From a virus, in IMG/VR virus record IMGVR_UViG_3300025104_000002, positions 1-51,786 of that record: a stretch of DNA of 51,786 nucleotides; one strand, given 5' to 3'. The position numbers and the translations under genes were made by a program. Shown here one piece after another: positions 1 through 51,786 of the stretch. The first letter of the stretch is position 1; each line of letters starts with the position of its first letter. The notes under the pieces were generated by a model. It had not been told where the DNA came from. It searched no databases and saw nothing but the letters and a program-made list of their open reading frames with translations.

Positions 1-148
1 CCACTGGAACCGCCCGCATGTCGGCTGGCAGGAACTGACCATGCGTCAGGCACTGCTGACCGAAGGCCACCGGGACTTCCCGACCGTGTTGGCTGACCAA
101 GGGATCGTGCTCAACAACCGTAACCAGACAGGATATTTTCAGACCATG
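1..148. repeat. Left copy of contig-end overlap
   Basis: This segment matches 51639-51786 over all 148 bases except base 22 (C here, T in the right copy). The difference is a synonymous Val codon in the primase-helicase gene, which reads through both copies in the same frame. The simplest reading is an assembly overlap of a circular or circularly permuted genome of about 51,638 bp. A true short terminal repeat is less likely because it would lie inside a gene that is only complete when the ends are joined. Confidence 0.93.
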
Positions 149-1654
149 CTGCGCGCATACATGGACGAGTTGCGGCAGAAACGTGCGATGACGAACCTAT
201 ACGCCACGATGGGTTGGAAGGAGAACTTCTCCCAGTTCGTCATTGGTGACACGATTCTGCGCCGCAACGCTGATGGCTCCGTCAGCGAGGAATCAATCGC
301 ATTGGCGTCCGGCTCGGCCCGACTCGGCCACGAGTTGTGGGGCACCGCTGGGTCGCTCGATGCTTGGGTCAACTTCACTTCTCTGGTCGCCAAGGCCGAC
401 CTTCGTGCCCACATGTTTGCGCTTGCCGTGGGTCTGTCCGGCCCGCTGTATGCGTTCACTGGCCTCAAGGGTCTGACCATCTCGCTGTACGGCCCGACAG
501 GCGGCGGCAAGACGCTGGCCCAGATGTGGATTCAGTCCATCTACGGCAACCCGGAGAAGCTGCACTTCGCAGCCAAGTTCACCCAGAACTCGCTGTTCGG
601 TCGCATGGGTCTGTACTCTCACATGCCCATGACCATCGACGAAGTGACCATGATGGACGACCGCGAGGTGGGCGACTTCGCATACTGGGTCAGTCAGGGT
701 CGTGACAAGGCGCGGATGAACCGCAACGCTGAGGAGCGTGACGCGAAGACGTGGGCACTGCCAGTGGTCGTATCCACCAACAAGTCCTTGAGTTCCAAGC
801 TGATCGCCAGTGGTCTGGACACCGACGCGCAGTTGGTCCGTATCCTCGAAGTCAGCGTACCGCCCAGCAAGATATTCACCAAAGACAGCACCGCTGGCCG
901 CAAGGTCTACGAGTTCATCACCAACAACTACGGTCTGGTCGGTCGGGAGTTTCTCAAGAAGCTGTTGGAGCTTGGTGACACCGGCATCCGTGCCACCATC
1001 GCGCAGGCCACCGAGGAGTTCCGCAGCAAGTACAAGGCCAACTTCACGGGCGAGGAGCGGTACTGGGAACAGGCCATCATCCTTGCCGACCTCGCCGCCA
1101 AGCTGGCAAAGGATTGGGGTCTAATCGCCTTCGACCACAAGCCCGGTATCGAGTGGGTTCTGGCTCAGGTCGGTGCCATCCGCCGCGCAGTGGCTGAGTT
1201 CAAGGTCGATGCGTTCGATCTGCTGACCGAGTATCTGAACGAGAACGCCGACGCCACGCTGACGGTGACGCAGACCGGGGCGAACAAACCCGTCGTGGAC
1301 TTCAGCCGCCTCCCCCGTGGTGAACTGCGTGTTCGCTTCGAGATGTATCGCAAGTCAAACGGCGACGCGTTCTCACGAGGTGTCGTGTTCCTCGACCGCA
1401 CCCACTTCCGTCGCTGGCTGGCCCAGCGCGGCGCGGACTACAAGACGTTCATGGGTGAGTTGCAGGAGGAAAACGTCATCGCCACGCCGAAGTCCAACAA
1501 GGCGTACCTCGGCAAAGACTCCCCGATCAAGCTGGGTCAGTCCTATGTGATCGGCGTGAACCTTGCGCACCCACGGTTGCAGGGTATCCTGAGCGACGCA
1601 GACCAAGCCATCGAGGACTTGGCCTACGGTCAACTCAAGTCGGTCACTCCGTGA
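1..1654 (+). CDS. Primase-helicase, C-terminal part (DUF927 helicase)
   Basis: This is the 3' part of the gene that begins at 50443; codons are in phase from base 2 and the joined product would be about 949 residues. The segment carries a P-loop ATPase with Walker A GPTGGGKT (about residues 563-570 of the joined protein) and an acidic Walker B-like stretch, MTIDEVTMMDD. This matches DUF927-type helicase domains, which follow primase domains in phage and plasmid replication proteins. The predicted role is unwinding ahead of the phage DNA polymerase. An internal ATG at 41 is not the true start, because the frame is open upstream and continues at the other contig end. The gene ends 11 nt inside the 3' end of the convergent virion gene. 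Confidence 0.88.
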   Translation, partial: HWNRPHVGWQELTMRQALLTEGHRDFPTVLADQGIVLNNRNQTGYFQTMLRAYMDELRQKRAMTNLYATMGWKENFSQFVIGDTILRRNADGSVSEESIALASGSARLGHELWGTAGSLDAWVNFTSLVAKADLRAHMFALAVGLSGPLYAFTGLKGLTISLYGPTGGGKTLAQMWIQSIYGNPEKLHFAAKFTQNSLFGRMGLYSHMPMTIDEVTMMDDREVGDFAYWVSQGRDKARMNRNAEERDAKTWALPVVVSTNKSLSSKLIASGLDTDAQLVRILEVSVPPSKIFTKDSTAGRKVYEFITNNYGLVGREFLKKLLELGDTGIRATIAQATEEFRSKYKANFTGEERYWEQAIILADLAAKLAKDWGLIAFDHKPGIEWVLAQVGAIRRAVAEFKVDAFDLLTEYLNENADATLTVTQTGANKPVVDFSRLPRGELRVRFEMYRKSNGDAFSRGVVFLDRTHFRRWLAQRGADYKTFMGELQEENVIATPKSNKAYLGKDSPIKLGQSYVIGVNLAHPRLQGILSDADQAIEDLAYGQLKSVTP

Positions 1655-4600
1655 CGCCGTACAGGTCGAGAATCTGCTGAGTCTCGGGCCGCATCGCTTT
1701 CGGTGCGGCCCTCAAGTACCGCTCGGTGGCAGTCCGCTGGGCCTCACGCAGTGCCCGGTTGACGCCATCCTCGAAGTTGCGAATCTCAAGGCCGGTACCC
1801 TTGGCCGCTTCGTTCCAGTCCTTGACCATCTCCATCACTTCGCGGGCACGTTCGTTGTCCTTGGCGATCTTGGCCCCGACGTACATGCCTCGGTACATGG
1901 CGGCAACATCCTTCTGGTAGTCACCGATCCGCTTGGACAAGCGAACCACGTCGTTCTCGGCCACGGCTGAGGCAGGGTAGAAACCCAGCGCACGGGTCAG
2001 CATGGTACCAAGATGCAGGTCGTTGCTCACCACGTAGCCCTTCTGGCTGACGATGGCCCCGGCGTTGTTGTAGGCGTACATGTCGCCCAAAATGCGCAGG
2101 AACGCGACCGGCGACTCACGCAGAATCTTGTTGAGTGATGTGACATCCGGCAGGACACCGACAGTCTCCAGCCCATACTTGGTCAGGTCAGCACCCATTG
2201 CCACAGCACCTTGCAGGAAGGATGCCACCGGGCCAGCGATCTCGATCAGTTCACGCCCCACGTCTGCACCGGCCAGCGCAATGCCGGTGCCGGGGATGAT
2301 GTTGGACAGCGACACCCGGTCGGCCACGTTGGCTGGCGTGATGGTGTTGAGCAGACCGCGCATGAGGATCGGGGTCATGCCGGGAGCGATGGCGTCCAGT
2401 GCTTCAGCCAGCGTCTTCTCGGCGCTGCCCTTCCACACGGCACTCGGGCCAAGCCCAAGTCCTTGGGCGATGGTGTCGATGATGTCCATCAGGTCTTCAG
2501 CGAAGGGCAGACCCTTCAGACCGGCGAACATGGCGAGGATGCCCAGCGCCAGCAGTTGTTCCTTGCGCGGCAGCGCGGCCAGCATCTGAATGCTGTTGAC
2601 CGGGAACATCTTGAACACGAACAGGAACTGCCGCACGTCACCACGGAACATGGCGGGGCGGTTGAACATCGCGTACTCACCGAGCGTGTTGTCGATCATG
2701 TCCACGGCGAACTTGTCGGCCACCTCGAAAGCTGTTGCTTCGTCCTTGCCTTCCGACAGGGCGCGTGCATAGGCCATGCGGAACGCTGCCAAACCTGTTG
2801 CTCGGCGGCTGTGCTGCTCGGTGTAGTTGAACAGCGACATCCACGTCTCAGCCGCCTTCTTGGACAGACCAGAGCGGAACTTGCCTCGGGCAGAACCCAG
2901 CAGCGAGTTGGTCAGCGCGGCCTGCATGGTGCCACCGCCAACTTCCTTCTGCATGAAGCGGGCCTCAGCCTCGGTGAACCCAGATGCAGCCAGCTTGGCA
3001 GGGTCGGCCAGCAGGTCATCCCAGAACTTCACCTCGCTCTGACCGAAGCCCTTCGTGGCACCGATGGCGCGGGAGACTTCGACCGCCGACATACCCCATC
3101 CGAAACCACCGCCGAAGGCGTTCTTCTGGTTGTACCCAGCGAACGCGGGCAGCACGTTGGTCGCCAGCGCGAGGTAGTTCAGGATGGCCGTGGCAAACGA
3201 CGCACCCATGAAGCCGAAAGTTGTTGCCGTGCGGATGAACGACGCAGCTTCGCCCGACGCGAAATCGGTGTAGTCCACGTTGGACTGGGACTCCATGAAG
3301 GCCACGGCGCGACGGCCACGATCCTTGTAGCGATTGCCCATGATTGGCGATTCTTTGATCACGAACGTGAAGTGGTAGTCGTCGAACTCCCGCTTGGCCG
3401 CGAGCTTCGCAGCTTCGGGCATGTTCGGGTCTTTCTCGGCGGCTTCCCACGCAGCCTTGCGGCGGTCATACTCCACCTTGTCACCGAACCACAGGCGGAT
3501 GGAGTCTGGGTCGTTGTCGTCGAACAGGCGGTCGAGGCGGTGCCGGTTCTGCTTGCGGGCCACAGTGGACGCAGTTGCCTCAAGATGCTGCGACACGTAC
3601 TTGATGGTGTTCGGGTCTTCGCCCGGAGTGCCTGCACGCTTGAGGCGGGTACGCGCCTTGGCGTTCTGCTGGGTCAGACCGACGATCAGGCGCTCACGTT
3701 CCTCCGGCGTGATGCTGATGGAGAACCGGGTGATCGCGGAGATGATTTCGTTGAGGTTGGCCTCAGCCGTGGTGGACACGGTTTCGCGGGCTGTCTCGGC
3801 TTGCGCAACAAGTTTGACCTTCTTGATCACAAACTCAGTACCGTCCAGCACCTCCATCTCGAAGCCGCCTTCGACACTATCGAACAGCCCTTGGACACGC
3901 TCAGCTATCGCCTCGGCTTCGGCGCGGCTCTCGACCTGCACGAACAGAAGCTGCTGGCGGTACTGATCCGACACCTTGAAGACGCGACCCGTGCGGGGGT
4001 CAACGGCTTGGATACGCACCTGCCACGAGCCCTCACGACCGAACGGCACGTAGCCACCAGCGATGGATCGTTTGGCGAGCAGTTCAGCATCGGTCTTGCT
4101 CAACTCGAACAGCGCCAGATTCTGGATGGCCTGCTGCATGGCAAAGCGGTCGGGGCCGGAGCGCGGGATGTTGGAGCCTTCTTTCAGCGCCTCGATACCT
4201 TTGAACACATCGTCAGCCTCGGCCTGATCGAAGAAGTCCTGCACGTCCTTGTTGCGGTCGGTGTCGCGGCCCAGCACAGCGGCGTTGAACTTCTTGATGA
4301 AGTCGTTGGCAGCGGCCACGGACTCGCGCTTGGTCAGCATCACGCCACTGTCGTCGATGGTCGAACCCTCGGCCCGCAGGGACAGGTACTTGTCCTCGAT
4401 CTTCTTGAGAAATGCCTTGTCGTTCTCGGTCAGGGCACGACCGAGGAAGCGGGCCACAACACGTTCCACGTTGTCACGCTCACCTTTGGCCGCAGCGAAG
4501 TTCGCCAGCAGCATGTCGATGGCCGACTTGTTCATCGTGTCGCGCACCTCGTTGTACATGATCCACTCAAGGCTCTGCTCGGTCAGGTCGGGCATGGCGG

Positions 4601-7600
4601 GGAACGTCTGCTCCACCTCCTCAAGGTAGGACGGGGCGTCGATGCGCTTCTGGTACTCACGCTCGATGGCCTTGCGCTCCTTGTCGTTGGTGGCGAGGTC
4701 GATCTCACGATCACGCTCGGCCCGCAGGGCGGTACGGCGCTCCTCGGTCATGGGGCGCGGCACGGCGATGGTGTACTTGATGCCCTTCTTGAAGTCCTCC
4801 AGCGTGAACTTGCCACGGGCTGACAGGATGTCGAACACTTCTTGGTTCAGGCGAGCTTCGCCACCCTCGATGGTGATCAGGCTACCCATCTTGCGCAGTT
4901 CAGCTTCGGTCAGGTCGCCCAGCTTCACTCGGCTGGTTACGTTGAGCATGGCCGACGTGCGTGCGATCTGCGCCTCAGTGGCACCCTGCGTGAGTCCACG
5001 ACCCAGCACCTCCACAGCAGGAGACAGAACGGTGCTCATCATCTTGTTGTACTGCGCACGCAGTTGCGCTGCGGTCTTGCTGGTGTCGCGGAAGATTTCG
5101 TACAGGCGGCGGTAGCCTTGGTTCTCCCGCGCTGCGTAGTTCATCGTCTTGAGTTCGCCCTTGACTCGATCCCACACGTCTGCAATGTTGATGCCACGAT
5201 CCTTGACCTGCTGGAACAGGTTGGAGATGTCGAACAGCTTGAAGCTGCGCTGACCGAAGGCATTGGCTGCCGCCACCCGGTTGATCTCGTCGTAGTACTC
5301 ACCGGCCAGCGCGAAGCGGCCAGAGCCATCCGGGTCGGTCATACCTTCGATTGCAGCCATACGCTGGGCCATTACCCGGAAGTCCACGAAGCTGCCACTT
5401 GCTGCACCGTTGCGGACGTAGCGGCGAGACTGGCTCACGAGGTAGCGGGCAATGTCGTCGTCGAAGCGCACACCGAGCTTGTTCAGCGCGTTCTTCACGG
5501 CGTTCCAGAACCGGGCGATGATGTTGGTGTCCAGCATCCCGGCGAAGTCAGCGAGGTATTCCTCAGTGGCCTCACGGCGCGACATACCACGTGCCTTCAT
5601 GGCAGTGTCCACCGCAGCCTTGACCTTGGCGCTGGAGTTGTAGACCGCATCGAGCGCGGCGTTCAGTTCCCGCTCAGTCATCAGACCCCGGAAACCGAAG
5701 TGGCCCAGCGTCTCATGCGCCAGCACGAACCTCAGTTGCTGCTCGGTGGCAACCCGGTCAGCGAAGATGATGACGTTGCCGTCACCGAAGGAGTAGCCCA
5801 CGGCGTTGGCAGTGTCGAAGTCACCCTGCGGGCGCGAGGCTGCGGCCTGCGCATACAGCTTGGGGTTTTTGGCCTTGAAGTCCGCTTGGTTGCGGTAAAT
5901 CTGCACCTTGGGCTTGACGCCCAGCTTGGACAGGAAGGCACTCACCAACATCTTCACACGTCCCAGCGGGATCGGGTTGTTGATCGGCGTGCCGTCGTCG
6001 CGGAAGTAGCGACCATCGCCATAGTCATCGTCGCGACCAATGTTCCAGTCGTCCAGCGAGAACGGTGCCTCGTAGTCTTCGTCGGCAGCGATGTTGTCCT
6101 CGTCGATGATGCGCTCACGCTCGGCGCGAACGTCGTCGGTCATCTCCTCAGTGCTCACACGGAACAACCCCTTGACGGTACCAGAGTATGGGTTGCCATC
6201 GGCGTCGAAGTAGTCGGCCAGCATGTTGCCGTTCTGATCGACGAACAGTTCCATGTCCGCAGCACGGACAGCGGCCCACATATCGCGCAACTTCTTGTTG
6301 GCGTTCTCGCGCTGGGTCTTGTTCAGCGGAACCGTCTTCGTGTTGAGGCTCTTGATGTAGTCGGCCAGCGCGATGGCCGGGTTGCTGCGGGTGTCGTTCT
6401 TCAGGTTGGCGTCGGCTTTGCCGATGATGCCGCTGGCGGGGCCAACACTGGTCTTGTACTTCTTGGCCGTGTCCGCAGGCAGGTTTGCCACTCGCAGTTG
6501 TCCTGCGTCGAGCAGCTTGGTGGCGGTTTCAACCGACAACCCCTTGACCACGGTGGTGATCTGCGGCAGCAGGCCGCGCTGAGTGGCGTAGTCGAACCAC
6601 GGCTTGGACGCACCCTTGGTGGTGCCACGGGTGTAGACCGCTTCAACAGACGGCAGCGCATTGACCAGTTCGACCAGTGCAGCGTCGATGGCGTTCTGCT
6701 GGGCATCCGTGAACACAGTGTTCGCCAGCAGTTCGCGGGCACGCAGGACTGCGGCCTTCGTGTTGGTTTCCTCGCTGGTGAGGTAGGCAAACTCCACCAC
6801 GGTCCTGATCGCATCGCGGAAGTCGCGGATGTCAGTTGCCTCCTCGGCAGCAGCGAACTCGCTGTTGACCAGTTGCAGCGGGGTTTCCTCGATGTCACCA
6901 ACCAGTTGCTCGGCACGCTGCATGGTGGCCTTGCCCTCGGCCACGTCCTTGCGCCACTGGATGCGGACAGGTGCGGGCAGATCGTCGAACGCCGGAGCGC
7001 CCTCGGGCTTCATGTCCTCCCATGCTTCGGCAGGTGGAAGGGCTTCAACCTTTACCGGAGCGGGAGCGGCGGCGGGTGCCGTCGCGGCTTTTGGGGCGGG
7101 AGGAGTCTCATTCTTGTCCTTGCCCTTGTCCTTGCCGCGCTTCAGCGTTTCAGCTTTTGGGGCGGGAGTGGTCGCCTTCTCGCCAGCTTTCTTGGTCTTG
7201 TCGCGCTTCAACGCAGATTGAACAGCGGGTCGCTGCGCTTGCTCTTTGGCTTTGAGGGCTTCACCTTTTCTGGCAGTTTGCTTGTCGGTGGGTACTTCTG
7301 CTCCCACTCCTGCGCCAGTTTGGGATGCTTGGCGTGCAGGTACCGGCGTTGCGCTTGACTCTTGAACGGCACTTGGCGTCTCCCTGACGTTGATCTCCGC
7401 AACTGGGGCACCTTTCTTCAAACCACGAGCACCAGCAGTCCTGGTGGCGCGGGGCTTGGGCTGCGCAGGCGGCAACTTGGTTTTGACCCCCGCAGCACGC
7501 AGAGCGGCTACGCTCGGCTCGCCCTCTTGGGTGAACAGTGGAATCTGGGCACGGCGCTGGGCGGCGGTCTGAGGAATCTCGACCAAGGCTACGGGTAAAC

Positions 7601-9749
7601 CCGTACCCACGCCACGGCGCAGACCTTCGGCACGACTGGGCACCGGAGCCTGACGGCGAGTGAACAGGGGCAACTGCACCGGCTGGGTCGGGCCAGCTTG
7701 GCGCATGGGCATCGGCTGCTGCGGGACATCCTGTTGCTGTGCCTGTTGCAGCGTGAACAGGTCGCGTGCGTTCGCACTCTGCCGCGCAAGCTCCTCAGTT
7801 TGTTGTTGGATGAGTGCTTGCTGCTGAGCCTGCGCCGCCTCGAACTCGCGCTGACGCCGGATGCGGTCTTGGATGACCTGCAACTGGTTCGCCATCTGAG
7901 TGTTGAAGGGACCAGTGGGCGCAAGACCAGCAAACTGGAGCGCACCTTGGCGCGGATCGGCCTGCATGATCGGGGTGGGCGCGGGCGGTTCAGGTAGCGG
8001 AGCCTGCGGCTGCATCCGCGAAGCCAGTTCTTGGGCCGAGATTTGACCACCGAAGACATCCAGCACCCCTTGGGTACCGGGCGCACCGGGCGGGACATTG
8101 CCCTGCTGGCGCAGCATCTGGTCGGGGTAGGCCACAGCATCCGGCCCCATGCCAGCCATGATGACCGGGCCACCCATCGGCGTGACGGGCGGTACCGGGC
8201 CAGGAAGTTGGGGTACAGTGGTGGGGCCAGCCAGTTGCGCCGGAGGAGCAGCCATTGCCCCCATCGGAGTGACCGGGGTGTAGTACGGCTGAACCGCCGT
8301 GCCAGGGCCGGGAGGTTGAGTCTGGGGGGTCGTAGCCAGCGCACCACCGGGGGTTGGATCAGGACTCTGGGCCGGGTTGAGCAGGTTGGCAGGCTGCTTG
8401 CCACGCAGGTTGGCGACAGCACCGATGGGGCCACCGACACCGAAGCCAGCGGCGAACGAGTTGATCAGGCGGTTGACGTTCTCAGGCGACCCGAAGTCTT
8501 GGTCGGACAGCCCCAGCAGCAGAGCTTCCTGACCGAGTTCCGTGGTGCCTTCAGCAGTACCGCCAACCAGACCACCCACAGCGCCACGCTTGAGTAATTC
8601 GCCAGCCCGACCCACCAACGTGGGGGTCTTGGTAATGGTCTGGGTGCCACCGGGGATGGTCTTGGTAACGGAGGAACCGACCCCCATCGGGGCAGGAGCG
8701 CCCACACCCTTGAACACACGGGCTGCCAGCAGGAACTCGGGTAGCGTCTCCATGACAGCGTAAGGCACCGAGCCAGCCAGCGCCGTCAAGCGGGCGTTCA
8801 CATCGTCAGCATCAGCACCTTGCTCACGCAGTTCGCCGTAGATGTCAGCAGCACCCGTGGCAAGGTTCTGACCGTAGGACGCAGCCACAGCACCAGCGAT
8901 ACCGGCTGCTTCACGCAGCAGTTTTTGTTCTGCGGCGTTGAGCGCCTGCCCTTTGGCCTGCTTGGCGAGCGCAGACTTGACGCCTTCCTTCCACGCGGCT
9001 TTGCCCAACATGCTGGAGAACGCAGCGGCAGCACCGCCGACCGGGGTACCGGAGGCAGCGGCACCAGCGAGGAAACCGAGGCCCGCCGTGGCAATGGACT
9101 CGATTATGTTGGGGCCTTGCTGGGCAAAGTTCGCCACCAGCCACTCGACTGCACCGCGACCGGAGTCAATGTCCGTGAACTGGCGTTCGTATGGGCTGGT
9201 CTTGCGCAGGTCTTCCATTTGCTGGGCGACGATGCGACCACCCAACTCCTCGGCACCGGCCAATTGCAGACCGCGACCAGCCAACATCTGCATGACATCG
9301 ACACCGCGACCGAAGTTACGTGCCGCCAGTGTGCCCAGCGAGGGGTTCTTGATGGCCTGAACCAGTTGGCCGTAGGATTGGACGTCCAGCGGCACCCAGT
9401 CGCCGTCAGTGGGCAGCCCCGTGGGGGGGCCACCGAGTAGGCTCTGGGCTTCAAGGATGCCCTGTGCGTCGTCGGCATCGAGGGTGACGCCTTGCACGTA
9501 GAGTTGGTTGCGGGAGCGACTGAACGCAATCGACGGTTGCACCATCTCCGGCATGGTGAACTGATTTTGACGGGCAAGCTGGACACCTAGCCCACCCATC
9601 ATTGCCAGCGTGGACAGGTCGTCGCGCAGCGCGTCAGAACCCGACGCCGACGCTGCGTTCTGAAACCCGAACGGATTTACAACGGCAGAAGGGATGCCGT
9701 TTGCATCCTGATACAGAGGGTTTTCAAACGACAGTCCATTGGTTGCCAT
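1644..9749 (-). CDS. Giant polyvalent virion protein (2701 aa) with metallopeptidase-like motif
   Basis: This is the largest gene in the genome and the last of the late block. It fits the large polyvalent proteins that podoviruses are thought to carry in the virion and deliver into the host. Visible parts in order are a Gly/Ala-rich hydrophobic stretch near residues 215-300; a long Pro/Gln-rich low-complexity region around residues 450-750; a Lys/Ala/Pro-rich linker near 800-900; a zincin-like HETLGH at about 1345-1350 with a possible third ligand in EEYLAD near 1396; Lys/Arg/Glu-rich helical segments; and a C-terminal region with hydrophobic helices (FAGLKGLPFAEDL). HETLGH has one more residue than classical HEXXH, so peptidase activity is inferred. 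The mosaic architecture and position after the transglycosylase support an ejected internal protein. Two very long open frames on the opposite strand are codon-bias shadows. Confidence 0.85.
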   Translation of the reverse strand: MATNGLSFENPLYQDANGIPSAVVNPFGFQNAASASGSDALRDDLSTLAMMGGLGVQLARQNQFTMPEMVQPSIAFSRSRNQLYVQGVTLDADDAQGILEAQSLLGGPPTGLPTDGDWVPLDVQSYGQLVQAIKNPSLGTLAARNFGRGVDVMQMLAGRGLQLAGAEELGGRIVAQQMEDLRKTSPYERQFTDIDSGRGAVEWLVANFAQQGPNIIESIATAGLGFLAGAAASGTPVGGAAAAFSSMLGKAAWKEGVKSALAKQAKGQALNAAEQKLLREAAGIAGAVAASYGQNLATGAADIYGELREQGADADDVNARLTALAGSVPYAVMETLPEFLLAARVFKGVGAPAPMGVGSSVTKTIPGGTQTITKTPTLVGRAGELLKRGAVGGLVGGTAEGTTELGQEALLLGLSDQDFGSPENVNRLINSFAAGFGVGGPIGAVANLRGKQPANLLNPAQSPDPTPGGALATTPQTQPPGPGTAVQPYYTPVTPMGAMAAPPAQLAGPTTVPQLPGPVPPVTPMGGPVIMAGMGPDAVAYPDQMLRQQGNVPPGAPGTQGVLDVFGGQISAQELASRMQPQAPLPEPPAPTPIMQADPRQGALQFAGLAPTGPFNTQMANQLQVIQDRIRRQREFEAAQAQQQALIQQQTEELARQSANARDLFTLQQAQQQDVPQQPMPMRQAGPTQPVQLPLFTRRQAPVPSRAEGLRRGVGTGLPVALVEIPQTAAQRRAQIPLFTQEGEPSVAALRAAGVKTKLPPAQPKPRATRTAGARGLKKGAPVAEINVRETPSAVQESSATPVPARQASQTGAGVGAEVPTDKQTARKGEALKAKEQAQRPAVQSALKRDKTKKAGEKATTPAPKAETLKRGKDKGKDKNETPPAPKAATAPAAAPAPVKVEALPPAEAWEDMKPEGAPAFDDLPAPVRIQWRKDVAEGKATMQRAEQLVGDIEETPLQLVNSEFAAAEEATDIRDFRDAIRTVVEFAYLTSEETNTKAAVLRARELLANTVFTDAQQNAIDAALVELVNALPSVEAVYTRGTTKGASKPWFDYATQRGLLPQITTVVKGLSVETATKLLDAGQLRVANLPADTAKKYKTSVGPASGIIGKADANLKNDTRSNPAIALADYIKSLNTKTVPLNKTQRENANKKLRDMWAAVRAADMELFVDQNGNMLADYFDADGNPYSGTVKGLFRVSTEEMTDDVRAERERIIDEDNIAADEDYEAPFSLDDWNIGRDDDYGDGRYFRDDGTPINNPIPLGRVKMLVSAFLSKLGVKPKVQIYRNQADFKAKNPKLYAQAAASRPQGDFDTANAVGYSFGDGNVIIFADRVATEQQLRFVLAHETLGHFGFRGLMTERELNAALDAVYNSSAKVKAAVDTAMKARGMSRREATEEYLADFAGMLDTNIIARFWNAVKNALNKLGVRFDDDIARYLVSQSRRYVRNGAASGSFVDFRVMAQRMAAIEGMTDPDGSGRFALAGEYYDEINRVAAANAFGQRSFKLFDISNLFQQVKDRGINIADVWDRVKGELKTMNYAARENQGYRRLYEIFRDTSKTAAQLRAQYNKMMSTVLSPAVEVLGRGLTQGATEAQIARTSAMLNVTSRVKLGDLTEAELRKMGSLITIEGGEARLNQEVFDILSARGKFTLEDFKKGIKYTIAVPRPMTEERRTALRAERDREIDLATNDKERKAIEREYQKRIDAPSYLEEVEQTFPAMPDLTEQSLEWIMYNEVRDTMNKSAIDMLLANFAAAKGERDNVERVVARFLGRALTENDKAFLKKIEDKYLSLRAEGSTIDDSGVMLTKRESVAAANDFIKKFNAAVLGRDTDRNKDVQDFFDQAEADDVFKGIEALKEGSNIPRSGPDRFAMQQAIQNLALFELSKTDAELLAKRSIAGGYVPFGREGSWQVRIQAVDPRTGRVFKVSDQYRQQLLFVQVESRAEAEAIAERVQGLFDSVEGGFEMEVLDGTEFVIKKVKLVAQAETARETVSTTAEANLNEIISAITRFSISITPEERERLIVGLTQQNAKARTRLKRAGTPGEDPNTIKYVSQHLEATASTVARKQNRHRLDRLFDDNDPDSIRLWFGDKVEYDRRKAAWEAAEKDPNMPEAAKLAAKREFDDYHFTFVIKESPIMGNRYKDRGRRAVAFMESQSNVDYTDFASGEAASFIRTATTFGFMGASFATAILNYLALATNVLPAFAGYNQKNAFGGGFGWGMSAVEVSRAIGATKGFGQSEVKFWDDLLADPAKLAASGFTEAEARFMQKEVGGGTMQAALTNSLLGSARGKFRSGLSKKAAETWMSLFNYTEQHSRRATGLAAFRMAYARALSEGKDEATAFEVADKFAVDMIDNTLGEYAMFNRPAMFRGDVRQFLFVFKMFPVNSIQMLAALPRKEQLLALGILAMFAGLKGLPFAEDLMDIIDTIAQGLGLGPSAVWKGSAEKTLAEALDAIAPGMTPILMRGLLNTITPANVADRVSLSNIIPGTGIALAGADVGRELIEIAGPVASFLQGAVAMGADLTKYGLETVGVLPDVTSLNKILRESPVAFLRILGDMYAYNNAGAIVSQKGYVVSNDLHLGTMLTRALGFYPASAVAENDVVRLSKRIGDYQKDVAAMYRGMYVGAKIAKDNERAREVMEMVKDWNEAAKGTGLEIRNFEDGVNRALREAQRTATERYLRAAPKAMRPETQQILDLYGVTE

Positions 9750-9752
9750 GTG

Positions 9753-11720
9753 TCATCGCCCTAGATTTAACCCCACAACGGGTCGCGCAGTCGGCGGCGG
9801 ATTTTCGAGCTTGATGCCGCCGATCTCATCAACGTCACCGTCAGGATTGATTACAAACACACGATTGCCGTATTGGAAGTATGCCACGCCCCTACTGGAA
9901 TCGACAGTAAGTTTGCCCTGCGCTTGCTTGGCACGTTCCTCTGCGAGCTTGTATTCGCCCTCGACAATCGCTTTCTGGATGTCGCGCATGGCGTTGACCA
10001 TAGCGTCTCCGTACTTGCGCCTGAGCGCCAATTCGTTCTCCAGTCGAGCCATCTCCGATGCAGCTTGGCGGGCTTCGGGACTGAACTCTCGCAGTGCCAT
10101 CGCCGCCAGTTCGGACGGAGACACGCCTTCCTTGACGCGCTGACCGTTGACGAAGTAGTTGTAGTTACCGTCGCTGCGCGGTTGGATGCCCACCGGAACA
10201 CCCATGTACTGCGACAGGACACCGGCCAGACGGCGCGGGTCGTTGGCGAGTGCCAGTTCACGTAGACCCTGCATACCTTGCAGGTAGGTCTGTTTCTGGG
10301 CAACTTGTTGCTGCAACTGAAGTAGGCTTGCGTCAATCTGGCCGATAGACTCGCGCATCCGCATGGCCTGCTCGATACCTTGCGAGGTGCCACTTTGCAT
10401 GTACATCTGGGCCAGTTGGGCAATCTCGTTGCGTTGGCGAGTCAGGAGCGCGGCCTGCTGCTGGGCCATCTGCTGGAGTTGTTGCTGCTCGTAGGGGATC
10501 GACTCGGGGTTGGCGAGGTAGAACTCGGCCATCTGCATGTTGCGGGCCTGAGTGCGCGGTACTTCCATCGGAGCCGGAGGCGTACCCGCAGCCGCAGCCG
10601 CAGCCGCAGCAGCCGGTGCTGCTTGGGCCGAAGGCGTGATACCCGACAGGATTGTGTTGATCGGGCCAGACATCGCGGCCTTGCCCTTGTCGCTGGATGC
10701 ACCCTTGTATCGCTGGATCGCCCGCTCGTAGTCGCCACCCGACTCTTGCAGGTACTGCGAGAACAGTTGCGCCGCGAACGGGATGGCGGTGTTGGGGTCC
10801 AGCCGCTGCTCACGGGTCAGACCATGCACGTCAGCAATTTGAGCAATACCCAGACCGAACTTCTCACCTCGTGGCGACACTGCCCTGGGGTTGAAGGACG
10901 ACTCGGTACCGATGAGCCGCTTGAACACCACGGGGTCAATGCCATACTGCTGGGCGCTCTGGGCGATCAGCGCGTCGTAGGGAGTGACTGTGTTGTCGTA
11001 CTGCTGCGCAGCCTTGGTAGCCTCGGTAGGTTTAGTAGACTTGGGCGACTCGGTAGGCGCGGGCTTCGGTAGCGCGACAGGGCGCTTCCCAGTTGCCAGT
11101 TGCTGCTCCGTCTGGCGCACATACTTGTCGTAGAACGGTGTGTAGGAGAAGCTGGGCGTGGGCAGTTCCGTACCAAACAGGTAGTTGATACCACGAGCCA
11201 CTTGGCTGGCAAGGTTCAGGCCCGCCGCAGCAGGGGCTTGGATCACGTCCAGCACCGCAGTCGGAGCCTTGAGCAATGCCGTGCGGTTGTAACCCTGCCG
11301 AACCTCGTCAGGGGTCAGCGGTTGCGTAGGTGCAGCGGATGCGCGGGGGTACGTAGGCTGGGGTTGCCCAACCATCGGGGGGTTGACCATGCCGCGACCG
11401 GCACCGGCCCGCGAGGGTTGAACACCGGGCGGGAGCGGTTGTTGGCCGGGGTGCAATCCGGGCGGGGCAGCAGGAGCCGCAGGAGCGACTGCCTCCATTG
11501 GCATCTGCTGCCCCGGCATGACCGGCTGGGTGAACTGCGGGAGTTGGACCTGCTGGAACGACGGCAGTTGCGCCTGTGCCATGCGGGCCTTCAAATCGGC
11601 CAACCGATTCTGCTCCTCGATAATAAGCTGGTTCTGGCGGGCAAGGCGTGCAGTGGCCTCAGCCTCCTGCATACCTGTCGCCACACGGCCAGCACCGCTG
11701 AATAGTTGACCGAGGTTCAT
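9753..11720 (-). CDS. Internal virion protein with lytic transglycosylase domain
   Basis: This 655-residue protein has a Gln/Pro-rich N-terminal third and an SLT-like domain at about 245-345. The likely catalytic Glu is in GTESSFNPRAVSP near residue 273, followed by the GLGIAQI and DPNTAIPFAAQ motifs of goose-lysozyme and SLT folds. The C-terminal half is rich in Gln and Ala and is predicted helical. In T7-like phages a comparable activity is on an internal core protein that opens peptidoglycan during ejection. The gene lies 3 nt upstream of the giant polyvalent gene in the late operon, so it is more likely a virion lysin than the lysis enzyme, which is encoded separately at 17551-18003. Confidence 0.85.
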   Translation of the reverse strand: MNLGQLFSGAGRVATGMQEAEATARLARQNQLIIEEQNRLADLKARMAQAQLPSFQQVQLPQFTQPVMPGQQMPMEAVAPAAPAAPPGLHPGQQPLPPGVQPSRAGAGRGMVNPPMVGQPQPTYPRASAAPTQPLTPDEVRQGYNRTALLKAPTAVLDVIQAPAAAGLNLASQVARGINYLFGTELPTPSFSYTPFYDKYVRQTEQQLATGKRPVALPKPAPTESPKSTKPTEATKAAQQYDNTVTPYDALIAQSAQQYGIDPVVFKRLIGTESSFNPRAVSPRGEKFGLGIAQIADVHGLTREQRLDPNTAIPFAAQLFSQYLQESGGDYERAIQRYKGASSDKGKAAMSGPINTILSGITPSAQAAPAAAAAAAAAGTPPAPMEVPRTQARNMQMAEFYLANPESIPYEQQQLQQMAQQQAALLTRQRNEIAQLAQMYMQSGTSQGIEQAMRMRESIGQIDASLLQLQQQVAQKQTYLQGMQGLRELALANDPRRLAGVLSQYMGVPVGIQPRSDGNYNYFVNGQRVKEGVSPSELAAMALREFSPEARQAASEMARLENELALRRKYGDAMVNAMRDIQKAIVEGEYKLAEERAKQAQGKLTVDSSRGVAYFQYGNRVFVINPDGDVDEIGGIKLENPPPTARPVVGLNLGR

Positions 11721-11729
11721 GTGGCCTCC

Positions 11730-13271
11730 TTAGCCGCGACTTTGCGATTGCTGGGTGCCAGTCAGATCGCCAAAGAATCGTCCGATGTCCGTTGCCTGCT
11801 GGGCGCGGCGCTCCTCGCCCTTAGCGTACAGGGCTGCCAGTGCGCCGTAGGCTTGGGTGCTGGGGGTCATGTAACCCGGCATGGCTGCAATACCAGCCTG
11901 CATGGTACCCAGACGACCCTGAACACCCGTGCCGTAGCCCACATCGTAGGCGGTACCCGTGTCGCGGGCAGTCGCCAGATCGTAGCGGCGGGATTCGGCC
12001 TCGCGGCGCTCACCCGACAGACCACGCAGACCAGCCTTCTTCGCCTTGGCACCAGCAAGCTGGGCGCGGCGGGCGCGTTGCAGACCGAAGTACTCGGGGT
12101 CGAAGTACTTGGACTCACCGATCAGGGCTTGCGCCTGCTCCAGACGCTGGTTGAACAGAGCTTGGTTGGCCTGCTGGAGTTGGCGCAGTTCTTCAGTCTG
12201 GGCTTGCAGCAGCATCTGCTCCTCAGCCGTCAGACCTTCACCAGCCAGCACGGAACCAGCCAACTGACCACCGGCACGCAGGATCAGGTCGGCCAGTGCC
12301 TTGGGATCACTGAACTTGTCAGCGATGGCACCGGGGACGTTCTTGAGCGCTTCGGCGAATGACTTGGGCTGGGCGGCAGTTTGCGCTGCCGTGGTACCTG
12401 CGGTCTGGGCAGTCTGCGTAGCAGCAGATGGCGCAGACACCGCAGCAGGTCGCTGGTTGATGAACGAAGTCGGGTCGCCCAGTGCCGTAGTACCGCCAGC
12501 CGCCAGAGTGGGCGAGTAGGAACCACCGCTGTAGGCGCTGATCGGGGTCGTCGAGGTGTAGACGCCTTGGCCGGTGATGACTTGCGTACCACCACCGGGG
12601 GCTGCGCCGACGACGCTCAGACCCTGCGACGGGGGCATACCCGCCGCGAGGCTGTAGTCGATGGCTTGGCCGGTTGCCAGAGCGCGATCCACCGAGGATG
12701 TGAAGAAGCCGGGGTCGGGAGCCTGCAAGCCGTAGCTGGCCGTGGTCGGGTTCAGACCCGCAGACGGGAACTGCAAACCAGCAGTCAGGCTGTAATCCAC
12801 AGGGGTCATGGCTGCGGACAAACCACCGCCTGCACCAACAGCCGAAGTGGGTAGGCCACCTGCCGTGGTGCCCATCGACAGGCCAGTGCCGCTGCCACCC
12901 AGAGTCAGGCCAGTGCCGCTGGGGCCGGTACCCAGCGCGTAGGGGGAACCAGAAGCAGCCGTCGCACCGCTCGGAGCCGTGAGGCCAGTACCGCCACCGC
13001 CAGCAGAGGGCGCAGCGGCGTAGCCGCCGATACCCCCACTAATACCACCCATCAGGGCGCTTCGCCCTATGTCCTCGCCCAGCACGGCCCCTTTGACTGC
13101 GCCGAGCGCCGCCCCCGTAATGGCTCCACCGACCACACTACCTGCGGTAGCGGAACCGACCGCCGTACCGATGGCTGTGGACAGGCCGATGGACGATGCG
13201 ATTGCAGGGGCTACGAACGGGATAGCAACTGCGGCCACTACGCTCACAATGGTTTTGGCGGCTTTACTCAT
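11730..13271 (-). CDS. Gly/Ala-rich putative internal virion protein
   Basis: The 513-residue product starts with a hydrophobic Gly/Ala-rich region of about 75 residues (VVAAVAIPFVAPAIASSIG and following) that could enter a membrane. A long Gly/Ser/Thr/Ala-rich middle follows, then a Gln/Glu-rich predicted coiled coil near 350-400 (EEQMLLQAQTEELRQLQQ). No catalytic motif is visible. Its position between the acetyltransferase-like gene and the transglycosylase gene, and the hydrophobic N-terminus, suggest an ejected core or membrane-channel component. The start overlaps the end of the upstream gene by 8 nt. Structural role likely, exact role unknown. Confidence 0.7.
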   Translation of the reverse strand: MSKAAKTIVSVVAAVAIPFVAPAIASSIGLSTAIGTAVGSATAGSVVGGAITGAALGAVKGAVLGEDIGRSALMGGISGGIGGYAAAPSAGGGGTGLTAPSGATAASGSPYALGTGPSGTGLTLGGSGTGLSMGTTAGGLPTSAVGAGGGLSAAMTPVDYSLTAGLQFPSAGLNPTTASYGLQAPDPGFFTSSVDRALATGQAIDYSLAAGMPPSQGLSVVGAAPGGGTQVITGQGVYTSTTPISAYSGGSYSPTLAAGGTTALGDPTSFINQRPAAVSAPSAATQTAQTAGTTAAQTAAQPKSFAEALKNVPGAIADKFSDPKALADLILRAGGQLAGSVLAGEGLTAEEQMLLQAQTEELRQLQQANQALFNQRLEQAQALIGESKYFDPEYFGLQRARRAQLAGAKAKKAGLRGLSGERREAESRRYDLATARDTGTAYDVGYGTGVQGRLGTMQAGIAAMPGYMTPSTQAYGALAALYAKGEERRAQQATDIGRFFGDLTGTQQSQSRG

Positions 13272-13710
13272 GGTTCTCTCCTAGCTTCATTCGGACGTAT
13301 GCGCAGGATTCGGTGAACCCGAACTTCTTCAGGTACACCTCGGCGCGTTCAGTTGGGGTGTAGGCATCCAGAAACTCCACGCCGTTTGCCACGAGCCACT
13401 TGATAATCGGCTCCCAGAATGCGGCTTTGAAACGGAGGAGATGGCGTCCTGCGAGCGCCATGACATCCGCGCCCTTGTGCCCATTGGCATCGAAGAACTG
13501 CAACGCCAGAATGCAAGCGACCTCGCCGTCGAGGAATCCTGCGAACATCACAGCTTTGTCCAACTGTACGGCCAGCAGCACATGCCCTGCGTCCATCTCG
13601 CCCTTGGCGATGGTGTTACCTTCGCACGCTGACTCGACCAGCGGCTCCAGAACAGGCCACAACTCAATGACCCGCTCCTTCGTCAGCATTTCAATGGACA
13701 GCGTTGTCAT
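13264..13710 (-). CDS. GNAT acetyltransferase-like protein
   Basis: The 148-residue product has the size and alternating pattern of a GNAT fold: an N-terminal helix (ERVIELWPVLEPLVESAC), strands around LLAVQLDKAVMFAGFLDGEVACILALQ, and a C-terminal FLDAYTPTERAEVYLKKFGF segment that resembles the final GNAT strand-helix-strand. The canonical acetyl-CoA loop is not obvious. GNAT-like proteins of this size sit among the internal virion genes of several podoviruses. The gene is translationally coupled to its neighbours. It could be a structural derivative without activity. Confidence 0.6.
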   Translation of the reverse strand: MTTLSIEMLTKERVIELWPVLEPLVESACEGNTIAKGEMDAGHVLLAVQLDKAVMFAGFLDGEVACILALQFFDANGHKGADVMALAGRHLLRFKAAFWEPIIKWLVANGVEFLDAYTPTERAEVYLKKFGFTESCAYVRMKLGENHE

Positions 13711-13713
13711 GTC

Positions 13714-14535
13714 TTATTCCTTGTACTTCTCAACGAGTGAGTCGAAGAACTCTTTGCCTTTCATCCTGACCACATGGGCTGGCACTACGTACTCACCTTC
13801 GTGCGCGTTGATCAGTACAGAACCGTCAGCCTTCTTCGAGTTGGGGGTCATGCCGCCACGAGCCATCGAAGGAATGGGCTGACCACCGGCCATTGCCGGG
13901 GTACCACCTTGCATCATGTTCTGACCGCCCACATCCTGCTGGAGCGCACGTGCAGCCAGCAGCAAAACGAAGACCAGACCCTGATCGTACTGCGGGGGTA
14001 GGTCTTGCTCAGTGGCGATACCCTGCTGAATGGCAAAATTGCGCACGTAAGGATACATCTCGGGGTTCTGAGCAGCGACCGTGGCAAGCTGCACGATCAT
14101 GTTCAGTTCCTGTTGGGTCAACTCGCCAGTCGCCAGCACTTCTTGAATCGCAGCACGAATCTGGGCGATCTGCTGCGGGTGCTGGCTGGCGAACTGGTTG
14201 ACCAGCATCTCCAGCATCTGCGGCGACATACCACCGGGCTGGACATTGGCCTGAAGGCCGACCGAGGTGGAGGCACCGGGCTGCGTACCACCGACCGGCA
14301 TACCACCGGGGCCGATCATGCCACCCGCTTGGTAAGACGGGACGAAGGTTTGCACACCACCCATACCGGAAGACAGGCCCATCGCCGGGTTCATCGCACC
14401 GTTGTTGGGTACACTGGGGGAGCCGACGCTGAGAATGCTGGCAAGTGCCGGGGGCAAGTCCATCACAGAGGTCGGAGCCGGAACCGGAGCACCCTGCGCA
14501 CTGAGCATCGTGTTGTACGGATTGTTCATGGTCAT
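13714..14535 (-). CDS. Virion-associated protein, Gly/Pro/Met/Gln-rich
   Basis: The 273-residue protein has a low-complexity N-terminal half rich in Gly, Pro, Met and Ser, and a helical middle (QIRAAIQEVLATGELTQQELNMIVQLA). The C-terminal module is GSVLINAHEGEYVVPAHVVRMKGKEFF. I recall that last type of module from virion and tape-measure-like proteins, but cannot assign a function from it. It lies in the late operon between a small coiled-coil gene and the GNAT-like gene, overlapping the former by 4 nt. A tail or internal virion role is inferred from context only. Confidence 0.6.
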   Translation of the reverse strand: MTMNNPYNTMLSAQGAPVPAPTSVMDLPPALASILSVGSPSVPNNGAMNPAMGLSSGMGGVQTFVPSYQAGGMIGPGGMPVGGTQPGASTSVGLQANVQPGGMSPQMLEMLVNQFASQHPQQIAQIRAAIQEVLATGELTQQELNMIVQLATVAAQNPEMYPYVRNFAIQQGIATEQDLPPQYDQGLVFVLLLAARALQQDVGGQNMMQGGTPAMAGGQPIPSMARGGMTPNSKKADGSVLINAHEGEYVVPAHVVRMKGKEFFDSLVEKYKE

Positions 14536-14897
14536 CCTTTCAGTTGGTTGATCAGCGCGTTCAGCGTGTTCCGCAGGGCCGCTACATCGTTGGCAAGTTG
14601 TTGGACGTTGTTCAACAGCTTACCGTAATCCTCCAGACTTGGCACCGACACTCCGTTGATTGTAAAGCCAGTACCTTGCGCCGTCACTTGCTGAAAAGCT
14701 GGGTTGCCCACGGGTTGGACACCCACTTGGGACTTGGTGATTGCTCGGGCCAGATCGGAGTTCGGTCCGGTCTTGGCCCCGATGAGCAGTTCGAGGTTGT
14801 CCTTCATGGCGTTCAGGGTGTTGAACTGCCAGTCCGACAACCCCGCTTGGGGGATGCTGGGGATCACGCTGAACCGTGGTGGGCGTGTTGCCATCAT
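14532..14897 (-). CDS. Small late protein with C-terminal coiled coil
   Basis: The product is 121 residues. The N-terminal half is unremarkable and the C-terminal 35 residues form a heptad-like helix (YGKLLNNVQQLANDVAALR and following) able to oligomerise. It overlaps the upstream tail gene and the downstream gene by 4 nt each, a typical translational-coupling arrangement, so co-production with tail components is expected. I do not recognise a family. Confidence 0.6.
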   Translation of the reverse strand: MMATRPPRFSVIPSIPQAGLSDWQFNTLNAMKDNLELLIGAKTGPNSDLARAITKSQVGVQPVGNPAFQQVTAQGTGFTINGVSVPSLEDYGKLLNNVQQLANDVAALRNTLNALINQLKG

Positions 14898-17548
14898 GCA
14901 CCTCGCAAGCCGAATGGAGTCTCGGCCAAGTGGATCGCCCGGATGCGGACGTTGCCCTCGACACCAAACTCGAAGGTATCAGTGCGGTACCCAGTCGGTA
15001 GTCGAAATATGTCGCTGTCCGTGAGTTGCGTCTCGAAGATCAATTCCTTGTCGGCCCACATGCGGAACGTGACGGCATCGGCCACATCCCACAGGACGTT
15101 GTACTCGCCCCAGTCTGCGACAACAACCTCCCACTTGTCCGACGTACCGGCGTAGTCTGCGATGACACGTGCGGCACCGATGTTGATCATGTCCTTGGTC
15201 GTAATGACCTTGGACTTCCATTCCTGTGTGGCAGGCGGCTGCGTGAGGTCGTCCCACAGGTACACGTCGCCATTGGTACCCGTGGTGTAGTACAGACGCC
15301 CGGACTTGGTGTCGTACCACGAGGCGCTGAACTGGAAGTCGCAGTCCACGAAGTAGCCACCGATCTTCTCGTCACGCTCGAACACGAACGCACCGGCAGA
15401 GTGGGATGCGAAGTAGGCATCGCCATAGTACGCACCGACGACTGACGTGGGGTCAAGCTCAGTCTGCCACGTATCGTTGTTGTACAGGAGCTTGGTGATG
15501 ATCGTCGGGCCACTGTTGGGGGAGTACACCGCCAGTCCATCATGCGTCGAGTACACGACGCCGTAGCCCATCGTCACCACGCTCTTGGCGTTCAGACAGG
15601 GGAACTGCGCGTCGATGCGCGACACCGAGACACCCGAAGCCGGGTCGGTCACGGAGACGATGTATGGGTACGAGTCGGTCATAACCAGCAGCGCCCCGCT
15701 GACTGCGGCAATCGCCACGATGTTGTGCTCCAGAATGGTCGCGTAGCTGCGAGGCCATGCGTGCGGTTTGTTTGGTTCAGAGAAGTACAACGTGTTGCCG
15801 ACGAAGCCGACAAGGATGTTGTTCTGAATCGCCGTCAGACCTTGAAGATCGTTAGGAGGCGCATCAAACTCGTCTGTCTCCAGAATATCGAACAAATTAC
15901 GGGAATCAAAATCATCAATGAAAGTGTAGTTCCCGCCGTCCCCCCAGTAGCGTGCGGGATTGTCAGTCGTCTCAGCCACGTCGTGGTACAGCGTACCAGC
16001 AGTGACTGCTGTCTCAGCGACATTGCTGTCGGTCTGGGCGTACTCGAAGGTGTAATCGTCGATGACATTCGTTACGATACCCCCCGTGATGTTGAAGGAC
16101 GCCACAGAGCAGCCGCTGATCTTGAAGCGGTCATCCAGCGACAAGTTGTGTGGATACAGCGTCTTAACCCGCGAGACATTGCCCGTGCGCTGCACACGGG
16201 CCAGTGCAATCGGGAACCATAGTGTCGCCAGCCGGTAGTATTCAGTGCCAGATGCCGAAGTCAGTGTGCGGTACAGCCGTACACCGCGCACGAAGTTCTT
16301 GCCGACCGGCTTGGTCGTGGGGATGTTACTCACCGTGACGGTGATGCCTTCCTTGATGTACAGGTTCTCAGATGGCTTGGAAGCGATGGACTCCTCATTC
16401 CACGGAGTGAACCATGTGAAGACATAGGAGCGGGCCTGCGTCAGACCACCGAGTTCGACCTTGCCGCTGGTGAACGGCGTCGAAGCCACCTGCGGACCGG
16501 GGCTGAAGTAGGTCAGCGTCGTGTCGTTGACCACCGTGCATTCGACGTTGGTCGCGTTGAAGCTGCGCATGTCCAGCCGCACGTTGCCGCTGGTCGTGTT
16601 CGAGTTGGTCGTGATGACTTCGAACGTGTTGGTCGTGACGTTAGTCACAGTGTACACCCCGTCCGTCGCCGTGCCGGAGGTGAAGTCCAGCGACACTTGA
16701 GCGCCGTTGGACAGCCCGTGATTGTTGATCGTGACCACGATGGTCGTGGTACCGGCGTTCTTCCACGTGATGGTGCCCGAGCGGGCCGCAGGCGAAGGGG
16801 CCGTGACTGCGAAGATGTCCTTGTCCACCACAAACACGGAGTAGGCACCGTTGAGGTCTGCATGATCACTGAACTCCAGATCGACCACCTGACCGGGCGA
16901 CAGACCGTGATCGGTCACAGTCACCATGATTGACAGAGTGCCCGATGCTTCGCTGTAGCTACCGGTGCGGGTTGACTTGGCCTGCGTGTACGTGCCAGTG
17001 CGGTAGGTGAACCCAGACACCGTGATCTGGTTGCCAGTGCGCAGCCCATGTGGCGTGCTGGTGACGATGGTCGCTACGTTGCCAGCATCCCGTGAGAAGC
17101 TGGCCGTGGTCTTGGCGGTGAAGGTTGCAGCCGTCGTGGTCAACTGCTGTGAGTCCTCCGGTACCGGCAAGCCGAGGTAGTAATAATCGACCGGGTAGGG
17201 GGCTGGGCCACTTGTTGCCAGTTCGTAGTTCGACACCTTGGGCACACCATCCCCGGTGTAGTAGAACCGCTGCTCGATCTCGTCGGTCGATGCGGCCACT
17301 GCGATGGAGACATCGCTGGGCCACGAAAGCCAGACGGGGGCTTGAGTGTCTGGGTCGCGCAGTGCGTACAGGGTTTTGGTGGTCCCGGTTCGGTTCGTGT
17401 TACCGACAACCTTGGGCTGCGGGTAGGGGATCAGATCGCCGGAGTACAACTTGCAGTTGCGTGCGACCTGTGCTGCTGTGTTCGGCAGCAACTCCGGGCT
17501 GATCTTGGGTGCTGTACCCAGAAAGTTGATGATCTTGACGCCTGCCAT
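14894..17548 (-). CDS. Tail tube / nozzle-like protein (gp12-like)
   Basis: The 884-residue product resembles podovirus tail tubular protein B or nozzle proteins in size, beta-rich composition and N-terminus, where an IINFLGTAPKISPELLP segment is followed by a conserved CKLYSGDLIPY and later TLYALRDPD. Residues 150-350 contain repeated Thr/Val/Gly-rich beta segments (PHGLRTGNQITVSG, DHGLSPGQVVDLEF, NHGLSNGAQVSLDF) that look like three tandem copies of one small domain. The C-terminal third has Trp/Tyr-rich strands. It is upstream of the internal virion genes and downstream of the endolysin. Confidence 0.75.
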   Translation of the reverse strand: MAGVKIINFLGTAPKISPELLPNTAAQVARNCKLYSGDLIPYPQPKVVGNTNRTGTTKTLYALRDPDTQAPVWLSWPSDVSIAVAASTDEIEQRFYYTGDGVPKVSNYELATSGPAPYPVDYYYLGLPVPEDSQQLTTTAATFTAKTTASFSRDAGNVATIVTSTPHGLRTGNQITVSGFTYRTGTYTQAKSTRTGSYSEASGTLSIMVTVTDHGLSPGQVVDLEFSDHADLNGAYSVFVVDKDIFAVTAPSPAARSGTITWKNAGTTTIVVTINNHGLSNGAQVSLDFTSGTATDGVYTVTNVTTNTFEVITTNSNTTSGNVRLDMRSFNATNVECTVVNDTTLTYFSPGPQVASTPFTSGKVELGGLTQARSYVFTWFTPWNEESIASKPSENLYIKEGITVTVSNIPTTKPVGKNFVRGVRLYRTLTSASGTEYYRLATLWFPIALARVQRTGNVSRVKTLYPHNLSLDDRFKISGCSVASFNITGGIVTNVIDDYTFEYAQTDSNVAETAVTAGTLYHDVAETTDNPARYWGDGGNYTFIDDFDSRNLFDILETDEFDAPPNDLQGLTAIQNNILVGFVGNTLYFSEPNKPHAWPRSYATILEHNIVAIAAVSGALLVMTDSYPYIVSVTDPASGVSVSRIDAQFPCLNAKSVVTMGYGVVYSTHDGLAVYSPNSGPTIITKLLYNNDTWQTELDPTSVVGAYYGDAYFASHSAGAFVFERDEKIGGYFVDCDFQFSASWYDTKSGRLYYTTGTNGDVYLWDDLTQPPATQEWKSKVITTKDMINIGAARVIADYAGTSDKWEVVVADWGEYNVLWDVADAVTFRMWADKELIFETQLTDSDIFRLPTGYRTDTFEFGVEGNVRIRAIHLAETPFGLRGA

Positions 17549-17550
17549 GT

Positions 17551-18003
17551 CTACACCAGTTCAAAGTGCGGCGCGTCGATGAAGGGCCGCTGCCCTAGTT
17601 TACGCCTTGCATCAACATAGTAATGCATGGCTTCCTCCATCGTTCCCTTCCAAGCGCGAATATCAGGAATGTTCCATGCAGCACCCCAGCGCAACCCCAC
17701 GGCGTGCTCGATAGCAGCTTGCCTCATCGCGGCAGCAATCTCGTCGTACAGGCTCAACTCCCATGAGATGCGGTTCCCCAGAAATGCCACGAGATCGACG
17801 GCTTCGCCAGTCAGGTGCTTGGAATGAAGGGTCTGCGTAGCCCCCTTGGCGAACAACTCCTGCTGACGCTTGGTCGAGCGAACACCTTCAGTGACTGCGA
17901 AGTCCACCGTAGTGATCTGGATCGCACGCTCGACCACGGATACCAGTTCGGGGCGGACCCCGACAAGGTTATTGCGGCTGCGCTGGGAGAGTCGGAAGGT
18001 CAT
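17551..18003 (-). CDS. Endolysin, M15-family peptidase
   Basis: The 150-residue protein has the zinc-binding signature of M15 and VanY-like peptidases: SKHLTGEAVDL near residues 81-91 supplies a His and an Asp, and the C-terminal DAPHFEL supplies the last His. Such enzymes cleave L-Ala-D-Glu or D-Ala-D-Ala peptide bonds of peptidoglycan. There is no signal peptide, so release would depend on a holin. Its start overlaps the stop of the holin-like gene upstream as ATGA (18000-18003), which fits a lysis cassette. Confidence 0.87.
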   Translation of the reverse strand: MTFRLSQRSRNNLVGVRPELVSVVERAIQITTVDFAVTEGVRSTKRQQELFAKGATQTLHSKHLTGEAVDLVAFLGNRISWELSLYDEIAAAMRQAAIEHAVGLRWGAAWNIPDIRAWKGTMEEAMHYYVDARRKLGQRPFIDAPHFELV

Positions 18004-18404
18004 TTTGTGGCTACTCCTTTGGTTTTCTCATAGGTGCGCAGACCGCCGATACCCAACATACCACTGAGCACAACCCAGAGCAGATCAGTGTCGATGGCTG
18101 GCGGTGCGGGCCAGCCGTTGATGGTCGCCGCCCACGTCAGCATAGGTTGGAGGAACACGGCGTAGCCGAAGCCTGCCACCCCCACCCACCCTGCACCGGG
18201 TCGCCAGCCAGCCACCCAGATGCTCGGATGCTGCGCTTCGCGGGCGTTGATCTCAAGCTGAGCAATCACCTGCTTCAGTTCGCCCTCCATCGCCATGCGC
18301 AGGAACTCGGCCTCGGCCTGCCGCTTAGCTTCGGGGTCAGGCACGAAACGATCCAGTAGAGTCTTACCGACTTCCAACAACGGAGCGAGGATGAGTGGGT
18401 TCAT
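18000..18404 (-). CDS. Putative holin, GTA-holin-like membrane protein
   Basis: The start is taken at 18404 because GGAGGT lies 7 nt upstream there; a longer frame reaches 18476 but lacks such a site. The resulting 134-residue protein has an amphipathic helix (LLDRFVPDPEAKRQAEAEF), then WRPGAGWVGVAGFGYAVFLQPML and later DLLWVVLSGMLGIGGL, giving two or three membrane segments. That order matches the 3TM holins found with gene-transfer agents and many podoviruses. Direct overlap with the endolysin gene supports a lysis role. Confidence 0.75.
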   Translation of the reverse strand: MNPLILAPLLEVGKTLLDRFVPDPEAKRQAEAEFLRMAMEGELKQVIAQLEINAREAQHPSIWVAGWRPGAGWVGVAGFGYAVFLQPMLTWAATINGWPAPPAIDTDLLWVVLSGMLGIGGLRTYEKTKGVATK

Positions 18405-18447
18405 TTCTTGACCTCCAAAGTACACTAGCGGCGTGCGGAAAGTCGCA

Positions 18448-18804
18448 TCAGAATAGCCCAGCTTTACTTGCCACAAACATAGCCGCTGCGGCAGCTAACG
18501 CCCACAAGACCGACTGCACCCACTCCGCCGCTTTGGCTTGCATCGGCTCAGCCACTTCCAGGCGACGCAAGCGCTCATCGAGCCTTTCTAGTGCCTGTGC
18601 TAGTCGGTCGATTGCACTAGCCGCCGCCGCTTGGCGCTCCTCGACCAGCGCCAGCCGTGTTACCGCTTCGCTCATCTTCTCGATCGCCGTTCGCATAGCG
18701 TGTTGATCCTCGCGTATGCGCTGGATATGGTGCGTTATTCGTTCGATGCGAACGACCGCGTCGGCTTCCTTTGCGATGGAGTGCAGATCATCAGAATCGG
18801 CCAT
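18448..18804 (-). CDS. Coiled-coil protein with C-terminal membrane anchor
   Basis: The 118-residue product has about 90 residues of charged helix with heptad repeats (IDRLAQALERLDERLRRLE) and ends with one hydrophobic segment (VLWALAAAAAMFVASKAG). The layout resembles XhlA-type hemolysin or accessory lysis proteins. It lies directly upstream of the holin-like gene. A role in lysis timing is inferred from context. Confidence 0.65.
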   Translation of the reverse strand: MADSDDLHSIAKEADAVVRIERITHHIQRIREDQHAMRTAIEKMSEAVTRLALVEERQAAAASAIDRLAQALERLDERLRRLEVAEPMQAKAAEWVQSVLWALAAAAAMFVASKAGLF

Positions 18805-18816
18805 TTGGTAACACCT

Positions 18817-19143
18817 TTAGAAAACCAACGTTTGTAACGCGCCAATAACCTCATCAGAGTACGCGGCCATCAGCACAACGAAAACCGCAGGCACGACGAA
18901 ATCCAACACACTGTCAATGTTCCACAGCTTTGGTTGTAGTGCCCCAAACTCAGGCCACTTAGCATTCGCTCGAACCCCGCCATTGGCTTTTATGTAGCGC
19001 TCCTCTACCTGCGCGTGCTCGCGCCCCACGAAAAAGCCAATCGCAAACGCAGCGCCTAGCCACCAATAGCCAAACAACCCGAACGGCAACTGCATCAGGG
19101 CGGCGTAAACAATGTGCTCGAAATGTGTTTTATTCATGGCCAC
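18817..19143 (-). CDS. Small membrane protein of the lysis region
   Basis: The 108-residue product has hydrophobic segments at about 12-40 (two closely spaced stretches) and 82-98 (FVVPAVFVVLMAAYSD) with a polar middle, consistent with two or three transmembrane helices. GTG at 19143 is chosen because AGAGG lies 7 nt upstream; an in-frame ATG at 19137 is the alternative. It is the first gene of the lysis cluster after the tailspike. A second holin or a host-envelope protein are both possible. Confidence 0.6.
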   Translation of the reverse strand: MAMNKTHFEHIVYAALMQLPFGLFGYWWLGAAFAIGFFVGREHAQVEERYIKANGGVRANAKWPEFGALQPKLWNIDSVLDFVVPAVFVVLMAAYSDEVIGALQTLVF

Positions 19144-19192
19144 GTATCAACCTCTATAGACGCCCGGCAACCGTGCGCTGAACTTCGGAAAG

Positions 19193-19207
19193 CCCCACTT
19201 TGTGGGG
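19193..19207 (-). terminator. Hairpin after tailspike gene
   Basis: A perfect 6-bp stem (CCCCAC and GTGGGG) with a 3-nt loop lies between the tailspike stop and the lysis genes. On the minus strand it is followed by only a short pyrimidine run (CTTTCC), so it is a weak terminator or an attenuator rather than a strong stop. The surrounding 130-nt gap (19144-19273) holds no gene that I can support. Confidence 0.4.
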
Positions 19208-19273
19208 ATGTGTAAATGGACAAAGTTGCGATAAGTGGTGCGGCGCGTTCAAGTCTGATCCAATCCATCTTTG

Positions 19274-21247
19274 TCATTTGATTATGTATTGAAAAATGAA
19301 ATAAACGTCATTTGCAACTGTGTTAGTAGATCGGAAGCGAAGTATCGCGGCGTTGTTGCTGGTGTCCGCAGTTATAACATATACCAAACCGTAAGTTGAA
19401 TTCCCCAATCCTATTACATCGAATTGTTCGTTTGTAAAATCTGAGGCTATTGGTAGGGATATCCTAAGTTCCGTTAGAATCCCCGATGTCGCTGGCGTGA
19501 CAAAAAATTTTCCTCTCACAGTCACCACATTACCATCCCGCCGAAATTGACAGGGGTGTGTGATATAAGACGCCACGTTGGTGACCGCAGTCAACGTTGG
19601 TGTATAGATACTCCCGCCTGGGGTTGTGTTTGTCGCACCAGCGGGGTTATAAACCACGCCCATCGTCCCGGTCGAATAGTTATAGCCAATCACCTCGTTG
19701 TTCGTAGTTCCGGCACCAAGAAATATCGCATACGTATGCGTCGTTCCAGATACGCGGTTACTGGAAATGGTTATTCCGGACGATTGATCATCCACCCTTA
19801 TCGCAGCCCCGATGCCTAACGACCCACTGAGTAAAACATTCGCATCTATTACGACGTTGCTGTTGACGGTGCCATTGTGACAAGACGTAATCCCGTGACC
19901 CGCTTCTTTATACAACGCAATCCCGTTATACGCGGTATTTTTTGTCACGTTCCCGGTGACAGAAAAGTTTCTGGCATCCGATACCGCTATGCCGTAATAG
20001 TGTGACACGGTATCGACGATGTTGTTTGATATGGTAAAGTTATAGTTTACTCCGCTTCTTCCGTTACACCAAATACCTACATGTTTTACGGAATTGATAC
20101 TGTTGTTAGAAACGTGGAAGTCATGACATGGTGCCGCGATATTACTCGTAGTTGTTCCGGTCATCAGGATACCATATATGCCAATACCCGCGCCTTCGAT
20201 GATATTGCCTGTTATGTTGAAGTGATGACTACCTTCCCACTGGTCGATCACCCCGTCGTGGTACGCAACAGAATCTGTTGAACTGATTTCGATGTAGTTA
20301 TTGCTGACTTCGTAGTATGAACACCCAATTGAGGCTACGGCAGCGCCTGGGGTCTTGAACCAGCAGTTTGAGATGGTGTAGTTGCTTGAGTCGATCAGCG
20401 AAATCGCCCGAACACCAGCCAAGAATGTTGTGATCCCAGAGCAATCGAATTTCAGATTCAAAATCGAAAATCCAGTTTTGCCTTGTGCAGAAAACTGTCT
20501 TTGTCCATTCACCACACCACCACTAGCAAGCGTCACGGACTTGATAACTGACCCCGCGCCGTCTCCAAAATACAAGGTGTTGGATTGGATATTGATTGCG
20601 TCTGAAACCAGATAAACTCCGCTCGGGAAATACAACGCTTTACCGATAGCGGCCAAAGAAGCGGCATTGATGGCCGCCGTGTCATCCGTCACTCCATCCC
20701 CGACAGCACCAAAGTCCTTGACGCTCACCCACTCACGCATCTTATCCTGCACAGTGCGGGTGACAGCGCCGGTGCCTGCGGGGAGATAGCCGACCAGCGC
20801 AGCGCCGCTGTTGGCGGCAAGCTGAGTGAACGCAACTTTTTCGGAGTCAACTTCCGCAAGTGCGGCCTGGACATTTGTAGATGAAATCCCGCCCACGGGG
20901 GTGAAGGCAATTTCAGATGCCTGATCTTTGGTCGCCACCTTGTCGTCGATTGCGTCGAGAACGGACCGCGCAGTCACACGCAACTCGATCCGGCTCCCGG
21001 CAGGAAACGACAGTGCAGACGTACCCTCCTGTGCGCGGACAATCGTAAGCAGATCACCGCTCCGGGCCGTGACCTTGACGATCTCCGACGCCCCAGCAAT
21101 CGGTGAGATCGTCGCGTAGAAATACTCGCCGGAAGACAGCGTTGGGAAGTTCGCCCCGGTACCTGTTGTGAGTACCGCCGTCGTGTCAGAGTTGCTAATT
21201 GCGGAATGCAAAAACCCGAAGGCGTTATTCTTGAGGACGACAGGCAT
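19274..21247 (-). CDS. Tailspike, right-handed beta-helix
   Basis: The 657-residue protein begins with a short virion-binding region; residues 10-110 form a beta-rich module ending near VTARSVLDAIDD. It then shows the pectate-lyase-like signature VKDFGAVGDGVTDDTAAINAA at about 170-190, followed by many short Asn/Gly/Ser-rich beta-helix rungs (SNNYIEIS, ITGNIIEGAG, VSNNSINS). This is the usual build of capsular or O-antigen depolymerising tailspikes, and a receptor-recognition role is likely. The catalytic residues cannot be assigned. Its base composition is visibly more AT-rich than flanking genes, which fits frequent horizontal exchange of host-recognition proteins. Confidence 0.85.
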   Translation of the reverse strand: MPVVLKNNAFGFLHSAISNSDTTAVLTTGTGANFPTLSSGEYFYATISPIAGASEIVKVTARSGDLLTIVRAQEGTSALSFPAGSRIELRVTARSVLDAIDDKVATKDQASEIAFTPVGGISSTNVQAALAEVDSEKVAFTQLAANSGAALVGYLPAGTGAVTRTVQDKMREWVSVKDFGAVGDGVTDDTAAINAASLAAIGKALYFPSGVYLVSDAINIQSNTLYFGDGAGSVIKSVTLASGGVVNGQRQFSAQGKTGFSILNLKFDCSGITTFLAGVRAISLIDSSNYTISNCWFKTPGAAVASIGCSYYEVSNNYIEISSTDSVAYHDGVIDQWEGSHHFNITGNIIEGAGIGIYGILMTGTTTSNIAAPCHDFHVSNNSINSVKHVGIWCNGRSGVNYNFTISNNIVDTVSHYYGIAVSDARNFSVTGNVTKNTAYNGIALYKEAGHGITSCHNGTVNSNVVIDANVLLSGSLGIGAAIRVDDQSSGITISSNRVSGTTHTYAIFLGAGTTNNEVIGYNYSTGTMGVVYNPAGATNTTPGGSIYTPTLTAVTNVASYITHPCQFRRDGNVVTVRGKFFVTPATSGILTELRISLPIASDFTNEQFDVIGLGNSTYGLVYVITADTSNNAAILRFRSTNTVANDVYFIFQYIIK

Positions 21248-21249
21248 AG

Positions 21250-22026
21250 TTAGGCTCCAAAAGGTTGCATACGCACCCGCATGAGTCCACGGGCATTTCC
21301 AAGGTTGGCGCGGGCACGCCGTTCTGCAATCTGAAATACGTACTGCTTGGCATGATATGCAGCAAGCTCACGGTCCGACCACGCCTGATCCGGCAACACT
21401 AGGAGATGCTGCAAAGCGCCGTGCATAATGACCTCTTCGAGTTCATCAAAAATGAACTCCTCCATACCTGTTGCATTGCGCTTGGGTTTGAGCGCCACGA
21501 ACATGCGGCACTGGTAAGTACGCTCGGCATCAGGCAGCGGAAGAATCACATACCGATCTGCGTTGATCTGGGTAATCGCCTGCGGCGTTGAGCCGTCAGC
21601 CAAAGCATCAGCCGGAAGCGTAAGCGACCCCGTGCCACCATTGTACTCTTCTTCGTTGTACTGCATACTGTTGAACTGACCGCCGTAATTGCCAGCCCAA
21701 ACCGCTTGTGGGTTCACGCCGCTGAACAAGTCCGCCCACTGCGGGTACAACTCGATAGCTTTTTCCATCGTCAATCGCTTCAATGGACGCCCGTTGACCA
21801 CAGCCTCGAACACCGCATGCACGTCAGTGTTAGCCGGTTTGTCGTAGGCGTACTCGCTGACACCGGGCTGAAGGTTGAACAGCGGGACTTGATAACGCCA
21901 GTACAACGTGCGCTCACACGTGCGAATGGCCGCGTCGCGGATGTACTGCACGATGGTAGCGTGCGGGCACCCCGGTACAGAAGCCTGCACACGGGGCACG
22001 AGGGAGGCGAAGGTACGGTCGGCCAT
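21250..22026 (-). CDS. Head-tail connector or tail adaptor protein
   Basis: The 258-residue protein has the pattern of podovirus adaptor proteins: N-terminal helices (TFASLVPRVQASVPGCP), then a beta-rich middle with LTLPADALADGS and YVILPLPDAE, and a C-terminal helix with AERRARANLG. It lies between the tailspike and a second connector-like gene, separated by 1-2 nt on each side. The assignment rests on order and fold-like pattern, not on a diagnostic motif. Confidence 0.6.
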   Translation of the reverse strand: MADRTFASLVPRVQASVPGCPHATIVQYIRDAAIRTCERTLYWRYQVPLFNLQPGVSEYAYDKPANTDVHAVFEAVVNGRPLKRLTMEKAIELYPQWADLFSGVNPQAVWAGNYGGQFNSMQYNEEEYNGGTGSLTLPADALADGSTPQAITQINADRYVILPLPDAERTYQCRMFVALKPKRNATGMEEFIFDELEEVIMHGALQHLLVLPDQAWSDRELAAYHAKQYVFQIAERRARANLGNARGLMRVRMQPFGA

Positions 22027-22027
22027 G

Positions 22028-22672
22028 TCAGATCACCTCCTTGGGACTCATTCCACCAGCTTCGGTGTCCGTGACGACGCGGGACTGAAGATTGACGCCC
22101 AGTGCCTGAACGAACGAGTCTTGGAACAGCTTGGCGCGGCCAGAGTTCACATGCTCGTTGTCGATGGACTCGGCCAAGAACACCACGCCGTCCACGACAA
22201 CCGGGAAGTAGGCGTCGGTGGGGTGGACGATCTCCTGATCCAGCGTGTAGTCAGGTGGCGTCTGGGCGTACTCCCCAACAAGCACAACCCCGGCAGTGGG
22301 TCGGGGGTACACGAAGAACCTGTTGGGGTTGCGCACGTGGCGCATGAAGTTCACAGGCTGGCCGGGTGCTTCGCGCTGCCAGCTTGGGGTCGTGCGATCC
22401 AGTGTCTCGCGGTTGACTTCGGTGACAGCATCGCCGCCCTTGACTTGGAAGATTTCGATCAGCCGTGTCGAGTCTGCGGGGCAGGTCTGAAGCACCGTAT
22501 CCGCCGTTGTAGGGATGTCTCCGATGACGGCGAACAGATCAGGACGAAGCAACACCATGCGCTTGAGCGTCTGATTGACGAAGCCCAGCATCACCGCATC
22601 GCTGTAACGATACGGCGTCTTGGTGTCCTGAATCAGACGACGCGCTTCGGTGATGACTTCGTTGGGTGTCAT
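22028..22672 (-). CDS. Head-tail adaptor (tail tubular A-like)
   Basis: The 214-residue product begins with TPNEVITEARRLIQDTKTPYRYSDAVMLGFVNQTLKRM, a helical N-terminus typical of gatekeeper or tail tubular protein A-like adaptors. A beta-rich segment with FFVYPRPTAG and a C-terminal helix follow. It sits downstream of the capsid genes and upstream of the other adaptor. Its start overlaps the next upstream gene by 4 nt. Confidence 0.65.
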   Translation of the reverse strand: MTPNEVITEARRLIQDTKTPYRYSDAVMLGFVNQTLKRMVLLRPDLFAVIGDIPTTADTVLQTCPADSTRLIEIFQVKGGDAVTEVNRETLDRTTPSWQREAPGQPVNFMRHVRNPNRFFVYPRPTAGVVLVGEYAQTPPDYTLDQEIVHPTDAYFPVVVDGVVFLAESIDNEHVNSGRAKLFQDSFVQALGVNLQSRVVTDTEAGGMSPKEVI

Positions 22673-22950
22673 GCGGGCAGTCCTTTGGAAGCTTCAGCGG
22701 CCAACTCAGGAGAAGTATACGGTGGGGCTTCAGGAATGTCAGCAGTTGACAGGTCGAGCGCCGCTTTGCGCTTGGTAGCGCGTTTGTGGTTTTCCGGTGT
22801 TTCCACGCGATCAGCGACATGCGCAGGAACAAAACGCTCGGGAAAGGCTTCCTGCTCGGTGATCACCTCGCAACCGGGGTTCTTCGCCAGAATCTCGTTG
22901 TAGTCGTACAGGAACCCGTCCTTCTTGACTCGAATGTACATCTTGCTCAT
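22669..22950 (-). CDS. Small late protein of unknown function
   Basis: The product is 93 residues. The N-terminal 45 residues (MYIRVKKDGFLYDYNEILAKN) resemble short head-completion or neck-associated proteins in which a residue-by-residue beta segment precedes a charged tail. The C-terminal half is Ala/Pro/Lys-rich and probably disordered. It is coupled by a 4-nt overlap to the adaptor gene downstream. No family is recognised. Confidence 0.55.
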   Translation of the reverse strand: MSKMYIRVKKDGFLYDYNEILAKNPGCEVITEQEAFPERFVPAHVADRVETPENHKRATKRKAALDLSTADIPEAPPYTSPELAAEASKGLPA

Positions 22951-22983
22951 TTGTTCAGCTTCCTCAGTGGTTGGTAGTCATGA

Positions 22984-24078
22984 TCATCCAATCCGGTTGG
23001 CCGTCAGCACTGCCGACGGGATCGCAGGACAGACAAAAGGAGTCGTCTGCGCCGCTTCATAGTTGAGCGACACGTCGGCACTCTCGGTCGCCCAGTACAC
23101 CTCAACGTACTGCCCCGCCGTGACACGCACAACCGTGTTGAAAGTAAAGAAGCCGGTACCGCCCGCGCCGCTGGCGGGCACGACAATCCAGGTCGCGGAG
23201 TTGGGTATGTCGGTGCCATTGCGCCTAAGCCAGAACGTCACCTTGCAGTTGGCGGTCCCGGCGTTGAGTAACTGGGTGCTGAAGTAAACATCGTAGTCGC
23301 CTGCGGCGGCGAACGTAATCCGGCTGTTGGACGCTACCGTGATGCCGGTGTTCATGGCACCCGAGTTGTTGAACGTCACAGCCGTCGCTGTGTTCGCCGC
23401 AGCAGTCTGATCCTGCGTGGAGAAGAACTGACCGTAGGCCCGGTTCGTAATCGTGTTGAACGGTACCTTGCCGCTGATTACGTCGATGTTGGTGATATTG
23501 ACCTCACCCGTGCCTTTGGGCGTGATGTTGATGTCGATGTTGGTGTCGGTGCCGTCTGCGGCCAGCGTGTTGCCGTTCAAGTTGCAGCCTGCCGCCGTCG
23601 CGCTGGTCGCCAATGTCGTAGCCTTGACCAGCGTCATACCGGAAAACGAGCCGGTGAGTGCGACGTTGGTGATCGTACCCCCCGTGATGACGACGTTGTT
23701 CGAGTTTTGCGTAGCCATCGTGCCGAGGCCGAGATTGGTGCGGGCACCAGCCGCCGTCGAAGCCCCCGTGCCGCCGTCTGCAATGGCGAGGTCAGTGATG
23801 TTGGTGATGGAGCCGCCCGTTATGGCGACCTTGGACATAACGACCGAACCCGTGCCGTTGGGCGACAGGTTGAGGTCCCCGTTGGTGTCCAGCGTGCGGA
23901 TCGTGTTGCCAGTCAACTGTACGTTGCCGACCGAAGCCGAAATGGTACCGAGCTTGAACGCGGTAACAACCCCAGTACCGCTGTAGACCGGCTTCTCAGT
24001 CGCGGTCGGACCACCGTCAACGTGGAGCAGTTGACCGAATGTGCTGGCAATAGTGGAGCCAGTGAGGTTGGTCGGCAT
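22984..24078 (-). CDS. Fibre-like or head-decoration protein with C1q-like end
   Basis: The 364-residue protein has a Thr/Gly/Asn-rich N-terminal half with repeats reminiscent of fibre shafts (ITGGSITNITDLAIADGGTG and a later VITGGTITNVALTG). The C-terminal 130 residues (from NRAYGQFFSTQDQTA) have the look of a trimeric C1q/TNF-like jelly roll: SRITFAAAGDYDVYFS, then VTFWLRRNGTDI and VRVTAGQYVEVYW. Such domains often form trimers on virion fibres. It sits between head and connector genes, so it could decorate the capsid or form a head fibre. Confidence 0.65.
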   Translation of the reverse strand: MPTNLTGSTIASTFGQLLHVDGGPTATEKPVYSGTGVVTAFKLGTISASVGNVQLTGNTIRTLDTNGDLNLSPNGTGSVVMSKVAITGGSITNITDLAIADGGTGASTAAGARTNLGLGTMATQNSNNVVITGGTITNVALTGSFSGMTLVKATTLATSATAAGCNLNGNTLAADGTDTNIDINITPKGTGEVNITNIDVISGKVPFNTITNRAYGQFFSTQDQTAAANTATAVTFNNSGAMNTGITVASNSRITFAAAGDYDVYFSTQLLNAGTANCKVTFWLRRNGTDIPNSATWIVVPASGAGGTGFFTFNTVVRVTAGQYVEVYWATESADVSLNYEAAQTTPFVCPAIPSAVLTANRIG

Positions 24079-24094
24079 CCGTGATCTCCTTGAA

Positions 24095-24116
24095 GACAGG
24101 GGCCGAAGCCCCTGTC
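24095..24116 (-). terminator. UUCG-loop hairpin
   Basis: A perfect 9-bp stem (GACAGGGGC with GCCCCTGTC) encloses a 4-nt loop that reads TTCG on the transcribed minus strand, the very stable UUCG tetraloop. No long U-run follows, so it may be a partial terminator or an mRNA-stabilising structure after the 24132-24605 gene. Confidence 0.5.
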
Positions 24117-24131
24117 AGTCTACATCGCCCC

Positions 24132-24605
24132 TTACTGGGTAACGTCAACCAGTTCTGCGAAGACTCGAACCACAGCGGTGCTAGGAACAGCGGTACCGAT
24201 GGTGATATCGATTGTGTCCACATTCGAGTACAGCTTGCCACCGCTCAGGGGCGGGGCGAATGCACCAGCGTTCAGCACCGGGACGCCACCAAACACGCCG
24301 GTGGACGACACAGCTTGTGCGGCCAGATAGCCAGCGGGAGCCGAGCCATCACCGATGCTAATGGTGCCAGACGTAGCAGTCTTATGGACTTGCAGACCGA
24401 CGTTGCGAACGACGGTGCCAGCCGGGACAGGCAGAACTTCGAGTACGTCGTTTGCGGCCAGTGCGGGGGCACCAGCAGCAGCGCGTGCAGCGATGATCTT
24501 GGGGAAGTCCAGAACGACGGAGACGACGGAAGAACGGTTGGTGCCCTTGGCAGGCACAGCAGCAGAGCCTTTGTCAAAGCCCAGAGAGTCGGTGTAGGTA
24601 GCCAT
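24132..24605 (-). CDS. Putative head decoration protein
   Basis: The 157-residue product is rich in Ala, Val, Thr and Gly with alternating strands (VVRNVGLQVHKTATSGTISI) and no catalytic motif. It lies immediately downstream of the major capsid gene and is flanked by two stable hairpins, which fits an abundantly expressed capsid-associated protein. It could be a capsid cement protein. Confidence 0.6.
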   Translation of the reverse strand: MATYTDSLGFDKGSAAVPAKGTNRSSVVSVVLDFPKIIAARAAAGAPALAANDVLEVLPVPAGTVVRNVGLQVHKTATSGTISIGDGSAPAGYLAAQAVSSTGVFGGVPVLNAGAFAPPLSGGKLYSNVDTIDITIGTAVPSTAVVRVFAELVDVTQ

Positions 24606-24633
24606 TTCGGTATCCTTTCAAGCGAATTGCGAA

Positions 24634-24651
24634 GGGGGGCCGAAGCCCCCC
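24634..24651 (-). terminator. UUCG-loop hairpin after major capsid gene
   Basis: A perfect 7-bp G/C stem (GGGGGGC with GCCCCCC) again has a loop reading TTCG on the minus strand. It lies 7 nt past the stop of the major capsid gene. Lack of a U-tract suggests attenuation or protection from 3' exonucleases rather than full termination. Confidence 0.5.
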
Positions 24652-24657
24652 AGTTCA

Positions 24658-25596
24658 TCAAGCCAGCGTGACCACAGCAGTGGCCAACGCTTCAGGCTTA
24701 ATTACCTTGTAGCCGTAGACTTGCAGACCACGGATGATGTTGCCGAAGGTGGTCTCGCTGCGGAGGGTTTCCATGTTCGTCATCTGCGACGCGAAGGTGA
24801 GACCCATCTTGTGCCCAGCGATGATGCTGTACTTGGTAGCCGCGCCGGTACCCGAACGATTCAGGTTATGGCTGACATACACCGTGAAGCGGTCGATCAT
24901 GCCGAGGCGACCGTTGCGAACGATGGAGGTGCCGTCGCCAGTCAGCGAAGCGTCCTTCAGTTCAGACTTCTTGATCAGGCCAGCCATCTTGGCGGGGATG
25001 ACCACGAAGCGGTCTTGCTCAGGGACATTGGCCTCGTCCAGCACGGTACCCATATCCACTAGCAGATCGATAACCGCAGTGGTGCTCGAAGCGCCGTCCT
25101 TGGTCACGGTCAGGGGGGACGCAACGGTGCCGAGGTCGAACGAGCCGGAGATGCGGCCAGCGGTAGCACCCTTGTTGAAGGCGTCCACGTCGGGCAACAG
25201 GTCGGTCAGCACGCGGGTGTCGATCTTGATCTTCATACGCTCGGAAGCGTCCTTCGACCAAGCATCCATCAGGTTGATATCCGACTGAACCTTGTCCACA
25301 TCGTCCTCAACGCAGGCGAAGTACTCGCCCTTGTCGATGACCAGTTGAATCTTCGGCTTGTCGGGATTCTCTACGGTCAGGGTTTGACCCTTCACATAGT
25401 CTCGGATGGTGATCTCCGGCGTGGTGCGGATGTTCACAGTGTCACCGAACTGGCGAATCTCGCCCTCGTAGTCGGTGTTCGAGATCGCTGCGAGCACAGT
25501 GGCGTCGTAGAAGTTCTCGATGAGCTTGCCGCTCCAGATTTCGGGGATGAAGTTGCCCGAGTAGTTCGGGCGACCGGATGCAACAGGGAAAGACAT
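24658..25596 (-). CDS. Major capsid protein
   Basis: The 312-residue protein matches podovirus major capsid proteins in size, position after the scaffold gene and sequence style. The N-terminus carries NFIPEIWSGKLIENFYDATVLAA and the middle has DTVNIRTTPEITIRDY, then a YFACVEDDVDKVQSD loop and the AKMAGLIKKSELKDAS segment. An HK97 fold is expected. A strong hairpin follows the gene, consistent with a stable high-copy message. Confidence 0.9.
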   Translation of the reverse strand: MSFPVASGRPNYSGNFIPEIWSGKLIENFYDATVLAAISNTDYEGEIRQFGDTVNIRTTPEITIRDYVKGQTLTVENPDKPKIQLVIDKGEYFACVEDDVDKVQSDINLMDAWSKDASERMKIKIDTRVLTDLLPDVDAFNKGATAGRISGSFDLGTVASPLTVTKDGASSTTAVIDLLVDMGTVLDEANVPEQDRFVVIPAKMAGLIKKSELKDASLTGDGTSIVRNGRLGMIDRFTVYVSHNLNRSGTGAATKYSIIAGHKMGLTFASQMTNMETLRSETTFGNIIRGLQVYGYKVIKPEALATAVVTLA

Positions 25597-25612
25597 GATG
25601 AAACTCCTTTAA

Positions 25613-26659
25613 TCAGGCTACGATGCGACCTTCGCGCTGTGCGGTGAAGATGTCGCGTTCGATGCGGTCGCGCTCCTGCTCCCGGCCTTTGTACTTACCC
25701 GAACGAACGGCGTCGAAAAACGTCCGAATATCGTCACGTGTGTACGTCTTGCCTTTGGAGGTAGCCGGTGTGCCGGTGCTCTTTGAGCGTCCGGGTGCCA
25801 CCTGCCGCTCCAGTTCGGAGCCAGCAACACGACCAGTGGATTGAGCAACAAGGGCTTGTCCAGTCTTTTCAAGCCATGTGTGGAAAAAGTTCGCAACTCG
25901 GCGGGCGTCCAAAGCACGTTGGGCGTCGTCAAGGTAGGTCTGGCGGGTGATGCCAGTCAGCGGATCGACCTCCAGCAGCCACGACTGGAAATCCGGGTTC
26001 CCGTTCACTTCACGGAAGTTCGGCACCAGTGCGGCAAGGTCGGCCCAGAACTGTTGCTCGGCGTTCAACTGCTGGCGCTGGACCACGGCTTGCACCTGCG
26101 GCACCACGTTCACCTGCATCTGCCGCAGCGCCTGCTCAACGGCGGCAAGGCGTTGGACCACGGGGATAAGTTCCTCGCGGGACACCTTGCGCATCATGTC
26201 AATCGACTCGCCGTATTCCTCAACATCTTTCTCAGTGACAAGCTGGATGGCTTGCTGTGATACCGACGTTGTAGAGGCTTGCGACTGAGCAGACAGCGTA
26301 GCCAACAACTGTTCCATCTGCTGCAAACGCTGAGCCAACTCGCGGTTCTGCTGGTGCAGACGCGGGACTTCAGCGTTGTACATACCTTGGAGCGTGCGCC
26401 ATTTCTGGGCATACGTCTCCGAGTTGGGATCATCTCCCGGCACGTTTCCTGTGTCGGTACTGCGCTCACTCCCCGACACGGGGGCAGCAGTCTTCGGCGC
26501 AGAGGTACCGTCGGCGTTGTTTTGGGTCGCAGGATCACCAGCCGGATCAGTGCCATCGGCAGGAGCGTTGTCCGTGCCTGTGTTGTCGTCCGGGTTGAGT
26601 TGTTGATACAACTGCTGAACCGCCTCGGTCTGCTTGCGAATCTGCTCTGGAAGTGCCAT
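25613..26659 (-). CDS. Scaffold protein
   Basis: The 348-residue product is acidic and low-complexity in its first third (Asp/Thr/Pro/Ala-rich, DNTGTDNAPADGTDPAGD), then a long coiled coil (LHQQNRELAQRLQQMEQLLA), and a basic C-terminal region (GKYKGREQERDRIERDI). This is the classic scaffold layout, with a basic tail that binds the capsid shell. It lies between the portal and capsid genes, the usual position. Confidence 0.8.
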   Translation of the reverse strand: MALPEQIRKQTEAVQQLYQQLNPDDNTGTDNAPADGTDPAGDPATQNNADGTSAPKTAAPVSGSERSTDTGNVPGDDPNSETYAQKWRTLQGMYNAEVPRLHQQNRELAQRLQQMEQLLATLSAQSQASTTSVSQQAIQLVTEKDVEEYGESIDMMRKVSREELIPVVQRLAAVEQALRQMQVNVVPQVQAVVQRQQLNAEQQFWADLAALVPNFREVNGNPDFQSWLLEVDPLTGITRQTYLDDAQRALDARRVANFFHTWLEKTGQALVAQSTGRVAGSELERQVAPGRSKSTGTPATSKGKTYTRDDIRTFFDAVRSGKYKGREQERDRIERDIFTAQREGRIVA

Positions 26660-26705
26660 GTTGAACGCTCCTATCGGTGTGCGTGATTAAAGACGGCGAG
26701 TTTCG

Positions 26706-26921
26706 TCATAACTTTGCCGCCAAGGCAGGGGCTTCTTTGGCGAACCTGTACAGTTCACCCAACACCTGACAGCGCCCCTGAAACACTGCCGGTTGGTTGA
26801 TCGCGCTGGGAAGCGTCTCAAGCTCGTGCCGGTACCAGCCCTCCAGCCACTCCAGAAGCTCCGGGTGCTGACGGACGGTAACGGCCAGAGCCTTCGTCAC
26901 TTGCGGATCAGGCTTGATCAT
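26706..26921 (-). CDS. Small protein between portal and scaffold
   Basis: The 71-residue product is helical with a Trp-rich middle (QHPELLEWLEGWYRHELETL). Its start overlaps the end of the portal gene by 4 nt, so translation is probably coupled. Small helical proteins at this position occur in other podoviruses; the function is unknown. Confidence 0.6.
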   Translation of the reverse strand: MIKPDPQVTKALAVTVRQHPELLEWLEGWYRHELETLPSAINQPAVFQGRCQVLGELYRFAKEAPALAAKL

Positions 26922-28975
26922 GCAGCCCTCCCACTTGCGCGACTCTGGACTGTGTTGGCTTCCATCCCACCTTTGGGCGCTCCGTCAGGCTGGGTCGGCG
27001 TTTCACCCTGAGCTTGCTGCTGCATCGTAACAGCCATAGCTTGCGCTTGCATCCGACCTTGGTAAGCTGACTTCTCCCGAGATGGGACAACTTCCTCCAC
27101 AGGCATCTGCAACCCTTTCGCCACTTCCCGAAGGATGGTGGCGCGTCCTTCCTTGCCGATGATCTCAAGATCAATCGGGTTGGCGGTTGCATTCAGGAAC
27201 TCGATACGGCGAATGTTGATGGTTTCCTTGACCGCGAGGTTGATCGCGCCCTTGGCAATGACCTCAACGTCGCCCTTGATGGACTCGTCTTCGTCGTAGC
27301 GCATGTTGTACACGAACTGACGCATGACGATGGGCTTCACAATATCTGTGTCGATGTGCATGACCACCTGCCGGATGCCCTTGCCCGCCGCGCCCATGAG
27401 CATGGACAGGCCGGACGACGTGCGCCCAGCGCCCTGCACATTCAGATCGCCGTAGACGTAGGCCGGGATGCCAGAGTGGTCGTCAGCCAGTCGGCTGAAC
27501 TTCTCGTACACAGCCATCAACTCACTGGCGCGTGAATCCGGCTGCGTGAACCGAATGGCCGGTGCGCTCGAACCCACGGGGTCGTTGATGGTCTGCCAAA
27601 TCTTCCACGGTGCAAGTGTCGTGATGTCTTCGTTGGGGGGTAGCCGCTCGACGTTGACCTCAACCTGCGGGCCGCTGGAGATACCCATGTTGTTCACCAG
27701 CGCGCGGGCAGCGGCGTTGCACACGCTCTGCAAGTCTTCGATGATCTCTGGAATACCCTTACCCCAGAACGCACCGGGGTACTTGATGAACGAGGTCTTG
27801 GCGTAGGGTTTCTCGCCCAGCGGGTCGTAGTTGAGAACTGCCTTGATGACGTAGTTGCCCACCATCCAGACGTTGGCATCGTACTCGCGGGCTTCGTCGG
27901 GTACTTCGTCCTCGGACATGCCCCACTCGCGCAGCATCTTGCCGCTGACCTTGCCCCAGAACTCCAGCGCGTCGAACTCGGTGGTCGGGCGCATGTGGGT
28001 GTAGTACTTGCGCTCCTCCTCGTCCTTCTGAAGCTCCACGTCCTCATTGACCCACGACTGGCTGTTGCCGATCTCCAGCACCTTGCGGATGGCGTCCTCG
28101 TCGTACCCCGGCACGCCGATCAGATCGGACAGGGCCGTGCGGGTGAGCTTGTGATGCTCGAACAGGTAGCCGTCGTTGATGTTGGTGATCCCCGGCTCGG
28201 GGTAAATGCGGAACGGATCGACCCGCTCGTACTCCGGCCCGAGCCGTTCAATCGGCTCGACGATGGTTTGGCCGGTGGGGGTGGTCTTCCAACCGAGGGT
28301 GCGCTGACGACGCACGATTGGGCCTTTGATGAACGCTGCCGGGTAGGTGACGAGATCGGTGATGAAGTCGTTGAACGCCTGCTCCCAGCCACCTTGGGCA
28401 AACTGGTCTTGAATCTTGGTCTTCATGCGGTCGGCACGGGTCTGTGCTTCGCGCAGAATGCGGAAACGGTAGTCCTGTGACACCATCTCCTTGAGTTCGG
28501 ACATCTGCTCAGGGGTCGGTGCCTGACCGACTTCCTCGATCATCTTGAGCACCTTCTGTGCGAACTCGTTCTGCACCTCCTTGGCCTGCGCTGGGGACAG
28601 TTCAGGGATGGGGGTGGCTTGCAAGTCCCACGGTGGTGAGCCGTTGTCAAGCAGGATGTCCCGCAGCCAAGACTCCGCAGCGCGGCACTTGACCTCGGTG
28701 ATCATCATGTAGATTTCGGAGCCGCCCTGCGCACGAATCTGTTTGAGCTTGTCAGCCTCGTACTCACCGTTGCGCTGGCGCAACGCACGCAGCATCTTCT
28801 GCTCAATGGGCTTCTTTGCCATCCGGGCAGCATCCCAGCACTGGCGCAGGTAGGCTGCAAGGCCGAGGATCACAGGCTGGTTCTGACGCTCCTGCAATGC
28901 ACGGTCAGACGCCTCCTGCTCTTGCCTTGCAAGATCAGAGTTCGAGACGACTCGCAGGAACGACAGTCCGGCCAT
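26918..28975 (-). CDS. Portal protein
   Basis: The 685-residue product has the organisation of podovirus portals: helical N-terminus (LAAYLRQCWDAARMAKKPIEQ), a middle with FIKGPIVRRQR and YERVDPFRIYPEPG, and a C-terminal helical region (QTNDPVGSSAP-like motif followed by AGRTSSGLSMLMGAAGKGIRQV). It lies between the terminase and scaffold genes. The dodecameric ring function in DNA entry and exit is known for the family. Confidence 0.88.
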   Translation of the reverse strand: MAGLSFLRVVSNSDLARQEQEASDRALQERQNQPVILGLAAYLRQCWDAARMAKKPIEQKMLRALRQRNGEYEADKLKQIRAQGGSEIYMMITEVKCRAAESWLRDILLDNGSPPWDLQATPIPELSPAQAKEVQNEFAQKVLKMIEEVGQAPTPEQMSELKEMVSQDYRFRILREAQTRADRMKTKIQDQFAQGGWEQAFNDFITDLVTYPAAFIKGPIVRRQRTLGWKTTPTGQTIVEPIERLGPEYERVDPFRIYPEPGITNINDGYLFEHHKLTRTALSDLIGVPGYDEDAIRKVLEIGNSQSWVNEDVELQKDEEERKYYTHMRPTTEFDALEFWGKVSGKMLREWGMSEDEVPDEAREYDANVWMVGNYVIKAVLNYDPLGEKPYAKTSFIKYPGAFWGKGIPEIIEDLQSVCNAAARALVNNMGISSGPQVEVNVERLPPNEDITTLAPWKIWQTINDPVGSSAPAIRFTQPDSRASELMAVYEKFSRLADDHSGIPAYVYGDLNVQGAGRTSSGLSMLMGAAGKGIRQVVMHIDTDIVKPIVMRQFVYNMRYDEDESIKGDVEVIAKGAINLAVKETINIRRIEFLNATANPIDLEIIGKEGRATILREVAKGLQMPVEEVVPSREKSAYQGRMQAQAMAVTMQQQAQGETPTQPDGAPKGGMEANTVQSRASGRAA

Positions 28976-28978
28976 CGG

Positions 28979-29290
28979 TTACTTCCAGTCAGAGCAGCGG
29001 TTGTTCGGGTCTTTCTTGGTCTGCTCCAGCGCGTCCATCGCGCCGTAGGGAGACATACCACCTGCGACCATCTTGGCAGCTTTCTTGAGCATCGGCTGGC
29101 TGGTAATGACTTCCGTCTTGCGGAAGTTCTCCTGCTCCATGACACCCTTCTTGTACAGCATACCGCCAGTCACAGTGCTCGGAGGCAGCTTCTCGCCCGA
29201 CATCCAGTCGGTTCGGGGTTGTTTGGCGGTGATGCCCGACTGATCCATCTTGGGATTTGTCGAGTACACCGTTGCGGGTTTGGTCGCCAT
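28979..29290 (-). CDS. Small late protein upstream of portal
   Basis: The start at 29290 is preferred because AAGGAGG lies about 5 nt upstream; a longer open frame to 29368 runs back through the leftward terminator and lacks a site. The product is 103 residues, basic, with GGMLYKKGVMEQENFRKTEV and a C-terminal NNRCSDWK. It is 3 nt upstream of the portal gene. I do not recognise a family. Confidence 0.6.
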   Translation of the reverse strand: MATKPATVYSTNPKMDQSGITAKQPRTDWMSGEKLPPSTVTGGMLYKKGVMEQENFRKTEVITSQPMLKKAAKMVAGGMSPYGAMDALEQTKKDPNNRCSDWK

Positions 29291-29316
29291 ATCAGCCTCC
29301 TTGCGGCAAGATTCTA

Positions 29317-29335
29317 CCACGAAGTATACACGTGG
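29317..29335. promoter_or_regulatory. Inverted repeat upstream of portal operon
   Basis: CCACG and CGTGG are separated by 9 nt. On the minus strand the dyad is followed by TAGAAT, a good -10 element without a convincing -35. Lying between the terminase terminator and the next gene, it may be an activator-dependent promoter or operator that restarts the structural operon. Confidence 0.3.
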
Positions 29336-29342
29336 CAGAACA

Positions 29343-29375
29343 AAAAGAAACCCCGGAGCAAAGCTCAACGGGGTT
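29343..29375 (-). terminator. Terminator after large terminase gene
   Basis: On the minus strand a 7-bp stem (AACCCCG paired with CGGGGTT) with a 13-nt loop is followed by TCTTTTTG. It is a typical intrinsic terminator about 60 nt past the terL stop. The rest of the 29291-29436 gap holds a purine-rich stretch (GGGAGGGCAGGGAGG on the plus strand) without a gene. Confidence 0.65.
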
Positions 29376-29436
29376 GAATCCCTCGGAGGGAGGGCAGGGA
29401 GGTGACAACTGCTGAAGAAGCAGCGACGACATCATA

Positions 29437-31689
29437 TCACGTCCACCCCGCCGCAGGCAAACGCTTGATCTCGCGCCGTCGTTGAATAACACCGCCCTCA
29501 GATGCGTTATGCAAATGGAGCATCAGGTACTGCAAGGCTTCGGCCACGTGCGAGTGCTTGTTCTTGTCGATGTCGCCTTCGCCCTTGGGTTTGAAGCGGT
29601 ACCCGCCCATCATGGCCGCTTTGAGGTGCGTGCAGCGCGGATCGACAAGGAACGCCGGGTCGCCGTCCACCTGCCGCATTAGGTACTCGTCCACGGCGTT
29701 GATGCGGGCCGAGATGTTGTTGGTCTTGGCCGGGATGACCTTGAACCCCTCAGCTTTGATGATGTCCACCGCGCTGCGCTCGTCAGTTTGGGCACGTTGT
29801 ACCCCTGCGGGGTCAACGACGATGAGGACCGGGGCACCGGGGAAGCGTTCGTACAGCAGGGGGCGCAGCACCGTGCGGACAAACCGCTGGATGCCCATGT
29901 CGAAGCTCACCGCTTCGTCGAGGATGAGCGCCCGTCCACGGGGGTCTTGCTGCCCGATCACAGCCGCAGGCGTCAGACCCAAGTCCATGCCGATGACGAT
30001 GGGCCGCACCCCGTTGATAATAGGCCGGATGCGCTCCTTCGCCATGTGGTAGTCTGGTCGGAAGTACTTGTACACCGGCATCCCTGCGGATGACAGCCCG
30101 TACTCACCGTCGATGTAGACCCGGATGTACTCCTCCGAGCGACCCTGCGTATCGTAGTACCCGTCCGGCAGGTTCTCGATGTTCTCGGCGTAAGGGCTGC
30201 GGCCCGAGGGCTGCTTGAACACCTCCCACCCGTTGTTGTTGGGTGACACCCCATCTTTGGGATCGAGGTGTTCGAGTTGGTAGTACCACCACGTGTCCAT
30301 CGTCGGCGGGTTGGTGTCGCCCCACATGCCGTACCACGTCGGCCCGCCGTCCTTTGCAGATGGGTACCGCCCGATCCGCTTACTCATCGCATCCACGATG
30401 TCCGGGTGGATGTCGCGGCATTCGTTGAACCACGCGAAGGTCAATTCCAACGAGTTCAGGTTCGCCACGTCATCGGCATCGTCCAGCGCCCGGAACATGA
30501 TCTCGCACTCCACGTCGCCCACCTTGAAGAAGTAGGTCTTCGTGGTCTTCAGGTACTCGCCACACACACCCGGTGGGAACCAGTCGAGGAACGTCTTGAT
30601 GGTCGTGTCCTGCAACTGGCGAGCGGTTTCACGGACGACGGCTGCACGGGTCTTGCGGATGCCGTTCGCGTTGGGTGCCTGCATGGAGGCACGACGCACG
30701 ATCTCGAACGAACAAGTCACGCTCTTGCCTGAGTTGTGGTGAACCGTCCCATCCACAGTCACATAGTTGTTGGTATCGAGAACCTGCATATCCCAATACA
30801 CCTGCTTGAAAGGCAGACGCTCTATGGATACAACGGTCCCGTCGGACACGGAGTTTCTGTATGAACGCGAACACGCAGCGAATAATCGAACTTTCCAACG
30901 GGCAACGCTCGTCCGTAGAGATCGCAGAGCTTGTCGGGCTTTCCCCTCGCTACGTTCGGAAAGTAATGAAGAAGTTCGACCTCCCGCGTTTTGGAGAGGG
31001 TGCTCAGTCGGGATCACGCAACCACCAGTTTGTGTCTGGACGGCGAGTTGACCATGATGGCTACGTCCTAGTAGCCGCCCCCAAAGACCACCGATACGCA
31101 CGGCAACCGTCTGGGCGAAAGACGAAAGTAATTTTCGAACACCGGCTGGTGATGGAGCAAAAGCTGGGTCGATATCTGCTTCCCGAAGAAGTAGTTGACC
31201 ACGTAGACGGGCTGACTCTGCATAACGCGCCAGATAATCTACGGCTGTTTGCGTCAAACAGTGAGCATCTGGCTCAGACTGCGACAGGGCCGCGTATGTG
31301 GTCTCCAGAGGGGGCGAAGAACATAGGTGCAAGGACTGACCGGGGCGTAGAGATTCAACGGGTTGATAGCTATGGTCAGCGCAGAGCACGCGGTGAAATC
31401 CGGCTGCAACAAATTCTCCTCGCAGCGTTGTCACTCGGTATAGATAGTCCTTTCCTTTTGGGAACGCACCGCCACTTGGAGAAAGCTGGTATCGACCCGT
31501 CTTGTCGTTCCAACTTAGAACGCGCACTGGCCGATCTATACGCTCGATGGGGATGGCCCCCTCCTCAGTTTGGATAAGGGTACCACCTGCGACACAGCCG
31601 ACCGGCCCCATGAGGACGCGCATCTTGGCGTCCGAGGCCATGAACTTCCTGCCGGTGGGCGGGGGTGTGTAGTTGATGTCAAGCGGCAT
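29437..31689 (-). CDS. terL: Large terminase subunit containing an intein
   Basis: The precursor is 750 residues. Removing the intein (residues 32-319) leaves a 462-residue terminase, a normal size. The splice joins GPVG to SGKS and so rebuilds the Walker A motif GPVGSGKS, meaning that ATPase activity depends on splicing. The extein then shows a Walker B region (LELTFAWFNE), a PFAM terminase-type arginine-rich segment and a nuclease domain with IGMDLGLTPAAVIGQ and LIVVDPAGV carrying the metal-binding Asp residues. The enzyme translocates and cuts phage DNA during packaging. The gene follows the small terminase and overlaps a 62-codon gene at its start by 1 nt. Confidence 0.92.
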   Translation of the reverse strand: MPLDINYTPPPTGRKFMASDAKMRVLMGPVGCVAGGTLIQTEEGAIPIERIDRPVRVLSWNDKTGRYQLSPSGGAFPKGKDYLYRVTTLRGEFVAAGFHRVLCADHSYQPVESLRPGQSLHLCSSPPLETTYAALSQSEPDAHCLTQTAVDYLARYAESARLRGQLLLREADIDPAFAPSPAGVRKLLSSFAQTVAVRIGGLWGRLLGRSHHGQLAVQTQTGGCVIPTEHPLQNAGGRTSSLLSERSEGKARQALRSLRTSVARWKVRLFAACSRSYRNSVSDGTVVSIERLPFKQVYWDMQVLDTNNYVTVDGTVHHNSGKSVTCSFEIVRRASMQAPNANGIRKTRAAVVRETARQLQDTTIKTFLDWFPPGVCGEYLKTTKTYFFKVGDVECEIMFRALDDADDVANLNSLELTFAWFNECRDIHPDIVDAMSKRIGRYPSAKDGGPTWYGMWGDTNPPTMDTWWYYQLEHLDPKDGVSPNNNGWEVFKQPSGRSPYAENIENLPDGYYDTQGRSEEYIRVYIDGEYGLSSAGMPVYKYFRPDYHMAKERIRPIINGVRPIVIGMDLGLTPAAVIGQQDPRGRALILDEAVSFDMGIQRFVRTVLRPLLYERFPGAPVLIVVDPAGVQRAQTDERSAVDIIKAEGFKVIPAKTNNISARINAVDEYLMRQVDGDPAFLVDPRCTHLKAAMMGGYRFKPKGEGDIDKNKHSHVAEALQYLMLHLHNASEGGVIQRRREIKRLPAAGWT
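30806..30834 (+). promoter_or_regulatory. Possible promoter for antisense HNH gene
   Basis: TTGAAA (30806-30811) and TACAAC (30829-30834) are separated by 17 nt, a five-of-six and four-of-six match to sigma-70 boxes, about 27 nt before the HNH start codon. It lies inside sequence that encodes the C-terminal splicing blocks of the intein on the opposite strand. Its function is inferred only. Confidence 0.25.
30861..31577 (+). CDS. HNH homing endonuclease antisense within the TerL intein
   Basis: The 238-residue product has an N-terminal HTH (SVEIAELVGLSPRYVRKVMKK, about residues 18-38) and a full HNH nuclease region at about 90-140: EHRLVMEQKLGRYL, VVDHVDGLTLHN and APDNLRLF, supplying the H..DH..N..N/H pattern of phage HNH endonucleases. 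A C-terminal region of about 100 residues ends near ARWGWPPPQFG. The start is supported by CGGAG 7 nt upstream. The whole gene lies inside the intein DNA (30733-31596) on the opposite strand, leaving 19 nt at the block A end and 128 nt at the block F/G end. First codon positions face first codon positions; the second of each gene faces the third of the other. It is likely the homing nuclease that spreads the intein. Confidence 0.9.
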   Translation: MNANTQRIIELSNGQRSSVEIAELVGLSPRYVRKVMKKFDLPRFGEGAQSGSRNHQFVSGRRVDHDGYVLVAAPKDHRYARQPSGRKTKVIFEHRLVMEQKLGRYLLPEEVVDHVDGLTLHNAPDNLRLFASNSEHLAQTATGPRMWSPEGAKNIGARTDRGVEIQRVDSYGQRRARGEIRLQQILLAALSLGIDSPFLLGTHRHLEKAGIDPSCRSNLERALADLYARWGWPPPQFG

Positions 31690-31877
31690 CAGTGCTCCCT
31701 GAGTTCGCCAGACTCGTACTTCTCACGCTGGTCGAGCGCGTTGTGGATGATGACACACGGTTCTTCCTCGTCTGGCGTCGGGTGGCACCAGCAGGCAATG
31801 CTTGTCTCGTGCTCCCGCAGATCGTTCAGTGGCACCACGTGGATCAGGTCATCCGTGCTGCGGTACATGGACTTCAT
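31689..31877 (-). CDS. Small Cys/His-containing protein upstream of terL
   Basis: The product is 62 residues. It contains IHVVPLNDLREHETS followed by CWCHPTPDEEEPCVIIHNALDQRE. This short conserved-looking pattern is one I associate with small proteins near phage terminase genes. The Cys/His residues could bind a metal. The gene overlaps terL by one base and the gene upstream by 29 nt. Function unknown. Confidence 0.6.
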   Translation of the reverse strand: MKSMYRSTDDLIHVVPLNDLREHETSIACWCHPTPDEEEPCVIIHNALDQREKYESGELREH

Positions 31878-32073
31878 CCGGGCCTCCTATCAGCAAAATA
31901 ACAAACTCACGACCACGCTTCTTGGACCGGGTAATGTGCGCCCGGTACGACTTACCCTGCCGGCGGAGTTCATTCTCCACGGTGATGGCCTCACTGGCGC
32001 TGCGCAGCTTCAGGGCCTTGAAGCCCTCGTAAGTTTGGGTGAACAGTTCTTCAATGTTCGATGGCAGTTGCAT
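31849..32073 (-). CDS. Small basic protein in terminase cluster
   Basis: The product is 74 residues with a helical N-terminus (IEELFTQTYEGFKALKLRS) and a strand-rich basic second half (KSYRAHITRSKKRGREFVILLIG). It overlaps both neighbours, TerS and the 62-codon gene, which fits tight late-operon packing. A nucleic-acid-binding role is possible from its charge but unproven. Confidence 0.5.
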   Translation of the reverse strand: MQLPSNIEELFTQTYEGFKALKLRSASEAITVENELRRQGKSYRAHITRSKKRGREFVILLIGGPDEVHVPQHG

Positions 32074-32530
32074 CTTCGGACTCGATGGTGGTAGCTTCGA
32101 TGGTTCGGGCGTCGCGTGGGTCTGGGCCGAGGTTGATGGTGATCTTCACACCACCGGAATTATTCTCCTGTGCGCCAGCATCCTTCGGCTCTAAACCGGC
32201 CCACTTCACGGTGGATTTGATCAGGTCGGCCTTCACAGCCGGGGAGACGGCTGGGTCGTGGATCAACAGCCAAGATGTCGTCAGGAGTTCTTCAGCCTGC
32301 GCACGCGCCTTGAGCTTGAACGTCAGGCCCTTGTCCCTGATCTCGCCACGGTACTGCTCCACCTTCTTCAAGAAGATGGGGTCGGCGTTGAAGGCGAGGA
32401 TGTCGTTGGCCGTGATGTTGTGCCGCCCCATGATTTCTTGGAGCGTTTCACCACTGCCTTCCAGAGTCAGAGCGACATCGAAGGCCAGCCGGTCATTCCA
32501 CTTGGTGTGGTTTAGAGGTAGGTTGTCCAT
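32051..32530 (-). CDS. Small terminase subunit (putative)
   Basis: The 159-residue product has an N-terminal helical DNA-binding-like part (DRLAFDVALTLEGSGETLQEIMGRHNITANDIL), a helical oligomerisation-like middle (YRGEIRDKGLTFKLKARAQAE), and a Thr/Glu-rich C-terminal tail. This layout and its place as first gene of the late block directly before terL fit TerS, which recognises DNA for packaging. The start at 32530 has no clear Shine-Dalgarno and lies only 6 nt after a -10 box, so the transcript may be leaderless. Confidence 0.7.
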   Translation of the reverse strand: MDNLPLNHTKWNDRLAFDVALTLEGSGETLQEIMGRHNITANDILAFNADPIFLKKVEQYRGEIRDKGLTFKLKARAQAEELLTTSWLLIHDPAVSPAVKADLIKSTVKWAGLEPKDAGAQENNSGGVKITINLGPDPRDARTIEATTIESEDATAIEH

Positions 32531-32536
32531 ACTGGG

Positions 32537-32567
32537 AATATAGCACCTTGGGTGACGGGGGTGTCAA
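32537..32567 (-). promoter_or_regulatory. Leftward promoter for late block
   Basis: On the minus strand TTGACA is followed after 16 nt by TGC and then TATATT, so the boxes are a consensus -35 and an extended -10 separated by 19 nt in total. The -10 ends 6 nt before the TerS ATG, which puts the predicted transcription start at or next to the start codon. The same TTGACA-N16-TGCTATAWT layout recurs at 46389-46419. Confidence 0.65.
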
Positions 32568-32712
32568 GAGGATCGGGTATGCGGAGGTTTGGGGGTTATC
32601 GGATCGAGCTAACTTTACACGTACTGTTTTTGGGGTCGTGGTGTGGGGGGTTTACTACAAATGCCGGGGGGTCGAATTTTTCCAGTCCATGTGGGCGGGG
32701 TACCCCCCACCT

Positions 32713-32800
<88 letters not shown>

Positions 32801-32848
32801 GAGGCAACTTGACACTTTCGGCGGGTCAAGCGAGTCTGAATGTGTCGA

Positions 32849-32900
32849 TGCAGCAATCGTGCTGCAAGACAGAGTGGGTGCAATCCCGCACCCGTTCTTT
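32849..32900 (+). promoter_or_regulatory. Two-hairpin leader of first early gene
   Basis: A 7-bp hairpin (TGCAGCA, loop ATCG, TGCTGCA) is followed by a 6-bp hairpin (GGGTGC, 6-nt loop, GCACCC) and GTTCTTT. The second could act as a weak terminator or attenuator about 25 nt before the Shine-Dalgarno of the gene at 32924. The regulatory role is inferred from structure alone. Confidence 0.35.
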
Positions 32901-32923
32901 CACAACCTGTACTGGAGGTTACT

Positions 32924-33223
32924 ATGTCTGCAAAAACCTTTGAAGGTTCCGTGTCCATCGTCAAAAATACCAAAGGCGAGATTGCTCTCAAGCGTGACCC
33001 CGAAGGTAGGTTCTCGGCAGCGAACGCCGCCGAGTGCTACGCCAAGATGATGGAGCTTTGCAAAAGGCTCAAGTCGCCGGTCAACAAGTATTCCTTGTTC
33101 ATCGCTGATGGCGGAACCGAGCCAGTGATGTTGGCGAACCGCTTTGGCAATCCGTACATCGCGCTTCTTCCGAAGCGCGGCGATGGCAACGTCAAGCGTA
33201 GCGCAGTGACAAAGCTGGCCTAA
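32924..33223 (+). CDS. Early 99-aa protein, paralogue A
   Basis: The start at 32924 follows GGAGG at a proper distance. The 99-residue product shares length, order and motifs with the product of 35229-35528: an N-terminal FEGSVSIVKN-like strand pair, a helix with Y.KM..L.K, then NRFGNPYIALLPKR and a C-terminal AVTKLA. The two are clear paralogues separated by about 2 kb. The function is unknown. As the first early gene, directly followed by a strong terminator, it may be highly expressed on infection. Confidence 0.75.
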   Translation: MSAKTFEGSVSIVKNTKGEIALKRDPEGRFSAANAAECYAKMMELCKRLKSPVNKYSLFIADGGTEPVMLANRFGNPYIALLPKRGDGNVKRSAVTKLA

Positions 33224-33227
33224 GTTG

Positions 33228-33260
33228 AACCCCGGCCCCTAGCGGGCCGGGGTTCTTTTT
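33228..33260 (+). terminator. Intrinsic terminator
   Basis: A perfect 11-bp stem (AACCCCGGCCC with GGGCCGGGGTT) with a 5-nt loop is followed by CTTTTT. It lies 5 nt after the stop of the 99-residue early gene and so isolates that gene from those downstream. Confidence 0.85.
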
Positions 33261-33275
33261 CCACTGGAGAACACC

Positions 33276-33362
33276 ATGAGCGATGACGCGAAAGCAATCA
33301 TCGGCGCAATCATCTTCGCGCCCATCTTCTACTTTCTGTTGGTCGTAGTGATGAGCGTCTAA
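33276..33362 (+). CDS. Tiny membrane protein (28 aa)
   Basis: A 28-codon frame begins with ATG 8 nt after GGAG. The product is almost entirely one hydrophobic helix (AIIGAIIFAPIFYFLLVVV) after a short acidic start (MSDDAK). Such single-helix mini-proteins are common in phage early regions. It is too short for family assignment. Confidence 0.5.
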   Translation: MSDDAKAIIGAIIFAPIFYFLLVVVMSV

Positions 33363-33402
33363 CAACCGGGCCGCACAAGCGGCCCATCTTCTGGAGAGTG
33401 AC

Positions 33403-33909
33403 ATGAACTACGAATTCGTTCCTGGCGACACCATCGAAATCAAGTCCGGCAAAGTCCTTCACAGGATCCGGGCTACAACTTATATTGAGCCGCAAGGTGT
33501 CAAACCCGGCAATCTCGGCGGGTACATTGAGAGCTCTAGAAACCTCTGCGGCAACGCCTGGGTCTGCGGCGAAGCCCAGGTCTGCGGCAACGCCCAGGTC
33601 TGCGGCAACGCCCAGGTCTGCGGCAACGCCCAGGTCTGCGGCAACGCCATGATCAATGAGAACGGTCTCATCTTCTGGGCTTCGAAAGTGGGTAGTGAGA
33701 ACGGAACGCTCACGGTCTACAACACGACGTCCAACGAGCTCGAGGTGACGCGCGGCTGTTTTAGCGGCTCGGTCGATGATTTCTTAGCCGCGTCCAAGGC
33801 TAAGCACGACGACGACACGCACCGCGAATACCGGCTGCTGATCGAGGTCGCTGTGTCTCGCATCACACGCGCACGCGAACGGCTGGAGCAAACACGACCG
33901 AGAAACTGA
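33403..33909 (+). CDS. Left-handed beta-helix-like repeat protein
   Basis: The 168-residue product has an N-terminal beta segment with LHRIRATTYIEPQGVKPGNLGGYIES, then six consecutive hexapeptide rungs of the form QVCGNA (about residues 50-84), and a charged helical C-terminus. Hexapeptide repeats of this type build a left-handed beta-helix. The LGGYIES start is a pattern I recall from phage and prophage proteins of unknown function. The rungs are encoded by perfect 18-bp DNA repeats. GGAG lies upstream of the start. Confidence 0.75.
   Translation: MNYEFVPGDTIEIKSGKVLHRIRATTYIEPQGVKPGNLGGYIESSRNLCGNAWVCGEAQVCGNAQVCGNAQVCGNAQVCGNAMINENGLIFWASKVGSENGTLTVYNTTSNELEVTRGCFSGSVDDFLAASKAKHDDDTHREYRLLIEVAVSRITRARERLEQTRPRN
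33577..33648 (+). repeat. Four perfect 18-bp tandem repeats
   Basis: The unit CAGGTCTGCGGCAACGCC is present four times without mismatch, preceded by two diverged copies. Each unit encodes one beta-helix rung, so copy changes keep the reading frame and only lengthen or shorten the helix. Perfect identity implies recent expansion. Confidence 0.95.
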
Positions 33910-33985
33910 GACGCGCAACCTCCCATCGTCCCAGGTCTCACGGCAGAGCTTGCGCTGATGGGACTCTACTTCTAACCACAACCAC

Positions 33986-34015
33986 AAACCCGCCGCAAGG
34001 CGGGTTTTCTTTTTG
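33986..34015 (+). terminator. Intrinsic terminator
   Basis: A 9-bp stem (AAACCCGCC with GGCGGGTTT) has a GCAA tetraloop and is followed by TCTTTTTG. It ends the transcript of the beta-helix gene. Confidence 0.85.
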
Positions 34016-34033
34016 CCTACGCACTTCGCATCT

Positions 34034-34084
34034 GGGCTGACGACTGACTCGGGCTGACGACTGACTCGGGTTGACGACTGACTG
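34034..34084. repeat. Three tandem 17-bp repeats
   Basis: GGGCTGACGACTGACTC occurs twice exactly and a third time with two changes (GGGTTGACGACTGACTG). The array is directly followed by a run of ten G. The size and spacing are those of replication iterons or regulator-binding sites. Confidence 0.85.
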
Positions 34085-34236
34085 ACCTGCGGGGGGGGGG
34101 CGTGCCCTCGCTTTTCTTTGTGTTTTTCGAACACCATACGTCGGGGGTTTATAGCACCAGCCTCGCCGCTACCTTACGACTTTACATCGGGGGGACTGGG
34201 CCGCCGGGCAGCAGCTTTACACTTCGCTATAACATT

Positions 34237-34354
34237 ACACTTTACATGTCAAGTTGTAGAGCGAGGCACGGCAAGCTATGCGATCTGATGTCAACTTACC
34301 GTGATTTTTTACATTTACCCTAGCTAACTATACGCATGTAAAGTGTCAAGTTGT
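34237..34354. repeat. Inverted repeat pair with shared direct extension
   Basis: ACACTTTACATG (34237-34248) and its exact complement CATGTAAAGTGT (34335-34346) flank an 86-nt spacer. Both copies run directly into the same-orientation sequence GTCAAGTTGT (34248-34257 and 34345-34354). The mix of inverted and direct symmetry suggests paired protein-binding sites. Confidence 0.7.
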
Positions 34355-34473
34355 GGAAAAAGTCCAGTGAAATCAACCACTTGCGCTGATGAGACCACGG
34401 GAGCTGGCTCTGTAAAACAATCTATACGATATAGAAAATATAGGTTTTTTCTCAATACCCTTTCACAAAGGCG

Positions 34474-34686
34474 ATGGCTCCTACCATCCAAGACCTTGAC
34501 ACTCCGTGTGCGCCACATTACCTCAAAAATCGTAGATCATCTAGATCGTCACGCACTTTCTCCAATAAAATCAAGTACTTAGACGATCCATTTGACAAGG
34601 TACTTGATGAGGCACAATCTAGATTTTTCAGCGAAAAAGCCGAAAAATGCACATGCAACAGACATCAGATTGATGTCATCGGCTGA
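34474..34686 (+). CDS. Possible 70-aa protein
   Basis: An open frame from ATG at 34474 encodes 70 residues with a basic Ser/Arg-rich start (NRRSSRSSRTFSNKIKY) and a charged helical middle (LDDPFDKVLDEAQSRFFSEKAEK). AAAGG lies very close to the ATG, which is poor spacing. The protein-like composition favours a gene, but the location among control elements leaves doubt. Confidence 0.3.
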   Translation: MAPTIQDLDTPCAPHYLKNRRSSRSSRTFSNKIKYLDDPFDKVLDEAQSRFFSEKAEKCTCNRHQIDVIG

Positions 34687-34756
34687 TCCCATTTGATGTC
34701 TTAGAGACAGCGCAGAGACATACTGAGAGACATCACTTGACTGTCGCACAGACATC
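34661..34756. promoter_or_regulatory. GACATC operator-like boxes
   Basis: GACATC or its complement GATGTC occurs at 34661, 34672, 34695, 34729 and 34751, with the near copy GACATA at 34717. The first pair forms a dyad with a 5-nt spacer. The array ends inside the promoter of the ribbon-helix-helix-like gene. Short tandem 6-8 bp boxes are typical targets of RHH dimers, so autoregulation is a reasonable inference. Confidence 0.5.
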
Positions 34757-34765
34757 GAGTAGAGT
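34737..34765 (+). promoter_or_regulatory. Promoter of RHH-like gene
   Basis: TTGACT (34737-34742) and TAGAGT (34760-34765) are separated by exactly 17 nt, about 40 nt before the ATG at 34806. A GACATC box (34751-34756) lies in the spacer, where bound repressor would block RNA polymerase. Confidence 0.5.
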
Positions 34766-34805
34766 TAGTACCGCACCGCTGTTGGTGTGTACACCGGAGC
34801 TTTAC

Positions 34806-35111
34806 ATGAGGACCAAACAGTTGACCATCCGCCTGACCAACGACTTTCACAAAGCCCTCGTGGACTACTGCGCCGCCAACATGATCCCTGTCAGCACATT
34901 CATGGTCCAACAGACTGCCAAAGCCATTGGATACAAGCCCAAGCAGGCTACCACCCGCACTTATCAGGACCACACACCCGTGGTACAGCCCCCGCAACCA
35001 CCACTTGACAGTGATGGACTCATCCCAGACCTTGGGGAACTGGACGAAAGCGACTGGGACATGGAGGATTTACAGCGCCGCGCCGCTGCGGCCCCGCTTA
35101 GAAACGTCTGA
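34806..35111 (+). CDS. Ribbon-helix-helix-like DNA-binding protein
   Basis: The 101-residue product starts MRTKQLTIRLTNDFHKALVD, a short basic beta strand with alternating residues (KQLTIRL) followed by two helices (DFHKALVDYCAANM and VSTFMVQQTAKAIG), the order of Arc/MetJ-type RHH domains. The rest is Pro-rich and acidic and probably disordered. The start is chosen at the ATG preceded by CCGGAG. With GACATC boxes directly upstream, it is probably an autoregulated early repressor or an origin-binding protein. Confidence 0.65.
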   Translation: MRTKQLTIRLTNDFHKALVDYCAANMIPVSTFMVQQTAKAIGYKPKQATTRTYQDHTPVVQPPQPPLDSDGLIPDLGELDESDWDMEDLQRRAAAAPLRNV

Positions 35112-35113
35112 GG

Positions 35114-35130
35114 CGCACTTTACAGTGCTT
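35114..35130 (+). terminator. Weak hairpin after RHH-like gene
   Basis: A 5-bp stem (GCACT, loop TTAC, AGTGC) is followed by TTTT just after the RHH-like stop. It is short, so partial termination at most. The rest of the gap to 35228 shows no gene. Confidence 0.35.
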
Positions 35131-35228
35131 TTCCGGGATAACGCCGCCCAACTTGACGCTCGGCGCGGCGTCGGCGAGACTGGCTCTGCCTCGGTGCTGG
35201 GCTTTCAGCGCCTCTTTAAGGAGCCATC

Positions 35229-35528
35229 ATGGCGAAGATTTACAAAGGTCAAGTTTCTGTTTACAGCAACAGTCAGAACCAACTGGTTGTAAAGCCCGAT
35301 GCTGAGGGCAAGTTCAATCACGAGAATGTGGCTGAACTGTACAAGACCATGTGTCAACTGGCGAAGAAACACAAGATGGAAGTTCGAGTGTTCAAGCCGG
35401 AACAACTCGGTGACACCCCGGTTCTCATGGCGGATCGTTGGGGTAAGCCTTACATCGCTCTGTTGCCGGAACGTAAAGCCCCCGGCGCTCTGACCGTCAT
35501 CAAGCCTGCTGTTCAGAAGCTGGCCTGA
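35229..35528 (+). CDS. Early 99-aa protein, paralogue B
   Basis: Same length and motif order as the product of 32924-33223: KIYKGQVSVYSN, a helix with LYKTMCQLAKKHK, then ADRWGKPYIALLPER and the C-terminal AVQKLA. AAGGAG precedes the ATG. Two diverged copies in one early region imply an old duplication with retained function. The role is unknown. The beta-strand/helix pattern and small size would suit a host-interaction protein. Confidence 0.75.
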   Translation: MAKIYKGQVSVYSNSQNQLVVKPDAEGKFNHENVAELYKTMCQLAKKHKMEVRVFKPEQLGDTPVLMADRWGKPYIALLPERKAPGALTVIKPAVQKLA

Positions 35529-35545
35529 TCCTACTGGAGACTACC

Positions 35546-35746
35546 ATGTCTGAGAAAGTCACTGTTCAGCAATTACCCTACATCGCCCCTCGCAAAACCC
35601 GTAAGCAAGAAAACCTCCGCTTCGTTGTCAAGTGGATCGAGGGAGACACGATGTACTTCCGCTGGTACAAGCGGGACGATGCTGCTTGTGCTTTCCTCAA
35701 CCGGCTTCGAGGAGCCGGGTTTGAAGCTCGTGTCCTGATGAAGTGA
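35546..35746 (+). CDS. Small early protein (66 aa)
   Basis: The product has an N-terminal basic stretch (PYIAPRKTRKQENLRFVVKW) and a compact beta/alpha second half (DTMYFRWYKRDDAACAFLNRLRG). GGAG precedes the ATG. It begins a run of closely packed small early genes. No family is recognised. Confidence 0.65.
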   Translation: MSEKVTVQQLPYIAPRKTRKQENLRFVVKWIEGDTMYFRWYKRDDAACAFLNRLRGAGFEARVLMK

Positions 35747-35754
35747 GGTCTGCC

Positions 35755-36000
35755 ATGTACAACATCGAAGTGACTGACACCTTTGGTGGTGAAGCCAACT
35801 ACTGCTGGGTCAAACGTGGTTCCACCAAGGCCACGTCCCGTCGAGGGATCATCGAAGCTGTCAAACGTGTTGCTGGTTGGACAGGCTGGTGCCGTGTGAA
35901 AGTGGTGTGCCAAGCTGGTGACTTCTGGGAGATTCGTCCAGTGGACACCAGCGGGGTATGCCAAGTGGCCTTTGTTACTTGGTCTGATGAAGTGCGGTGA
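35755..36000 (+). CDS. Small early protein (81 aa)
   Basis: The ATG at 35755 is chosen because GAGG lies just upstream, though the frame opens at 35743. The product is Trp-rich with alternating strands (ANYCWVKRGSTKATSRRGII and later GDFWEIRPVDTS). It lies 8 nt after its upstream neighbour. Function unknown. Confidence 0.6.
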   Translation: MYNIEVTDTFGGEANYCWVKRGSTKATSRRGIIEAVKRVAGWTGWCRVKVVCQAGDFWEIRPVDTSGVCQVAFVTWSDEVR

Positions 36001-36004
36001 CATC

Positions 36005-36256
36005 ATGGCTGAACACCGCACTGTCATCATCCACATGGATGCTGTTCAACAGCAGACCATGCAACACGAGACTGACCACACTGAGTGGTACAGGGCCATT
36101 GGTCGACTGTCAACATGGAACATGACGTTCCCAACTGTCAACATCTACAAGGATGGTGACACTGACATGGTTGCGGTCTACCTCAACGAACAGGGTGAAC
36201 GTGGTTATGTCATCGGTGCCGTATGGCATGGCGACCACTACGGGTTTCACTCCTGA
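36005..36256 (+). CDS. Small early protein (83 aa)
   Basis: The ATG at 36005 is 4 nt past the previous stop. The product has a helical His/Gln-rich start (IIHMDAVQQQTMQHETDH) and beta strands near the end (DMVAVYLNEQGERGYVIG). No recognised family. The spacing fits an operon of small host-takeover proteins. Confidence 0.55.
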   Translation: MAEHRTVIIHMDAVQQQTMQHETDHTEWYRAIGRLSTWNMTFPTVNIYKDGDTDMVAVYLNEQGERGYVIGAVWHGDHYGFHS

Positions 36257-36305
36257 AGGTATGTTCACCAACTGTCTCAATCCCGAGGACTGACATATCA
36301 GCTTA

Positions 36306-36349
36306 CAAGGCATCACCCAGTGGTGCCTTGTGGGATGCGCTGTCGCATC
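36306..36349 (+). promoter_or_regulatory. Two tandem hairpins in early intergenic gap
   Basis: An 11-bp stem with one G-T pair (CAAGGCATCAC with GTGGTGCCTTG, 3-nt loop) is followed 3 nt later by a 6-bp stem (GATGCG, loop CTGT, CGCATC). No T-tract follows, so termination is unlikely. A processing site, stabiliser or small structured RNA is possible. The rest of 36257-36372 shows only a 10-codon frame. Confidence 0.45.
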
Positions 36350-36372
36350 GTATCCATCTGAGGTTCACACCT

Positions 36373-36705
36373 ATGAAGATCACCAACCGAGATGCACGGA
36401 AGTTCGTGCAGCAACGGCTCCCCTTCCAAGGGAGCAACCTGTTCGCCCACACTCGGACCAGCGAGGATGGAACCACGTGGTACGTGGTTTACAGCTACGG
36501 CCCGCACCATCCGCTGTTCGTCTGGGCCGATGGGATTTGGTTTGAGAACGAGGACCGCTTCAGTGTCACCACTTCCAAGCATCGGAGTCAGACACACCCG
36601 CTCTGCCCCACTGTGCCGCTGTCCACCGAGTGGATGCAGCGGCTGGCTCGTGGGGGGTACTGGGCCATTGCCAAGGAACGCATCCTCCAAGGAGTTGCAG
36701 CATGA
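36373..36705 (+). CDS. Early protein (110 aa)
   Basis: The product has a helical start (KITNRDARKFVQQRLPFQ) and a Trp/Tyr-rich beta-rich middle (TTWYVVYSYGPHHPLFVW), then a helical end (EWMQRLARGGYWAIAKER). Its stop overlaps the start of the next gene as ATGA, so the pair is translationally coupled. The family is not recognised. Confidence 0.6.
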   Translation: MKITNRDARKFVQQRLPFQGSNLFAHTRTSEDGTTWYVVYSYGPHHPLFVWADGIWFENEDRFSVTTSKHRSQTHPLCPTVPLSTEWMQRLARGGYWAIAKERILQGVAA

Positions 36706-37307
36706 CCACGTTCACCGAAGCACAACAGGCCCTGATCGACAGGTACCGGGACATCAACACCGACCACGAATGGTGGGATTCCATCTACAGCAACTTCAAA
36801 AAGCGTATGGAAGCCATCGGTATCCGCGTTGAGCGGATGTACTTTAGTGGCTTCTGGTCACAGGGTGATGGTGCCTGCTTCGAGGGTTGGGTCGATGACT
36901 GGAGCCTGTTCCTGCCAACGGTGGGGATAACCAACGACGTGTTGATGGAGTTTGCCAACAACCACTGGGCGTTCAGTGTGAAGCACAGCGGTCACTACTA
37001 CCACGAGAACTGCACGGTCTTCGATGCCGACATGCCCAACCCAGACGGGGAGGATGATGACTGGTTCATCGAGCGATACAGTCCCTATAAGGTGGATGAC
37101 TTCCGCTCTGTGGTATGGCTCGTTGTGCTGCGGGGGTTTGACTTCTCCTCGATGGAGGAGACGTTCCGCGATGCATTCAAGGGTCACATGCGGCAGTTGT
37201 ACAAGGACTTGGAGGAGGAGTACGAGTACCTCACAAGTGATGAGGCGGTGTGGGAGTCCATCGTAGCCAACGAGCTTGATGATGAACTGGAGGAAATATG
37301 CGAGTGA
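36702..37307 (+). CDS. Acidic early protein (201 aa)
   Basis: The product is strongly acidic and aromatic. It includes IRVERMYFSGFWSQGDGACFEGWVDDW, a pattern I recall from phage and plasmid proteins of unknown function, and SGHYYHENC followed by a C-terminal Glu-rich helix (YKDLEEEYEYLTSDEAVW). The high charge would fit a DNA mimic or a protein-binding inhibitor, but that is inference. Overlaps on both sides place it in the early operon. Confidence 0.6.
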   Translation: MTTFTEAQQALIDRYRDINTDHEWWDSIYSNFKKRMEAIGIRVERMYFSGFWSQGDGACFEGWVDDWSLFLPTVGITNDVLMEFANNHWAFSVKHSGHYYHENCTVFDADMPNPDGEDDDWFIERYSPYKVDDFRSVVWLVVLRGFDFSSMEETFRDAFKGHMRQLYKDLEEEYEYLTSDEAVWESIVANELDDELEEICE

Positions 37308-37462
37308 AATGTGTTGTCCGTTGGCTGGCAACTGTCGCAATGGTGACAGCCTTCGCCGTATTGGGAGCCGTCGTCCTGATCGAGTGGATGGCTGGCTGTG
37401 GTGAAACCTACATCGACTCCAAGGGGGTACGACATGCCTACGAGTGCGTCTTCATCCGATAG
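37298..37462 (+). CDS. Small membrane protein (54 aa)
   Basis: The start lies inside the end of the previous gene and follows GGAGG. The product has a basic N-terminus (MRVKCVVRW) and one transmembrane helix (TVAMVTAFAVLGAVVLIEW), then a short Cys-containing tail. An inner-membrane location is likely. The function is unknown. Confidence 0.5.
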   Translation: MRVKCVVRWLATVAMVTAFAVLGAVVLIEWMAGCGETYIDSKGVRHAYECVFIR

Positions 37463-37658
37463 TCCACCGCTGCGACTGTTCTGCCTGCGGTATGGCAAGT
37501 ACGGCCCCAAGGTACGTGATTCCAAGGGGTACTTCATCTACTTTGACGACAAGGAGAAAGCGAAACGAACCAGAGACGAGCTAAACGCCGGTCTTGACCG
37601 GCCCATCTTCGTGGTATCCCACGGCCCTGACCATCGACCCAAGTCCGAAAGGAAGTAA
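37434..37658 (+). CDS. Small early protein (74 aa)
   Basis: The start at 37434 is preceded by AAGGGGG and overlaps the previous gene by 29 nt. The product includes LRLFCLRYGKYGPKVRDSKG and YFDDKEKAKRTRDELN. It is basic and strand-helix in pattern, 2 nt before the MoxR-like gene. No family is recognised. Confidence 0.55.
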   Translation: MPTSASSSDSPPLRLFCLRYGKYGPKVRDSKGYFIYFDDKEKAKRTRDELNAGLDRPIFVVSHGPDHRPKSERK

Positions 37659-37660
37659 CC

Positions 37661-38644
37661 ATGCGGGCCACACTACTCAAAGAAACCATCAAGTCCCTGT
37701 TTCCCATCACCCGTACCCTGTGTATCGAGGGTGCTCCCGGCGGTGGTAAGACGACCATCGTCCACGAAGTGGCACAGGAACTTGACGTTCCCTGCATCGA
37801 ACGTCACATGCCGACCATGCTGGTGGAGGATTTCGGTATCCTGTTCCCCGATGGTGATAAGCTGCACTACAAGCTGCCCGACTGGTTCCCCGTCAAGGGC
37901 AAAGCTCCAGAGCGTGGCATCCTGCTGTTCGACGACCGCAACCAAGCTGGCCCTGACTTGCAGAAGGTCTTGGCTAACATCTGCCAAGCCCGAACCCTTC
38001 ACGGTATCCCCATGCCGGATGGCTGGATGGTGGTGTGCACCGGCAACAGGCAGTCTGACCGTGCTGGTGCCAACCGGGTGCTGAGTCATCTCCGCAACCG
38101 TGAGACGGTGCTGGAGTTGGAAACCCACCTCGACGACTGGACTGCATGGGCCATCAACCACGGTGTCAAGCCCGAGGTGATCAGCTTCATCCGCTTCCGT
38201 CCCGGTCTGCTGCACGACTTCGATCCGCAGCGGGATCAGAACGCCACCCCCCGAGCATGGGTTGAGGGTGTGTCCGACGTGCTGGGTACTGTCCCTGCCG
38301 AGGCTGAGTTCGAGTGCTTCAAGGGTGCTGTGGGTGAGGGTGCTGCTGCCGAGTTCGTGGGCTTCCTCCGCATTTTCCGTAAGCTGCCCAACCCTGACGC
38401 TATCCTGCTCAACCCTACCACTGCGGACGTTCCCACAGACCCGGCTATCCTGTACGCCCTGTCTGGCGCACTGGCCCAACGTGCCACGGATGACAACATG
38501 GATCGGTTCGTGACCTACATCGACCGGATGCCACCGGAGTTCAGCGTACTATCCATGTCTATGGCAGTACGGCGTAACCCCGACCTTGCCAACACGCAAG
38601 CCTTCGTCAAGTGGAGTTTGGCCCACCAAAGTGTGCTGTTCTGA
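37661..38644 (+). CDS. MoxR-type AAA+ ATPase
   Basis: The 327-residue protein has Walker A GAPGGGKT at residues 24-31 and a Walker B-like GILLFDDRN near residue 85, where the usual second acidic residue is Asp rather than Glu. A sensor-1-like MVVCTGN near 125 and an arginine-rich segment (LSHLRNRETVLE) follow. MoxR-family ATPases act as chaperone or remodelling enzymes with von Willebrand factor A partners. Here the partner is encoded at 39840-40982, two genes downstream. AGGA precedes the ATG. Confidence 0.85.
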   Translation: MRATLLKETIKSLFPITRTLCIEGAPGGGKTTIVHEVAQELDVPCIERHMPTMLVEDFGILFPDGDKLHYKLPDWFPVKGKAPERGILLFDDRNQAGPDLQKVLANICQARTLHGIPMPDGWMVVCTGNRQSDRAGANRVLSHLRNRETVLELETHLDDWTAWAINHGVKPEVISFIRFRPGLLHDFDPQRDQNATPRAWVEGVSDVLGTVPAEAEFECFKGAVGEGAAAEFVGFLRIFRKLPNPDAILLNPTTADVPTDPAILYALSGALAQRATDDNMDRFVTYIDRMPPEFSVLSMSMAVRRNPDLANTQAFVKWSLAHQSVLF

Positions 38645-38645
38645 C

Positions 38646-38807
38646 ATGCGGTGGCCGAGTCGGGACAAGCCTGAGCTTTACCAACGAGGCCGCTGGTGGA
38701 TCGTTCGGTGGTACTCCCCAGTGGAGAAACGCTGCCGAGCGATCCGCACCAAGTCGGAAACCTACGCCAAACTCATATACCAACATCTTTCAGGAGTGAC
38801 AGAATGA
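38646..38807 (+). CDS. Small basic protein (53 aa)
   Basis: The frame starts at the ATG just past the MoxR stop and ends by overlapping the next start as ATGA. The product is Arg/Trp/Tyr-rich (LYQRGRWWIVRWYSPVEKRC) and strongly basic. Coupling with the flanking ATPase operon suggests an accessory role. The family is unknown. Confidence 0.5.
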   Translation: MRWPSRDKPELYQRGRWWIVRWYSPVEKRCRAIRTKSETYAKLIYQHLSGVTE

Positions 38808-39652
38808 ATCTCACCGACCGTGCCCTGCTGGTGCAACTCAACGTGTCCCAGTGGACTGCCCGCAAGTACGACAAACGTGCTTCCAAGGAGGTGACGACGG
38901 CCCACGGTGCAGCGTCTGCTGCTGGCCGTTTCAACAAGTCCCTGCTGCCCATGAACGACAAGCTGGAGAACATCTACCGCAAGACCACGCTGATACGCAC
39001 CAAGTACTATGAGTCCACCCTACCGTGGGGTATCGATGGTACGCGGATGCTACCCACTGCCAACTATCTGTCCTTCATGACCGACTTCCGCAAGGAGAAG
39101 GGCGAGTGGGAGCAGTTGGTGCAGGAGTTTCTCGACGAGTACGGCCAGATGAAGCTCGATGCCCAGCGCACCCTTGGTTCGCTGTACGACCCGGATGACT
39201 ATCCAACCGCGCTGGAGCTGCGATACAAGTTCAACATGGACATGGCCGTGTTCCCTGTACCCAGTGCGGATTTCCGTGTCGCCATCGGTTCGGAGGAACT
39301 GAAACGCATCCAGCAAGACGTTGAGCGACGTGTGAAGGAGGCAGAGCTGGCGGCACTGAAGGACGTGTGGAACCGGCTGTACGAACGGGTCAAGCACATA
39401 GCCGAGAAGCTGGCCGACCCCGAGGCGATCTTCCGTGACTCGATGATCGAGACCGCCAAGGAAATCTGTGCGCTACTGCCCCGGCTGAACTTCGCTGACG
39501 ACCCCAACTTGGAAGCCATGCGTCAGCAGGTTGAGGCATCCTTGATCAAGCCCCCTGAAGCTCTGCGCAACGACCCTGCCCTGCGCCGTGATACCGCCGC
39601 TGAAGCGAAGGCGATCATGGACAAGATGGGTACCTTCATGGGAGCACTCTGA
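38804..39652 (+). CDS. Helical protein of the MoxR/VWA operon (DUF3150-like)
   Basis: The 282-residue protein begins LTDRALLVQLNVSQWTARKYDKR and is almost entirely helical with long charged stretches (ELKRIQQDVERRVKEAELAAL). In other phages and plasmids a helical protein of this size often lies between a MoxR ATPase and a VWA protein; my best family guess is DUF3150, made from memory. AGGAG lies upstream. It may be a substrate adaptor or structural partner of the ATPase. Confidence 0.6.
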   Translation: MNLTDRALLVQLNVSQWTARKYDKRASKEVTTAHGAASAAGRFNKSLLPMNDKLENIYRKTTLIRTKYYESTLPWGIDGTRMLPTANYLSFMTDFRKEKGEWEQLVQEFLDEYGQMKLDAQRTLGSLYDPDDYPTALELRYKFNMDMAVFPVPSADFRVAIGSEELKRIQQDVERRVKEAELAALKDVWNRLYERVKHIAEKLADPEAIFRDSMIETAKEICALLPRLNFADDPNLEAMRQQVEASLIKPPEALRNDPALRRDTAAEAKAIMDKMGTFMGAL

Positions 39653-39720
39653 TGGAACTGGCCGCTCTCTTGGACTCCATGAAGCAAGCGGCCATCCTCG
39701 TTCAAGTGAAGGGTGTGTAA
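39652..39720 (+). CDS. Possible 22-aa peptide
   Basis: A 22-codon frame starts by TGATG coupling to the upstream gene and reads MELAALLDSMKQAAILVQVK. The coupling favours translation but the length gives little support. The following 39721-39839 stretch has a TTGACA at 39722 without a matching -10 and no gene. Confidence 0.3.
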   Translation: MELAALLDSMKQAAILVQVKGV

Positions 39721-39839
39721 CTTGACAGACACCTCGGGAAGACCGAGAAAGAAGTAGTGGCAGGCATCAACTCATGGGCAGTATCTGTCCGTGCTGGTGA
39801 TCTGCTGCGTGTGATAACTGAACTCGAACGGAGAATGAA

Positions 39840-40982
39840 ATGACAACTGCAACCATCGACCTGAAAAAGCTGGGTACCAAGCTGGCGAAAGCCAAGACTG
39901 CTCTGATCCTGGAGTATCCCTTCGTTGGTACCATCGCCCTGAACCTGCCCTTCGAGTTCGACGAGAACATCCCCACTGCTGCAACCAACGGCAAGCGGAT
40001 CAAGTTCAACCCCGAGTTCGTGGACAGCCTGACCGATGAGGAGGTCAAGTTCCTCGTGGCCCACGAGTGTTTCCACCCCATGCTGGAGCACAACTTCCGG
40101 CGCGGTAACAGGGCACCGCGCAAGTGGAACATGGCCGCTGACTACGTGATCAACAAGTTGTTGGTCGATGAGGGTATCGGTCGGATGCCCAGGATGGGGC
40201 TGCTTGACAACAACATCTACAACGCCGGTCACGGTACCAGCGAGGGCATCTACAACATCCTGCCGGAACAGCCTGAAGACGGCAGCTCTGGTGCTGGTGA
40301 ACCCGGTGGCCCGCTCGACGATTGCGAGGACGGTGAGGGTAGCCCTGCTGAACAGCAGCAGCTACAGGCCGAGTGGAAGGTGAAGGTGGCCCAAGCTGCA
40401 CAGGCAGCGAAGATGATGGGCAAGATGTCTGCCAACATGCAACGGCTTGTCAATGAGGTGCTGCAACCCAAGGTGGACTGGCGTGAGGTGCTGCAACGCT
40501 TCCTCGTCAAAGCCCGCAACGACAGCCGCTCGTTCGCTCGGTTCAATCGCCGATTCATTGCGCAAGGGATGTACCTGCCCAGTGTCAACGGTGAGGCGAT
40601 GGGTGAGGTGCTGTTCGCAGTGGACTGCTCTGGCTCCATCGACCAGCATACGATCAACCAGTTCGCTGCTGAGGTCACCAAGGTCAAGGAAGACCTGATG
40701 CCTGAGCGTATCCACGTGATGTACTTCGACAGCGAGGTCAGTCACGTGGAGAGCTACGAACCACACGATGATCTGGACATCAAACCCCACGGCGGCGGCG
40801 GTACCGACTTCGCTCCGGTGTTTGCCAAGATCATTGAACTCGGGATCAACCCGGTCGCCATCGTGTTCCTCACTGACCTGTGCTGCAACAGCTTCGGTGA
40901 TCAGCCCGATGCACCTGTGCTGTGGGTCACGACCGATGCAGACAAGGCACCCTTCGGTGAAATTGTGGAGATGGTTGACTGA
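39840..40982 (+). CDS. Zincin + VWA domain protein (DUF2201-like)
   Basis: The 380-residue protein has an N-terminal metallopeptidase-like domain with HECFH at residues 75-79 (a full HEXXH) and a second His-rich segment (HNFRRGNRAPRKWN). A Glu/Gln-rich linker follows near 150-170. The C-terminal von Willebrand factor A domain has a MIDAS motif DCSGS at 262-266 and further DxxxSHVES and GGGGTDF elements. This is the layout of DUF2201 proteins, which pair with MoxR ATPases. The ATPase at 37661 may remodel or activate it. The start has GGAG upstream. Confidence 0.85.
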   Translation: MTTATIDLKKLGTKLAKAKTALILEYPFVGTIALNLPFEFDENIPTAATNGKRIKFNPEFVDSLTDEEVKFLVAHECFHPMLEHNFRRGNRAPRKWNMAADYVINKLLVDEGIGRMPRMGLLDNNIYNAGHGTSEGIYNILPEQPEDGSSGAGEPGGPLDDCEDGEGSPAEQQQLQAEWKVKVAQAAQAAKMMGKMSANMQRLVNEVLQPKVDWREVLQRFLVKARNDSRSFARFNRRFIAQGMYLPSVNGEAMGEVLFAVDCSGSIDQHTINQFAAEVTKVKEDLMPERIHVMYFDSEVSHVESYEPHDDLDIKPHGGGGTDFAPVFAKIIELGINPVAIVFLTDLCCNSFGDQPDAPVLWVTTDADKAPFGEIVEMVD

Positions 40983-41077
40983 TGATGCTGGCCCTACCCG
41001 ATGGGAATACGCGTGGCTCCGATATGTGCGCTGAGCGTCGCGCCAAGGGGGCCGTTTACCGGATGGGTCTGCTTTGA
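40982..41077 (+). CDS. Possible 31-aa peptide
   Basis: A short frame starts with two ATGs in a TGATGATG overlap with the VWA stop and runs to 41077. The product is basic and has no recognisable feature. Included because the coupling is tidy, but it may be noise. Confidence 0.3.
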   Translation: MMLALPDGNTRGSDMCAERRAKGAVYRMGLL

Positions 41078-41089
41078 CTGGAGAAGCGA

Positions 41090-41278
41090 ATGATGTTTGT
41101 AGATGTTTGTATGAAGGACACGGAAGAACCGCGCGAAGTGGCTAATCGCCATGAGATTTTGGTTGGAGCTTACCAACCATCGTCAGCTCGATACGAGCGC
41201 GAGAAGAAGGAAGTCGTGCTGGAGGTTGACCTCGACAAACTCACTGCCCTGAGTACCGCTGCCAAGTTCGGACTGTGA
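41090..41278 (+). CDS. Small protein (62 aa)
   Basis: ATG at 41090 is preceded by GGAG. The product is charged (REVANRHEILVGAYQ and KEVVLEVDLDKLTAL) with a strand-helix pattern. It is 8 nt upstream of the next gene start. No family is recognised. Confidence 0.5.
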   Translation: MMFVDVCMKDTEEPREVANRHEILVGAYQPSSARYEREKKEVVLEVDLDKLTALSTAAKFGL

Positions 41279-41286
41279 GGGGCACG

Positions 41287-41676
41287 ATGCCACGTATCGA
41301 CGAAGAAAAACGCCGAGAGTGGCTTCGCGCCTTGCGCCGGTTCAAGTACGGTATCAAGGTACGGGCCAAGCTCGGTGTACTGCAAATCATCTGTGAGCGA
41401 GTTCATACGCAACGTAAGGGTAAACAACAGTGGGACGTACCCCAGTGGGAGCACGACAGATGGGTTACGTTCCTGTACACTTGCATACGGGATAACGAGT
41501 TCCCACCGGAGTTGCTGGAAGGGTTTGTAAAAACCGCCGAGGTGACATTTCTCACCCCGAATAGACAACCCACGGTGGACAAGGTACTCGACGCTGTGAA
41601 TCAAGTATGCAAACAAAACAGCAGGGCACTCCGGCGCAAGTTCGGGGTGTTTGTGCGAGGTGACAATGGGTACTAA
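41287..41676 (+). CDS. Basic protein (129 aa)
   Basis: The ATG at 41287 is preferred because GAGGGG lies upstream; an overlapping GTG at 41275 would add 4 residues. The product is rich in Arg and Lys (KRREWLRALRRFKYGIKVRAK) with Trp residues and predicted helices, consistent with nucleic-acid binding. It lies in the replication block before a DUF3310 gene. The function is unknown. Confidence 0.55.
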   Translation: MPRIDEEKRREWLRALRRFKYGIKVRAKLGVLQIICERVHTQRKGKQQWDVPQWEHDRWVTFLYTCIRDNEFPPELLEGFVKTAEVTFLTPNRQPTVDKVLDAVNQVCKQNSRALRRKFGVFVRGDNGY

Positions 41677-41770
41677 GAAGAAGCCGCGCAAGAAGTACCG
41701 ACCCAAACCAGTACTAAAGAACCCCGTGGGGGTACGTGCTGGAGAGTCTAACGCCAGTGCGGAACCATAG
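41666..41770 (+). CDS. Very basic mini-protein (34 aa)
   Basis: The frame begins 10 nt before the previous stop, with GAGG upstream. The first 20 residues are dominated by Lys and Arg (GTKKKPRKKYRPKPVLK). It may bind nucleic acid. The length limits confidence. Confidence 0.4.
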   Translation: MGTKKKPRKKYRPKPVLKNPVGVRAGESNASAEP

Positions 41771-41834
41771 CTTTCCGCTGACGGAACAACAGATTGCTGA
41801 GCGCAAGACCCGCCCTCTTTTGAAAGGAATCATC

Positions 41835-42137
41835 ATGGCGAAGATCACCAAGGAGCAGCAAGTTGTTGCAGTACACCACTCGATGGTGGGGCAGGAGTTC
41901 GTTGAGTCTCCCCGTGCCAAGGACAGGCAGGTGGGCGGCGACCATTACAAGGTGATGGGCGTGGAACCGTGGGACGTGGTGGATACGTGGCCCCGTGAGC
42001 AGCGCATCGGCTACTACCGCGGCAACGCACTGAAGTACCTGATGCGCATGGGCAGCAAAGACGCCGCGCCGATGGAGGTGGCAAAGGGCCAGCACTACAT
42101 CCAGAAGTTGTTGGAGGTTCTCAATGAGCAAGAGTAA
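41835..42137 (+). CDS. DUF3310-family protein
   Basis: The ATG at 41835 follows AAAGGA at good spacing; the open frame upstream to 41736 is not needed. The 100-residue product carries the DUF3310 pattern: DHYKVMGVEPWDVVDTW, then GYYRGNALKYLMRMGSK and a C-terminal helix QHYIQKLLEVL. The family includes the T7 gp1.7-type nucleotide kinase region, so a nucleotide-metabolism role in phage replication is plausible. It lies upstream of the DNA polymerase. Confidence 0.8.
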   Translation: MAKITKEQQVVAVHHSMVGQEFVESPRAKDRQVGGDHYKVMGVEPWDVVDTWPREQRIGYYRGNALKYLMRMGSKDAAPMEVAKGQHYIQKLLEVLNEQE

Positions 42138-42234
42138 CCCACCCTGTTGCAGTTCGGGGCTGCGCTGGAGTTCGGTGTGCCCCAGCGCGTGATCAGTCGG
42201 ATCGTCAGACGTGCATCCTACAAGGACATTTAAT

Positions 42235-45200
42235 ATGATGGACATCGTAACCATTGATTTTGAAACCTACTACGACAAGGACTATTCCCTGTCGAAGATG
42301 ACCACTGAATCCTACATCCGTGACCAGAGGTTCGAGATCATCGGTGTGGGCGTCAAGGTCAACAACTACCCCACCGACTGGTACAGCGGCGACAACCCCG
42401 GTAAGTTCCTCAAGTCGCTGAACTACAGCAATAAGGCCATCCTGTGTCACAACACAGCGTTCGATGGTGCCATCTTATCGTGGCACTTCGACATCCGTCC
42501 GAGACTGTGGTTGGACACCCTGAGCATGGCGCGTCCCTTTCACCAGTTGACGGTGGGCGGTAGCCTCAAGGCGTTGGCCCAATACTACGGGTTGGGCGTC
42601 AAGGGCGAGGAAGTGGTAGCTGCAATCGGCAAGCGGCGCAAGGATTTCACCCCCGAAGAACTTGCCCGGTACGGGCAGTATTGCATCAATGACGTGAACT
42701 TGACCAAGGCACTGTTCGACAAGCTCAAGGTGGGGTTCCCTGTCAGCGAACTGCTGGTCATCGACCAGACGCTGCGCATGTACACCGAGCCGGTGATCGA
42801 ACTGGATGTGCCACTCTTGGAGAAACATCTTGAGGAAGTCCGCACCCGCAAGCGCACCCTGATCTCTGACATCGGCCACGGCATGGGTGGTGAGCAGGCG
42901 GTGCAGGACATGCTGATGTCCAACGACAAGTTCGCCGAGTACCTCAAGCGGCTGGGTGTGGAGCCGCCCACCAAGATCAGCGCCAAGACGGGCAAGGAAT
43001 CGTGGGCCTTCGCCAAGACTGACAAGGGCATGACCGACTTGCTGGAACATCCTGATGAGCGTGTGCAGGCTGCGGTCGCTGCCCGACTGGGTGTGAAGTC
43101 CACCCTCGAAGAAACCCGCACCGAGAACCTGATCGCCGTAGCGAAGCGTGGGCGACTACCCATCATGCTCAACTACTACGGTGCCCACACGGGGCGCTTC
43201 AGTGGCGGCGACAAGCTCAACCTCCAGAACCTGCCGAGCCGTGGCAACACGACCATCCGCAGGGCGCTCAAGGCACCCGAGGGCCACGTGCTCATCTCGT
43301 GTGACTCCGCGCAGATCGAAGCACGTACTGTGGCATGGGTGGCAGGGCAGGACGATCTGGTGCAGGCGTTCCGTGACAAGCGGGATGTGTATTCCGAGTT
43401 CGCCTCCGAGGTCTACGGTCGCAAGATCACCAAGGCCGACAAGGTGGAGCGGTTCGTGGGTAAGACCTGTATTGCCGAGGGAACTCTTGTATTATCGCAT
43501 CACGGCTGGAAGCCTATTGAGTCGGTGACGACCGACGATTTGTTGTGGGATGGACAGGAGTGGGTATGCCATCAAGGATTACTGAACAACGGCATCAAGC
43601 CAACATTGAATCTGTGCGGCGCTTGGTTGACACCGGATCACCAAGTCTGGTCAGGGACGCAGTGGCTGGAAGCGCAATCAGTAGTAGCCGACGAAGATAC
43701 CCTCTACCGAGCATTGGACACCGGAGCGGAAAACTTACCGTCACAGGCTACATTGCTGGCACCCGAGGCGGGGTCAGTGCCCTTGTGGTCAGATGCGACT
43801 GCAACGAAGCCGAGTATCGAGTTGACCACCATAACTTCAAAAATTTCAGAAGCACTCGCTGCCCTCTGTGCGCCAAGAAAGCATCGGTTGCAAAACGCTA
43901 TTGGATGTACAGCGAAGCAATGGCGGATGATGACCACCGGACTCGCTTGCTCAATCGTCTCGCTTCGGCAATCACTCGCTGCCACTCTCCATCCAACAGA
44001 GCGTATCAGCACTATGGTGGGCGCGGCATACGGGTGTGCCCCGAGTGGCGCTTTGACCGAGCAGAGTTCCTGCGGTACGTCCAGACCCTCGACGGTTGGG
44101 ACAACCCGACTTTCGAGATGGATCGGATCGATGTGGACGGGCATTATGAACCGGGGAATATCCGCTTCGTATCGCGGAGCGATAACCTCCGCAACAAGCG
44201 CAAGATCGCAGACCTTGAAGCGCGTGTACGACATCTTGAACAGCGGCTCAAGGAACAGGTTCACGATCCTGACTGAAGCTGGCCCGCTCGTTGTCCACAA
44301 CTGCGTTCTGGGTCTGGGCTACGGCATGGGCGCAGAGAAGTTCCGACGCACTCTGGAGATCGGCCAAGGCGGCATCAACGTGGTGATCGACATCAACGAG
44401 GCAGAGCGGATCGTCCGCCTCTACCGACAGAAGAACTGGAAGATCGTACAGTTTTGGCAGAAGTGCGGCAACGCACTGAAGGACATGTTGTACGGTGGCA
44501 GCAATGCGCTGCACCCGCAGGTTCGCTACGACCCCAAGGGTATCCGCTTGCCAAACGGGTTCTACATCCAGTACCCGGCGCTGCGCGAGACGGCCAATGG
44601 GTTCATGTACATCTCGGATGCCCGCACCTACCAGAAGGCGCTCAAGGATCGAGTGCTCACTGGCGCACCGGCTGACGACATCGCATGGACTCGCGTCTAC
44701 GGCGGCAAGGTGACGGAAAACTGCATCGCCGCAGGGACGGAGGTGCTGACCAACCGAGGCTGGGTTCCTATAGAGAACGTGCAGTCGGCAGACATGGTGC
44801 ATGACGGAGTGGAGTTCGTTCGCCACGGTGGGACAGTGTTCAAATCTGTCCAAGACTGTATCACCATTGATGGCGTGTGGATGACCCCAGACCACGAGGT
44901 ACTGACAAATACCGGATGGCAAGCTGCATCACAGAACCCCGAACCTTACAGACCAAACCTTCGGCATGTTGACCGCTATCAACTGCGAGTGGACCACGCG
45001 CAGGACCAACACCACGAACAAGCGCAACACCGAGCGCAGAGTGGATGTACCGGCGCTCAGTGCGCAGACTGGGATACCCAGATCAACCCTGTACTACCGA
45101 CTCAAGCACGGCCTGTCTTTGACATCCTCAACGCAGGACCAAGACAACGGTTCGTAGTTCGTGGCGATAACGGTCCGTTCATTGTGCATAACTGTGTGCA

Positions 45201-45423
45201 AGCTCTTGCTGCATTGGTGATCCGTGAGCAGATGGTCGAGGCTGGCAAGCACTTCAAGGTGGCCTTCCAAGTCCACGACGAGATCATCATCTGCGTCCCC
45301 GAGAGCGCCGCGCTGGCAGCGCAAGCCAAGCTCGAAGAGATCATGTCCACCCCGCCCAAGTGGGCACCAGACCTGCCGGTTGCATGTGAATCCGGTGTGG
45401 CTGCGAACTATGGAGATACCTGA
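42235..45423 (+). CDS. Family A DNA polymerase with two inteins
   Basis: The start is set at ATG 42235 (AAGGA upstream), giving a 1062-residue precursor; a GTG at 42211 is the alternative. The N-terminal 3'-5' exonuclease begins with VTIDFETYYDK (exo I, D8 and E10). Polymerase motif A is DSAQIEAR (D357), motif B GKT/CVLGLGYGMG is split by intein 1 (residues 412-689), and intein 2 (830-986) splits TEN/CVQALAALV. Motif C is HDE near D1015. Removing both inteins leaves 627 residues, a normal phage polymerase. The enzyme replicates the phage genome with the primase-helicase. Activity requires both splicing events. Confidence 0.92.
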   Translation: MMDIVTIDFETYYDKDYSLSKMTTESYIRDQRFEIIGVGVKVNNYPTDWYSGDNPGKFLKSLNYSNKAILCHNTAFDGAILSWHFDIRPRLWLDTLSMARPFHQLTVGGSLKALAQYYGLGVKGEEVVAAIGKRRKDFTPEELARYGQYCINDVNLTKALFDKLKVGFPVSELLVIDQTLRMYTEPVIELDVPLLEKHLEEVRTRKRTLISDIGHGMGGEQAVQDMLMSNDKFAEYLKRLGVEPPTKISAKTGKESWAFAKTDKGMTDLLEHPDERVQAAVAARLGVKSTLEETRTENLIAVAKRGRLPIMLNYYGAHTGRFSGGDKLNLQNLPSRGNTTIRRALKAPEGHVLISCDSAQIEARTVAWVAGQDDLVQAFRDKRDVYSEFASEVYGRKITKADKVERFVGKTCIAEGTLVLSHHGWKPIESVTTDDLLWDGQEWVCHQGLLNNGIKPTLNLCGAWLTPDHQVWSGTQWLEAQSVVADEDTLYRALDTGAENLPSQATLLAPEAGSVPLWSDATATKPSIELTTITSKISEALAALCAPRKHRLQNAIGCTAKQWRMMTTGLACSIVSLRQSLAATLHPTERISTMVGAAYGCAPSGALTEQSSCGTSRPSTVGTTRLSRWIGSMWTGIMNRGISASYRGAITSATSARSQTLKRVYDILNSGSRNRFTILTEAGPLVVHNCVLGLGYGMGAEKFRRTLEIGQGGINVVIDINEAERIVRLYRQKNWKIVQFWQKCGNALKDMLYGGSNALHPQVRYDPKGIRLPNGFYIQYPALRETANGFMYISDARTYQKALKDRVLTGAPADDIAWTRVYGGKVTENCIAAGTEVLTNRGWVPIENVQSADMVHDGVEFVRHGGTVFKSVQDCITIDGVWMTPDHEVLTNTGWQAASQNPEPYRPNLRHVDRYQLRVDHAQDQHHEQAQHRAQSGCTGAQCADWDTQINPVLPTQARPVFDILNAGPRQRFVVRGDNGPFIVHNCVQALAALVIREQMVEAGKHFKVAFQVHDEIIICVPESAALAAQAKLEEIMSTPPKWAPDLPVACESGVAANYGDT
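43468..44301 (+). mobile_element. Intein 1 in polymerase motif B (278 aa)
   Basis: Block A is CIAEGTLVLSHHGWKPIE, block B is LTPDHQVW, block F is RVYDILNSGSRNRF and block G ends LVVHN before Cys+1. These are complete class 1 splicing signatures. Between B and F about 165 residues are Ser/Thr/Ala/Leu-rich without a recognisable endonuclease fold. The DNA there encodes an HNH nuclease in another frame. The insertion lies in the fingers O-helix of the polymerase, a classic conserved intein site. The intein is homologous to intein 2 at both ends. Confidence 0.93.
43566..44276 (+). CDS. HNH endonuclease overprinted in polymerase intein 1
   Basis: The ATG at 43566 is preceded by AGGAG five nt upstream, so it has its own ribosome site inside the intein message. 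The 236-residue product has an N-terminal segment, then GKLTVTGYIAGTRGG and a Cys-rich knuckle (VRCDC and STRCPLCAKK), the HNH region ITRCHSPSNRAYQHYGGRG, VCPEWRFDRAEF, MDRIDVDGHYEPGN and RFVSRSDNLRNKR, and a C-terminal coiled coil. That is a complete phage-type HNH nuclease. Its first codon position is the intein third position. It covers intein block B at its N-terminal side and block F at its C-terminal side, so essential splicing residues are doubly encoded. Confidence 0.9.
   Translation: MPSRITEQRHQANIESVRRLVDTGSPSLVRDAVAGSAISSSRRRYPLPSIGHRSGKLTVTGYIAGTRGGVSALVVRCDCNEAEYRVDHHNFKNFRSTRCPLCAKKASVAKRYWMYSEAMADDDHRTRLLNRLASAITRCHSPSNRAYQHYGGRGIRVCPEWRFDRAEFLRYVQTLDGWDNPTFEMDRIDVDGHYEPGNIRFVSRSDNLRNKRKIADLEARVRHLEQRLKEQVHDPD
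44722..45192 (+). mobile_element. Intein 2 in DNA polymerase (157 aa mini-intein)
   Basis: Block A is CIAAGTEVLTNRGWVPIE, block B is MTPDHEVL, block F is PVFDILNAGPRQRF and block G ends FIVHN before Cys+1. The size is that of a mini-intein. The ends align with those of intein 1 (CIAxGTxVL, GWxPIE, TPDH, DILNxGxRxRF, VHN), so the two are related. The residues between B and F are His/Gln/Arg-rich and include a region encoded by a remnant of a nested nuclease gene. Confidence 0.92.
44966..45157 (+). pseudogene. Remnant of an out-of-frame HNH gene in intein 2
   Basis: A 63-codon frame in the third reading frame starts at 44966 and is open upstream only back to a stop at 44903-44905. It reads INCEWTTRRTNTTNKRNT, the segment that follows the catalytic His/Asn region in phage HNH nucleases (compare the NIRFVSRSDNLRNKR tail of the complete copy). 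A small HTH (VPALSAQTGIPRSTLYYRLKHG) like those on HNH C-termini comes next. No nuclease core precedes it. I read it as the tail of a deleted nested endonuclease. A functional DNA-binding mini-protein cannot be excluded. Confidence 0.7.
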
Positions 45424-45424
45424 G

Positions 45425-45652
45425 ATGGCTACCGTAACTGAAATCAAGCGTGAACCGCGTAACCAAGAAACCATCAACACGTTGGAGGAAGCGTTGCGGA
45501 TGGTGAGGGACAACCCGGACGCGTCCGAAGTGTTCGTCCTCGCCAAGATTGGCGATGACTACCATCGGCTCTCGTCGGGCATTACTGACCTGATGCAGCT
45601 TGTGGCAACTTTGGAACTTGCCAAGTTCGACGCGTTGAACCGCATGACCTAG
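45425..45652 (+). CDS. Small protein after DNA polymerase (75 aa)
   Basis: The ATG follows GGAGATACCTGAG, so a ribosome site exists inside the polymerase end. The product is helical and charged (IKREPRNQETINTLEEALRM and later DDYHRLSSGITDLMQLVATL). No family is recognised. Confidence 0.55.
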   Translation: MATVTEIKREPRNQETINTLEEALRMVRDNPDASEVFVLAKIGDDYHRLSSGITDLMQLVATLELAKFDALNRMT

Positions 45653-45663
45653 TACTGTATACT
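45635..45663 (+). promoter_or_regulatory. Promoter-like element before nuclease gene
   Basis: TTGAAC (45635-45640) and TATACT (45658-45663) are 17 nt apart, four-of-six and five-of-six matches to sigma-70 boxes. A bulged hairpin (CCCTCGCAGG with CCTGCGGGG, 45685-45708) lies between it and the GTG start at 45718 and could limit translation initiation. Confidence 0.4.
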
Positions 45664-45717
45664 GGGGACTCCAACTTTACAAATCCCTCGCAGGCAGTCC
45701 CTGCGGGGCACACTGCC

Positions 45718-46374
45718 GTGCGCCTGAGCCACTCCTACTCGTCGATCAAATTGTTCGAGAACTGCCCCCTGCGCTACTACCGCCAACGTATCACGAAGGA
45801 GGTGGACGATGAGGGCGGCGAAGCGTCAAAGTACGGTGAACGTATTCATGCGCTCCTTGAAAACCGACTGAAAGGGTCAGGGTTGCCGACCGAGGCAGCC
45901 CAGTACGAACCACTCTGTCAATCCGTGGAGAAGCTGGCGCGGCAGGGCGAACTGTACATCGAGAAGGAACTCGTACTCAACGACAACCTTACACCAACAG
46001 GTTGGTGGGATGCTGACGCATGGCTGCGCAGTAAACTTGACGTTCTTGTCATCGTCGGCAACGACGCTGTGGTCATGGACTGGAAGACGGGCAGGCGCAA
46101 CGCCGACCAGTTCCAGATGCAGATATTCGCGGCGCAGGTGTTCAAGCACTTCCCCGAGGTGCAGCGAGTCAAGACCTCACTCGTATGGCTCAAGACGATG
46201 GAGATGGACACGAACCAGTACAACCGCAGCAACGTGAACGCGGTCTGGGCCGAGATCATGAAGCGTATCCAGCGCATCCACGACGCCTACGAGCATGGCA
46301 ACTGGCCTGCCCGCCCGTCCGGGCTGTGCCGCTACTGCCCCTGCCGTCACGACTGTGACTATGCTAGGGTTTGA
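45718..46374 (+). CDS. PD-(D/E)XK nuclease with Cys cluster (RecB/Cas4-like)
   Basis: The 218-residue product starts at a GTG because no better start lies nearby. An N-terminal LSHSYSSIKLFENCPLRYYRQR is typical of RecB-like nucleases, with GERIHALLENRL giving the early catalytic His/Glu. The core motif is RSKLDVLVIVGNDAVVMDWKTGR, where D and D-x-K supply the PD-(D/E)XK residues. The C-terminal LCRYCPCRHDCDY has four Cys that could hold an iron-sulphur cluster as in Cas4 and AddB-like nucleases. A DNA end-processing role in phage replication or recombination is likely. Confidence 0.82.
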   Translation: MRLSHSYSSIKLFENCPLRYYRQRITKEVDDEGGEASKYGERIHALLENRLKGSGLPTEAAQYEPLCQSVEKLARQGELYIEKELVLNDNLTPTGWWDADAWLRSKLDVLVIVGNDAVVMDWKTGRRNADQFQMQIFAAQVFKHFPEVQRVKTSLVWLKTMEMDTNQYNRSNVNAVWAEIMKRIQRIHDAYEHGNWPARPSGLCRYCPCRHDCDYARV

Positions 46375-46388
46375 CCTTACAAAAATAC

Positions 46389-46419
46389 TTGACAGCAACG
46401 TAAAGAGGAGTGCTATAAT
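46389..46419 (+). promoter_or_regulatory. Promoter at start of VRR-NUC gene
   Basis: TTGACA is followed after 16 nt by TGC and TATAAT, the same layout as the TerS promoter. The -10 overlaps the ATG of the downstream gene. RNA started here would begin about 7 nt past that ATG, so it would serve the helicase and later genes rather than this start codon. The Shine-Dalgarno AAGAGGAG lies in the spacer and would act only on longer transcripts. Confidence 0.5.
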
Positions 46420-46723
46420 GAGCGCACTGACACCGGAAGGCAAGACCAAACGGATGGTGACGGAGGTTCTGAAGAAGTACAAGCTCTGGTACTTCTTCCC
46501 CGCAGCGAATGGCATGGGTCGCGCCGGAATCCCCGACATCATCACCATCGTGGACGGTGGCTTTGTGGGTATCGAGGTCAAGGCAGACAAGACCAAGAAG
46601 CCCACCGAGTTGCAAGTCCGCTGTGGCAAGGAGATTCAAGCGGCTGGTGGGCGTTGGTTCCTCGTGTTCGACGAGGGATCATGCGCTGAACTGGAACGAT
46701 ACATACAAGACAAGGTGATGTGA
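46418..46723 (+). CDS. VRR-NUC domain nuclease
   Basis: The start at 46418 has AAGAGGAG 7 nt upstream. The 101-residue product carries the VRR-NUC pattern: YFFPAANGMGRAGIPDIITIVDGGFVGIEVKADKTKKPTELQ, where the first Asp and the E-x-K form the PD-(D/E)XK catalytic set and a later Gln-rich segment follows. Stand-alone VRR-NUC nucleases are common in phages and resolve or nick branched DNA. It lies directly before the SF2 helicase. Confidence 0.85.
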   Translation: MSALTPEGKTKRMVTEVLKKYKLWYFFPAANGMGRAGIPDIITIVDGGFVGIEVKADKTKKPTELQVRCGKEIQAAGGRWFLVFDEGSCAELERYIQDKVM

Positions 46724-46724
46724 C

Positions 46725-48290
46725 ATGTTGGTAGTGGAGAAGGCCAAAGCCCTCGCACTGAAGCTGAACAACCCGAACCGGGTGCTGGACTCCATCCCCA
46801 CGGCCAAGTCACTGGAGGTACGGGGCACCCAGATCGTGGTGACACCACATCGACTAGATGAGGTCAAGGTGCTTCGCAACCTCGGCATCAAGGCACCATC
46901 GCCCATCCTCCACTACTACGACTGGCCGGGGCAGCACACCCCGTTCGACCACCAGCGCGAGACTGCGGCGTTCCTGACGCTGAACCATCGCTGTCTGGTG
47001 CTCAACGAAATCGGTACAGGCAAAACCCAGTCCGCGCTGTGGGCTGCGGACTACCTGATCAAGACCAAGAAGGTCAAGAAGGTGTTGATCCTGTCACCGC
47101 TCAGTACGTTGGAGCGTGTGTGGGGCGACGGCATCTTCACCGGGCTGGTCCATCGCCGCTTCGTGGTGCTGCATGGCACCGCTGAGAAACGCCTGAAGCT
47201 GCTGCGCACCGAGGCTGACTTCTACATCATCAACCACGACGGGTTCCCAATCATCAAGGACGAGTGTCACGGTATGTTTGATCTGGTCATCGTGGACGAA
47301 GCGGCAGTGCTGCGCAACCCATCGACCCAGCGGTTCAAGATTTTCCGCAAGTGGATCGACAACAACCCGCATGTACGGCTGTGGCTGATGACTGGGACGC
47401 CCACTCCCAACGCCCCCACGGATGCGTGGGCACTGGCGAAGCTGGTGGGTTCGCCCCACCTCACCAAGACGTTCACGGCTTTCCGTGAGCAGGTAATGAG
47501 GAAGATCGGCCAGTGGAAGTTCGTGCCACGCCCCGAGGCAGTGGACATCGTGAAGCACATCCTGCAACCTGCTGTGCGATTCACACGCGACGAGTGCTTT
47601 GACTTGCCTGAGACGATCATCCAGACCCGGCAGGTGGAACTCACTGCGGAGCAGAAGAAGCACTACACGCAGATGCTGCGTCACTTCGTGACCGAGGTGA
47701 GCCAAGACACGGCTCGTGGTGGAACCATCACTGCGGTCAACGAGGCTGTGAAGATTCAGAAACTGGTGCAGGTCGCCTGCGGCGTGGCGTATGGCGACGA
47801 CGGTCAGAACATCGAGATCGACTGCTCACCACGGATCAACTTAGTGAAGGAGGTTATCGAGGAAGCAGGTGAGAAGGTGATTCTGTTCGTACCACTGACA
47901 GGCACACTGCACTTGCTGGAGAAAGAACTGAGCAAACACTGGAGTGTTGGAGTCGTCAACGGCGAGGTGTCCAGTACACAACGCAACAAGGTATTCCACG
48001 ACTTCCAATATGGCACTGACCCCCACGTTTTGATTGCCCACCCCGGCACGATGGCACACGGTCTGACACTGACCACCGCCTCGACGATTATCTGGTACGG
48101 GCCGATCAACAGCAACGAGGTCTACGTGCAAGCGAACGGTCGCATTGAACGGATTGGCAAGAAGCGCGTGTCCAACGTGATCCACATCGAGGCCACGGAC
48201 TTGGAGCACAAGATGTACGAGCGACTGAAGAACAAGCAGAAGCTGCAAGGCTTGCTGCTCGACCTGATCAAAGAGCAAACACAGAGGTGA
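46725..48290 (+). CDS. SF2 (SNF2-like) helicase
   Basis: The 521-residue protein has a DNA-binding-looking N-terminus and a full SF2 core: motif I NEIGTGKT near residue 100, motif Ia LILSPLSTLERVW, motif II DEAA near residue 190, motif III LMTGTPTPN and motif VI QANGRIERIG near residue 480. The spacing and the QxxGRxxRxG form are those of SNF2-type translocases. AAGGTG precedes the ATG. A role in replication-fork remodelling or recombination with the adjacent nucleases is likely. Confidence 0.88.
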   Translation: MLVVEKAKALALKLNNPNRVLDSIPTAKSLEVRGTQIVVTPHRLDEVKVLRNLGIKAPSPILHYYDWPGQHTPFDHQRETAAFLTLNHRCLVLNEIGTGKTQSALWAADYLIKTKKVKKVLILSPLSTLERVWGDGIFTGLVHRRFVVLHGTAEKRLKLLRTEADFYIINHDGFPIIKDECHGMFDLVIVDEAAVLRNPSTQRFKIFRKWIDNNPHVRLWLMTGTPTPNAPTDAWALAKLVGSPHLTKTFTAFREQVMRKIGQWKFVPRPEAVDIVKHILQPAVRFTRDECFDLPETIIQTRQVELTAEQKKHYTQMLRHFVTEVSQDTARGGTITAVNEAVKIQKLVQVACGVAYGDDGQNIEIDCSPRINLVKEVIEEAGEKVILFVPLTGTLHLLEKELSKHWSVGVVNGEVSSTQRNKVFHDFQYGTDPHVLIAHPGTMAHGLTLTTASTIIWYGPINSNEVYVQANGRIERIGKKRVSNVIHIEATDLEHKMYERLKNKQKLQGLLLDLIKEQTQR

Positions 48291-48295
48291 TGACT

Positions 48296-48706
48296 ATGAG
48301 TACAACCCCAAACTTGGGCGATGTGATCCGTACTTACATGAAGCTGCGCGACCAGAAAGCTGCCATCGAGGTAGAGACCAAGGAACGTGTTGCTGACCTG
48401 AAGGCCAAGATGGAGAAGCTGGAGGCATACCTCAAGGCGCAGATGGATGCGCAGGGGCTGACCAGTTTCAAGTCGGACTACGGGACGGCGTTCCTTACCA
48501 CCACGGACTACGCGAACGTAGCCGACTGGGACGCAGTACTGAGCTTCGTCCGCGAAAACGAAGCCTACGACATGCTGGAGAAGCGTGTCAGCAAGATCGC
48601 CGTGCGTGGCTACATCGAGGCCAACAAGGCGGTTCCTCCCGGCATTACATACGGCACCAAGCTGGAGGTGAACATTCGCAAACCCGGTGCTAAGAGCGAG
48701 GACTGA
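48296..48706 (+). CDS. Helical protein (136 aa), Gam/Gp157-like in outline
   Basis: ATG at 48296 is preferred over 48290 because AGAGG lies 8 nt upstream. The first 55 residues form a long coiled coil (VETKERVADLKAKMEKLEAYL), followed by a compact region with FKSDYGTAFLTTTDYANVADW and a basic C-terminus. Coiled-coil proteins of this outline in phage recombination clusters include Gam- and Gp157-like families; I cannot fix the family. Its place after the helicase supports a DNA-metabolism role. Confidence 0.55.
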   Translation: MSTTPNLGDVIRTYMKLRDQKAAIEVETKERVADLKAKMEKLEAYLKAQMDAQGLTSFKSDYGTAFLTTTDYANVADWDAVLSFVRENEAYDMLEKRVSKIAVRGYIEANKAVPPGITYGTKLEVNIRKPGAKSED

Positions 48707-48708
48707 CA

Positions 48709-49083
48709 ATGATCAAAGCGTTCAAACGCTGGCTAGCAAAAGCTGTCCACGAAGGACTAGGAGAACAATCTAAGGAAGTAGTACAACCTAGCCGACTGGG
48801 CGACATGATGATGGACTCTGGTGTTGCGTTCATCGTGTTCCAGATCAACAACGGCTTCGTGGTGCGAACCATGAACCGGCACAACGACTTCTTTGGTAAC
48901 CGCAACCCCGGCTTCGTCTACTGCGCTGACCACCAAGCCATCGCAGATCACATCGTTTCGTCGGCAGTGAAGGACAAGTTGGGCGTGCAGTCCGACATGT
49001 TTGAGAAGGAGAAACAAGCAGCAGTTCGTCAGTACCAAGCGACCCAAGCCCGTGGCCCCGTCGCCACACAATCTCGCATCTAA
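48709..49083 (+). CDS. Protein of unknown function (124 aa)
   Basis: The product has a helical N-terminus (KAFKRWLAKAVHEGLGEQS), a beta-rich middle with VAFIVFQINNGFVVRTMNRH and a Gln/Lys/Ala-rich helical C-terminus. It lies 3 nt after its upstream neighbour in the replication block. No recognised family. Confidence 0.6.
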   Translation: MIKAFKRWLAKAVHEGLGEQSKEVVQPSRLGDMMMDSGVAFIVFQINNGFVVRTMNRHNDFFGNRNPGFVYCADHQAIADHIVSSAVKDKLGVQSDMFEKEKQAAVRQYQATQARGPVATQSRI

Positions 49084-49099
49084 CCCAAGGAGTCTCAAG

Positions 49100-50122
49100 A
49101 TGAGCAACATCGTCCCCATGAACATTCAAGTCCCCGCCCACCTCGCTGCCCGCATTGGTGTTCCATCTGCGCTGGCACAGTCCCTGACTGGAGGCTTGCC
49201 CTCTGGCAACTCGTTCCCACGCATCAGCATCAAGGGCGCTCGATTCCGCATCGTCGAGGGTGACACTGAGACTGTGCTGGACTCCACCACCATCGACGTG
49301 GTGATCGTTGGTGCCAACCCCCGCCTGTCTAAGACTTGGTACGCCAAGCAGTGGACGCCCGACTCTGAGCCGCAAGTACCCGACTGCTTCTCGTTGGATG
49401 GTATCAGCCCTGACCCTGAAGCCACTGCCCCACAGAACGATCTGTGTGCGTCCTGCCCGCAAAACGCATGGGGTTCCAAAGTGACCCCCCAAGGTCAGCA
49501 GATCAAGGCTTGCGCCGACCAGAAGCGACTGGCTGTGGTGGCTGCGGATGACCCTAGCGGCCCGATCTACCTGCTGTCCGTCACCCCGGCTGCGCTCAAG
49601 GGTCTGAACCAGTACCAGAAGGAGCTGTCTGTTCGTGGCATCCCGCCCGAGATCGTCAAGACTCGTGTATCCTTCGACACCGATGCGTCGTTCCCCAAGC
49701 TGAAGTTCACGTTCGGTGGCTTCCTTGATGCCGACACCCAGCAAGTTGTTGACGGTCTGTTTGGCTTGGAGCGAGTCAAGGAGATTACCGGGGAAATCCC
49801 TAGGACGCCAGTGGCTGTGTCGCAGATTGCCAATGCACCCGCCCCTGCACCAGTTGCGCCGAAACCCGCTGTCACAGCAGCGGCACCCGTTGCGGAACCT
49901 GCACCTGCCCCTGCACCCACACAGGCTGCTGCGCCCAAGCGTGGTTTCGGCGCATCCAAAGCCGCTGCGGCCCCTGCCCCTGCCCCTGCCCCTGCCCCTG
50001 CCGCTGCCCCGGCCAAGCCTGCCAAGGCTGCTGCCGCCCCTGTTGTGACGGCTGATGCCGCCACTTCTCTGGCCGACGAGATCGCCGCACTCATTGGGGA
50101 GGTGAGCGCAGATGACGCCTAA
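49100..50122 (+). CDS. Putative ssDNA-binding protein with Ala/Pro linker
   Basis: The start at 49100 has AAGGAG upstream. The 340-residue product has an N-terminal beta-rich domain of about 230 residues with a CASCPQNAWGS cysteine pair and a later ACADQ. A long Ala/Pro-rich linker follows at about 235-320, and an acidic C-terminal tail (ADEIAALIGEVSADDA). A folded domain, flexible linker and acidic tip are also the layout of ssDNA-binding proteins, and the gene is next to the primase. The assignment is inferred and the folded domain shows no diagnostic OB motif by eye. Confidence 0.55.
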   Translation: MSNIVPMNIQVPAHLAARIGVPSALAQSLTGGLPSGNSFPRISIKGARFRIVEGDTETVLDSTTIDVVIVGANPRLSKTWYAKQWTPDSEPQVPDCFSLDGISPDPEATAPQNDLCASCPQNAWGSKVTPQGQQIKACADQKRLAVVAADDPSGPIYLLSVTPAALKGLNQYQKELSVRGIPPEIVKTRVSFDTDASFPKLKFTFGGFLDADTQQVVDGLFGLERVKEITGEIPRTPVAVSQIANAPAPAPVAPKPAVTAAAPVAEPAPAPAPTQAAAPKRGFGASKAAAAPAPAPAPAPAAAPAKPAKAAAAPVVTADAATSLADEIAALIGEVSADDA

Positions 50123-50399
50123 GACGCCTCTCGACTTCAACAAGGTCGAGGCGCTTCGGAAGCACATGCTCCTGACAACCAGCGACATGGCTGAGTTGTT
50201 GGGAGTGTCACGGATGACGTATTATGGCTGGGTGAAGGGTAAGCCCCTTCGCAAGTCGAACGACGAGTCCGTGCGGGTGATGCTTCGTAGGCTGCTGGCA
50301 GTGATGAAAGACCACGGATGGCCCATGCCTGACGTGATCGCTTCGAATCAGAAGCAGCGCAAGGAACGCCTCATTTCGATTCTGAACTCGGATAATTGA
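50112..50399 (+). CDS. HTH DNA-binding protein
   Basis: The 95-residue product contains LRKHMLLTTSDMAELLGVSRMTYYGWVKGK, a clear helix-turn-helix of the Cro/XRE type, followed by a basic C-terminal helical region. The start overlaps the previous gene by 11 nt and has GGAGGTGAG upstream. It may regulate the late switch or replication. Confidence 0.7.
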   Translation: MTPKTPLDFNKVEALRKHMLLTTSDMAELLGVSRMTYYGWVKGKPLRKSNDESVRVMLRRLLAVMKDHGWPMPDVIASNQKQRKERLISILNSDN

Positions 50400-50442
50400 G
50401 GTGACGGGGAGGGATGTCCCTCCCCGGTTCAGCAGGGGCGCT

Positions 50443-51786
50443 ATGAACACGTTGAGCTTTCTTCAGCGGGTTCTACCGTCGGCAGGGTTCTACGTCGCCA
50501 CCGTCATCAACCCAGATGGCAGACGCCAAGGATTCTTCGCCACAGTAGACGAACTCGCAAAGGCTGTGACTAGCCTTGACCAGCGCGGCAACAACACATA
50601 CTTCGCCATCTCGGCGTTCGTCGAGAAGGGAAGCCGGAAACAAGAAAATGTCCGGGCGACCAAGGTGATCGCACTGGACGTGGATTGCGGAGATGGCAAA
50701 CCCTTTCCCACGTGGAAGGAAGGACTGGTAGCACTAGGCAAGTTCGTCCAGCAACTGCGCCTACCCAAACCCCTCATCATCCACTCCGGCAATGGTCTGC
50801 ACGTTTACTGGGTGCTGACCGAAGAACTTGAGCCTGCGCGGTGGAAGCCGCTGGCCGAAGCCATGAAGGCTGCTGCCAAGGACAAAGGCTTCGAGATCGA
50901 CCCGGCTGTGCCCGCTGACAGTGCCCGAGTGCTGCGCCCCGTGGGAACCAAGAACCCCAAGAGCGGCAACGTCGTGAAGATGCTGCTGGATGGCCCGGAC
51001 GTAGCACCCGAGCAGCTTGCCGCTTGCCTGTCTGCGTACATGGTGGCTCAACCTGGAAGCCAGTCACGTTCAACATCCACCAGTGCGTTGTCACAAGCCC
51101 TCGCTGTCACGAGCGACCTACCCCCCGCCAATGCAGCGGTCGTGGCCGCGAAGTGCCAGCAGATCGGCTGGGCCATCAAGAACCAAGGCGACGTTGCGGA
51201 ACCCTTTTGGTATGCCCTGATGGGCATCGCCGCCTACTGCCAAGACGAAGTGGCGACCGCCATCGCATGGAGCGACCAGCACCCACAGTTCAACCAGAAC
51301 GAGACGGTGCGCAAGGTTCAGCACTGGAAGTCGGCCACCACTGGCCCGACGACCTGCAAGAAGTTCGAGGAACTGCGCCCTGCCGGATGCAAGGGCTGCA
51401 AGTTCAAAGACAAGGTGGGTACCCCGGCCCGACTCGGTATCCAGTACCTCGAAGTCGCGCCACCGACCACCGCCCCAGACAACGCGATTCACGAGATTCC
51501 TGTCCCACGTCCGTTCAAGCGCACCGCCGATGGTATGAAGATGACCATCGACGGGACTGACATCGACGTGTGCAAGTTCGACATCTACCCGGTGTCCTAC
51601 GGTAGAGACGAATCCCTTGGGTATGAGACGGTGCGCTTCCACTGGAACCGCCCGCATGTTGGCTGGCAGGAACTGACCATGCGTCAGGCACTGCTGACCG
51701 AAGGCCACCGGGACTTCCCGACCGTGTTGGCTGACCAAGGGATCGTGCTCAACAACCGTAACCAGACAGGATATTTTCAGACCATG
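50443..51786 (+). CDS. Primase-helicase, N-terminal part (AEP primase)
   Basis: This is the 5' part of the gene that continues at base 1. The N-terminal primase domain has the acidic motif ALDVD (D79, D81), then HSGNGLHVYWVL (His114 and His120), and RVLRPVGTKNP, the three-motif set of archaeo-eukaryotic primases. A Cys-rich segment (TCKKFEELRPAGCKGCKF) near residue 310 probably binds zinc. With the DUF927 helicase half the joined protein is about 949 residues. It should make primers and unwind DNA for the polymerase. The contig end interrupts it only because of circularity. Confidence 0.88.
   Translation, partial: MNTLSFLQRVLPSAGFYVATVINPDGRRQGFFATVDELAKAVTSLDQRGNNTYFAISAFVEKGSRKQENVRATKVIALDVDCGDGKPFPTWKEGLVALGKFVQQLRLPKPLIIHSGNGLHVYWVLTEELEPARWKPLAEAMKAAAKDKGFEIDPAVPADSARVLRPVGTKNPKSGNVVKMLLDGPDVAPEQLAACLSAYMVAQPGSQSRSTSTSALSQALAVTSDLPPANAAVVAAKCQQIGWAIKNQGDVAEPFWYALMGIAAYCQDEVATAIAWSDQHPQFNQNETVRKVQHWKSATTGPTTCKKFEELRPAGCKGCKFKDKVGTPARLGIQYLEVAPPTTAPDNAIHEIPVPRPFKRTADGMKMTIDGTDIDVCKFDIYPVSYGRDESLGYETVRFHWNRPHVGWQELTMRQALLTEGHRDFPTVLADQGIVLNNRNQTGYFQTM
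51639..51786. repeat. Right copy of contig-end overlap
   Basis: The counterpart of bases 1-148, with T instead of C at the base that corresponds to position 22. It lies within the primase-helicase gene. Confidence 0.93.

Follow-up and report, generated by a model that had tools for sequence, protein, structure and literature searches.

The gene for the large terminase subunit (terL) of the virus analysed here is interrupted by an intein whose DNA carries, on the opposite strand, a complete gene for an HNH endonuclease. The window, that is, the entire stretch of DNA that was analysed, covers positions 1 to 51,786 of the IMG/VR virus record IMGVR_UViG_3300025104_000002. Recurrence of this arrangement in more than 170 distinct viral sequences implies that one DNA stretch keeps two unrelated proteins working, the activities of both being inferred. 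The reading favored here, to which a probability of roughly 80% can be assigned, is that the HNH protein is a homing endonuclease uncoupled from the intein, which would be made from an antisense transcript with its own ribosome-binding site and would cut intein-less terL genes, so that the intein is copied into them. Homing activity and cutting at the Walker A codons are inferences, in the absence of cleavage, transcript or splicing data.

Organization of the terL locus

The terL precursor matches PF04466 (3.9e-5), phrog_2 (8.2e-26) and TIGR01547 (3.8e-8), and its extein is up to 91% identical to those of intein-less relatives. Comparison with such empty alleles shows that the intein junctions are exact and the insertion is codon-precise at Walker A; the joined flanks yield GPVGSGKS, the sequence seen in intein-less relatives. 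The intein protein begins with CVAGGTL and ends with VDGTVHHN. The HNH ORF begins 128 bp away from the 3' end of the intein and stops 19 bp inside the 5' end, thus spanning the linker and splicing blocks A-B and leaving only blocks F-G uncovered (Table 1). A first-pass annotation of this DNA had placed the 238-codon HNH ORF wholly within intein DNA on the opposite strand, with a Shine-Dalgarno sequence 7 nt before the ATG and with the first codon positions of the two genes facing each other. The coordinates, the ATG start and the GGAG motif agree with this description. Codon position 1 of both frames falls on coordinates divisible by 3, so that the frames face each other in the pattern 1:1, 2:3, 3:2, and the second codon position of each gene is set against the third position of the other.

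Table 1. Features of the intein-bearing terL locus (window coordinates)
Feature	Position	Strand	Remarks
terL precursor ORF (extein + intein)	29437..31689	-	750 aa, PBSX-type terminase large subunit
Intein	30733..31596	-	864 bp, 288 aa; between 4th Gly and Ser of Walker A (GPVG|SGKS)
Intein N-terminal splicing region, blocks A-B, about residues 1-96	31309..31596	-	opposite HNH C-terminal domain
Intein linker, about residues 142-246	30859..31173	-	opposite HTH and most of HNH core
Intein C-terminal splicing region, blocks F-G, ending HHN	30733..30858	-	outside HNH ORF
Antisense HNH endonuclease gene (predicted)	30861..31577	+	238 codons plus stop, ATG; PF13392, phrog_10730
Shine-Dalgarno-like GGAG	30850..30853	+	7 nt upstream of HNH ATG
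N-terminal HTH-like DNA-binding segment of HNH protein, residues 17-41	30909..30983	+	HTH matches in homologues; predicted helices
HNH catalytic core, residues 93-136, EHRLV ... VVDHVDG..LHN..DNLRLF..N..HL	31137..31268	+	
HNH C-terminal helical domain, residues 137-238	31269..31574	+	dual-coding with intein blocks A-B

The two proteins

The intein has all of its splicing residues (C1, H68 of block B, HHN at the C-terminus and S+1), and family profile searches matched no nuclease family in the intein frame, so that the proposal of an intein that keeps its splicing residues without an in-frame nuclease stands and the criterion for an in-frame homing endonuclease is not fulfilled. The class 1 terminal residues (C1, HHN, S+1) are invariant across the alignments, as is H68; the block B Thr that is usual in inteins is not conserved, being replaced by A or N. 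In the homologues L300, L348 and L350, PF14890 scores over its cut-off. The AlphaFold2 model is mostly above pLDDT 90 for about residues 1-96 and 246-288, and is disordered (pLDDT 30-50) along the linker, about residues 142-246. A Foldseek search recovers the Hint fold, with matches to the mini-inteins Ssp DnaB, Npu DnaB and Mtu RecA (E 1.7e-7 to 1e-5; TMt up to 0.86, for the Mtu RecA intein). Within 29400-31900, Rfam showed no group I intron or other structured RNA, even with matches up to E 1 allowed. On these features, the intein is predicted to be a complete Hint splicing domain that interrupts the TerL Walker A motif; splicing itself is inferred.

The HNH protein matches HNH_3 (PF13392; 5.3e-7, 29.6 bits against a curated cut-off of 24.8) and, over residues 3-230, phrog_10730 (4.3e-55). 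PF13392 is matched at E up to 0.001 in 54 of the 56 HNH homologues, and H94, R95, H114, D116, N122, N126 and H136 are invariant in all 56, the window included. The predicted structure is folded end to end, with the C-terminal helical domain included (mean pLDDT 87). Helices are predicted near the N-terminus at residues 18-25 and 29-38, and the N-terminus of some homologues matches HTH_29/28/23/24. The best fold match is 1u3e (I-HmuI), a weak one (E 0.047). By prediction, the protein is a member of the HNH_3 / I-HmuI-like group. Sites with at least four Shine-Dalgarno bases accompany 97 of 160 HNH homologues, compared with 36.5 expected from shuffles; no sigma-70 promoter or terminator scores above chance in window positions 30500-31800, and none lies near the HNH start.

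Distribution of the antisense-HNH intein

Profile searches in three rounds, each with an HNH set more distant than the last, yielded 223 classified loci, 175 of them distinct. The antisense 1:1 frame is open across the whole HNH match in 174 of these 175 viral-contig relatives, which answers the call of the first-pass annotation for terminase inteins with HNH similarity on the reverse strand; the remaining two antisense phases are open in only 2 and 1 of the 175. The ORF opposite HNH exceeds 350 codons in 172/175, and in most loci an HHN or NHN splice end before the P-loop [ST]GK[ST] is directly readable. All 27 of the first-collected intein-bearing TerL loci carry the antisense HNH, in the same phase. 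The host genes represent several TerL families, one SNF2 helicase (L350) and one TraG-like ATPase (L345), and the P-loop is interrupted at two or more different points, G|SGK and, in L340, L343, L348, L349 and L357, GK|S/T. In the SNF2-type helicase locus (L350:972-3473, minus strand), the antisense-HNH intein lies in the Walker A motif. Outside of viruses, searches of bacterial genome contigs recovered nothing but one identical copy, located in an actinobacterial MAG bin, and searches of plasmids only short core matches.

Among cultured phages, the carriers are the Pectobacterium phages Koroua, Ymer and kin, and Pseudoalteromonas phage PHS3. In the Pectobacterium phages, the precursor is annotated as 'hypothetical protein' and the HNH gene is missing from the annotation; in PHS3 (KX912252.1, 17336-19400), the HNH gene is present and terL is given as a truncated ORF, although the opposite strand of this region holds a single uninterrupted terL with the intein in it. 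The HNH gene stays hidden because gene callers allow only one of two fully overlapping ORFs.

An intein-side search with patterns from the C-terminal blocks, which lie outside HNH (YWD[ML]QVL and DTNNYVT), yielded 57 complete inteins, all without stops. Full-length HNH is present in 55 of the 57; in the remaining ones, L223 and L224, the 5' half of HNH has been lost. Further shrunken copies are found in L257, L286/L287, L295 and L296/L297. In these inteins, of 199-226 aa, the 5' half of the HNH gene is gone and the intein frame is still open. L295 equals the full-length L171 in protein and DNA across the compared N-terminal codons, so the deletion in L295 is recent. Relaxation of the HNH frame in the shrunken inteins is in the expected direction (SN/NS 1.67 vs 1.17), but on numbers so small that it carries no weight here. 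In one locus (L308:2501-3052), the intein-side frame is interrupted inside the HNH match and HNH is intact, a possible frameshift or assembly error. Another locus (L368:2501-2938) encodes a seemingly free-standing HNH that is close to the antisense group and faces no long ORF in the 1:1 phase.

Selection on both strands

Substitutions over 22 independent pairs up to 30% diverged were sorted into four classes, according to whether they alter or leave unchanged the residue in each of the two frames. Because hardly any site in the 1:1 phase is free to change silently in HNH and intein alike, the linker and the extein served as neutral yardsticks. Over HNH residues 42-136, the dN/dS-like ratio in the HNH frame is 0.16 (0.12-0.22) and that of the facing intein linker is 1.09 (0.85-1.36), that is, neutral; over residues 137-230, the HNH ratio is 0.36 (0.28-0.47) and that of the facing intein blocks A-B is 0.45 (0.36-0.59). 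In the terL extein, the same estimator gives 0.083 for the true frame and 1.39, unconstrained, for an invented antisense frame. Neutral decay of the HNH frame among homologues, which the first-pass annotation had named as grounds for refutation, is accordingly not what is seen. Changes that alter the intein and are silent in HNH run at ~0.7-1.6 across most of the linker and at 0.09-0.34 across blocks A-B; those that alter HNH and are silent in the intein run at 0.06-0.27 along HNH and climb to 0.89 immediately beyond the HNH ORF, in blocks F-G. As estimated from these substitutions, the HNH frame is under purifying selection throughout, and the intein frame evolves neutrally where it faces the HNH core and is constrained where it faces the HNH C-terminal domain. 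Along that domain, ~94 codons are thus constrained on both strands. Long antisense dual coding that can be tested statistically, with purifying selection on both frames, is rare, and the present locus provides a case of it.

Alternative explanations

Either frame could, in principle, be a mere shadow of the other. The chance that the HNH frame is an accidental antisense ORF opposite the intein is negligible in our assessment. With the intein protein fixed and the synonymous codons redrawn, an antisense run of at least 255 codons remains open in 1.9% of the draws, a figure that is modest on its own; it is homology and selection that decide against chance. An accidental ORF would not be expected to show an HNH_3 motif, a full-length family, a fold and selection in its own frame, or a core far more conserved than the intein linker that faces it. 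Selection on the HNH frame, together with the open same-phase frame in 174/175 relatives, leads to rejection of this candidate. The converse, namely, that a free-standing HNH gene was inserted with its minus strand passively open, leaving terL in two pieces, is very improbable: such a history would fit the neutral, disordered linker opposite the HNH core and the annotation of PHS3 with a truncated terL beside the HNH gene, but not the block A, B, F and G residues at both ends with a confident Hint fold, the absence of stops in 57/57 complete inteins, the low rate of intein-changing substitutions over blocks A-B compared with most of the linker (0.09-0.34 against about 0.7-1.6), or the codon-precise insertion at Walker A. 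The notion of the intein as an artefact of an inserted HNH gene was rejected on the strength of the stop-free inteins, the fold of the splicing halves and the constraint on blocks A-B. As to antisense shadows elsewhere in the window, the 8.1-kb gene at 1644-9749 (minus strand) has very long ones, up to 894 codons stop to stop, and these lie in the mirrored phase, as the first-pass annotation had maintained; the maximum of about 94 codons that it gave for the phase used by HNH did not hold, the longest stop-to-stop run being 128 codons.

Granted that both frames are genuine, the role of the nuclease could be other than homing. Beside many phage terminases are encoded HNH proteins that aid cos cleavage, and HNH proteins near terminases are a known packaging type (PMC11855218). 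The antisense protein, which shows strong conservation and in most loci accompanies terL, might be a DNA-packaging accessory nuclease of this kind that is kept for the needs of the phage. This appears unlikely considering that near relatives with an intein-less terL have no HNH at that position, that HNH moves with the intein into the SNF2 helicase and the TraG-like ATPase, and that several loci have lost HNH by deletion while terL is still intact. It is similarly doubtful that the intein is a relic, with HNH no longer active and the frames conserved merely by recent descent. Shrunken copies (L223, L224, L257, L286, L295, L296) indicate that decay does occur; nevertheless, HNH core ratios of 0.1-0.16 between pairs up to 30% diverged and the invariance of the catalytic residues in the 56 homologues, the window among them, are hard to reconcile with an inactive protein.

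Mobility and a proposed homing cycle

On a tree of TerL exteins (a quick tree with long branches), the window gene is nested among empty alleles and the presence of the intein is scattered, with at least 5 changes needed. In three pairs, divergence at fourfold sites is 0.20-0.23 in the intein vs 0.53-0.56 in the host gene (p 1e-4 to 6e-6). The antisense-HNH intein also crosses TerL families and gene types (the SNF2 helicase and the TraG-like ATPase). The patchy distribution and horizontal spread that characterize homing elements are thus met by the tree, the divergence and the empty-allele comparisons.

Under the homing interpretation, the late terL message, read from the minus strand, would give the precursor, from which the 288-aa intein, with its floppy and functionless linker, would be spliced out to leave intact TerL. 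An antisense transcript would provide the HNH protein, translated from its own ribosome-binding site. In a mixed infection, this protein may bind and cut the uninterrupted Walker A codons of an intein-less terL; its own terL copy is proposed to be protected because the intein splits the cut site. Repair of the break would then copy the intein and the nuclease gene together into the cut terL. The antisense placement might uncouple the dose and timing of the nuclease from the late structural gene; the homing genes of T4 are also timed apart from their hosts (PMC2988022).

Relationship to known systems

In the usual view, an intein consists of a splicing domain and an optional in-frame nuclease domain. 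In-frame homing endonuclease domains of inteins are LAGLIDADG or, in the intein of Dalgaard et al. 1997, HNH (cited in PMC8966425). Such domains occupy one conserved site (PMC6801210), and the TerL inteins of mycobacteriophages are among the inteins that have them (PMC5050341). The intein described here resembles these in the Hint domain, the insertion at the TerL P-loop/active site, the position of the nuclease gene between blocks B and F and the patchy distribution; in them, however, the nuclease forms part of the intein polypeptide as one of its domains, whereas in the window it is a separate protein encoded on the opposite strand and overlapping blocks A-B. HNH nucleases hidden within phage methylase genes, the ShiLan domain and the Pacc40 insertion, are encoded on the same strand, out of frame and without an intein (PMC11855218). 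As in the window, the host ORF reads through the hidden HNH without stops, and the window HNH core and the ShiLan-type core are distant relatives (41% over 82 aa). The ShiLan/Pacc40 elements use a shifted frame of the same strand and have no intein or intron, in contrast to the opposite strand and complete intein of the window; with an intact Hint domain, the criterion for a ShiLan-type element (same strand, no splicing domain) is not met.

The antisense homing gene I-DsqI, located in a nuclear group I intron, is expressed and active (PMC9548176). In both cases, the homing nuclease gene lies on the strand opposite to the splicing element, separate expression being demonstrated for I-DsqI and inferred for the window. 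The I-DsqI gene is housed in a loop of an RNA ribozyme, without protein-protein dual coding, unlike the window, where the Rfam search detected no intron RNA. For PHROG_10730, the match to the window HNH is end to end, and the link to an intein on the opposite strand is unrecorded there.

In the fractured genes of Dassa et al. 2009, a free-standing nuclease gene reportedly separates the two parts of a split intein. There, as here, the nuclease is encoded apart from the intein that it presumably mobilises, but the host gene is in two pieces joined by trans splicing, whereas in the window an unbroken intein ORF shares its DNA with the nuclease gene. Among the open-access papers searched, subscription papers not being covered, none was found to describe an antisense nuclease within an intein. 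In the large class formed by the present sequences, the opposite strand encodes the nuclease as a protein of its own, and the codon phase is always the same. Empty alleles, shrunken copies and a clade without the C-terminal extension offer natural controls, which make testable the persistence of homing nucleases, the protection of a selfish gene by overlap with an essential one and the origin of folded antisense products.

Origin of the overlap

Free-standing phage relatives of HNH share the HTH-HNH part only, and their antisense frame is closed by 3-17 stops. For the HNH C-terminal domain, tblastn at E up to 10 gave no significant match outside the antisense-intein phages. In a distant antisense group (L298-L300, L302), HNH stops 187-208 bp before the first codon of the intein and therefore does not reach block A. 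In a tree of HNH cores, the antisense copies cluster (3 changes vs 9.5 in shuffled data), but the deep split is weakly supported (61), so a single origin of these copies is likely without being established. This pattern suggests that the antisense gene may have arisen first in the linker and, in the clade to which the window belongs, later been extended across the splicing domain, an order that is only inferred because a lost free-standing source of the C-terminal domain is not excluded. Whether the C-terminal domain emerged by overprinting, that is, whether a linker-borne HTH-HNH gene lost its stop and grew a folded, selected domain from the antisense of the Hint region, we consider an even bet. 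If so, ~94 codons would encode two folded proteins on opposite strands, and an indel in one gene would break the other; the nuclease would thus be tied to a gene that is essential and would drop out of the homing cycle more slowly.

Elsewhere in the window, there are two minor features. One is a run of 22 perfect tandem copies of ACGC (32713-32800) between the late and early gene blocks; the other is a set of six near-perfect 18-bp repeats (33545-33648) within an ORF on the plus strand (33403-33909), in which they encode CGNAQV hexapeptide repeats.

What the first reader, a model, noticed from the sequence alone, without database searches (positions are those of the whole stretch)
29437..45423. 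Genome-level pattern: three of three inteins separate splicing and homing functions into different frames
Antisense (TerL), one alternative frame (Pol intein 1) and the other alternative frame (Pol intein 2 remnant) cover three different frame relations, and the two intact nucleases differ in domain architecture. One ancestral accident therefore cannot explain all three. It suggests that HNH genes recurrently invade mini-inteins in any open orientation, producing an element that is an intein for the host gene and a free-standing homing gene for itself. Both targets are essential active-site motifs, which protects the element from deletion.
Basis: inference. Interest (0 to 1): 0.9.

Follow-up and report, generated by a model that had tools for sequence, protein, structure and literature searches.

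The report
Phage inteins hiding out-of-frame homing nucleases
In this phage two essential genes carry self-splicing inserts, and the same DNA read in another frame, or on the opposite strand, encodes the nuclease that probably spreads the insert; the arrangement is conserved in hundreds of phage sequences and arose several times.

Summary
TerL holds one intein and DNA polymerase two. The TerL intein DNA encodes an intact HNH nuclease antisense, Pol intein 1 encodes one in frame +2, and Pol intein 2 keeps both ends of a +1 HNH whose middle was lost (429 nt). This is not chance: 244 distinct relatives (92 antisense, 64 at +2, 88 at +1) keep a long host frame open across the nuclease; recoding predicts almost none. 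Codon-position rates show the nuclease frame under selection, with true dual coding where the TerL HNH tail lies antisense to the splicing domain. Trees reject a single capture within Pol, the TerL nuclease differs in architecture, and a small survey found a third kind (Vsr/DUF559 in helicase inteins). "Any open orientation" is too broad: each lineage keeps one phase. The TerL element sits at Walker A of unrelated terminases, and 75 of 80 close TerL relatives lack both parts, as a homing element predicts. Splicing, nuclease activity and homing are untested. The nearest published case is the ShiLan out-of-frame HNH, which is not an intein.

The parts
29437..31689 (-). Terminase large subunit ORF (750 aa) interrupted by an intein at Walker A
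   Evidence: phrog_2 E 8e-26; Terminase_3
30733..31596 (-). TerL intein, 288 aa, C...HHN|S; ends fold as Hint, middle (residues 141-245) unstructured
   Evidence: 31 PDB matches E<=1e-3, inteins at the top
30861..31577 (+). Antisense HNH endonuclease ORF (238 aa: HTH, HNH_3, conserved C-terminal part) nested in the TerL intein
30806..30834 (+). Weak sigma-70-like promoter (TTGAAA-17-TACAAC) for the antisense HNH, at the place where relatives have TTGACA-17-TATAAT; GGAG at 30850-30853 before ATG 30861
   Evidence: the tool's own scan found none here
42211..45423 (+). Family A DNA polymerase ORF (1070 aa) with two inteins
43468..44301 (+). Pol intein 1, 278 aa, GKT|C...VHN|C
   Evidence: phrog_93
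43545..44276 (+). HNH endonuclease ORF in frame +2 of the polymerase; constrained core about 43713-44220; likely internal start ATG 43566 behind AGGAG 43556-43560
44722..45192 (+). Pol intein 2, 157-aa mini-intein, TEN|C...VHN|C
44906..45154 (+). Relic of a +1-frame HNH: both ends kept, middle deleted
   Evidence: against intact +1 HNHs in L176, L181, L184 and others

Best explanation
These are mobile inteins whose homing endonuclease is a separate gene nested out of frame in the intein DNA. Read in the host frame, the DNA gives a polymerase or terminase with a Hint domain (its two halves joined by an unstructured linker) that should splice out. Read from its own start, in +2, +1 or antisense, the linker DNA gives an HNH nuclease that should cut intein-free alleles at the insertion site, so that repair copies the whole element. 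Selection acts on the nuclease frame in the linker, where the host frame need only stay open, and on both frames where they overlap over the splicing domain (TerL). Free-standing HNH genes entered mini-inteins on several occasions; each capture then froze in its phase and spread. Pol intein 2 shows the end stage: nuclease lost by an in-frame deletion, intein kept. Shown: frames, conservation, constraint, mobility pattern. Inferred: splicing, expression, cutting, homing, direction of capture.
For: Distinct elements with a host frame open across the nuclease: 92 of 92 TerL-type antisense (one phase); 67 of 73 Pol-1-type (64 at +2, 3 at +1); 76 of 100 intein-2-type at +1; 9 of 9 DUF559 at +1. The 30 others have none and are free-standing or between split halves. 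Recoding: observed against expected open clusters 59 vs 0.17 (of 59), 53 vs 1.16 (of 62), 66 vs 0.16 (of 90). Third-position changes peak in the nuclease frame of the linker (0.56-0.61 vs 0.22-0.35), shift to the host frame over Hint, and are low at all three positions where TerL HNH 161-230 overlaps Hint-N (0.24/0.30/0.30). Multiple captures. Mobility: HNH 40-54% identical between terminases whose C-exteins share 20-28% (10 loci); 75 of 80 close TerL relatives have an empty GPVG|SGKS site and no HNH, 5 have both. Hint fold. Pol-1 internal ATG in 18 of 18, 5.9 expected. TerL promoter score 9.61 vs 8.26 over 52 loci.
Against: No activity data. The window's antisense promoter is weak, and the standard scan finds none. 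Only 16 of 52 loci reach P<=0.05 alone for the promoter. The Pol-1 Shine-Dalgarno is no better than host coding implies (4.72 vs 4.30). 12 of 244 embedded nucleases have an own-frame stop. The HNH model has no PDB match at E<=1e-3. Rows are related by descent, so the recoding counts are not independent trials. In cellular inteins the arrangement is rare: 2 of 43 host ORFs scanned showed a new hidden nuclease.
Confidence: 0.85

Rival explanations
1. Chance open frames in G+C-rich DNA; the HNH matches are side effects.
For: Many long antisense ORFs exist in the window.
Against: phrog matches at E 4e-55 and 2e-35; recoding and free-standing controls; codon-position rates.
Confidence: 0.01
2. One ancestral in-frame intein-HNH fusion drifted out of frame by indels, so all Pol cases are one event.
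For: Hint parts of Pol inteins 1 and 2 are related; each frame class is largely a clade.
Against: AU tests reject +1 as one clade (0.012) and +1 plus +2 as one clade (0.0047); free-standing HNHs branch between them; a frameshift cannot give antisense; no in-frame relative was seen in the six-frame searches.
Confidence: 0.08
3. The inserts are self-splicing introns carrying an HNH gene (as the SO-1 record says).
For: Note 'type I self-splicing intron' in NC_013600.
Against: No Rfam intron match in the window, SO-1 or Ent1; the host frame is open and carries Hint ends C...HN|C/S.
Confidence: 0.02
4. In Pol the HNH is made by programmed ribosomal frameshifting as a Pol-N/Hint-N/HNH fusion, not from its own start.
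For: Same strand, +1 or +2; no Shine-Dalgarno above expectation in Pol-1.
Against: Conserved internal ATG 18 of 18; related nucleases are free-standing genes; impossible for TerL.
Confidence: 0.12
5. The nuclease serves the phage (for example packaging with terminase) rather than homing.
For: HNH proteins assist terminase in some phages (recalled; mentioned in PMC11855218).
Against: 75 of 80 close TerL relatives lack it together with the intein; it tracks the intein between unrelated terminases.
Confidence: 0.05

Closest known systems
ShiLan domain and Pacc40 insertion (Arsenault, Gosselin, Gogarten 2025, PMC11855218)
   Same: HNH gene out of frame (third frame) inside an insertion that keeps the host ORF open; sporadic, apparently homing
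   Different: Authors find no splicing domain and call it no known intein or intron; host is a dispensable methylase. Here the host frame is a Hint intein at an active-site motif of essential genes, and one case is antisense
Canonical mobile inteins with an in-frame homing endonuclease (for example the LAGLIDADG-like intein in L450)
   Same: Intein plus homing nuclease as one element at a conserved motif
   Different: Nuclease is in another frame or strand, as a separate protein
Fractured genes: split inteins with a free-standing Vsr-like HEG between the halves (Dassa et al. 2009; recalled, reference seen, paper not held)
   Same: HEG is a separate gene next to Hint halves; seen here as PolN-HintN / HNH / HintC-PolC in L026, L031, L032
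   Different: Main finding keeps the intein whole, with both genes on the same DNA
Group I introns with nested HEGs
   Same: HEG nested in a splicing element and independent of the host frame
   Different: Protein, not RNA, splicing; no intron match in Rfam
APSE-1 P45/P46 and Sodalis phage SO-1 gp38/gp39
   Same: Same element: overlapping Pol and HNH genes already annotated
   Different: Annotated without recognition as an intein with its own out-of-frame nuclease

Membership tests
Intein | C/S/T at +1, splicing blocks, HN before C/S/T, Hint fold | tested here: met
   TerL model matches inteins in PDB; profile matches DnaX mini-intein E 0.0056. Pfam Intein_splicing for TerL is below its cut-off
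Intein | Protein splicing occurs | not testable with these tools
   needs expression
Intein with in-frame homing endonuclease | Nuclease domain in the intein reading frame | tested here: not met
   host frame differs from nuclease frame in all 244 embedded elements
HNH homing endonuclease | HNH family membership, conserved catalytic residues | tested here: met
   invariant H94, H114, N122, N126 among 24 rows
HNH homing endonuclease | Cuts the empty site and drives homing | not testable with these tools
   only indirect: empty sites and transfer
ShiLan-type out-of-frame HNH insertion | HNH out of frame, host frame open, no splicing domain | tested here: not met
   a splicing domain is present
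Group I intron with HEG | Intron RNA structure | tested here: not met
   no intron match at gathering threshold
Fractured gene / split intein | Host gene broken into two ORFs with HEG between | tested here: not met
   window host ORFs are unbroken; met in L026, L031, L032

The most novel reading that the evidence does not exclude
Out-of-frame nesting is a third general architecture of mobile inteins, besides in-frame and split, reached independently by at least two nuclease superfamilies and three frame relations. It uncouples nuclease expression from the host protein: in TerL the nuclease has its own antisense promoter inside the splicing-domain DNA, so a late structural gene carries a nuclease that can be made at another time, encoded for about 70 codons on both strands at once under selection in both.
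Probability: 0.6. Interest if true: 0.92.

Novelty: new variant of a known kind. Interest (0 to 1): 0.83.

Why it matters
Inteins without an in-frame nuclease are usually read as decayed mini-inteins; many in phages would instead be fully mobile, with the nuclease hidden in another frame. It gives a natural system for how composite selfish elements are assembled, since free, split, overlapping and relic stages occur within one HNH family, and a set of deeply conserved dual-coding genes, one of them antisense. It is easy to test in cultured phages (Jerseyvirus, APSE, Pectobacterium phages).

Tried and rejected
Chance open frames: rejected. Intron: no Rfam intron match. Single origin within Pol: rejected by AU tests, with the caveats that the root is unknown and two long branches (L071, L083) are unsure. 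My HNH profiles on the 53 loci held found only L463, which is the already known L171 element. Pfam on alt-frame stretches of at least 125 aa in 43 host ORFs: 152 found, 150 scanned (L446:1-3549:- and L452:118-4002:- dropped to fit the limit); hidden DUF559 in L443 and L450. Other Pfam names there (LAGLIDADG_3, Ribonuc_red, Hint and others) I did not trace; they may come from a wrongly chosen host ORF. Alignment A3 of mixed inteins gave no search pattern. The HNH model gave no PDB fold match at E<=1e-3.

Literature: ten searches. Read PMC11855218 parts 1-4 of 6 and passages of PMC3229294; the others only as listings. Not held: bioRxiv 10.1101/2025.01.02.630785 (actinobacteriophage inteins, non-canonical architecture), which may report part of this, and Dassa 2009.

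Full report
What is there. The window is a virus record. On the - strand, TerL (29437-31689) carries a 288-aa intein between GPVG and SGKS of Walker A. On the + strand inside it lies a 238-aa HNH ORF (30861-31577) covering intein residues 8-246. The polymerase (42211-45423) has intein 1 (43468-44301), with an HNH ORF in frame +2 (43545-44276), and intein 2 (44722-45192), a 157-aa mini-intein. Family searches give phrog_10730 E 4e-55 and phrog_374 E 2e-35 for the two HNHs. Intein 2 relatives (SFCi1, APSE-1, Caulobacter RW and about ten viral contigs) carry an intact HNH in +1. The window keeps both its ends, and 471 nt against 900 nt in L181 implies a 429-nt deletion, a multiple of three.

Not chance. 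For the window, recoding the HNH with its own codons leaves the host frame open in 0.27% (TerL) and 0.07% (Pol 1) of trials. Across all loci held, merged to distinct sequences: TerL-type 92 of 92 antisense in one phase; Pol-1-type 64 at +2, 3 at +1, 6 none; intein-2-type 76 at +1, 24 none; DUF559 9 of 9 at +1. The 30 without a host frame are free-standing genes or lie between split halves. By sequence cluster, open against expected is 59 of 59 (0.17), 53 of 62 (1.16), 66 of 90 (0.16) and 6 of 6 (0.00). Own-frame stops occur in 12 of 244 embedded nucleases. Clusters share descent, so these are not independent trials.

Which frame is selected. In 56 Pol-1-set rows (a few, such as L095, L178 and L190-L192, are not of the +2 type) changes at HNH codon positions 1/2/3 are 0.31-0.35/0.22-0.27/0.56-0.61 over residues 57-225, but 0.38/0.23/0.26 over 1-56, where HNH position 1 is host position 3. 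So Hint-N rules there, and the conserved HNH protein starts near residue 57. In 53 TerL rows, residues 1-140 show the HNH pattern (third position 0.53-0.67). Residues 161-230, antisense to Hint-N, show 0.24/0.30/0.30: both proteins are held. The TerL intein model agrees: residues 1-92 and 246-288 are confident and match inteins in PDB (31 matches at E<=1e-3), while 141-245 are disordered.

Several captures. In a tree of 85 HNHs the +2 set is one clade (99/90). The +1 set falls in three places: intein 2; L088/L179/L195; and L071 beside the split-intein HNHs of L026/L031/L032. Free-standing HNHs lie between them. AU tests reject +1 as one clade (0.012), +1 plus +2 (0.0047) and all intein-associated (0.028). 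The TerL HNH is of another architecture. A survey of PF14890 inteins in 694 genomes (53 loci held) added a DUF559/Vsr-like nuclease in frame +1 of a DEAD-box helicase intein (L443, L450), whose viral relatives agree. In that survey hidden nucleases were rare: 2 of 43 host ORFs, plus L463, the known Acinetobacter TerL element.

Mobility. 75 of 80 TerL relatives with 86-100% identical C-exteins have an empty site and no HNH; 5 have intein and HNH (the best 80 of at least 597). Conversely HNHs 40-54% identical occur in terminases whose C-exteins share only 20-28% (10 loci), always at Walker A. Seen from the Hint side, 76 of 77 TerL inteins carry the antisense HNH; L352 has a shortened one.

Expression. 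Upstream of the antisense ATG many relatives have a sigma-70-like promoter at one place (TTGACA-17-TATAAT in L124 and L131). Over 52 loci the score is 9.61 against 8.26 for recoded hosts, 16 individually at P<=0.05, and Shine-Dalgarno match length 4.69 against 3.18. The window's copy is weak and not called by the scan. In Pol-1 hosts with the WDG..WVCH motif an internal ATG is kept in 18 of 18 (5.9 expected), but the Shine-Dalgarno is not above expectation.

Known work. PMC11855218 (parts 1-4 of 6 read) describes an out-of-frame HNH in a phage methylase insert that is not an intein. Annotated records already show the overlap (APSE-1 P45/P46, SO-1 gp38/gp39) without this reading. In ten searches of the open library I found no description of an intein with an out-of-frame or antisense nuclease, but one preprint that may hold it could not be read.

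Limits. Splicing, cutting and homing are inferred from families and patterns. Direction of capture is inferred. The HNH fold is not confirmed by structure search.

Noticed in passing
L026 600-1800; L031 1100-3200; L032: Third Pol intein site (TGR|..HN|SG) as a split intein: PolN-HintN, free HNH, HintC-PolC (fractured gene). Escherichia phage phi G17 (L194) also has Pol in two ORFs with an HNH between.
   Followed up: partly
L443 1547-2221; L450 1541-2284: DUF559/Vsr-like nuclease in frame +1 of a DEAD-box helicase intein (DE|C..HN|CH). L450 also has a canonical-looking in-frame LAGLIDADG intein at Walker A of the same gene.
   Followed up: partly
L188, L189, L193: Other polymerases carry both hidden nucleases at once (+2 in intein 1, +1 in intein 2), the layout from which the window's seems to have decayed.
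   Followed up: no
Pol motif sites across L016-L082 and L204-L282: The dual-coding element sits at slightly shifted points (GKT|C, ILG|C, ELA|C; EN|C, GKL|C, GK|C), as if the insertion point slid by a few codons.
   Followed up: no
L010-L012, L014 about 1500-2020: Free-standing HNH of the Pol-type family directly downstream of TerL.
   Followed up: no
L169 (CAKZRW010000019.1): A contig binned as an uncultured actinobacterium holds the window's TerL HNH at 100% identity: prophage or binning error.
   Followed up: no
window 2211-4823 and 4842-7358, + strand: Two open frames of over 830 codons antisense to the 2701-aa ORF 1644-9749; not tested.
   Followed up: no
L003 2908-3666 (SO-1 gp39): Public annotation calls the insert a type I self-splicing intron; no Rfam intron match, host frame is an intein.
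   Followed up: yes

What the first reader, a model, noticed from the sequence alone, without database searches (positions are those of the whole stretch)
43468..44301. Complete HNH endonuclease overprinted, same strand, in a polymerase intein
Intein 1 has intact blocks A, B, F and G in the polymerase frame, while 43566-44276 in another frame encodes a full HNH nuclease with its own AGGAG ribosome site. Intein endonucleases are normally in-frame domains spliced out with the intein. Here the splicing protein and nuclease would be separate products of one mRNA. Chance openness is a poor explanation: the only other shadow I noted in this frame relation inside the polymerase gene is about 73 codons, against 236 here, and both proteins keep all hallmark residues.
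Basis: partly seen in the sequence, partly recalled or inferred. Interest (0 to 1): 0.92.

Follow-up and report, generated by a model that had tools for sequence, protein, structure and literature searches.

The report
Nuclease gene hidden inside an intein
In this phage's DNA polymerase gene, a self-splicing protein insert carries, in a different reading frame, a complete gene for a DNA-cutting enzyme that probably spreads the insert; the same hidden arrangement recurs in dozens of distantly related phages and prophages.

Summary
Intein 1 (43468-44301) keeps all splicing blocks in the polymerase frame. A 236-238-codon HNH endonuclease is encoded in the -1 (offset 2) frame, from GTG 43560 or ATG 43566 to the stop at 44276. 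It is neither chance nor unique. Of 139 related HNH loci examined, 82 (redundant copies included) lie out of frame inside an open host ORF, most with recognised intein blocks; in none did I see the nuclease in frame with an intein. In the window, resampled HNH codons give 5 host-frame stops on average (P of none 0.0007). Substitutions follow the intein frame at both ends and the HNH frame in the middle. The intein model is a confident Hint fold with 150 disordered residues; the nuclease core sits over that spacer, so true double coding is limited to about 37+17 codons. An SD-like site plus start codon recurs at one position. The tree needs at least two origins. Two relatives have become fractured genes, with 7 and 11 stops in the freed spacer. 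Best explanation: an intein carrying an independently translated nested homing endonuclease. Closest published case: the ShiLan element, which lacks an intein. A 2025 preprint on non-canonical intein architecture could not be read.

The parts
42211..45423 (+). Phage family-A DNA polymerase gene with two inteins (host reading frame)
   Evidence: Pfam DNA_pol_A 2.6e-29 and 3'-5' exonuclease 8.9e-6; phrog_17 9.9e-85
43468..44301 (+). Intein 1, 278 aa in the polymerase frame, splicing blocks A, B, F, G intact
   Evidence: model: Hint halves at pLDDT about 95, fold match to solved inteins
43753..44202 (+). Stop-free spacer of intein 1 in the polymerase frame (intein residues 96-245), predicted disordered
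   Evidence: pLDDT under 50 over residues 96-245; middle constrained by the HNH frame
43560..44276 (+). Nested HNH endonuclease gene in frame offset 2 to the polymerase: start GTG 43560 (conserved position) or ATG 43566, stop TGA 44274-44276
   Evidence: phrog_374 HNH endonuclease 2.2e-35; model pLDDT 79.8
43547..43560 (+). SD-like sequences GGGATGG (43547-43553) and AGGAG (43556-43560) just upstream of the HNH starts, formed by codons of the intein's WDGQE motif
   Evidence: duplex energies -6.4 and -6.9
43713..44207 (+). Conserved core of the HNH protein (residues 50-214: zinc-binding cysteines plus HNH region), lying almost exactly over the intein spacer
   Evidence: profile match 50-214; invariant C77, C79, C99, C102, D186, R187, N198
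44722..45192 (+). Intein 2, a 157-aa mini-intein in the polymerase frame
44906..45154 (+). Remnant of a second out-of-frame HNH (frame offset 1): N-terminal stretch and C-terminal HTH kept, about 130-residue core missing; full version in Shewanella phage SFCi1
   Evidence: phrog_3377 2.3e-5

Best explanation
Intein 1 is a mobile intein whose homing endonuclease is not an in-frame domain but a nested, separately translated gene. One mRNA gives (a) the polymerase precursor, from which the Hint domain splices itself out together with a roughly 150-residue junk-like spacer, and (b) an HNH nuclease started internally at 43560/43566 and ending inside block F. The nuclease would nick or cut intein-less polymerase genes at the insertion site, and repair would copy in intein and nuclease together. 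Shown: both frames, their conservation, where each frame is constrained, co-transmission of splicing blocks with the nuclease, occupied and empty sites in one phage group. Inferred: translation of the HNH, its cutting specificity, homing, and splicing in vivo.
For: Conservation: of 109 loci (window, 10 phage records, 28+70 IMG/VR loci) 53 have the HNH out of frame inside a longer host ORF with 0 stops across the match; the third same-strand frame has 4-33 stops. Of 30 bacterial-genome loci, 29 do, one being this phage again. Chance: resampling HNH codons from extein codon usage gives P(no stop) 0.0007 for the window and at most 0.059 over the 53 loci. Constraint: window vs L009, HNH-silent/intein-changing against HNH-changing/intein-silent differences are 4:14 in the N overlap, 93:25 in the middle, 1:5 in the C overlap; N vs M Fisher p=5e-6. 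Start: 26 of 30 distinct offset-2 inteins and 16 of 20 distinct offset-1 inteins have NTG with SD-like energy <= -5.4 at the fixed positions tested, against 0.5-0.8% of background codon positions. Natural control: the two fractured relatives carry 7 and 11 stops in the same stretch. Structure. Mobility: window vs L009 43% extein identity, 76% HNH core, 87% splicing blocks; in 105 of 105 pairs the HNH core is closer than the extein. In Jerseyvirus/Kagunavirus polymerases, intact empty sites exist beside sites split at the insertion point.
Against: No expression, cleavage or splicing data. The position taken as the first His of the HNH motif is Arg in this family, and no solved HNH structure was matched, so catalysis is inferred from family membership. 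The SD-like site is partly forced by the codons of the intein motif W-D-G-x-E-W, so its conservation is weaker evidence of use than the counts suggest. 4 of 30 and 4 of 20 distinct inteins lack such a start at the tested positions. HNH frames are broken in L010, L030/L031 and L125. Conserved site and similar element could also reflect recombination without homing. Pairs are not independent.
Confidence: 0.8

Rival explanations
1. The HNH is made by programmed -1 ribosomal frameshifting from the polymerase frame, giving an intein N-half fused to HNH rather than a free nuclease.
For: Offset 2 is the -1 frame; the HNH frame is open from 43521, a little upstream of the start.
Against: In several relatives (L001, L005, L006, L025, L027 and others) the HNH frame opens only one codon before the conserved ATG, leaving almost no room for a shift. 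I saw no slippery heptamer by eye in the window or in L001; this was not tested by program. Other members use offset 1, which needs a +1 shift. SD-like starts recur at one position.
Confidence: 0.07
2. The HNH is a recently inserted pseudogene or passenger; its frame is open only because not enough time has passed, and nothing translates it.
For: Decayed HNH frames exist in L010, L030/L031, L125 and in intein 2 of this window.
Against: HNH-frame constraint is visible in the middle of the intein: HNH-silent/intein-changing against HNH-changing/intein-silent differences sum to 480:194 (offset 2) and 571:170 (offset 1) where 256:275 and 306:341 are expected; the HNH frame is unbroken across the match in most of 82 embedded loci.
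Confidence: 0.08
3. The HNH is expressed, but serves another role (packaging, replication, host DNA breakdown) and not intein mobility.
For: HNH proteins have other roles in phages (PMC11855218 says so in the parts read).
Against: The embedded copies travel with the splicing blocks: HNH-core and block distances correlate 0.59, HNH-core and extein 0.33; occupied and empty sites coexist in one phage group.
Confidence: 0.12
4. Chance openness or a sequencing artefact.
For: GC-rich sequence makes long shadow ORFs; a 198-aa antisense ORF overlaps the same stretch.
Against: phrog_374 at 2e-35; P(0 stops)=0.0007; 82 of 139 loci alike, including L030/L031 at 35% GC with the host frame still open; same sequence in a second assembly.
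Confidence: 0.01

Closest known systems
[quoted passage not shown] parts 1-4 of 6 read)
   Same: HNH nuclease encoded out of frame inside an insertion that keeps the host frame stop-free; disjunct distribution suggesting homing.
   Different: The authors found no intein or intron domains and no ribosome-binding site there. Here the host frame has complete splicing blocks and a predicted Hint fold, and starts with SD-like sites recur.
Fractured genes: split inteins with a free-standing endonuclease between the halves (Dassa et al. 2009; seen only as a reference; content recalled)
   Same: Endonuclease is a separate ORF at the place where an in-frame endonuclease would sit.
   Different: In the window the intein is continuous in one ORF. 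L034 and L050 are fractured relatives in the same HNH clades.
Intein with in-frame HNH_3 in cyanophage CL131 dCTP deaminase (PMC6293099, passages read)
   Same: HNH nuclease within a phage intein; splicing shown there in E. coli.
   Different: There the HNH is part of the same ORF as the Hint domain; here it is in another frame.
Hamiltonella phage APSE-1 P45/P46 (NC_000935)
   Same: The databank record annotates an 'HNH endonuclease' CDS (P46) overlapping the DNA polymerase CDS in another frame; I find it lies in an intein with all blocks.
   Different: P46 as annotated covers only the C-terminal part; the record does not mention an intein.
Jerseyvirus Ent1 polymerase intein (HE775250)
   Same: Annotated as an intein 'encoding splicing domains'; a relative of the HNH lies in the same frame offset.
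   Different: The record does not annotate the HNH.

Membership tests
Intein (Hint splicing domain) | Cys1, block B TxxH, C-terminal His-Asn followed by Cys/Ser/Thr | tested here: met
   Cys at 43468, TPDH, VVHN|C
Intein (Hint splicing domain) | Hint fold | tested here: met
   residues 1-95 and 246-278 at pLDDT about 95; nearly all listed PDB matches are inteins or Hint-type domains, best probability 1.00, E 0.007
Intein (Hint splicing domain) | Protein splicing | not testable with these tools
   needs an experiment
HNH endonuclease (phrog_374 type) | Match to family profile | tested here: met
   2.2e-35
HNH endonuclease (phrog_374 type) | Canonical first His of the HNH motif (recalled motif) | tested here: not met
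   Arg (DRID) in the window and in 75 of 81 embedded loci scored (6 not parsed), and in 37 of 56 free relatives scored (8 not parsed, 11 with another letter by a loose pattern). A family-wide variant, so the name HNH rests on the profile.
HNH endonuclease (phrog_374 type) | DNA cleavage | not testable with these tools
   needs an experiment
HNH endonuclease (phrog_374 type) | Fold match to a solved HNH structure | tested here: inconclusive
   no significant match
Canonical homing-endonuclease intein | Endonuclease domain in frame with the splicing domain | tested here: not met
   offset 2 in the window; no in-frame HNH-in-intein seen among 139 loci
ShiLan-type element | Out-of-frame HNH with the host frame kept open | tested here: met
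ShiLan-type element | No splicing domains in the host frame | tested here: not met
   all blocks present
Fractured gene / split intein | Host protein and intein split into two ORFs | tested here: not met
   continuous 1070-aa ORF in the window; met in L034 and L050

The most novel reading that the evidence does not exclude
A widespread class of gene-within-intein elements. A homing nuclease gene nests in another frame of the intein, arose at least twice in two frame relations, and uses a start signal built from the codons of the intein's own conserved motifs. The host frame across the nuclease is a selected stop-free spacer. Losing that openness gives fractured genes with split inteins (L034, L050); deleting the nuclease core while both frames stay open gives a mini-intein (intein 2 here). 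The class would be a missing link between ordinary inteins, mini-inteins and natural split inteins, hidden because annotation keeps only the longer ORF.
Probability: 0.55. Interest if true: 0.85.

Novelty: new variant of a known kind. Interest (0 to 1): 0.74.

Why it matters
Textbook inteins carry their homing nuclease as an in-frame domain. Here nuclease and splicing domain are uncoupled while sharing DNA, in phages and prophages of several bacterial phyla, and mostly unannotated. The set gives a ready comparative system for three open questions: how overlapping genes arise and are kept, how a selfish nuclease is expressed from inside an essential gene, and how continuous inteins turn into natural split inteins, which are widely used tools.

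Tried and rejected
Chance openness was rejected. Assembly error was rejected by the second copy L111. Frameshift expression is disfavoured. I first thought HNH might be unable to sit in frame in an intein for structural reasons; dropped, because PMC6293099 describes an in-frame HNH_3 intein that splices. A search for a solved HNH relative gave nothing usable; the RSC8 and cytochrome oxidase hits are short local stretches around the cysteines and were ignored. Pfam and NCBIfam give no gathering-level hit for the HNH. In one search the double-silent class is enriched more than the HNH-silent class in offset-2 middles (3.8 vs 1.87), which could mean weak amino-acid constraint on the spacer; counts are small, kappa was fixed at 2, and offset-1 middles show no such excess (1.84 vs 1.86), so I did not build on it. 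In the tree the bootstrap had not settled. Four loci (L065, L067, L075, L091) have the HNH in an ORF much longer than the match; no block F motif was found by my pattern, so they are counted as not embedded. Literature: searches listed no paper on an out-of-frame HNH within an intein that I could recognise from titles, abstracts or the passages read; one search of ten was left unused. Only open-licence PMC papers are searchable; bioRxiv 2025.01.02.630785 (Actinobacteriophage inteins, non-canonical architecture) and Dassa 2009 are not held, so prior description is not excluded.

Full report
WHAT IS THERE. The polymerase ORF 42211-45423 holds two inteins. Intein 1 runs from Cys at 43468 to Asn ending 44301, with TPDH in block B, VYDILN...RF in block F and VVHN|C at the end. 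In frame offset 2 (the -1 frame) an ORF open from 43521 to the stop at 44274-44276 encodes a protein matching phrog_374, HNH endonuclease, at 2.2e-35 over residues 50-214. A MAG contig (L111) carries the same 6.8 kb with a single mismatch and no gap, so the frames are not an assembly accident.

IT IS CONSERVED. tblastn of the HNH in phage records found 898 records. Of the 40 best rows listed, most lie under features named DNA polymerase or intein in Salmonella, Escherichia and Pseudomonas phages; the rest are labelled endonuclease or hypothetical protein, or lie in an unannotated Vibrio record. In the five annotated records inspected (L001, L003-L006) the frame offset is again 2. Two IMG/VR scans gave 28 and 70 loci. 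With the window and 10 phage records that makes 109 loci; 53 have the HNH inside a longer host ORF with no stop across the match: 33 at offset 2 and 20 at offset 1. Blocks A, B, F and G were placed in 52 of these 53, 50 by pattern and two by hand; in L022 the open host frame lacks the N part. A genome scan gave 30 loci, 29 of them embedded: L111-L118 at offset 2, L120-L140 at offset 1, the latter mostly in Bacillota. For several of the L120-L140 rows my block F pattern missed, but the C-terminal stretches printed show it. These counts include redundant copies; one search found 30 distinct offset-2 and 20 distinct offset-1 intein sequences among the first set. L056, and by likeness L057, is a SNF2-type helicase, not a polymerase.

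NOT CHANCE. Resampling the HNH's synonymous codons from each locus's own extein codon usage gives 5.07 host-frame stops on average in the window and P(none)=0.0007; the largest P over 53 loci is 0.059. Relatives that are not embedded have stops in both other frames, apart from one 33-residue match (L110). The cleanest control is natural. In L034 and L050 the polymerase is split into an N-extein-IntN ORF and an IntC-C-extein ORF with an intact HNH between, and the freed stretch holds 7 and 11 stops.

WHERE EACH FRAME IS CONSTRAINED. For window vs L009, differences silent in HNH but changing the intein, against the reverse, are 4:14 in the N overlap, 93:25 in the middle and 1:5 in the C overlap (N vs M Fisher p=5e-6). 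Summed over the chosen offset-2 pairs: 37:75, 480:194, 5:22. For offset 1 the middle is 571:170, the N overlap 13:23, and the C overlap (10:3, few sites) does not show the intein-frame excess. So the intein frame rules at the ends (in offset 1, shown only at the N end) and the HNH frame in the middle. The models agree: the intein is a Hint fold at pLDDT about 95 in residues 1-95 and 246-278, with 150 residues under 50 between, matching solved mini-inteins; the HNH protein folds at mean pLDDT 79.8. The HNH core (43713-44207) lies almost exactly over the spacer (43753-44202). The 'overprint' is therefore a nested gene whose core costs the intein only a stop-free spacer; double coding proper is about 37 N-terminal and 17 C-terminal HNH codons.

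HOW IT IS PROBABLY TRANSLATED. Relative to TxxH, offset-2 members have a start codon at -70 or -64; in the window GTG 43560 and ATG 43566. 26 of 30 distinct inteins have NTG there with SD-like energy <= -5.4 (L030 and L031 among them, though their HNH frame opens only later); offset-1 members at +25/+40/+43, 16 of 20; background codon positions 0.5-0.8%. The signals are made from intein motif codons: W-D-G-x-E-W (TGG GAY GGN NNN GAR TGG) contains GGGAYGG and an out-of-frame RTG. That explains why this frame is usable, but also means conservation of the signal is partly forced. In several relatives the HNH frame opens one codon before the ATG, which argues against frameshifting.

MOBILITY AND ORIGIN. 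Window and L009 share 43% of extein, 76% of HNH core and 87% of splicing-block residues. In 105 of 105 pairs among 15 chosen offset-2 loci, HNH core and blocks are closer than exteins, and HNH-core distance follows block distance (0.59) more than extein distance (0.33). In Jerseyvirus/Kagunavirus relatives, an 87-residue empty-site query covers at least 80% in one place in 676 of 1,129 matching records (all identities, so not all close relatives); listed rows show continuous sites at 96.6% identity (Kenya-K47) next to sites split at residue 40-44 (Ent3, S528 and others). In a tree of 84 HNHs, the offset-2 members (with the Bacillota-type offset-1 group as sister) and the other offset-1 members lie in separate clades, the second next to free-standing nucleases, so the arrangement arose at least twice; L034 and L050 nest inside the two clades. 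The bootstrap had not settled, so I claim no more than two origins.

INTEIN 2. Its offset-1 frame (44906-45154) keeps the start region and C-terminal HTH of a second HNH whose core of about 130 residues is gone; Shewanella phage SFCi1 has the full version in the homologous intein. Both inteins of this gene thus carry, or carried, an out-of-frame nuclease.

AGAINST. Nothing here shows expression, cutting or splicing. The position I take for the first HNH histidine is Arg throughout the family. HNH is broken in L010, L030/L031 and L125 with the intein open, as expected of a decaying homing nuclease but also of a dispensable passenger.

KNOWN OR NEW. Each ingredient has a precedent: the ShiLan out-of-frame HNH without an intein (PMC11855218), in-frame HNH inteins (PMC6293099), fractured genes (Dassa 2009, recalled), and the overlapping P45/P46 annotation of APSE-1. 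My searches (listed under Tried and rejected) found no paper describing an intein whose HNH is encoded out of frame, but the most relevant preprint could not be read. I file it as a new variant of a known kind.

Noticed in passing
window 44906-45154: Second, core-deleted out-of-frame HNH remnant in intein 2, both frames still open.
   Followed up: yes
L034 2544-3451 and 3342-4088; L050 3169-4357: Fractured versions: IntN ORF, intact HNH, IntC ORF. In L050 the IntC ATG (4055) overlaps the HNH stop as ATGA, suggesting translational coupling; in L034 the IntC ATG 3354 has an SD-like energy of -5.3.
   Followed up: partly
L120-L140: Third group, mostly Bacillota polymerases, with a longer HNH at offset 1; in many rows the HNH frame runs past the intein end into the C-extein.
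   Followed up: partly
L056, L057: The same out-of-frame HNH intein architecture in a different host gene (L056: SNF2-type helicase).
   Followed up: partly
L037 3235-3657 (APSE-1 P46): Databank annotation of the overlapping HNH starts too far downstream; the open frame and homology begin near 2989-3007.
   Followed up: partly
L010, L021, L112: Block-F-like motifs of a further intein elsewhere in the same polymerase ORFs.
   Followed up: no
L111 (CAKZRW010000020.1): A contig binned as an actinobacterium MAG is this phage (99.985% over 6,807 bp); probably a binning error.
   Followed up: no
L017, L022: The polymerase frame is interrupted elsewhere in these phage records, possibly sequencing errors.
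   Followed up: no

Follow-up and report, generated by a model that had tools for sequence, protein, structure and literature searches.

Intein 2 of the phage DNA polymerase gene described here very probably belongs to a family of two-gene phage inteins, made up of a Hint splicing domain and an overlapping HNH gene, in which the nuclease decayed stepwise while the splicing frame was kept. In textbook inteins, the homing nuclease is a domain of the spliced protein. In this family the nuclease is a second gene, in another frame and under its own selection, and the intein frame needs only to be free of stops. The window is the whole stretch of 51,786 nucleotides that was analysed (IMG/VR virus record IMGVR_UViG_3300025104_000002, positions 1 to 51,786), and all coordinates refer to it. 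Labels made of L and a number (e.g. L041) each denote one compared locus or intein unit, and a slash within a motif marks an intein junction or insertion point.

A mini-intein in a phage DNA polymerase gene

The host gene of the intein matches Pfam DNA_pol_A (2.5e-29) and DNA_pol_A_exo1 (9e-6), as well as the DNA polymerase family PHROG 17 (2.9e-83). The two features concerned are:

42238-45420, plus strand: precursor of a phage family-A DNA polymerase with a 3'-5' exonuclease domain, split by two inteins (Pfam, PHROG)
44722-45192, plus strand: intein 2, a mini-intein of 157 residues (alignment of relatives, AlphaFold2 model, Foldseek)

The 157 codons of intein 2, the length given by an annotation made from the sequence alone (hereafter the first-pass annotation), lie in the polymerase frame between YGGKVTEN and CVQALAAL, in a conserved polymerase region 5' of the VHDE motif. 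Alignment with relatives places all of the sequence marks of a class 1 intein: the nucleophile at position 1 is a Cys (Cys1, encoded at 44722), the TxxH of block B is TPDH (residues 55-58), block F reads VFDILNAGPRQRFVV, and the C-terminal His-Asn is followed by Cys+1 (FIVHN/C). An AlphaFold2 model built from 25 alignment rows (pLDDT 85.9, pTM 0.75) has the horseshoe-like Hint fold, with a confidence of 95-98 for residues 1-60 and 131-157 and the lowest values, 56-67, on residues 81-120, the stretch that holds the HNH remnant described below. When the model was compared with the PDB using Foldseek, the best match was the Mtu RecA mini-intein (2in0, E 3.4e-4), the mini-inteins MchDnaB and gp41-1 followed, and the top 31 matches were all inteins or intein-like domains. 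On the strength of these motifs and the modelled fold, splicing of intein 2 is predicted to persist in the window phage.

Both ends of a nuclease gene in the +1 frame

The +1 frame of intein 2, which reads QIPDGKLHHRTPNLTDQTFGMLTAINCEWTTRRTNTTNKRNTERRVDVPALSAQTGIPRSTLYYRLKHG..., is free of stops from 44906 to 45154. The ORF at 44966-45157, which the first-pass annotation had read as the tail of an HNH nuclease plus an HTH, lies within the intein as described, and it matches PHROG 3377 'HNH endonuclease' (E 1e-5, profile positions 81-138 of 196). That reading was too narrow at the other end: homology to HNH genes begins at about 44915, upstream of the ORF, and the N-terminal end of the nuclease survives too. 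The ORF starts internally, at 44966, because the true start codon of the HNH gene has been lost. A search of this ORF against Pfam gave no model above its cut-off and weak HTH models only; the intact nested HNH genes of relatives likewise exceeded no Pfam cut-off, and the PHROGs were informative instead.

We built a profile of 222 positions from 13 intact nested HNH genes, with the window excluded. The remnant frame scored 61.7-63.8 bits against it, with the match split between positions 3-25 and about 153-216, and the other five frames of intein 2 all scored below 0. When the intein frame was redrawn synonymously 4,000 times, the score never exceeded 22.3 bits, and in 2,000 dinucleotide shuffles the best of six frames never exceeded 9.4 bits. 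The resemblance to HNH genes is therefore not due to chance, and the comparison with HNH tails that had been proposed as a check thus came out significant. Profile positions 26-152, the nuclease core, are absent, so that what is left is a remnant of a homing endonuclease of the PHROG 3377 type with homology at both of its ends:

44915-44977, plus strand, frame +1: N-terminal module of the HNH remnant (DGKLHHRTPNLTDQTFGMLTA; profile positions 3-25 of 222)
44981 to about 45111, plus strand, frame +1: C-terminal end of the nuclease domain and HTH tail (NCEWTTRRTNTTNKRNT...GIPRSTLYYRLKHG; profile positions 153-216 of 222, 41.5 bits; PHROG 3377, E 1e-5)

Steps of decay

Intact copies show what has been lost. 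The intein that Shewanella phage SFCi1 carries at this site contains a complete HNH ORF of 224 residues in the same +1 frame, and the closest intact copy, L041, aligns with intein 2 over its full length at the DNA level; relatives with the core in this frame, which the first-pass annotation had suggested looking for, therefore exist. Comparison with these copies defines four further features:

44896-44900, plus strand: GAGGT within the block B codons (H-E-V), Shine-Dalgarno-like, 8 nt 5' of the former HNH start (same spacing before ATG in 28 of 82 intact units; putative ribosome site)
44909-44914, plus strand: ATACCG, where the start codons of the HNH gene used to be (DNA alignment)
44978-44981, plus strand: deletion junction at which the nuclease core present in L041 is gone (DNA alignment)
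45112-45157, plus strand: stretch in which the remnant frame reads on into the DNA of block F as far as a TAG, the ancestral stop having been lost (DNA alignment)

The absence of the catalytic core, already noted by the first-pass annotation, amounts to 387 nt (129 codons; 855-471+3) that are missing between FGMLTA and NCEW relative to L041, a multiple of three that leaves both reading frames in phase. The HNH gene starts with ATGATG in L041, L013, L014, L015 and L017, where the window has ATACCG, and GAGGT has been kept in the window because it encodes block B. The window and L041 have in common a missing segment of the tail and the read-through into block F, while L041 retains the core and ATGATG. 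As it has both nuclease ends and a tail deletion that is common to an intact copy, the window intein descends from a copy that bore the HNH gene. The copies at this site evidently form an ordered decay series, from intact (L013, L017) through tail-trimmed (L041) to core-deleted and start-less (the window), to which four further remnant mini-inteins described below can be added. Loss of the core with retention of the splicing motifs is seen against both L041 and L002. Of the cycle of invasion, fixation and nuclease loss that the first-pass annotation had invoked, the loss is thus visible in the sequences; invasion and then fixation would have come before it.

The remnant does not decay faster at HNH codon positions 1 and 2 than intact copies do (ratio 0.54 vs 0.58), and its substitution pattern still tracks the HNH frame. 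Core loss in the window was therefore probably recent, and the case for decay rests on the deletion, the lost start and this recent date rather than on relaxed substitution. An intact HTH tail and substitutions that still follow the HNH frame could also mean that the remnant works as a short DNA-binding microprotein initiated at ATG 44966, acting perhaps as a repressor or as a shield of the homing site. We regard this as improbable, since the start used in the family is lost, no Shine-Dalgarno-like motif was seen by eye before 44966, and no relative with this ORF alone was seen, L051 and L019 having kept other parts of the gene.

About as improbable is the idea that the intein is not yet stable and that the phage population still has the full nuclease, the deletion being a passing variant or one made by assembly. 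The lack of excess decay would be in keeping with it, as would the recovery of one other record of this locus: a scan of genome contigs for further copies found solely a second copy of this virus, the public record L106. Yet L106 has the same sequence, with 1 mismatch in 6,225 bases, and agrees with the window across the deletion junction; moreover, the deletion preserves both frames, and independent deletions of the same kind exist in other mini-inteins.

The L106 contig (CAKZRW010000020.1) is binned as an uncultured actinobacterium and is 99.98% identical to the phage over these 6,225 bases; it is probably a virus contig inside a bacterial bin.

Two genes on one stretch of DNA in full-length relatives

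We collected 90 distinct intein units from phage records and IMG/VR, a first sample that excludes candidates without a C end or longer than 420 residues. A full HNH gene was present in 82 of them, 72 times at +1 and 10 times at +2; in no unit did it share the frame of the intein. We drew a second sample with a C-terminal query and examined 74 of its 80 listed loci, leaving out L033, L055, L056, L187, L192 and L089, which were present already. L278 was set aside (22 stops in the intein frame; two separate places joined), and L222, L242, L269 and L277 are without the N part. This sample added 32 new full-length units, with the nuclease at +1 in 19, at +2 in 13 and, once more, in the intein frame in none, the arrangement that would have spoken against the first-pass annotation.

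After copies at least 95% identical were removed from the first sample, 73 nested regions with 14,083 codons remained. These contain no stop in the intein frame, compared with 484±20 expected when the HNH codons are redrawn synonymously, and 785 stops in the unused third frame. In independent pairs drawn from the first 34 +1 representatives of the same HNH type and all 10 +2 representatives, the fastest-changing position of the Hint parts is intein position 3. In the nested part it is intein position 1 in the +1 units (13/13 pairs) and intein position 2 in the +2 units (3/3 pairs), in both cases the third position of the HNH codons. By these stops and substitutions, two genes share the nested DNA: the HNH gene is under selection at the protein level, and the intein frame must only stay open. 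We considered whether frameshifts made by assembly had put the HNH genes out of frame and rejected this, given the same frames in unrelated records, the zero stops and the phase switch. Nor does the +1 resemblance in the window stem from base composition or from conservation of the intein frame, without there ever having been a nuclease gene. Although the fragment alone is above no Pfam cut-off, this reading is ruled out by relatives that have intact genes at the same place and in the same frame, and it has next to no probability given the 61.7 bits against the redraws and shuffles.

In 28 of the 82 intact units, the HNH gene begins at an ATG 8 nt 3' of GAGGT, at intein codon 63, the choice of start having been guided by the ribosome-site motif. 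Block B codons thus appear to serve also as the ribosome site for the HNH gene. A lenient search found no ribosome-site motif of at least 4 nt in 20 of the 82 units, and there was no clear HNH start site in the YGGK/ and YGGKL/ insertion groups. For the intact HNH of L041, AlphaFold gave a poor model (pLDDT 69.9) with no PDB match at E <=0.001.

We propose that the Hint splicing domain and a spacer are both read in the polymerase frame, and that the HNH gene, in another frame, starts just 3' of block B and runs across this spacer. Translation of the HNH protein of intact copies would begin internally, at the block B ribosome site. If it acts as known homing nucleases do, this protein would cut polymerase alleles that lack the intein, and the element would spread in this way. 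In the window phage, the tail end of the HNH gene was trimmed first, a stage common to L041, followed by the in-phase core deletion and the loss of the start codon, in either order. Splicing would have been retained with an intein frame that stayed open, and the remnant would now be spacer.

Related inteins (L002-L105) are found at three points a few codons apart in YGGK-L-TEN-xVQA (YGGK/, YGGKL/ and ..EN/), and full-length inteins at all three have the HNH gene out of frame. L255 and L267 carry the HNH gene at +2 in polymerase sites that are normally +1-nested, hinting at repeated capture of HNH genes at the same place. Inteins of the same family, also with an out-of-frame HNH gene, occur in contexts outside DNA polymerase (L068, L075, L083, L096, L261, L262, L272 and L276); several of these contexts resemble NKLxQIA/CGxxY, a site that is empty in the helicase of the window (46725-48290).

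Other mini-inteins and distribution of the intein

There are eight mini-inteins in the first sample, with that of the window counted once, and HNH remains were found in four: at both ends in the window, L005 and L019 (whose tail was recognised by eye), and at the N end in L051. The second sample contributed L231, a mini-intein with both HNH ends and a +1 remnant, so that +1 remnants are present in four mini-inteins besides the window's (L005, L019, L231 and L051). No profile-level trace of HNH was found in L006, L064, L097 and L105 of the first sample or in L238, L244 and L266 of the second. On a Hint tree, which has few columns and many open forks, the eight mini-inteins require seven label changes, of which at least five are forced by well-supported branches. 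The traceless mini-inteins would fit an ancestral mini-intein whose full-length relatives acquired HNH later, a reading that hardly deserves consideration for the window copy, where both nuclease ends and the tail deletion common to intact L041 rule it out, and this exclusion applies to the window copy rather than to the traceless ones.

Of the 80 nearest polymerases, 74 have no insert at the intein 2 site, 2 carry an intein there (281 aa, +1 HNH) and the remaining 4 are uncalled. The intein is therefore patchy among close relatives, and this distribution, together with the HNH family, suggests that the nuclease can cut empty alleles and that the intein family is, or was, capable of homing. 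One of the 74 empty sites, in L120 around 4266, belongs to an intein-free polymerase with a Cys at +1 (GKVTEN/CVQAL), possibly a trace of precise intein loss.

Three inteins, three nesting arrangements

The window contains two more inteins, each overlapped by a nuclease gene:

43468-44301, plus strand: intein 1, 278 residues, in the motif B region of the polymerase (sequence comparison)
43566-44276, plus strand, frame +2: intact HNH gene overlapping intein 1 (PHROG 374, 2.3e-35; nested-HNH profile, 316.8 bits)
30736-31596, minus strand: third intein, inserted at the Walker A site (GPVG/SGKS) of the terminase large subunit (sequence comparison)
30861-31577, plus strand: HNH_3 endonuclease gene antisense to the terminase intein (Pfam HNH_3, 29.6 bits, cut-off 24.8)

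The two polymerase inteins are alike at both ends, as the first-pass annotation had held (43.5% over 69 residues, E 3.6e-16, at one end; 52% over 25 residues, E 9e-7, at the other). The HNH gene of intein 1 has AGGAG 5 nt 5' of its ATG at 43566, and all seven relatives of intein 1 examined have an out-of-frame HNH, five at +2 and two at +1. The antisense HNH_3 gene of the terminase intein is kept in Pectobacterium phage Koroua and Pseudoalteromonas phage PHS3. Comparison of the window with Koroua shows that the fastest-changing position in the terminase overlap is intein position 2 (103/206; others 77/207 and 74/206), which is the third position of the antisense gene.

We constructed a tree of HNH proteins from 44 of 89 rows. 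A branch (100/99) sets the +2 genes, joined by a minor +1 group (L009, L012, L092, L191 and L193), apart from the main +1 genes and all ten free-standing HNHs. The HNH genes of the two polymerase inteins are therefore separate lineages. With a +2 gene in intein 1 and an antisense gene in the terminase intein, the case of intein 2 thus stands as the third independent out-of-frame event that had been claimed for this genome. Three inteins with three nesting frames in one phage suggest that out-of-frame capture is common. Beyond this genome, we think it likely that a widespread class exists among the inteins of phage replication and packaging genes. In this class, the homing nuclease would always have a gene of its own that overlaps the intein at +1, at +2 or antisense, and such genes would have been captured several times. 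If so, splicing and homing belong to two genes that evolve on shared DNA, the intein frame is constrained there to openness alone, the loss of the nuclease leaves legible two-ended scars, and the successive stages of the homing cycle can be followed in sequences. Intein surveys confined to the host frame would label such elements nuclease-free or unusual, and the phage would be a test system for the overprinting of a gene on a spacer.

Relation to known systems

In-frame HNH inteins and mini-inteins derived from class 1 inteins are both known. The family described here resembles class 1 inteins in its Hint domain, its insertion at a conserved active site and the placement of the nuclease between blocks B and F, and the window copy resembles their mini-inteins in having lost the nuclease with the splicing motifs retained. 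Unlike class 1 inteins with an in-frame endonuclease, the nuclease here is a separate overlapping gene in another frame. Our partial coverage of the literature yielded no paper on an out-of-frame nuclease inside an intein, though the preprint 'Actinobacteriophage inteins ... non-canonical architecture' may be similar.

The published ShiLan domain is an out-of-frame HNH insertion without an intein (PMC11855218). It shares with the present family a patchy distribution and an insertion whose host frame stays open while a different frame encodes the HNH, as found here in the intact relatives. ShiLan has no intein motifs or known splicing, whereas the host frame here is an intein with all of its blocks and a decayed copy is seen. 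The window element is thus ShiLan-like at the level of the gene, yet not a ShiLan insertion.

Two known relatives are the inteins of APSE-1, in which P46 is deposited as an HNH endonuclease inside the polymerase P45, and of SFCi1. These are of the same intein family and in the same polymerase region, but they are full-length with an intact +1 HNH, whereas the window copy is without the core. The free-standing phage HNHs of the PHROG 3377 / 374 type belong to the same nuclease family, and the ten sampled branch with the main +1 nested genes; they overlap no intein, whereas the window remnant lies within one.
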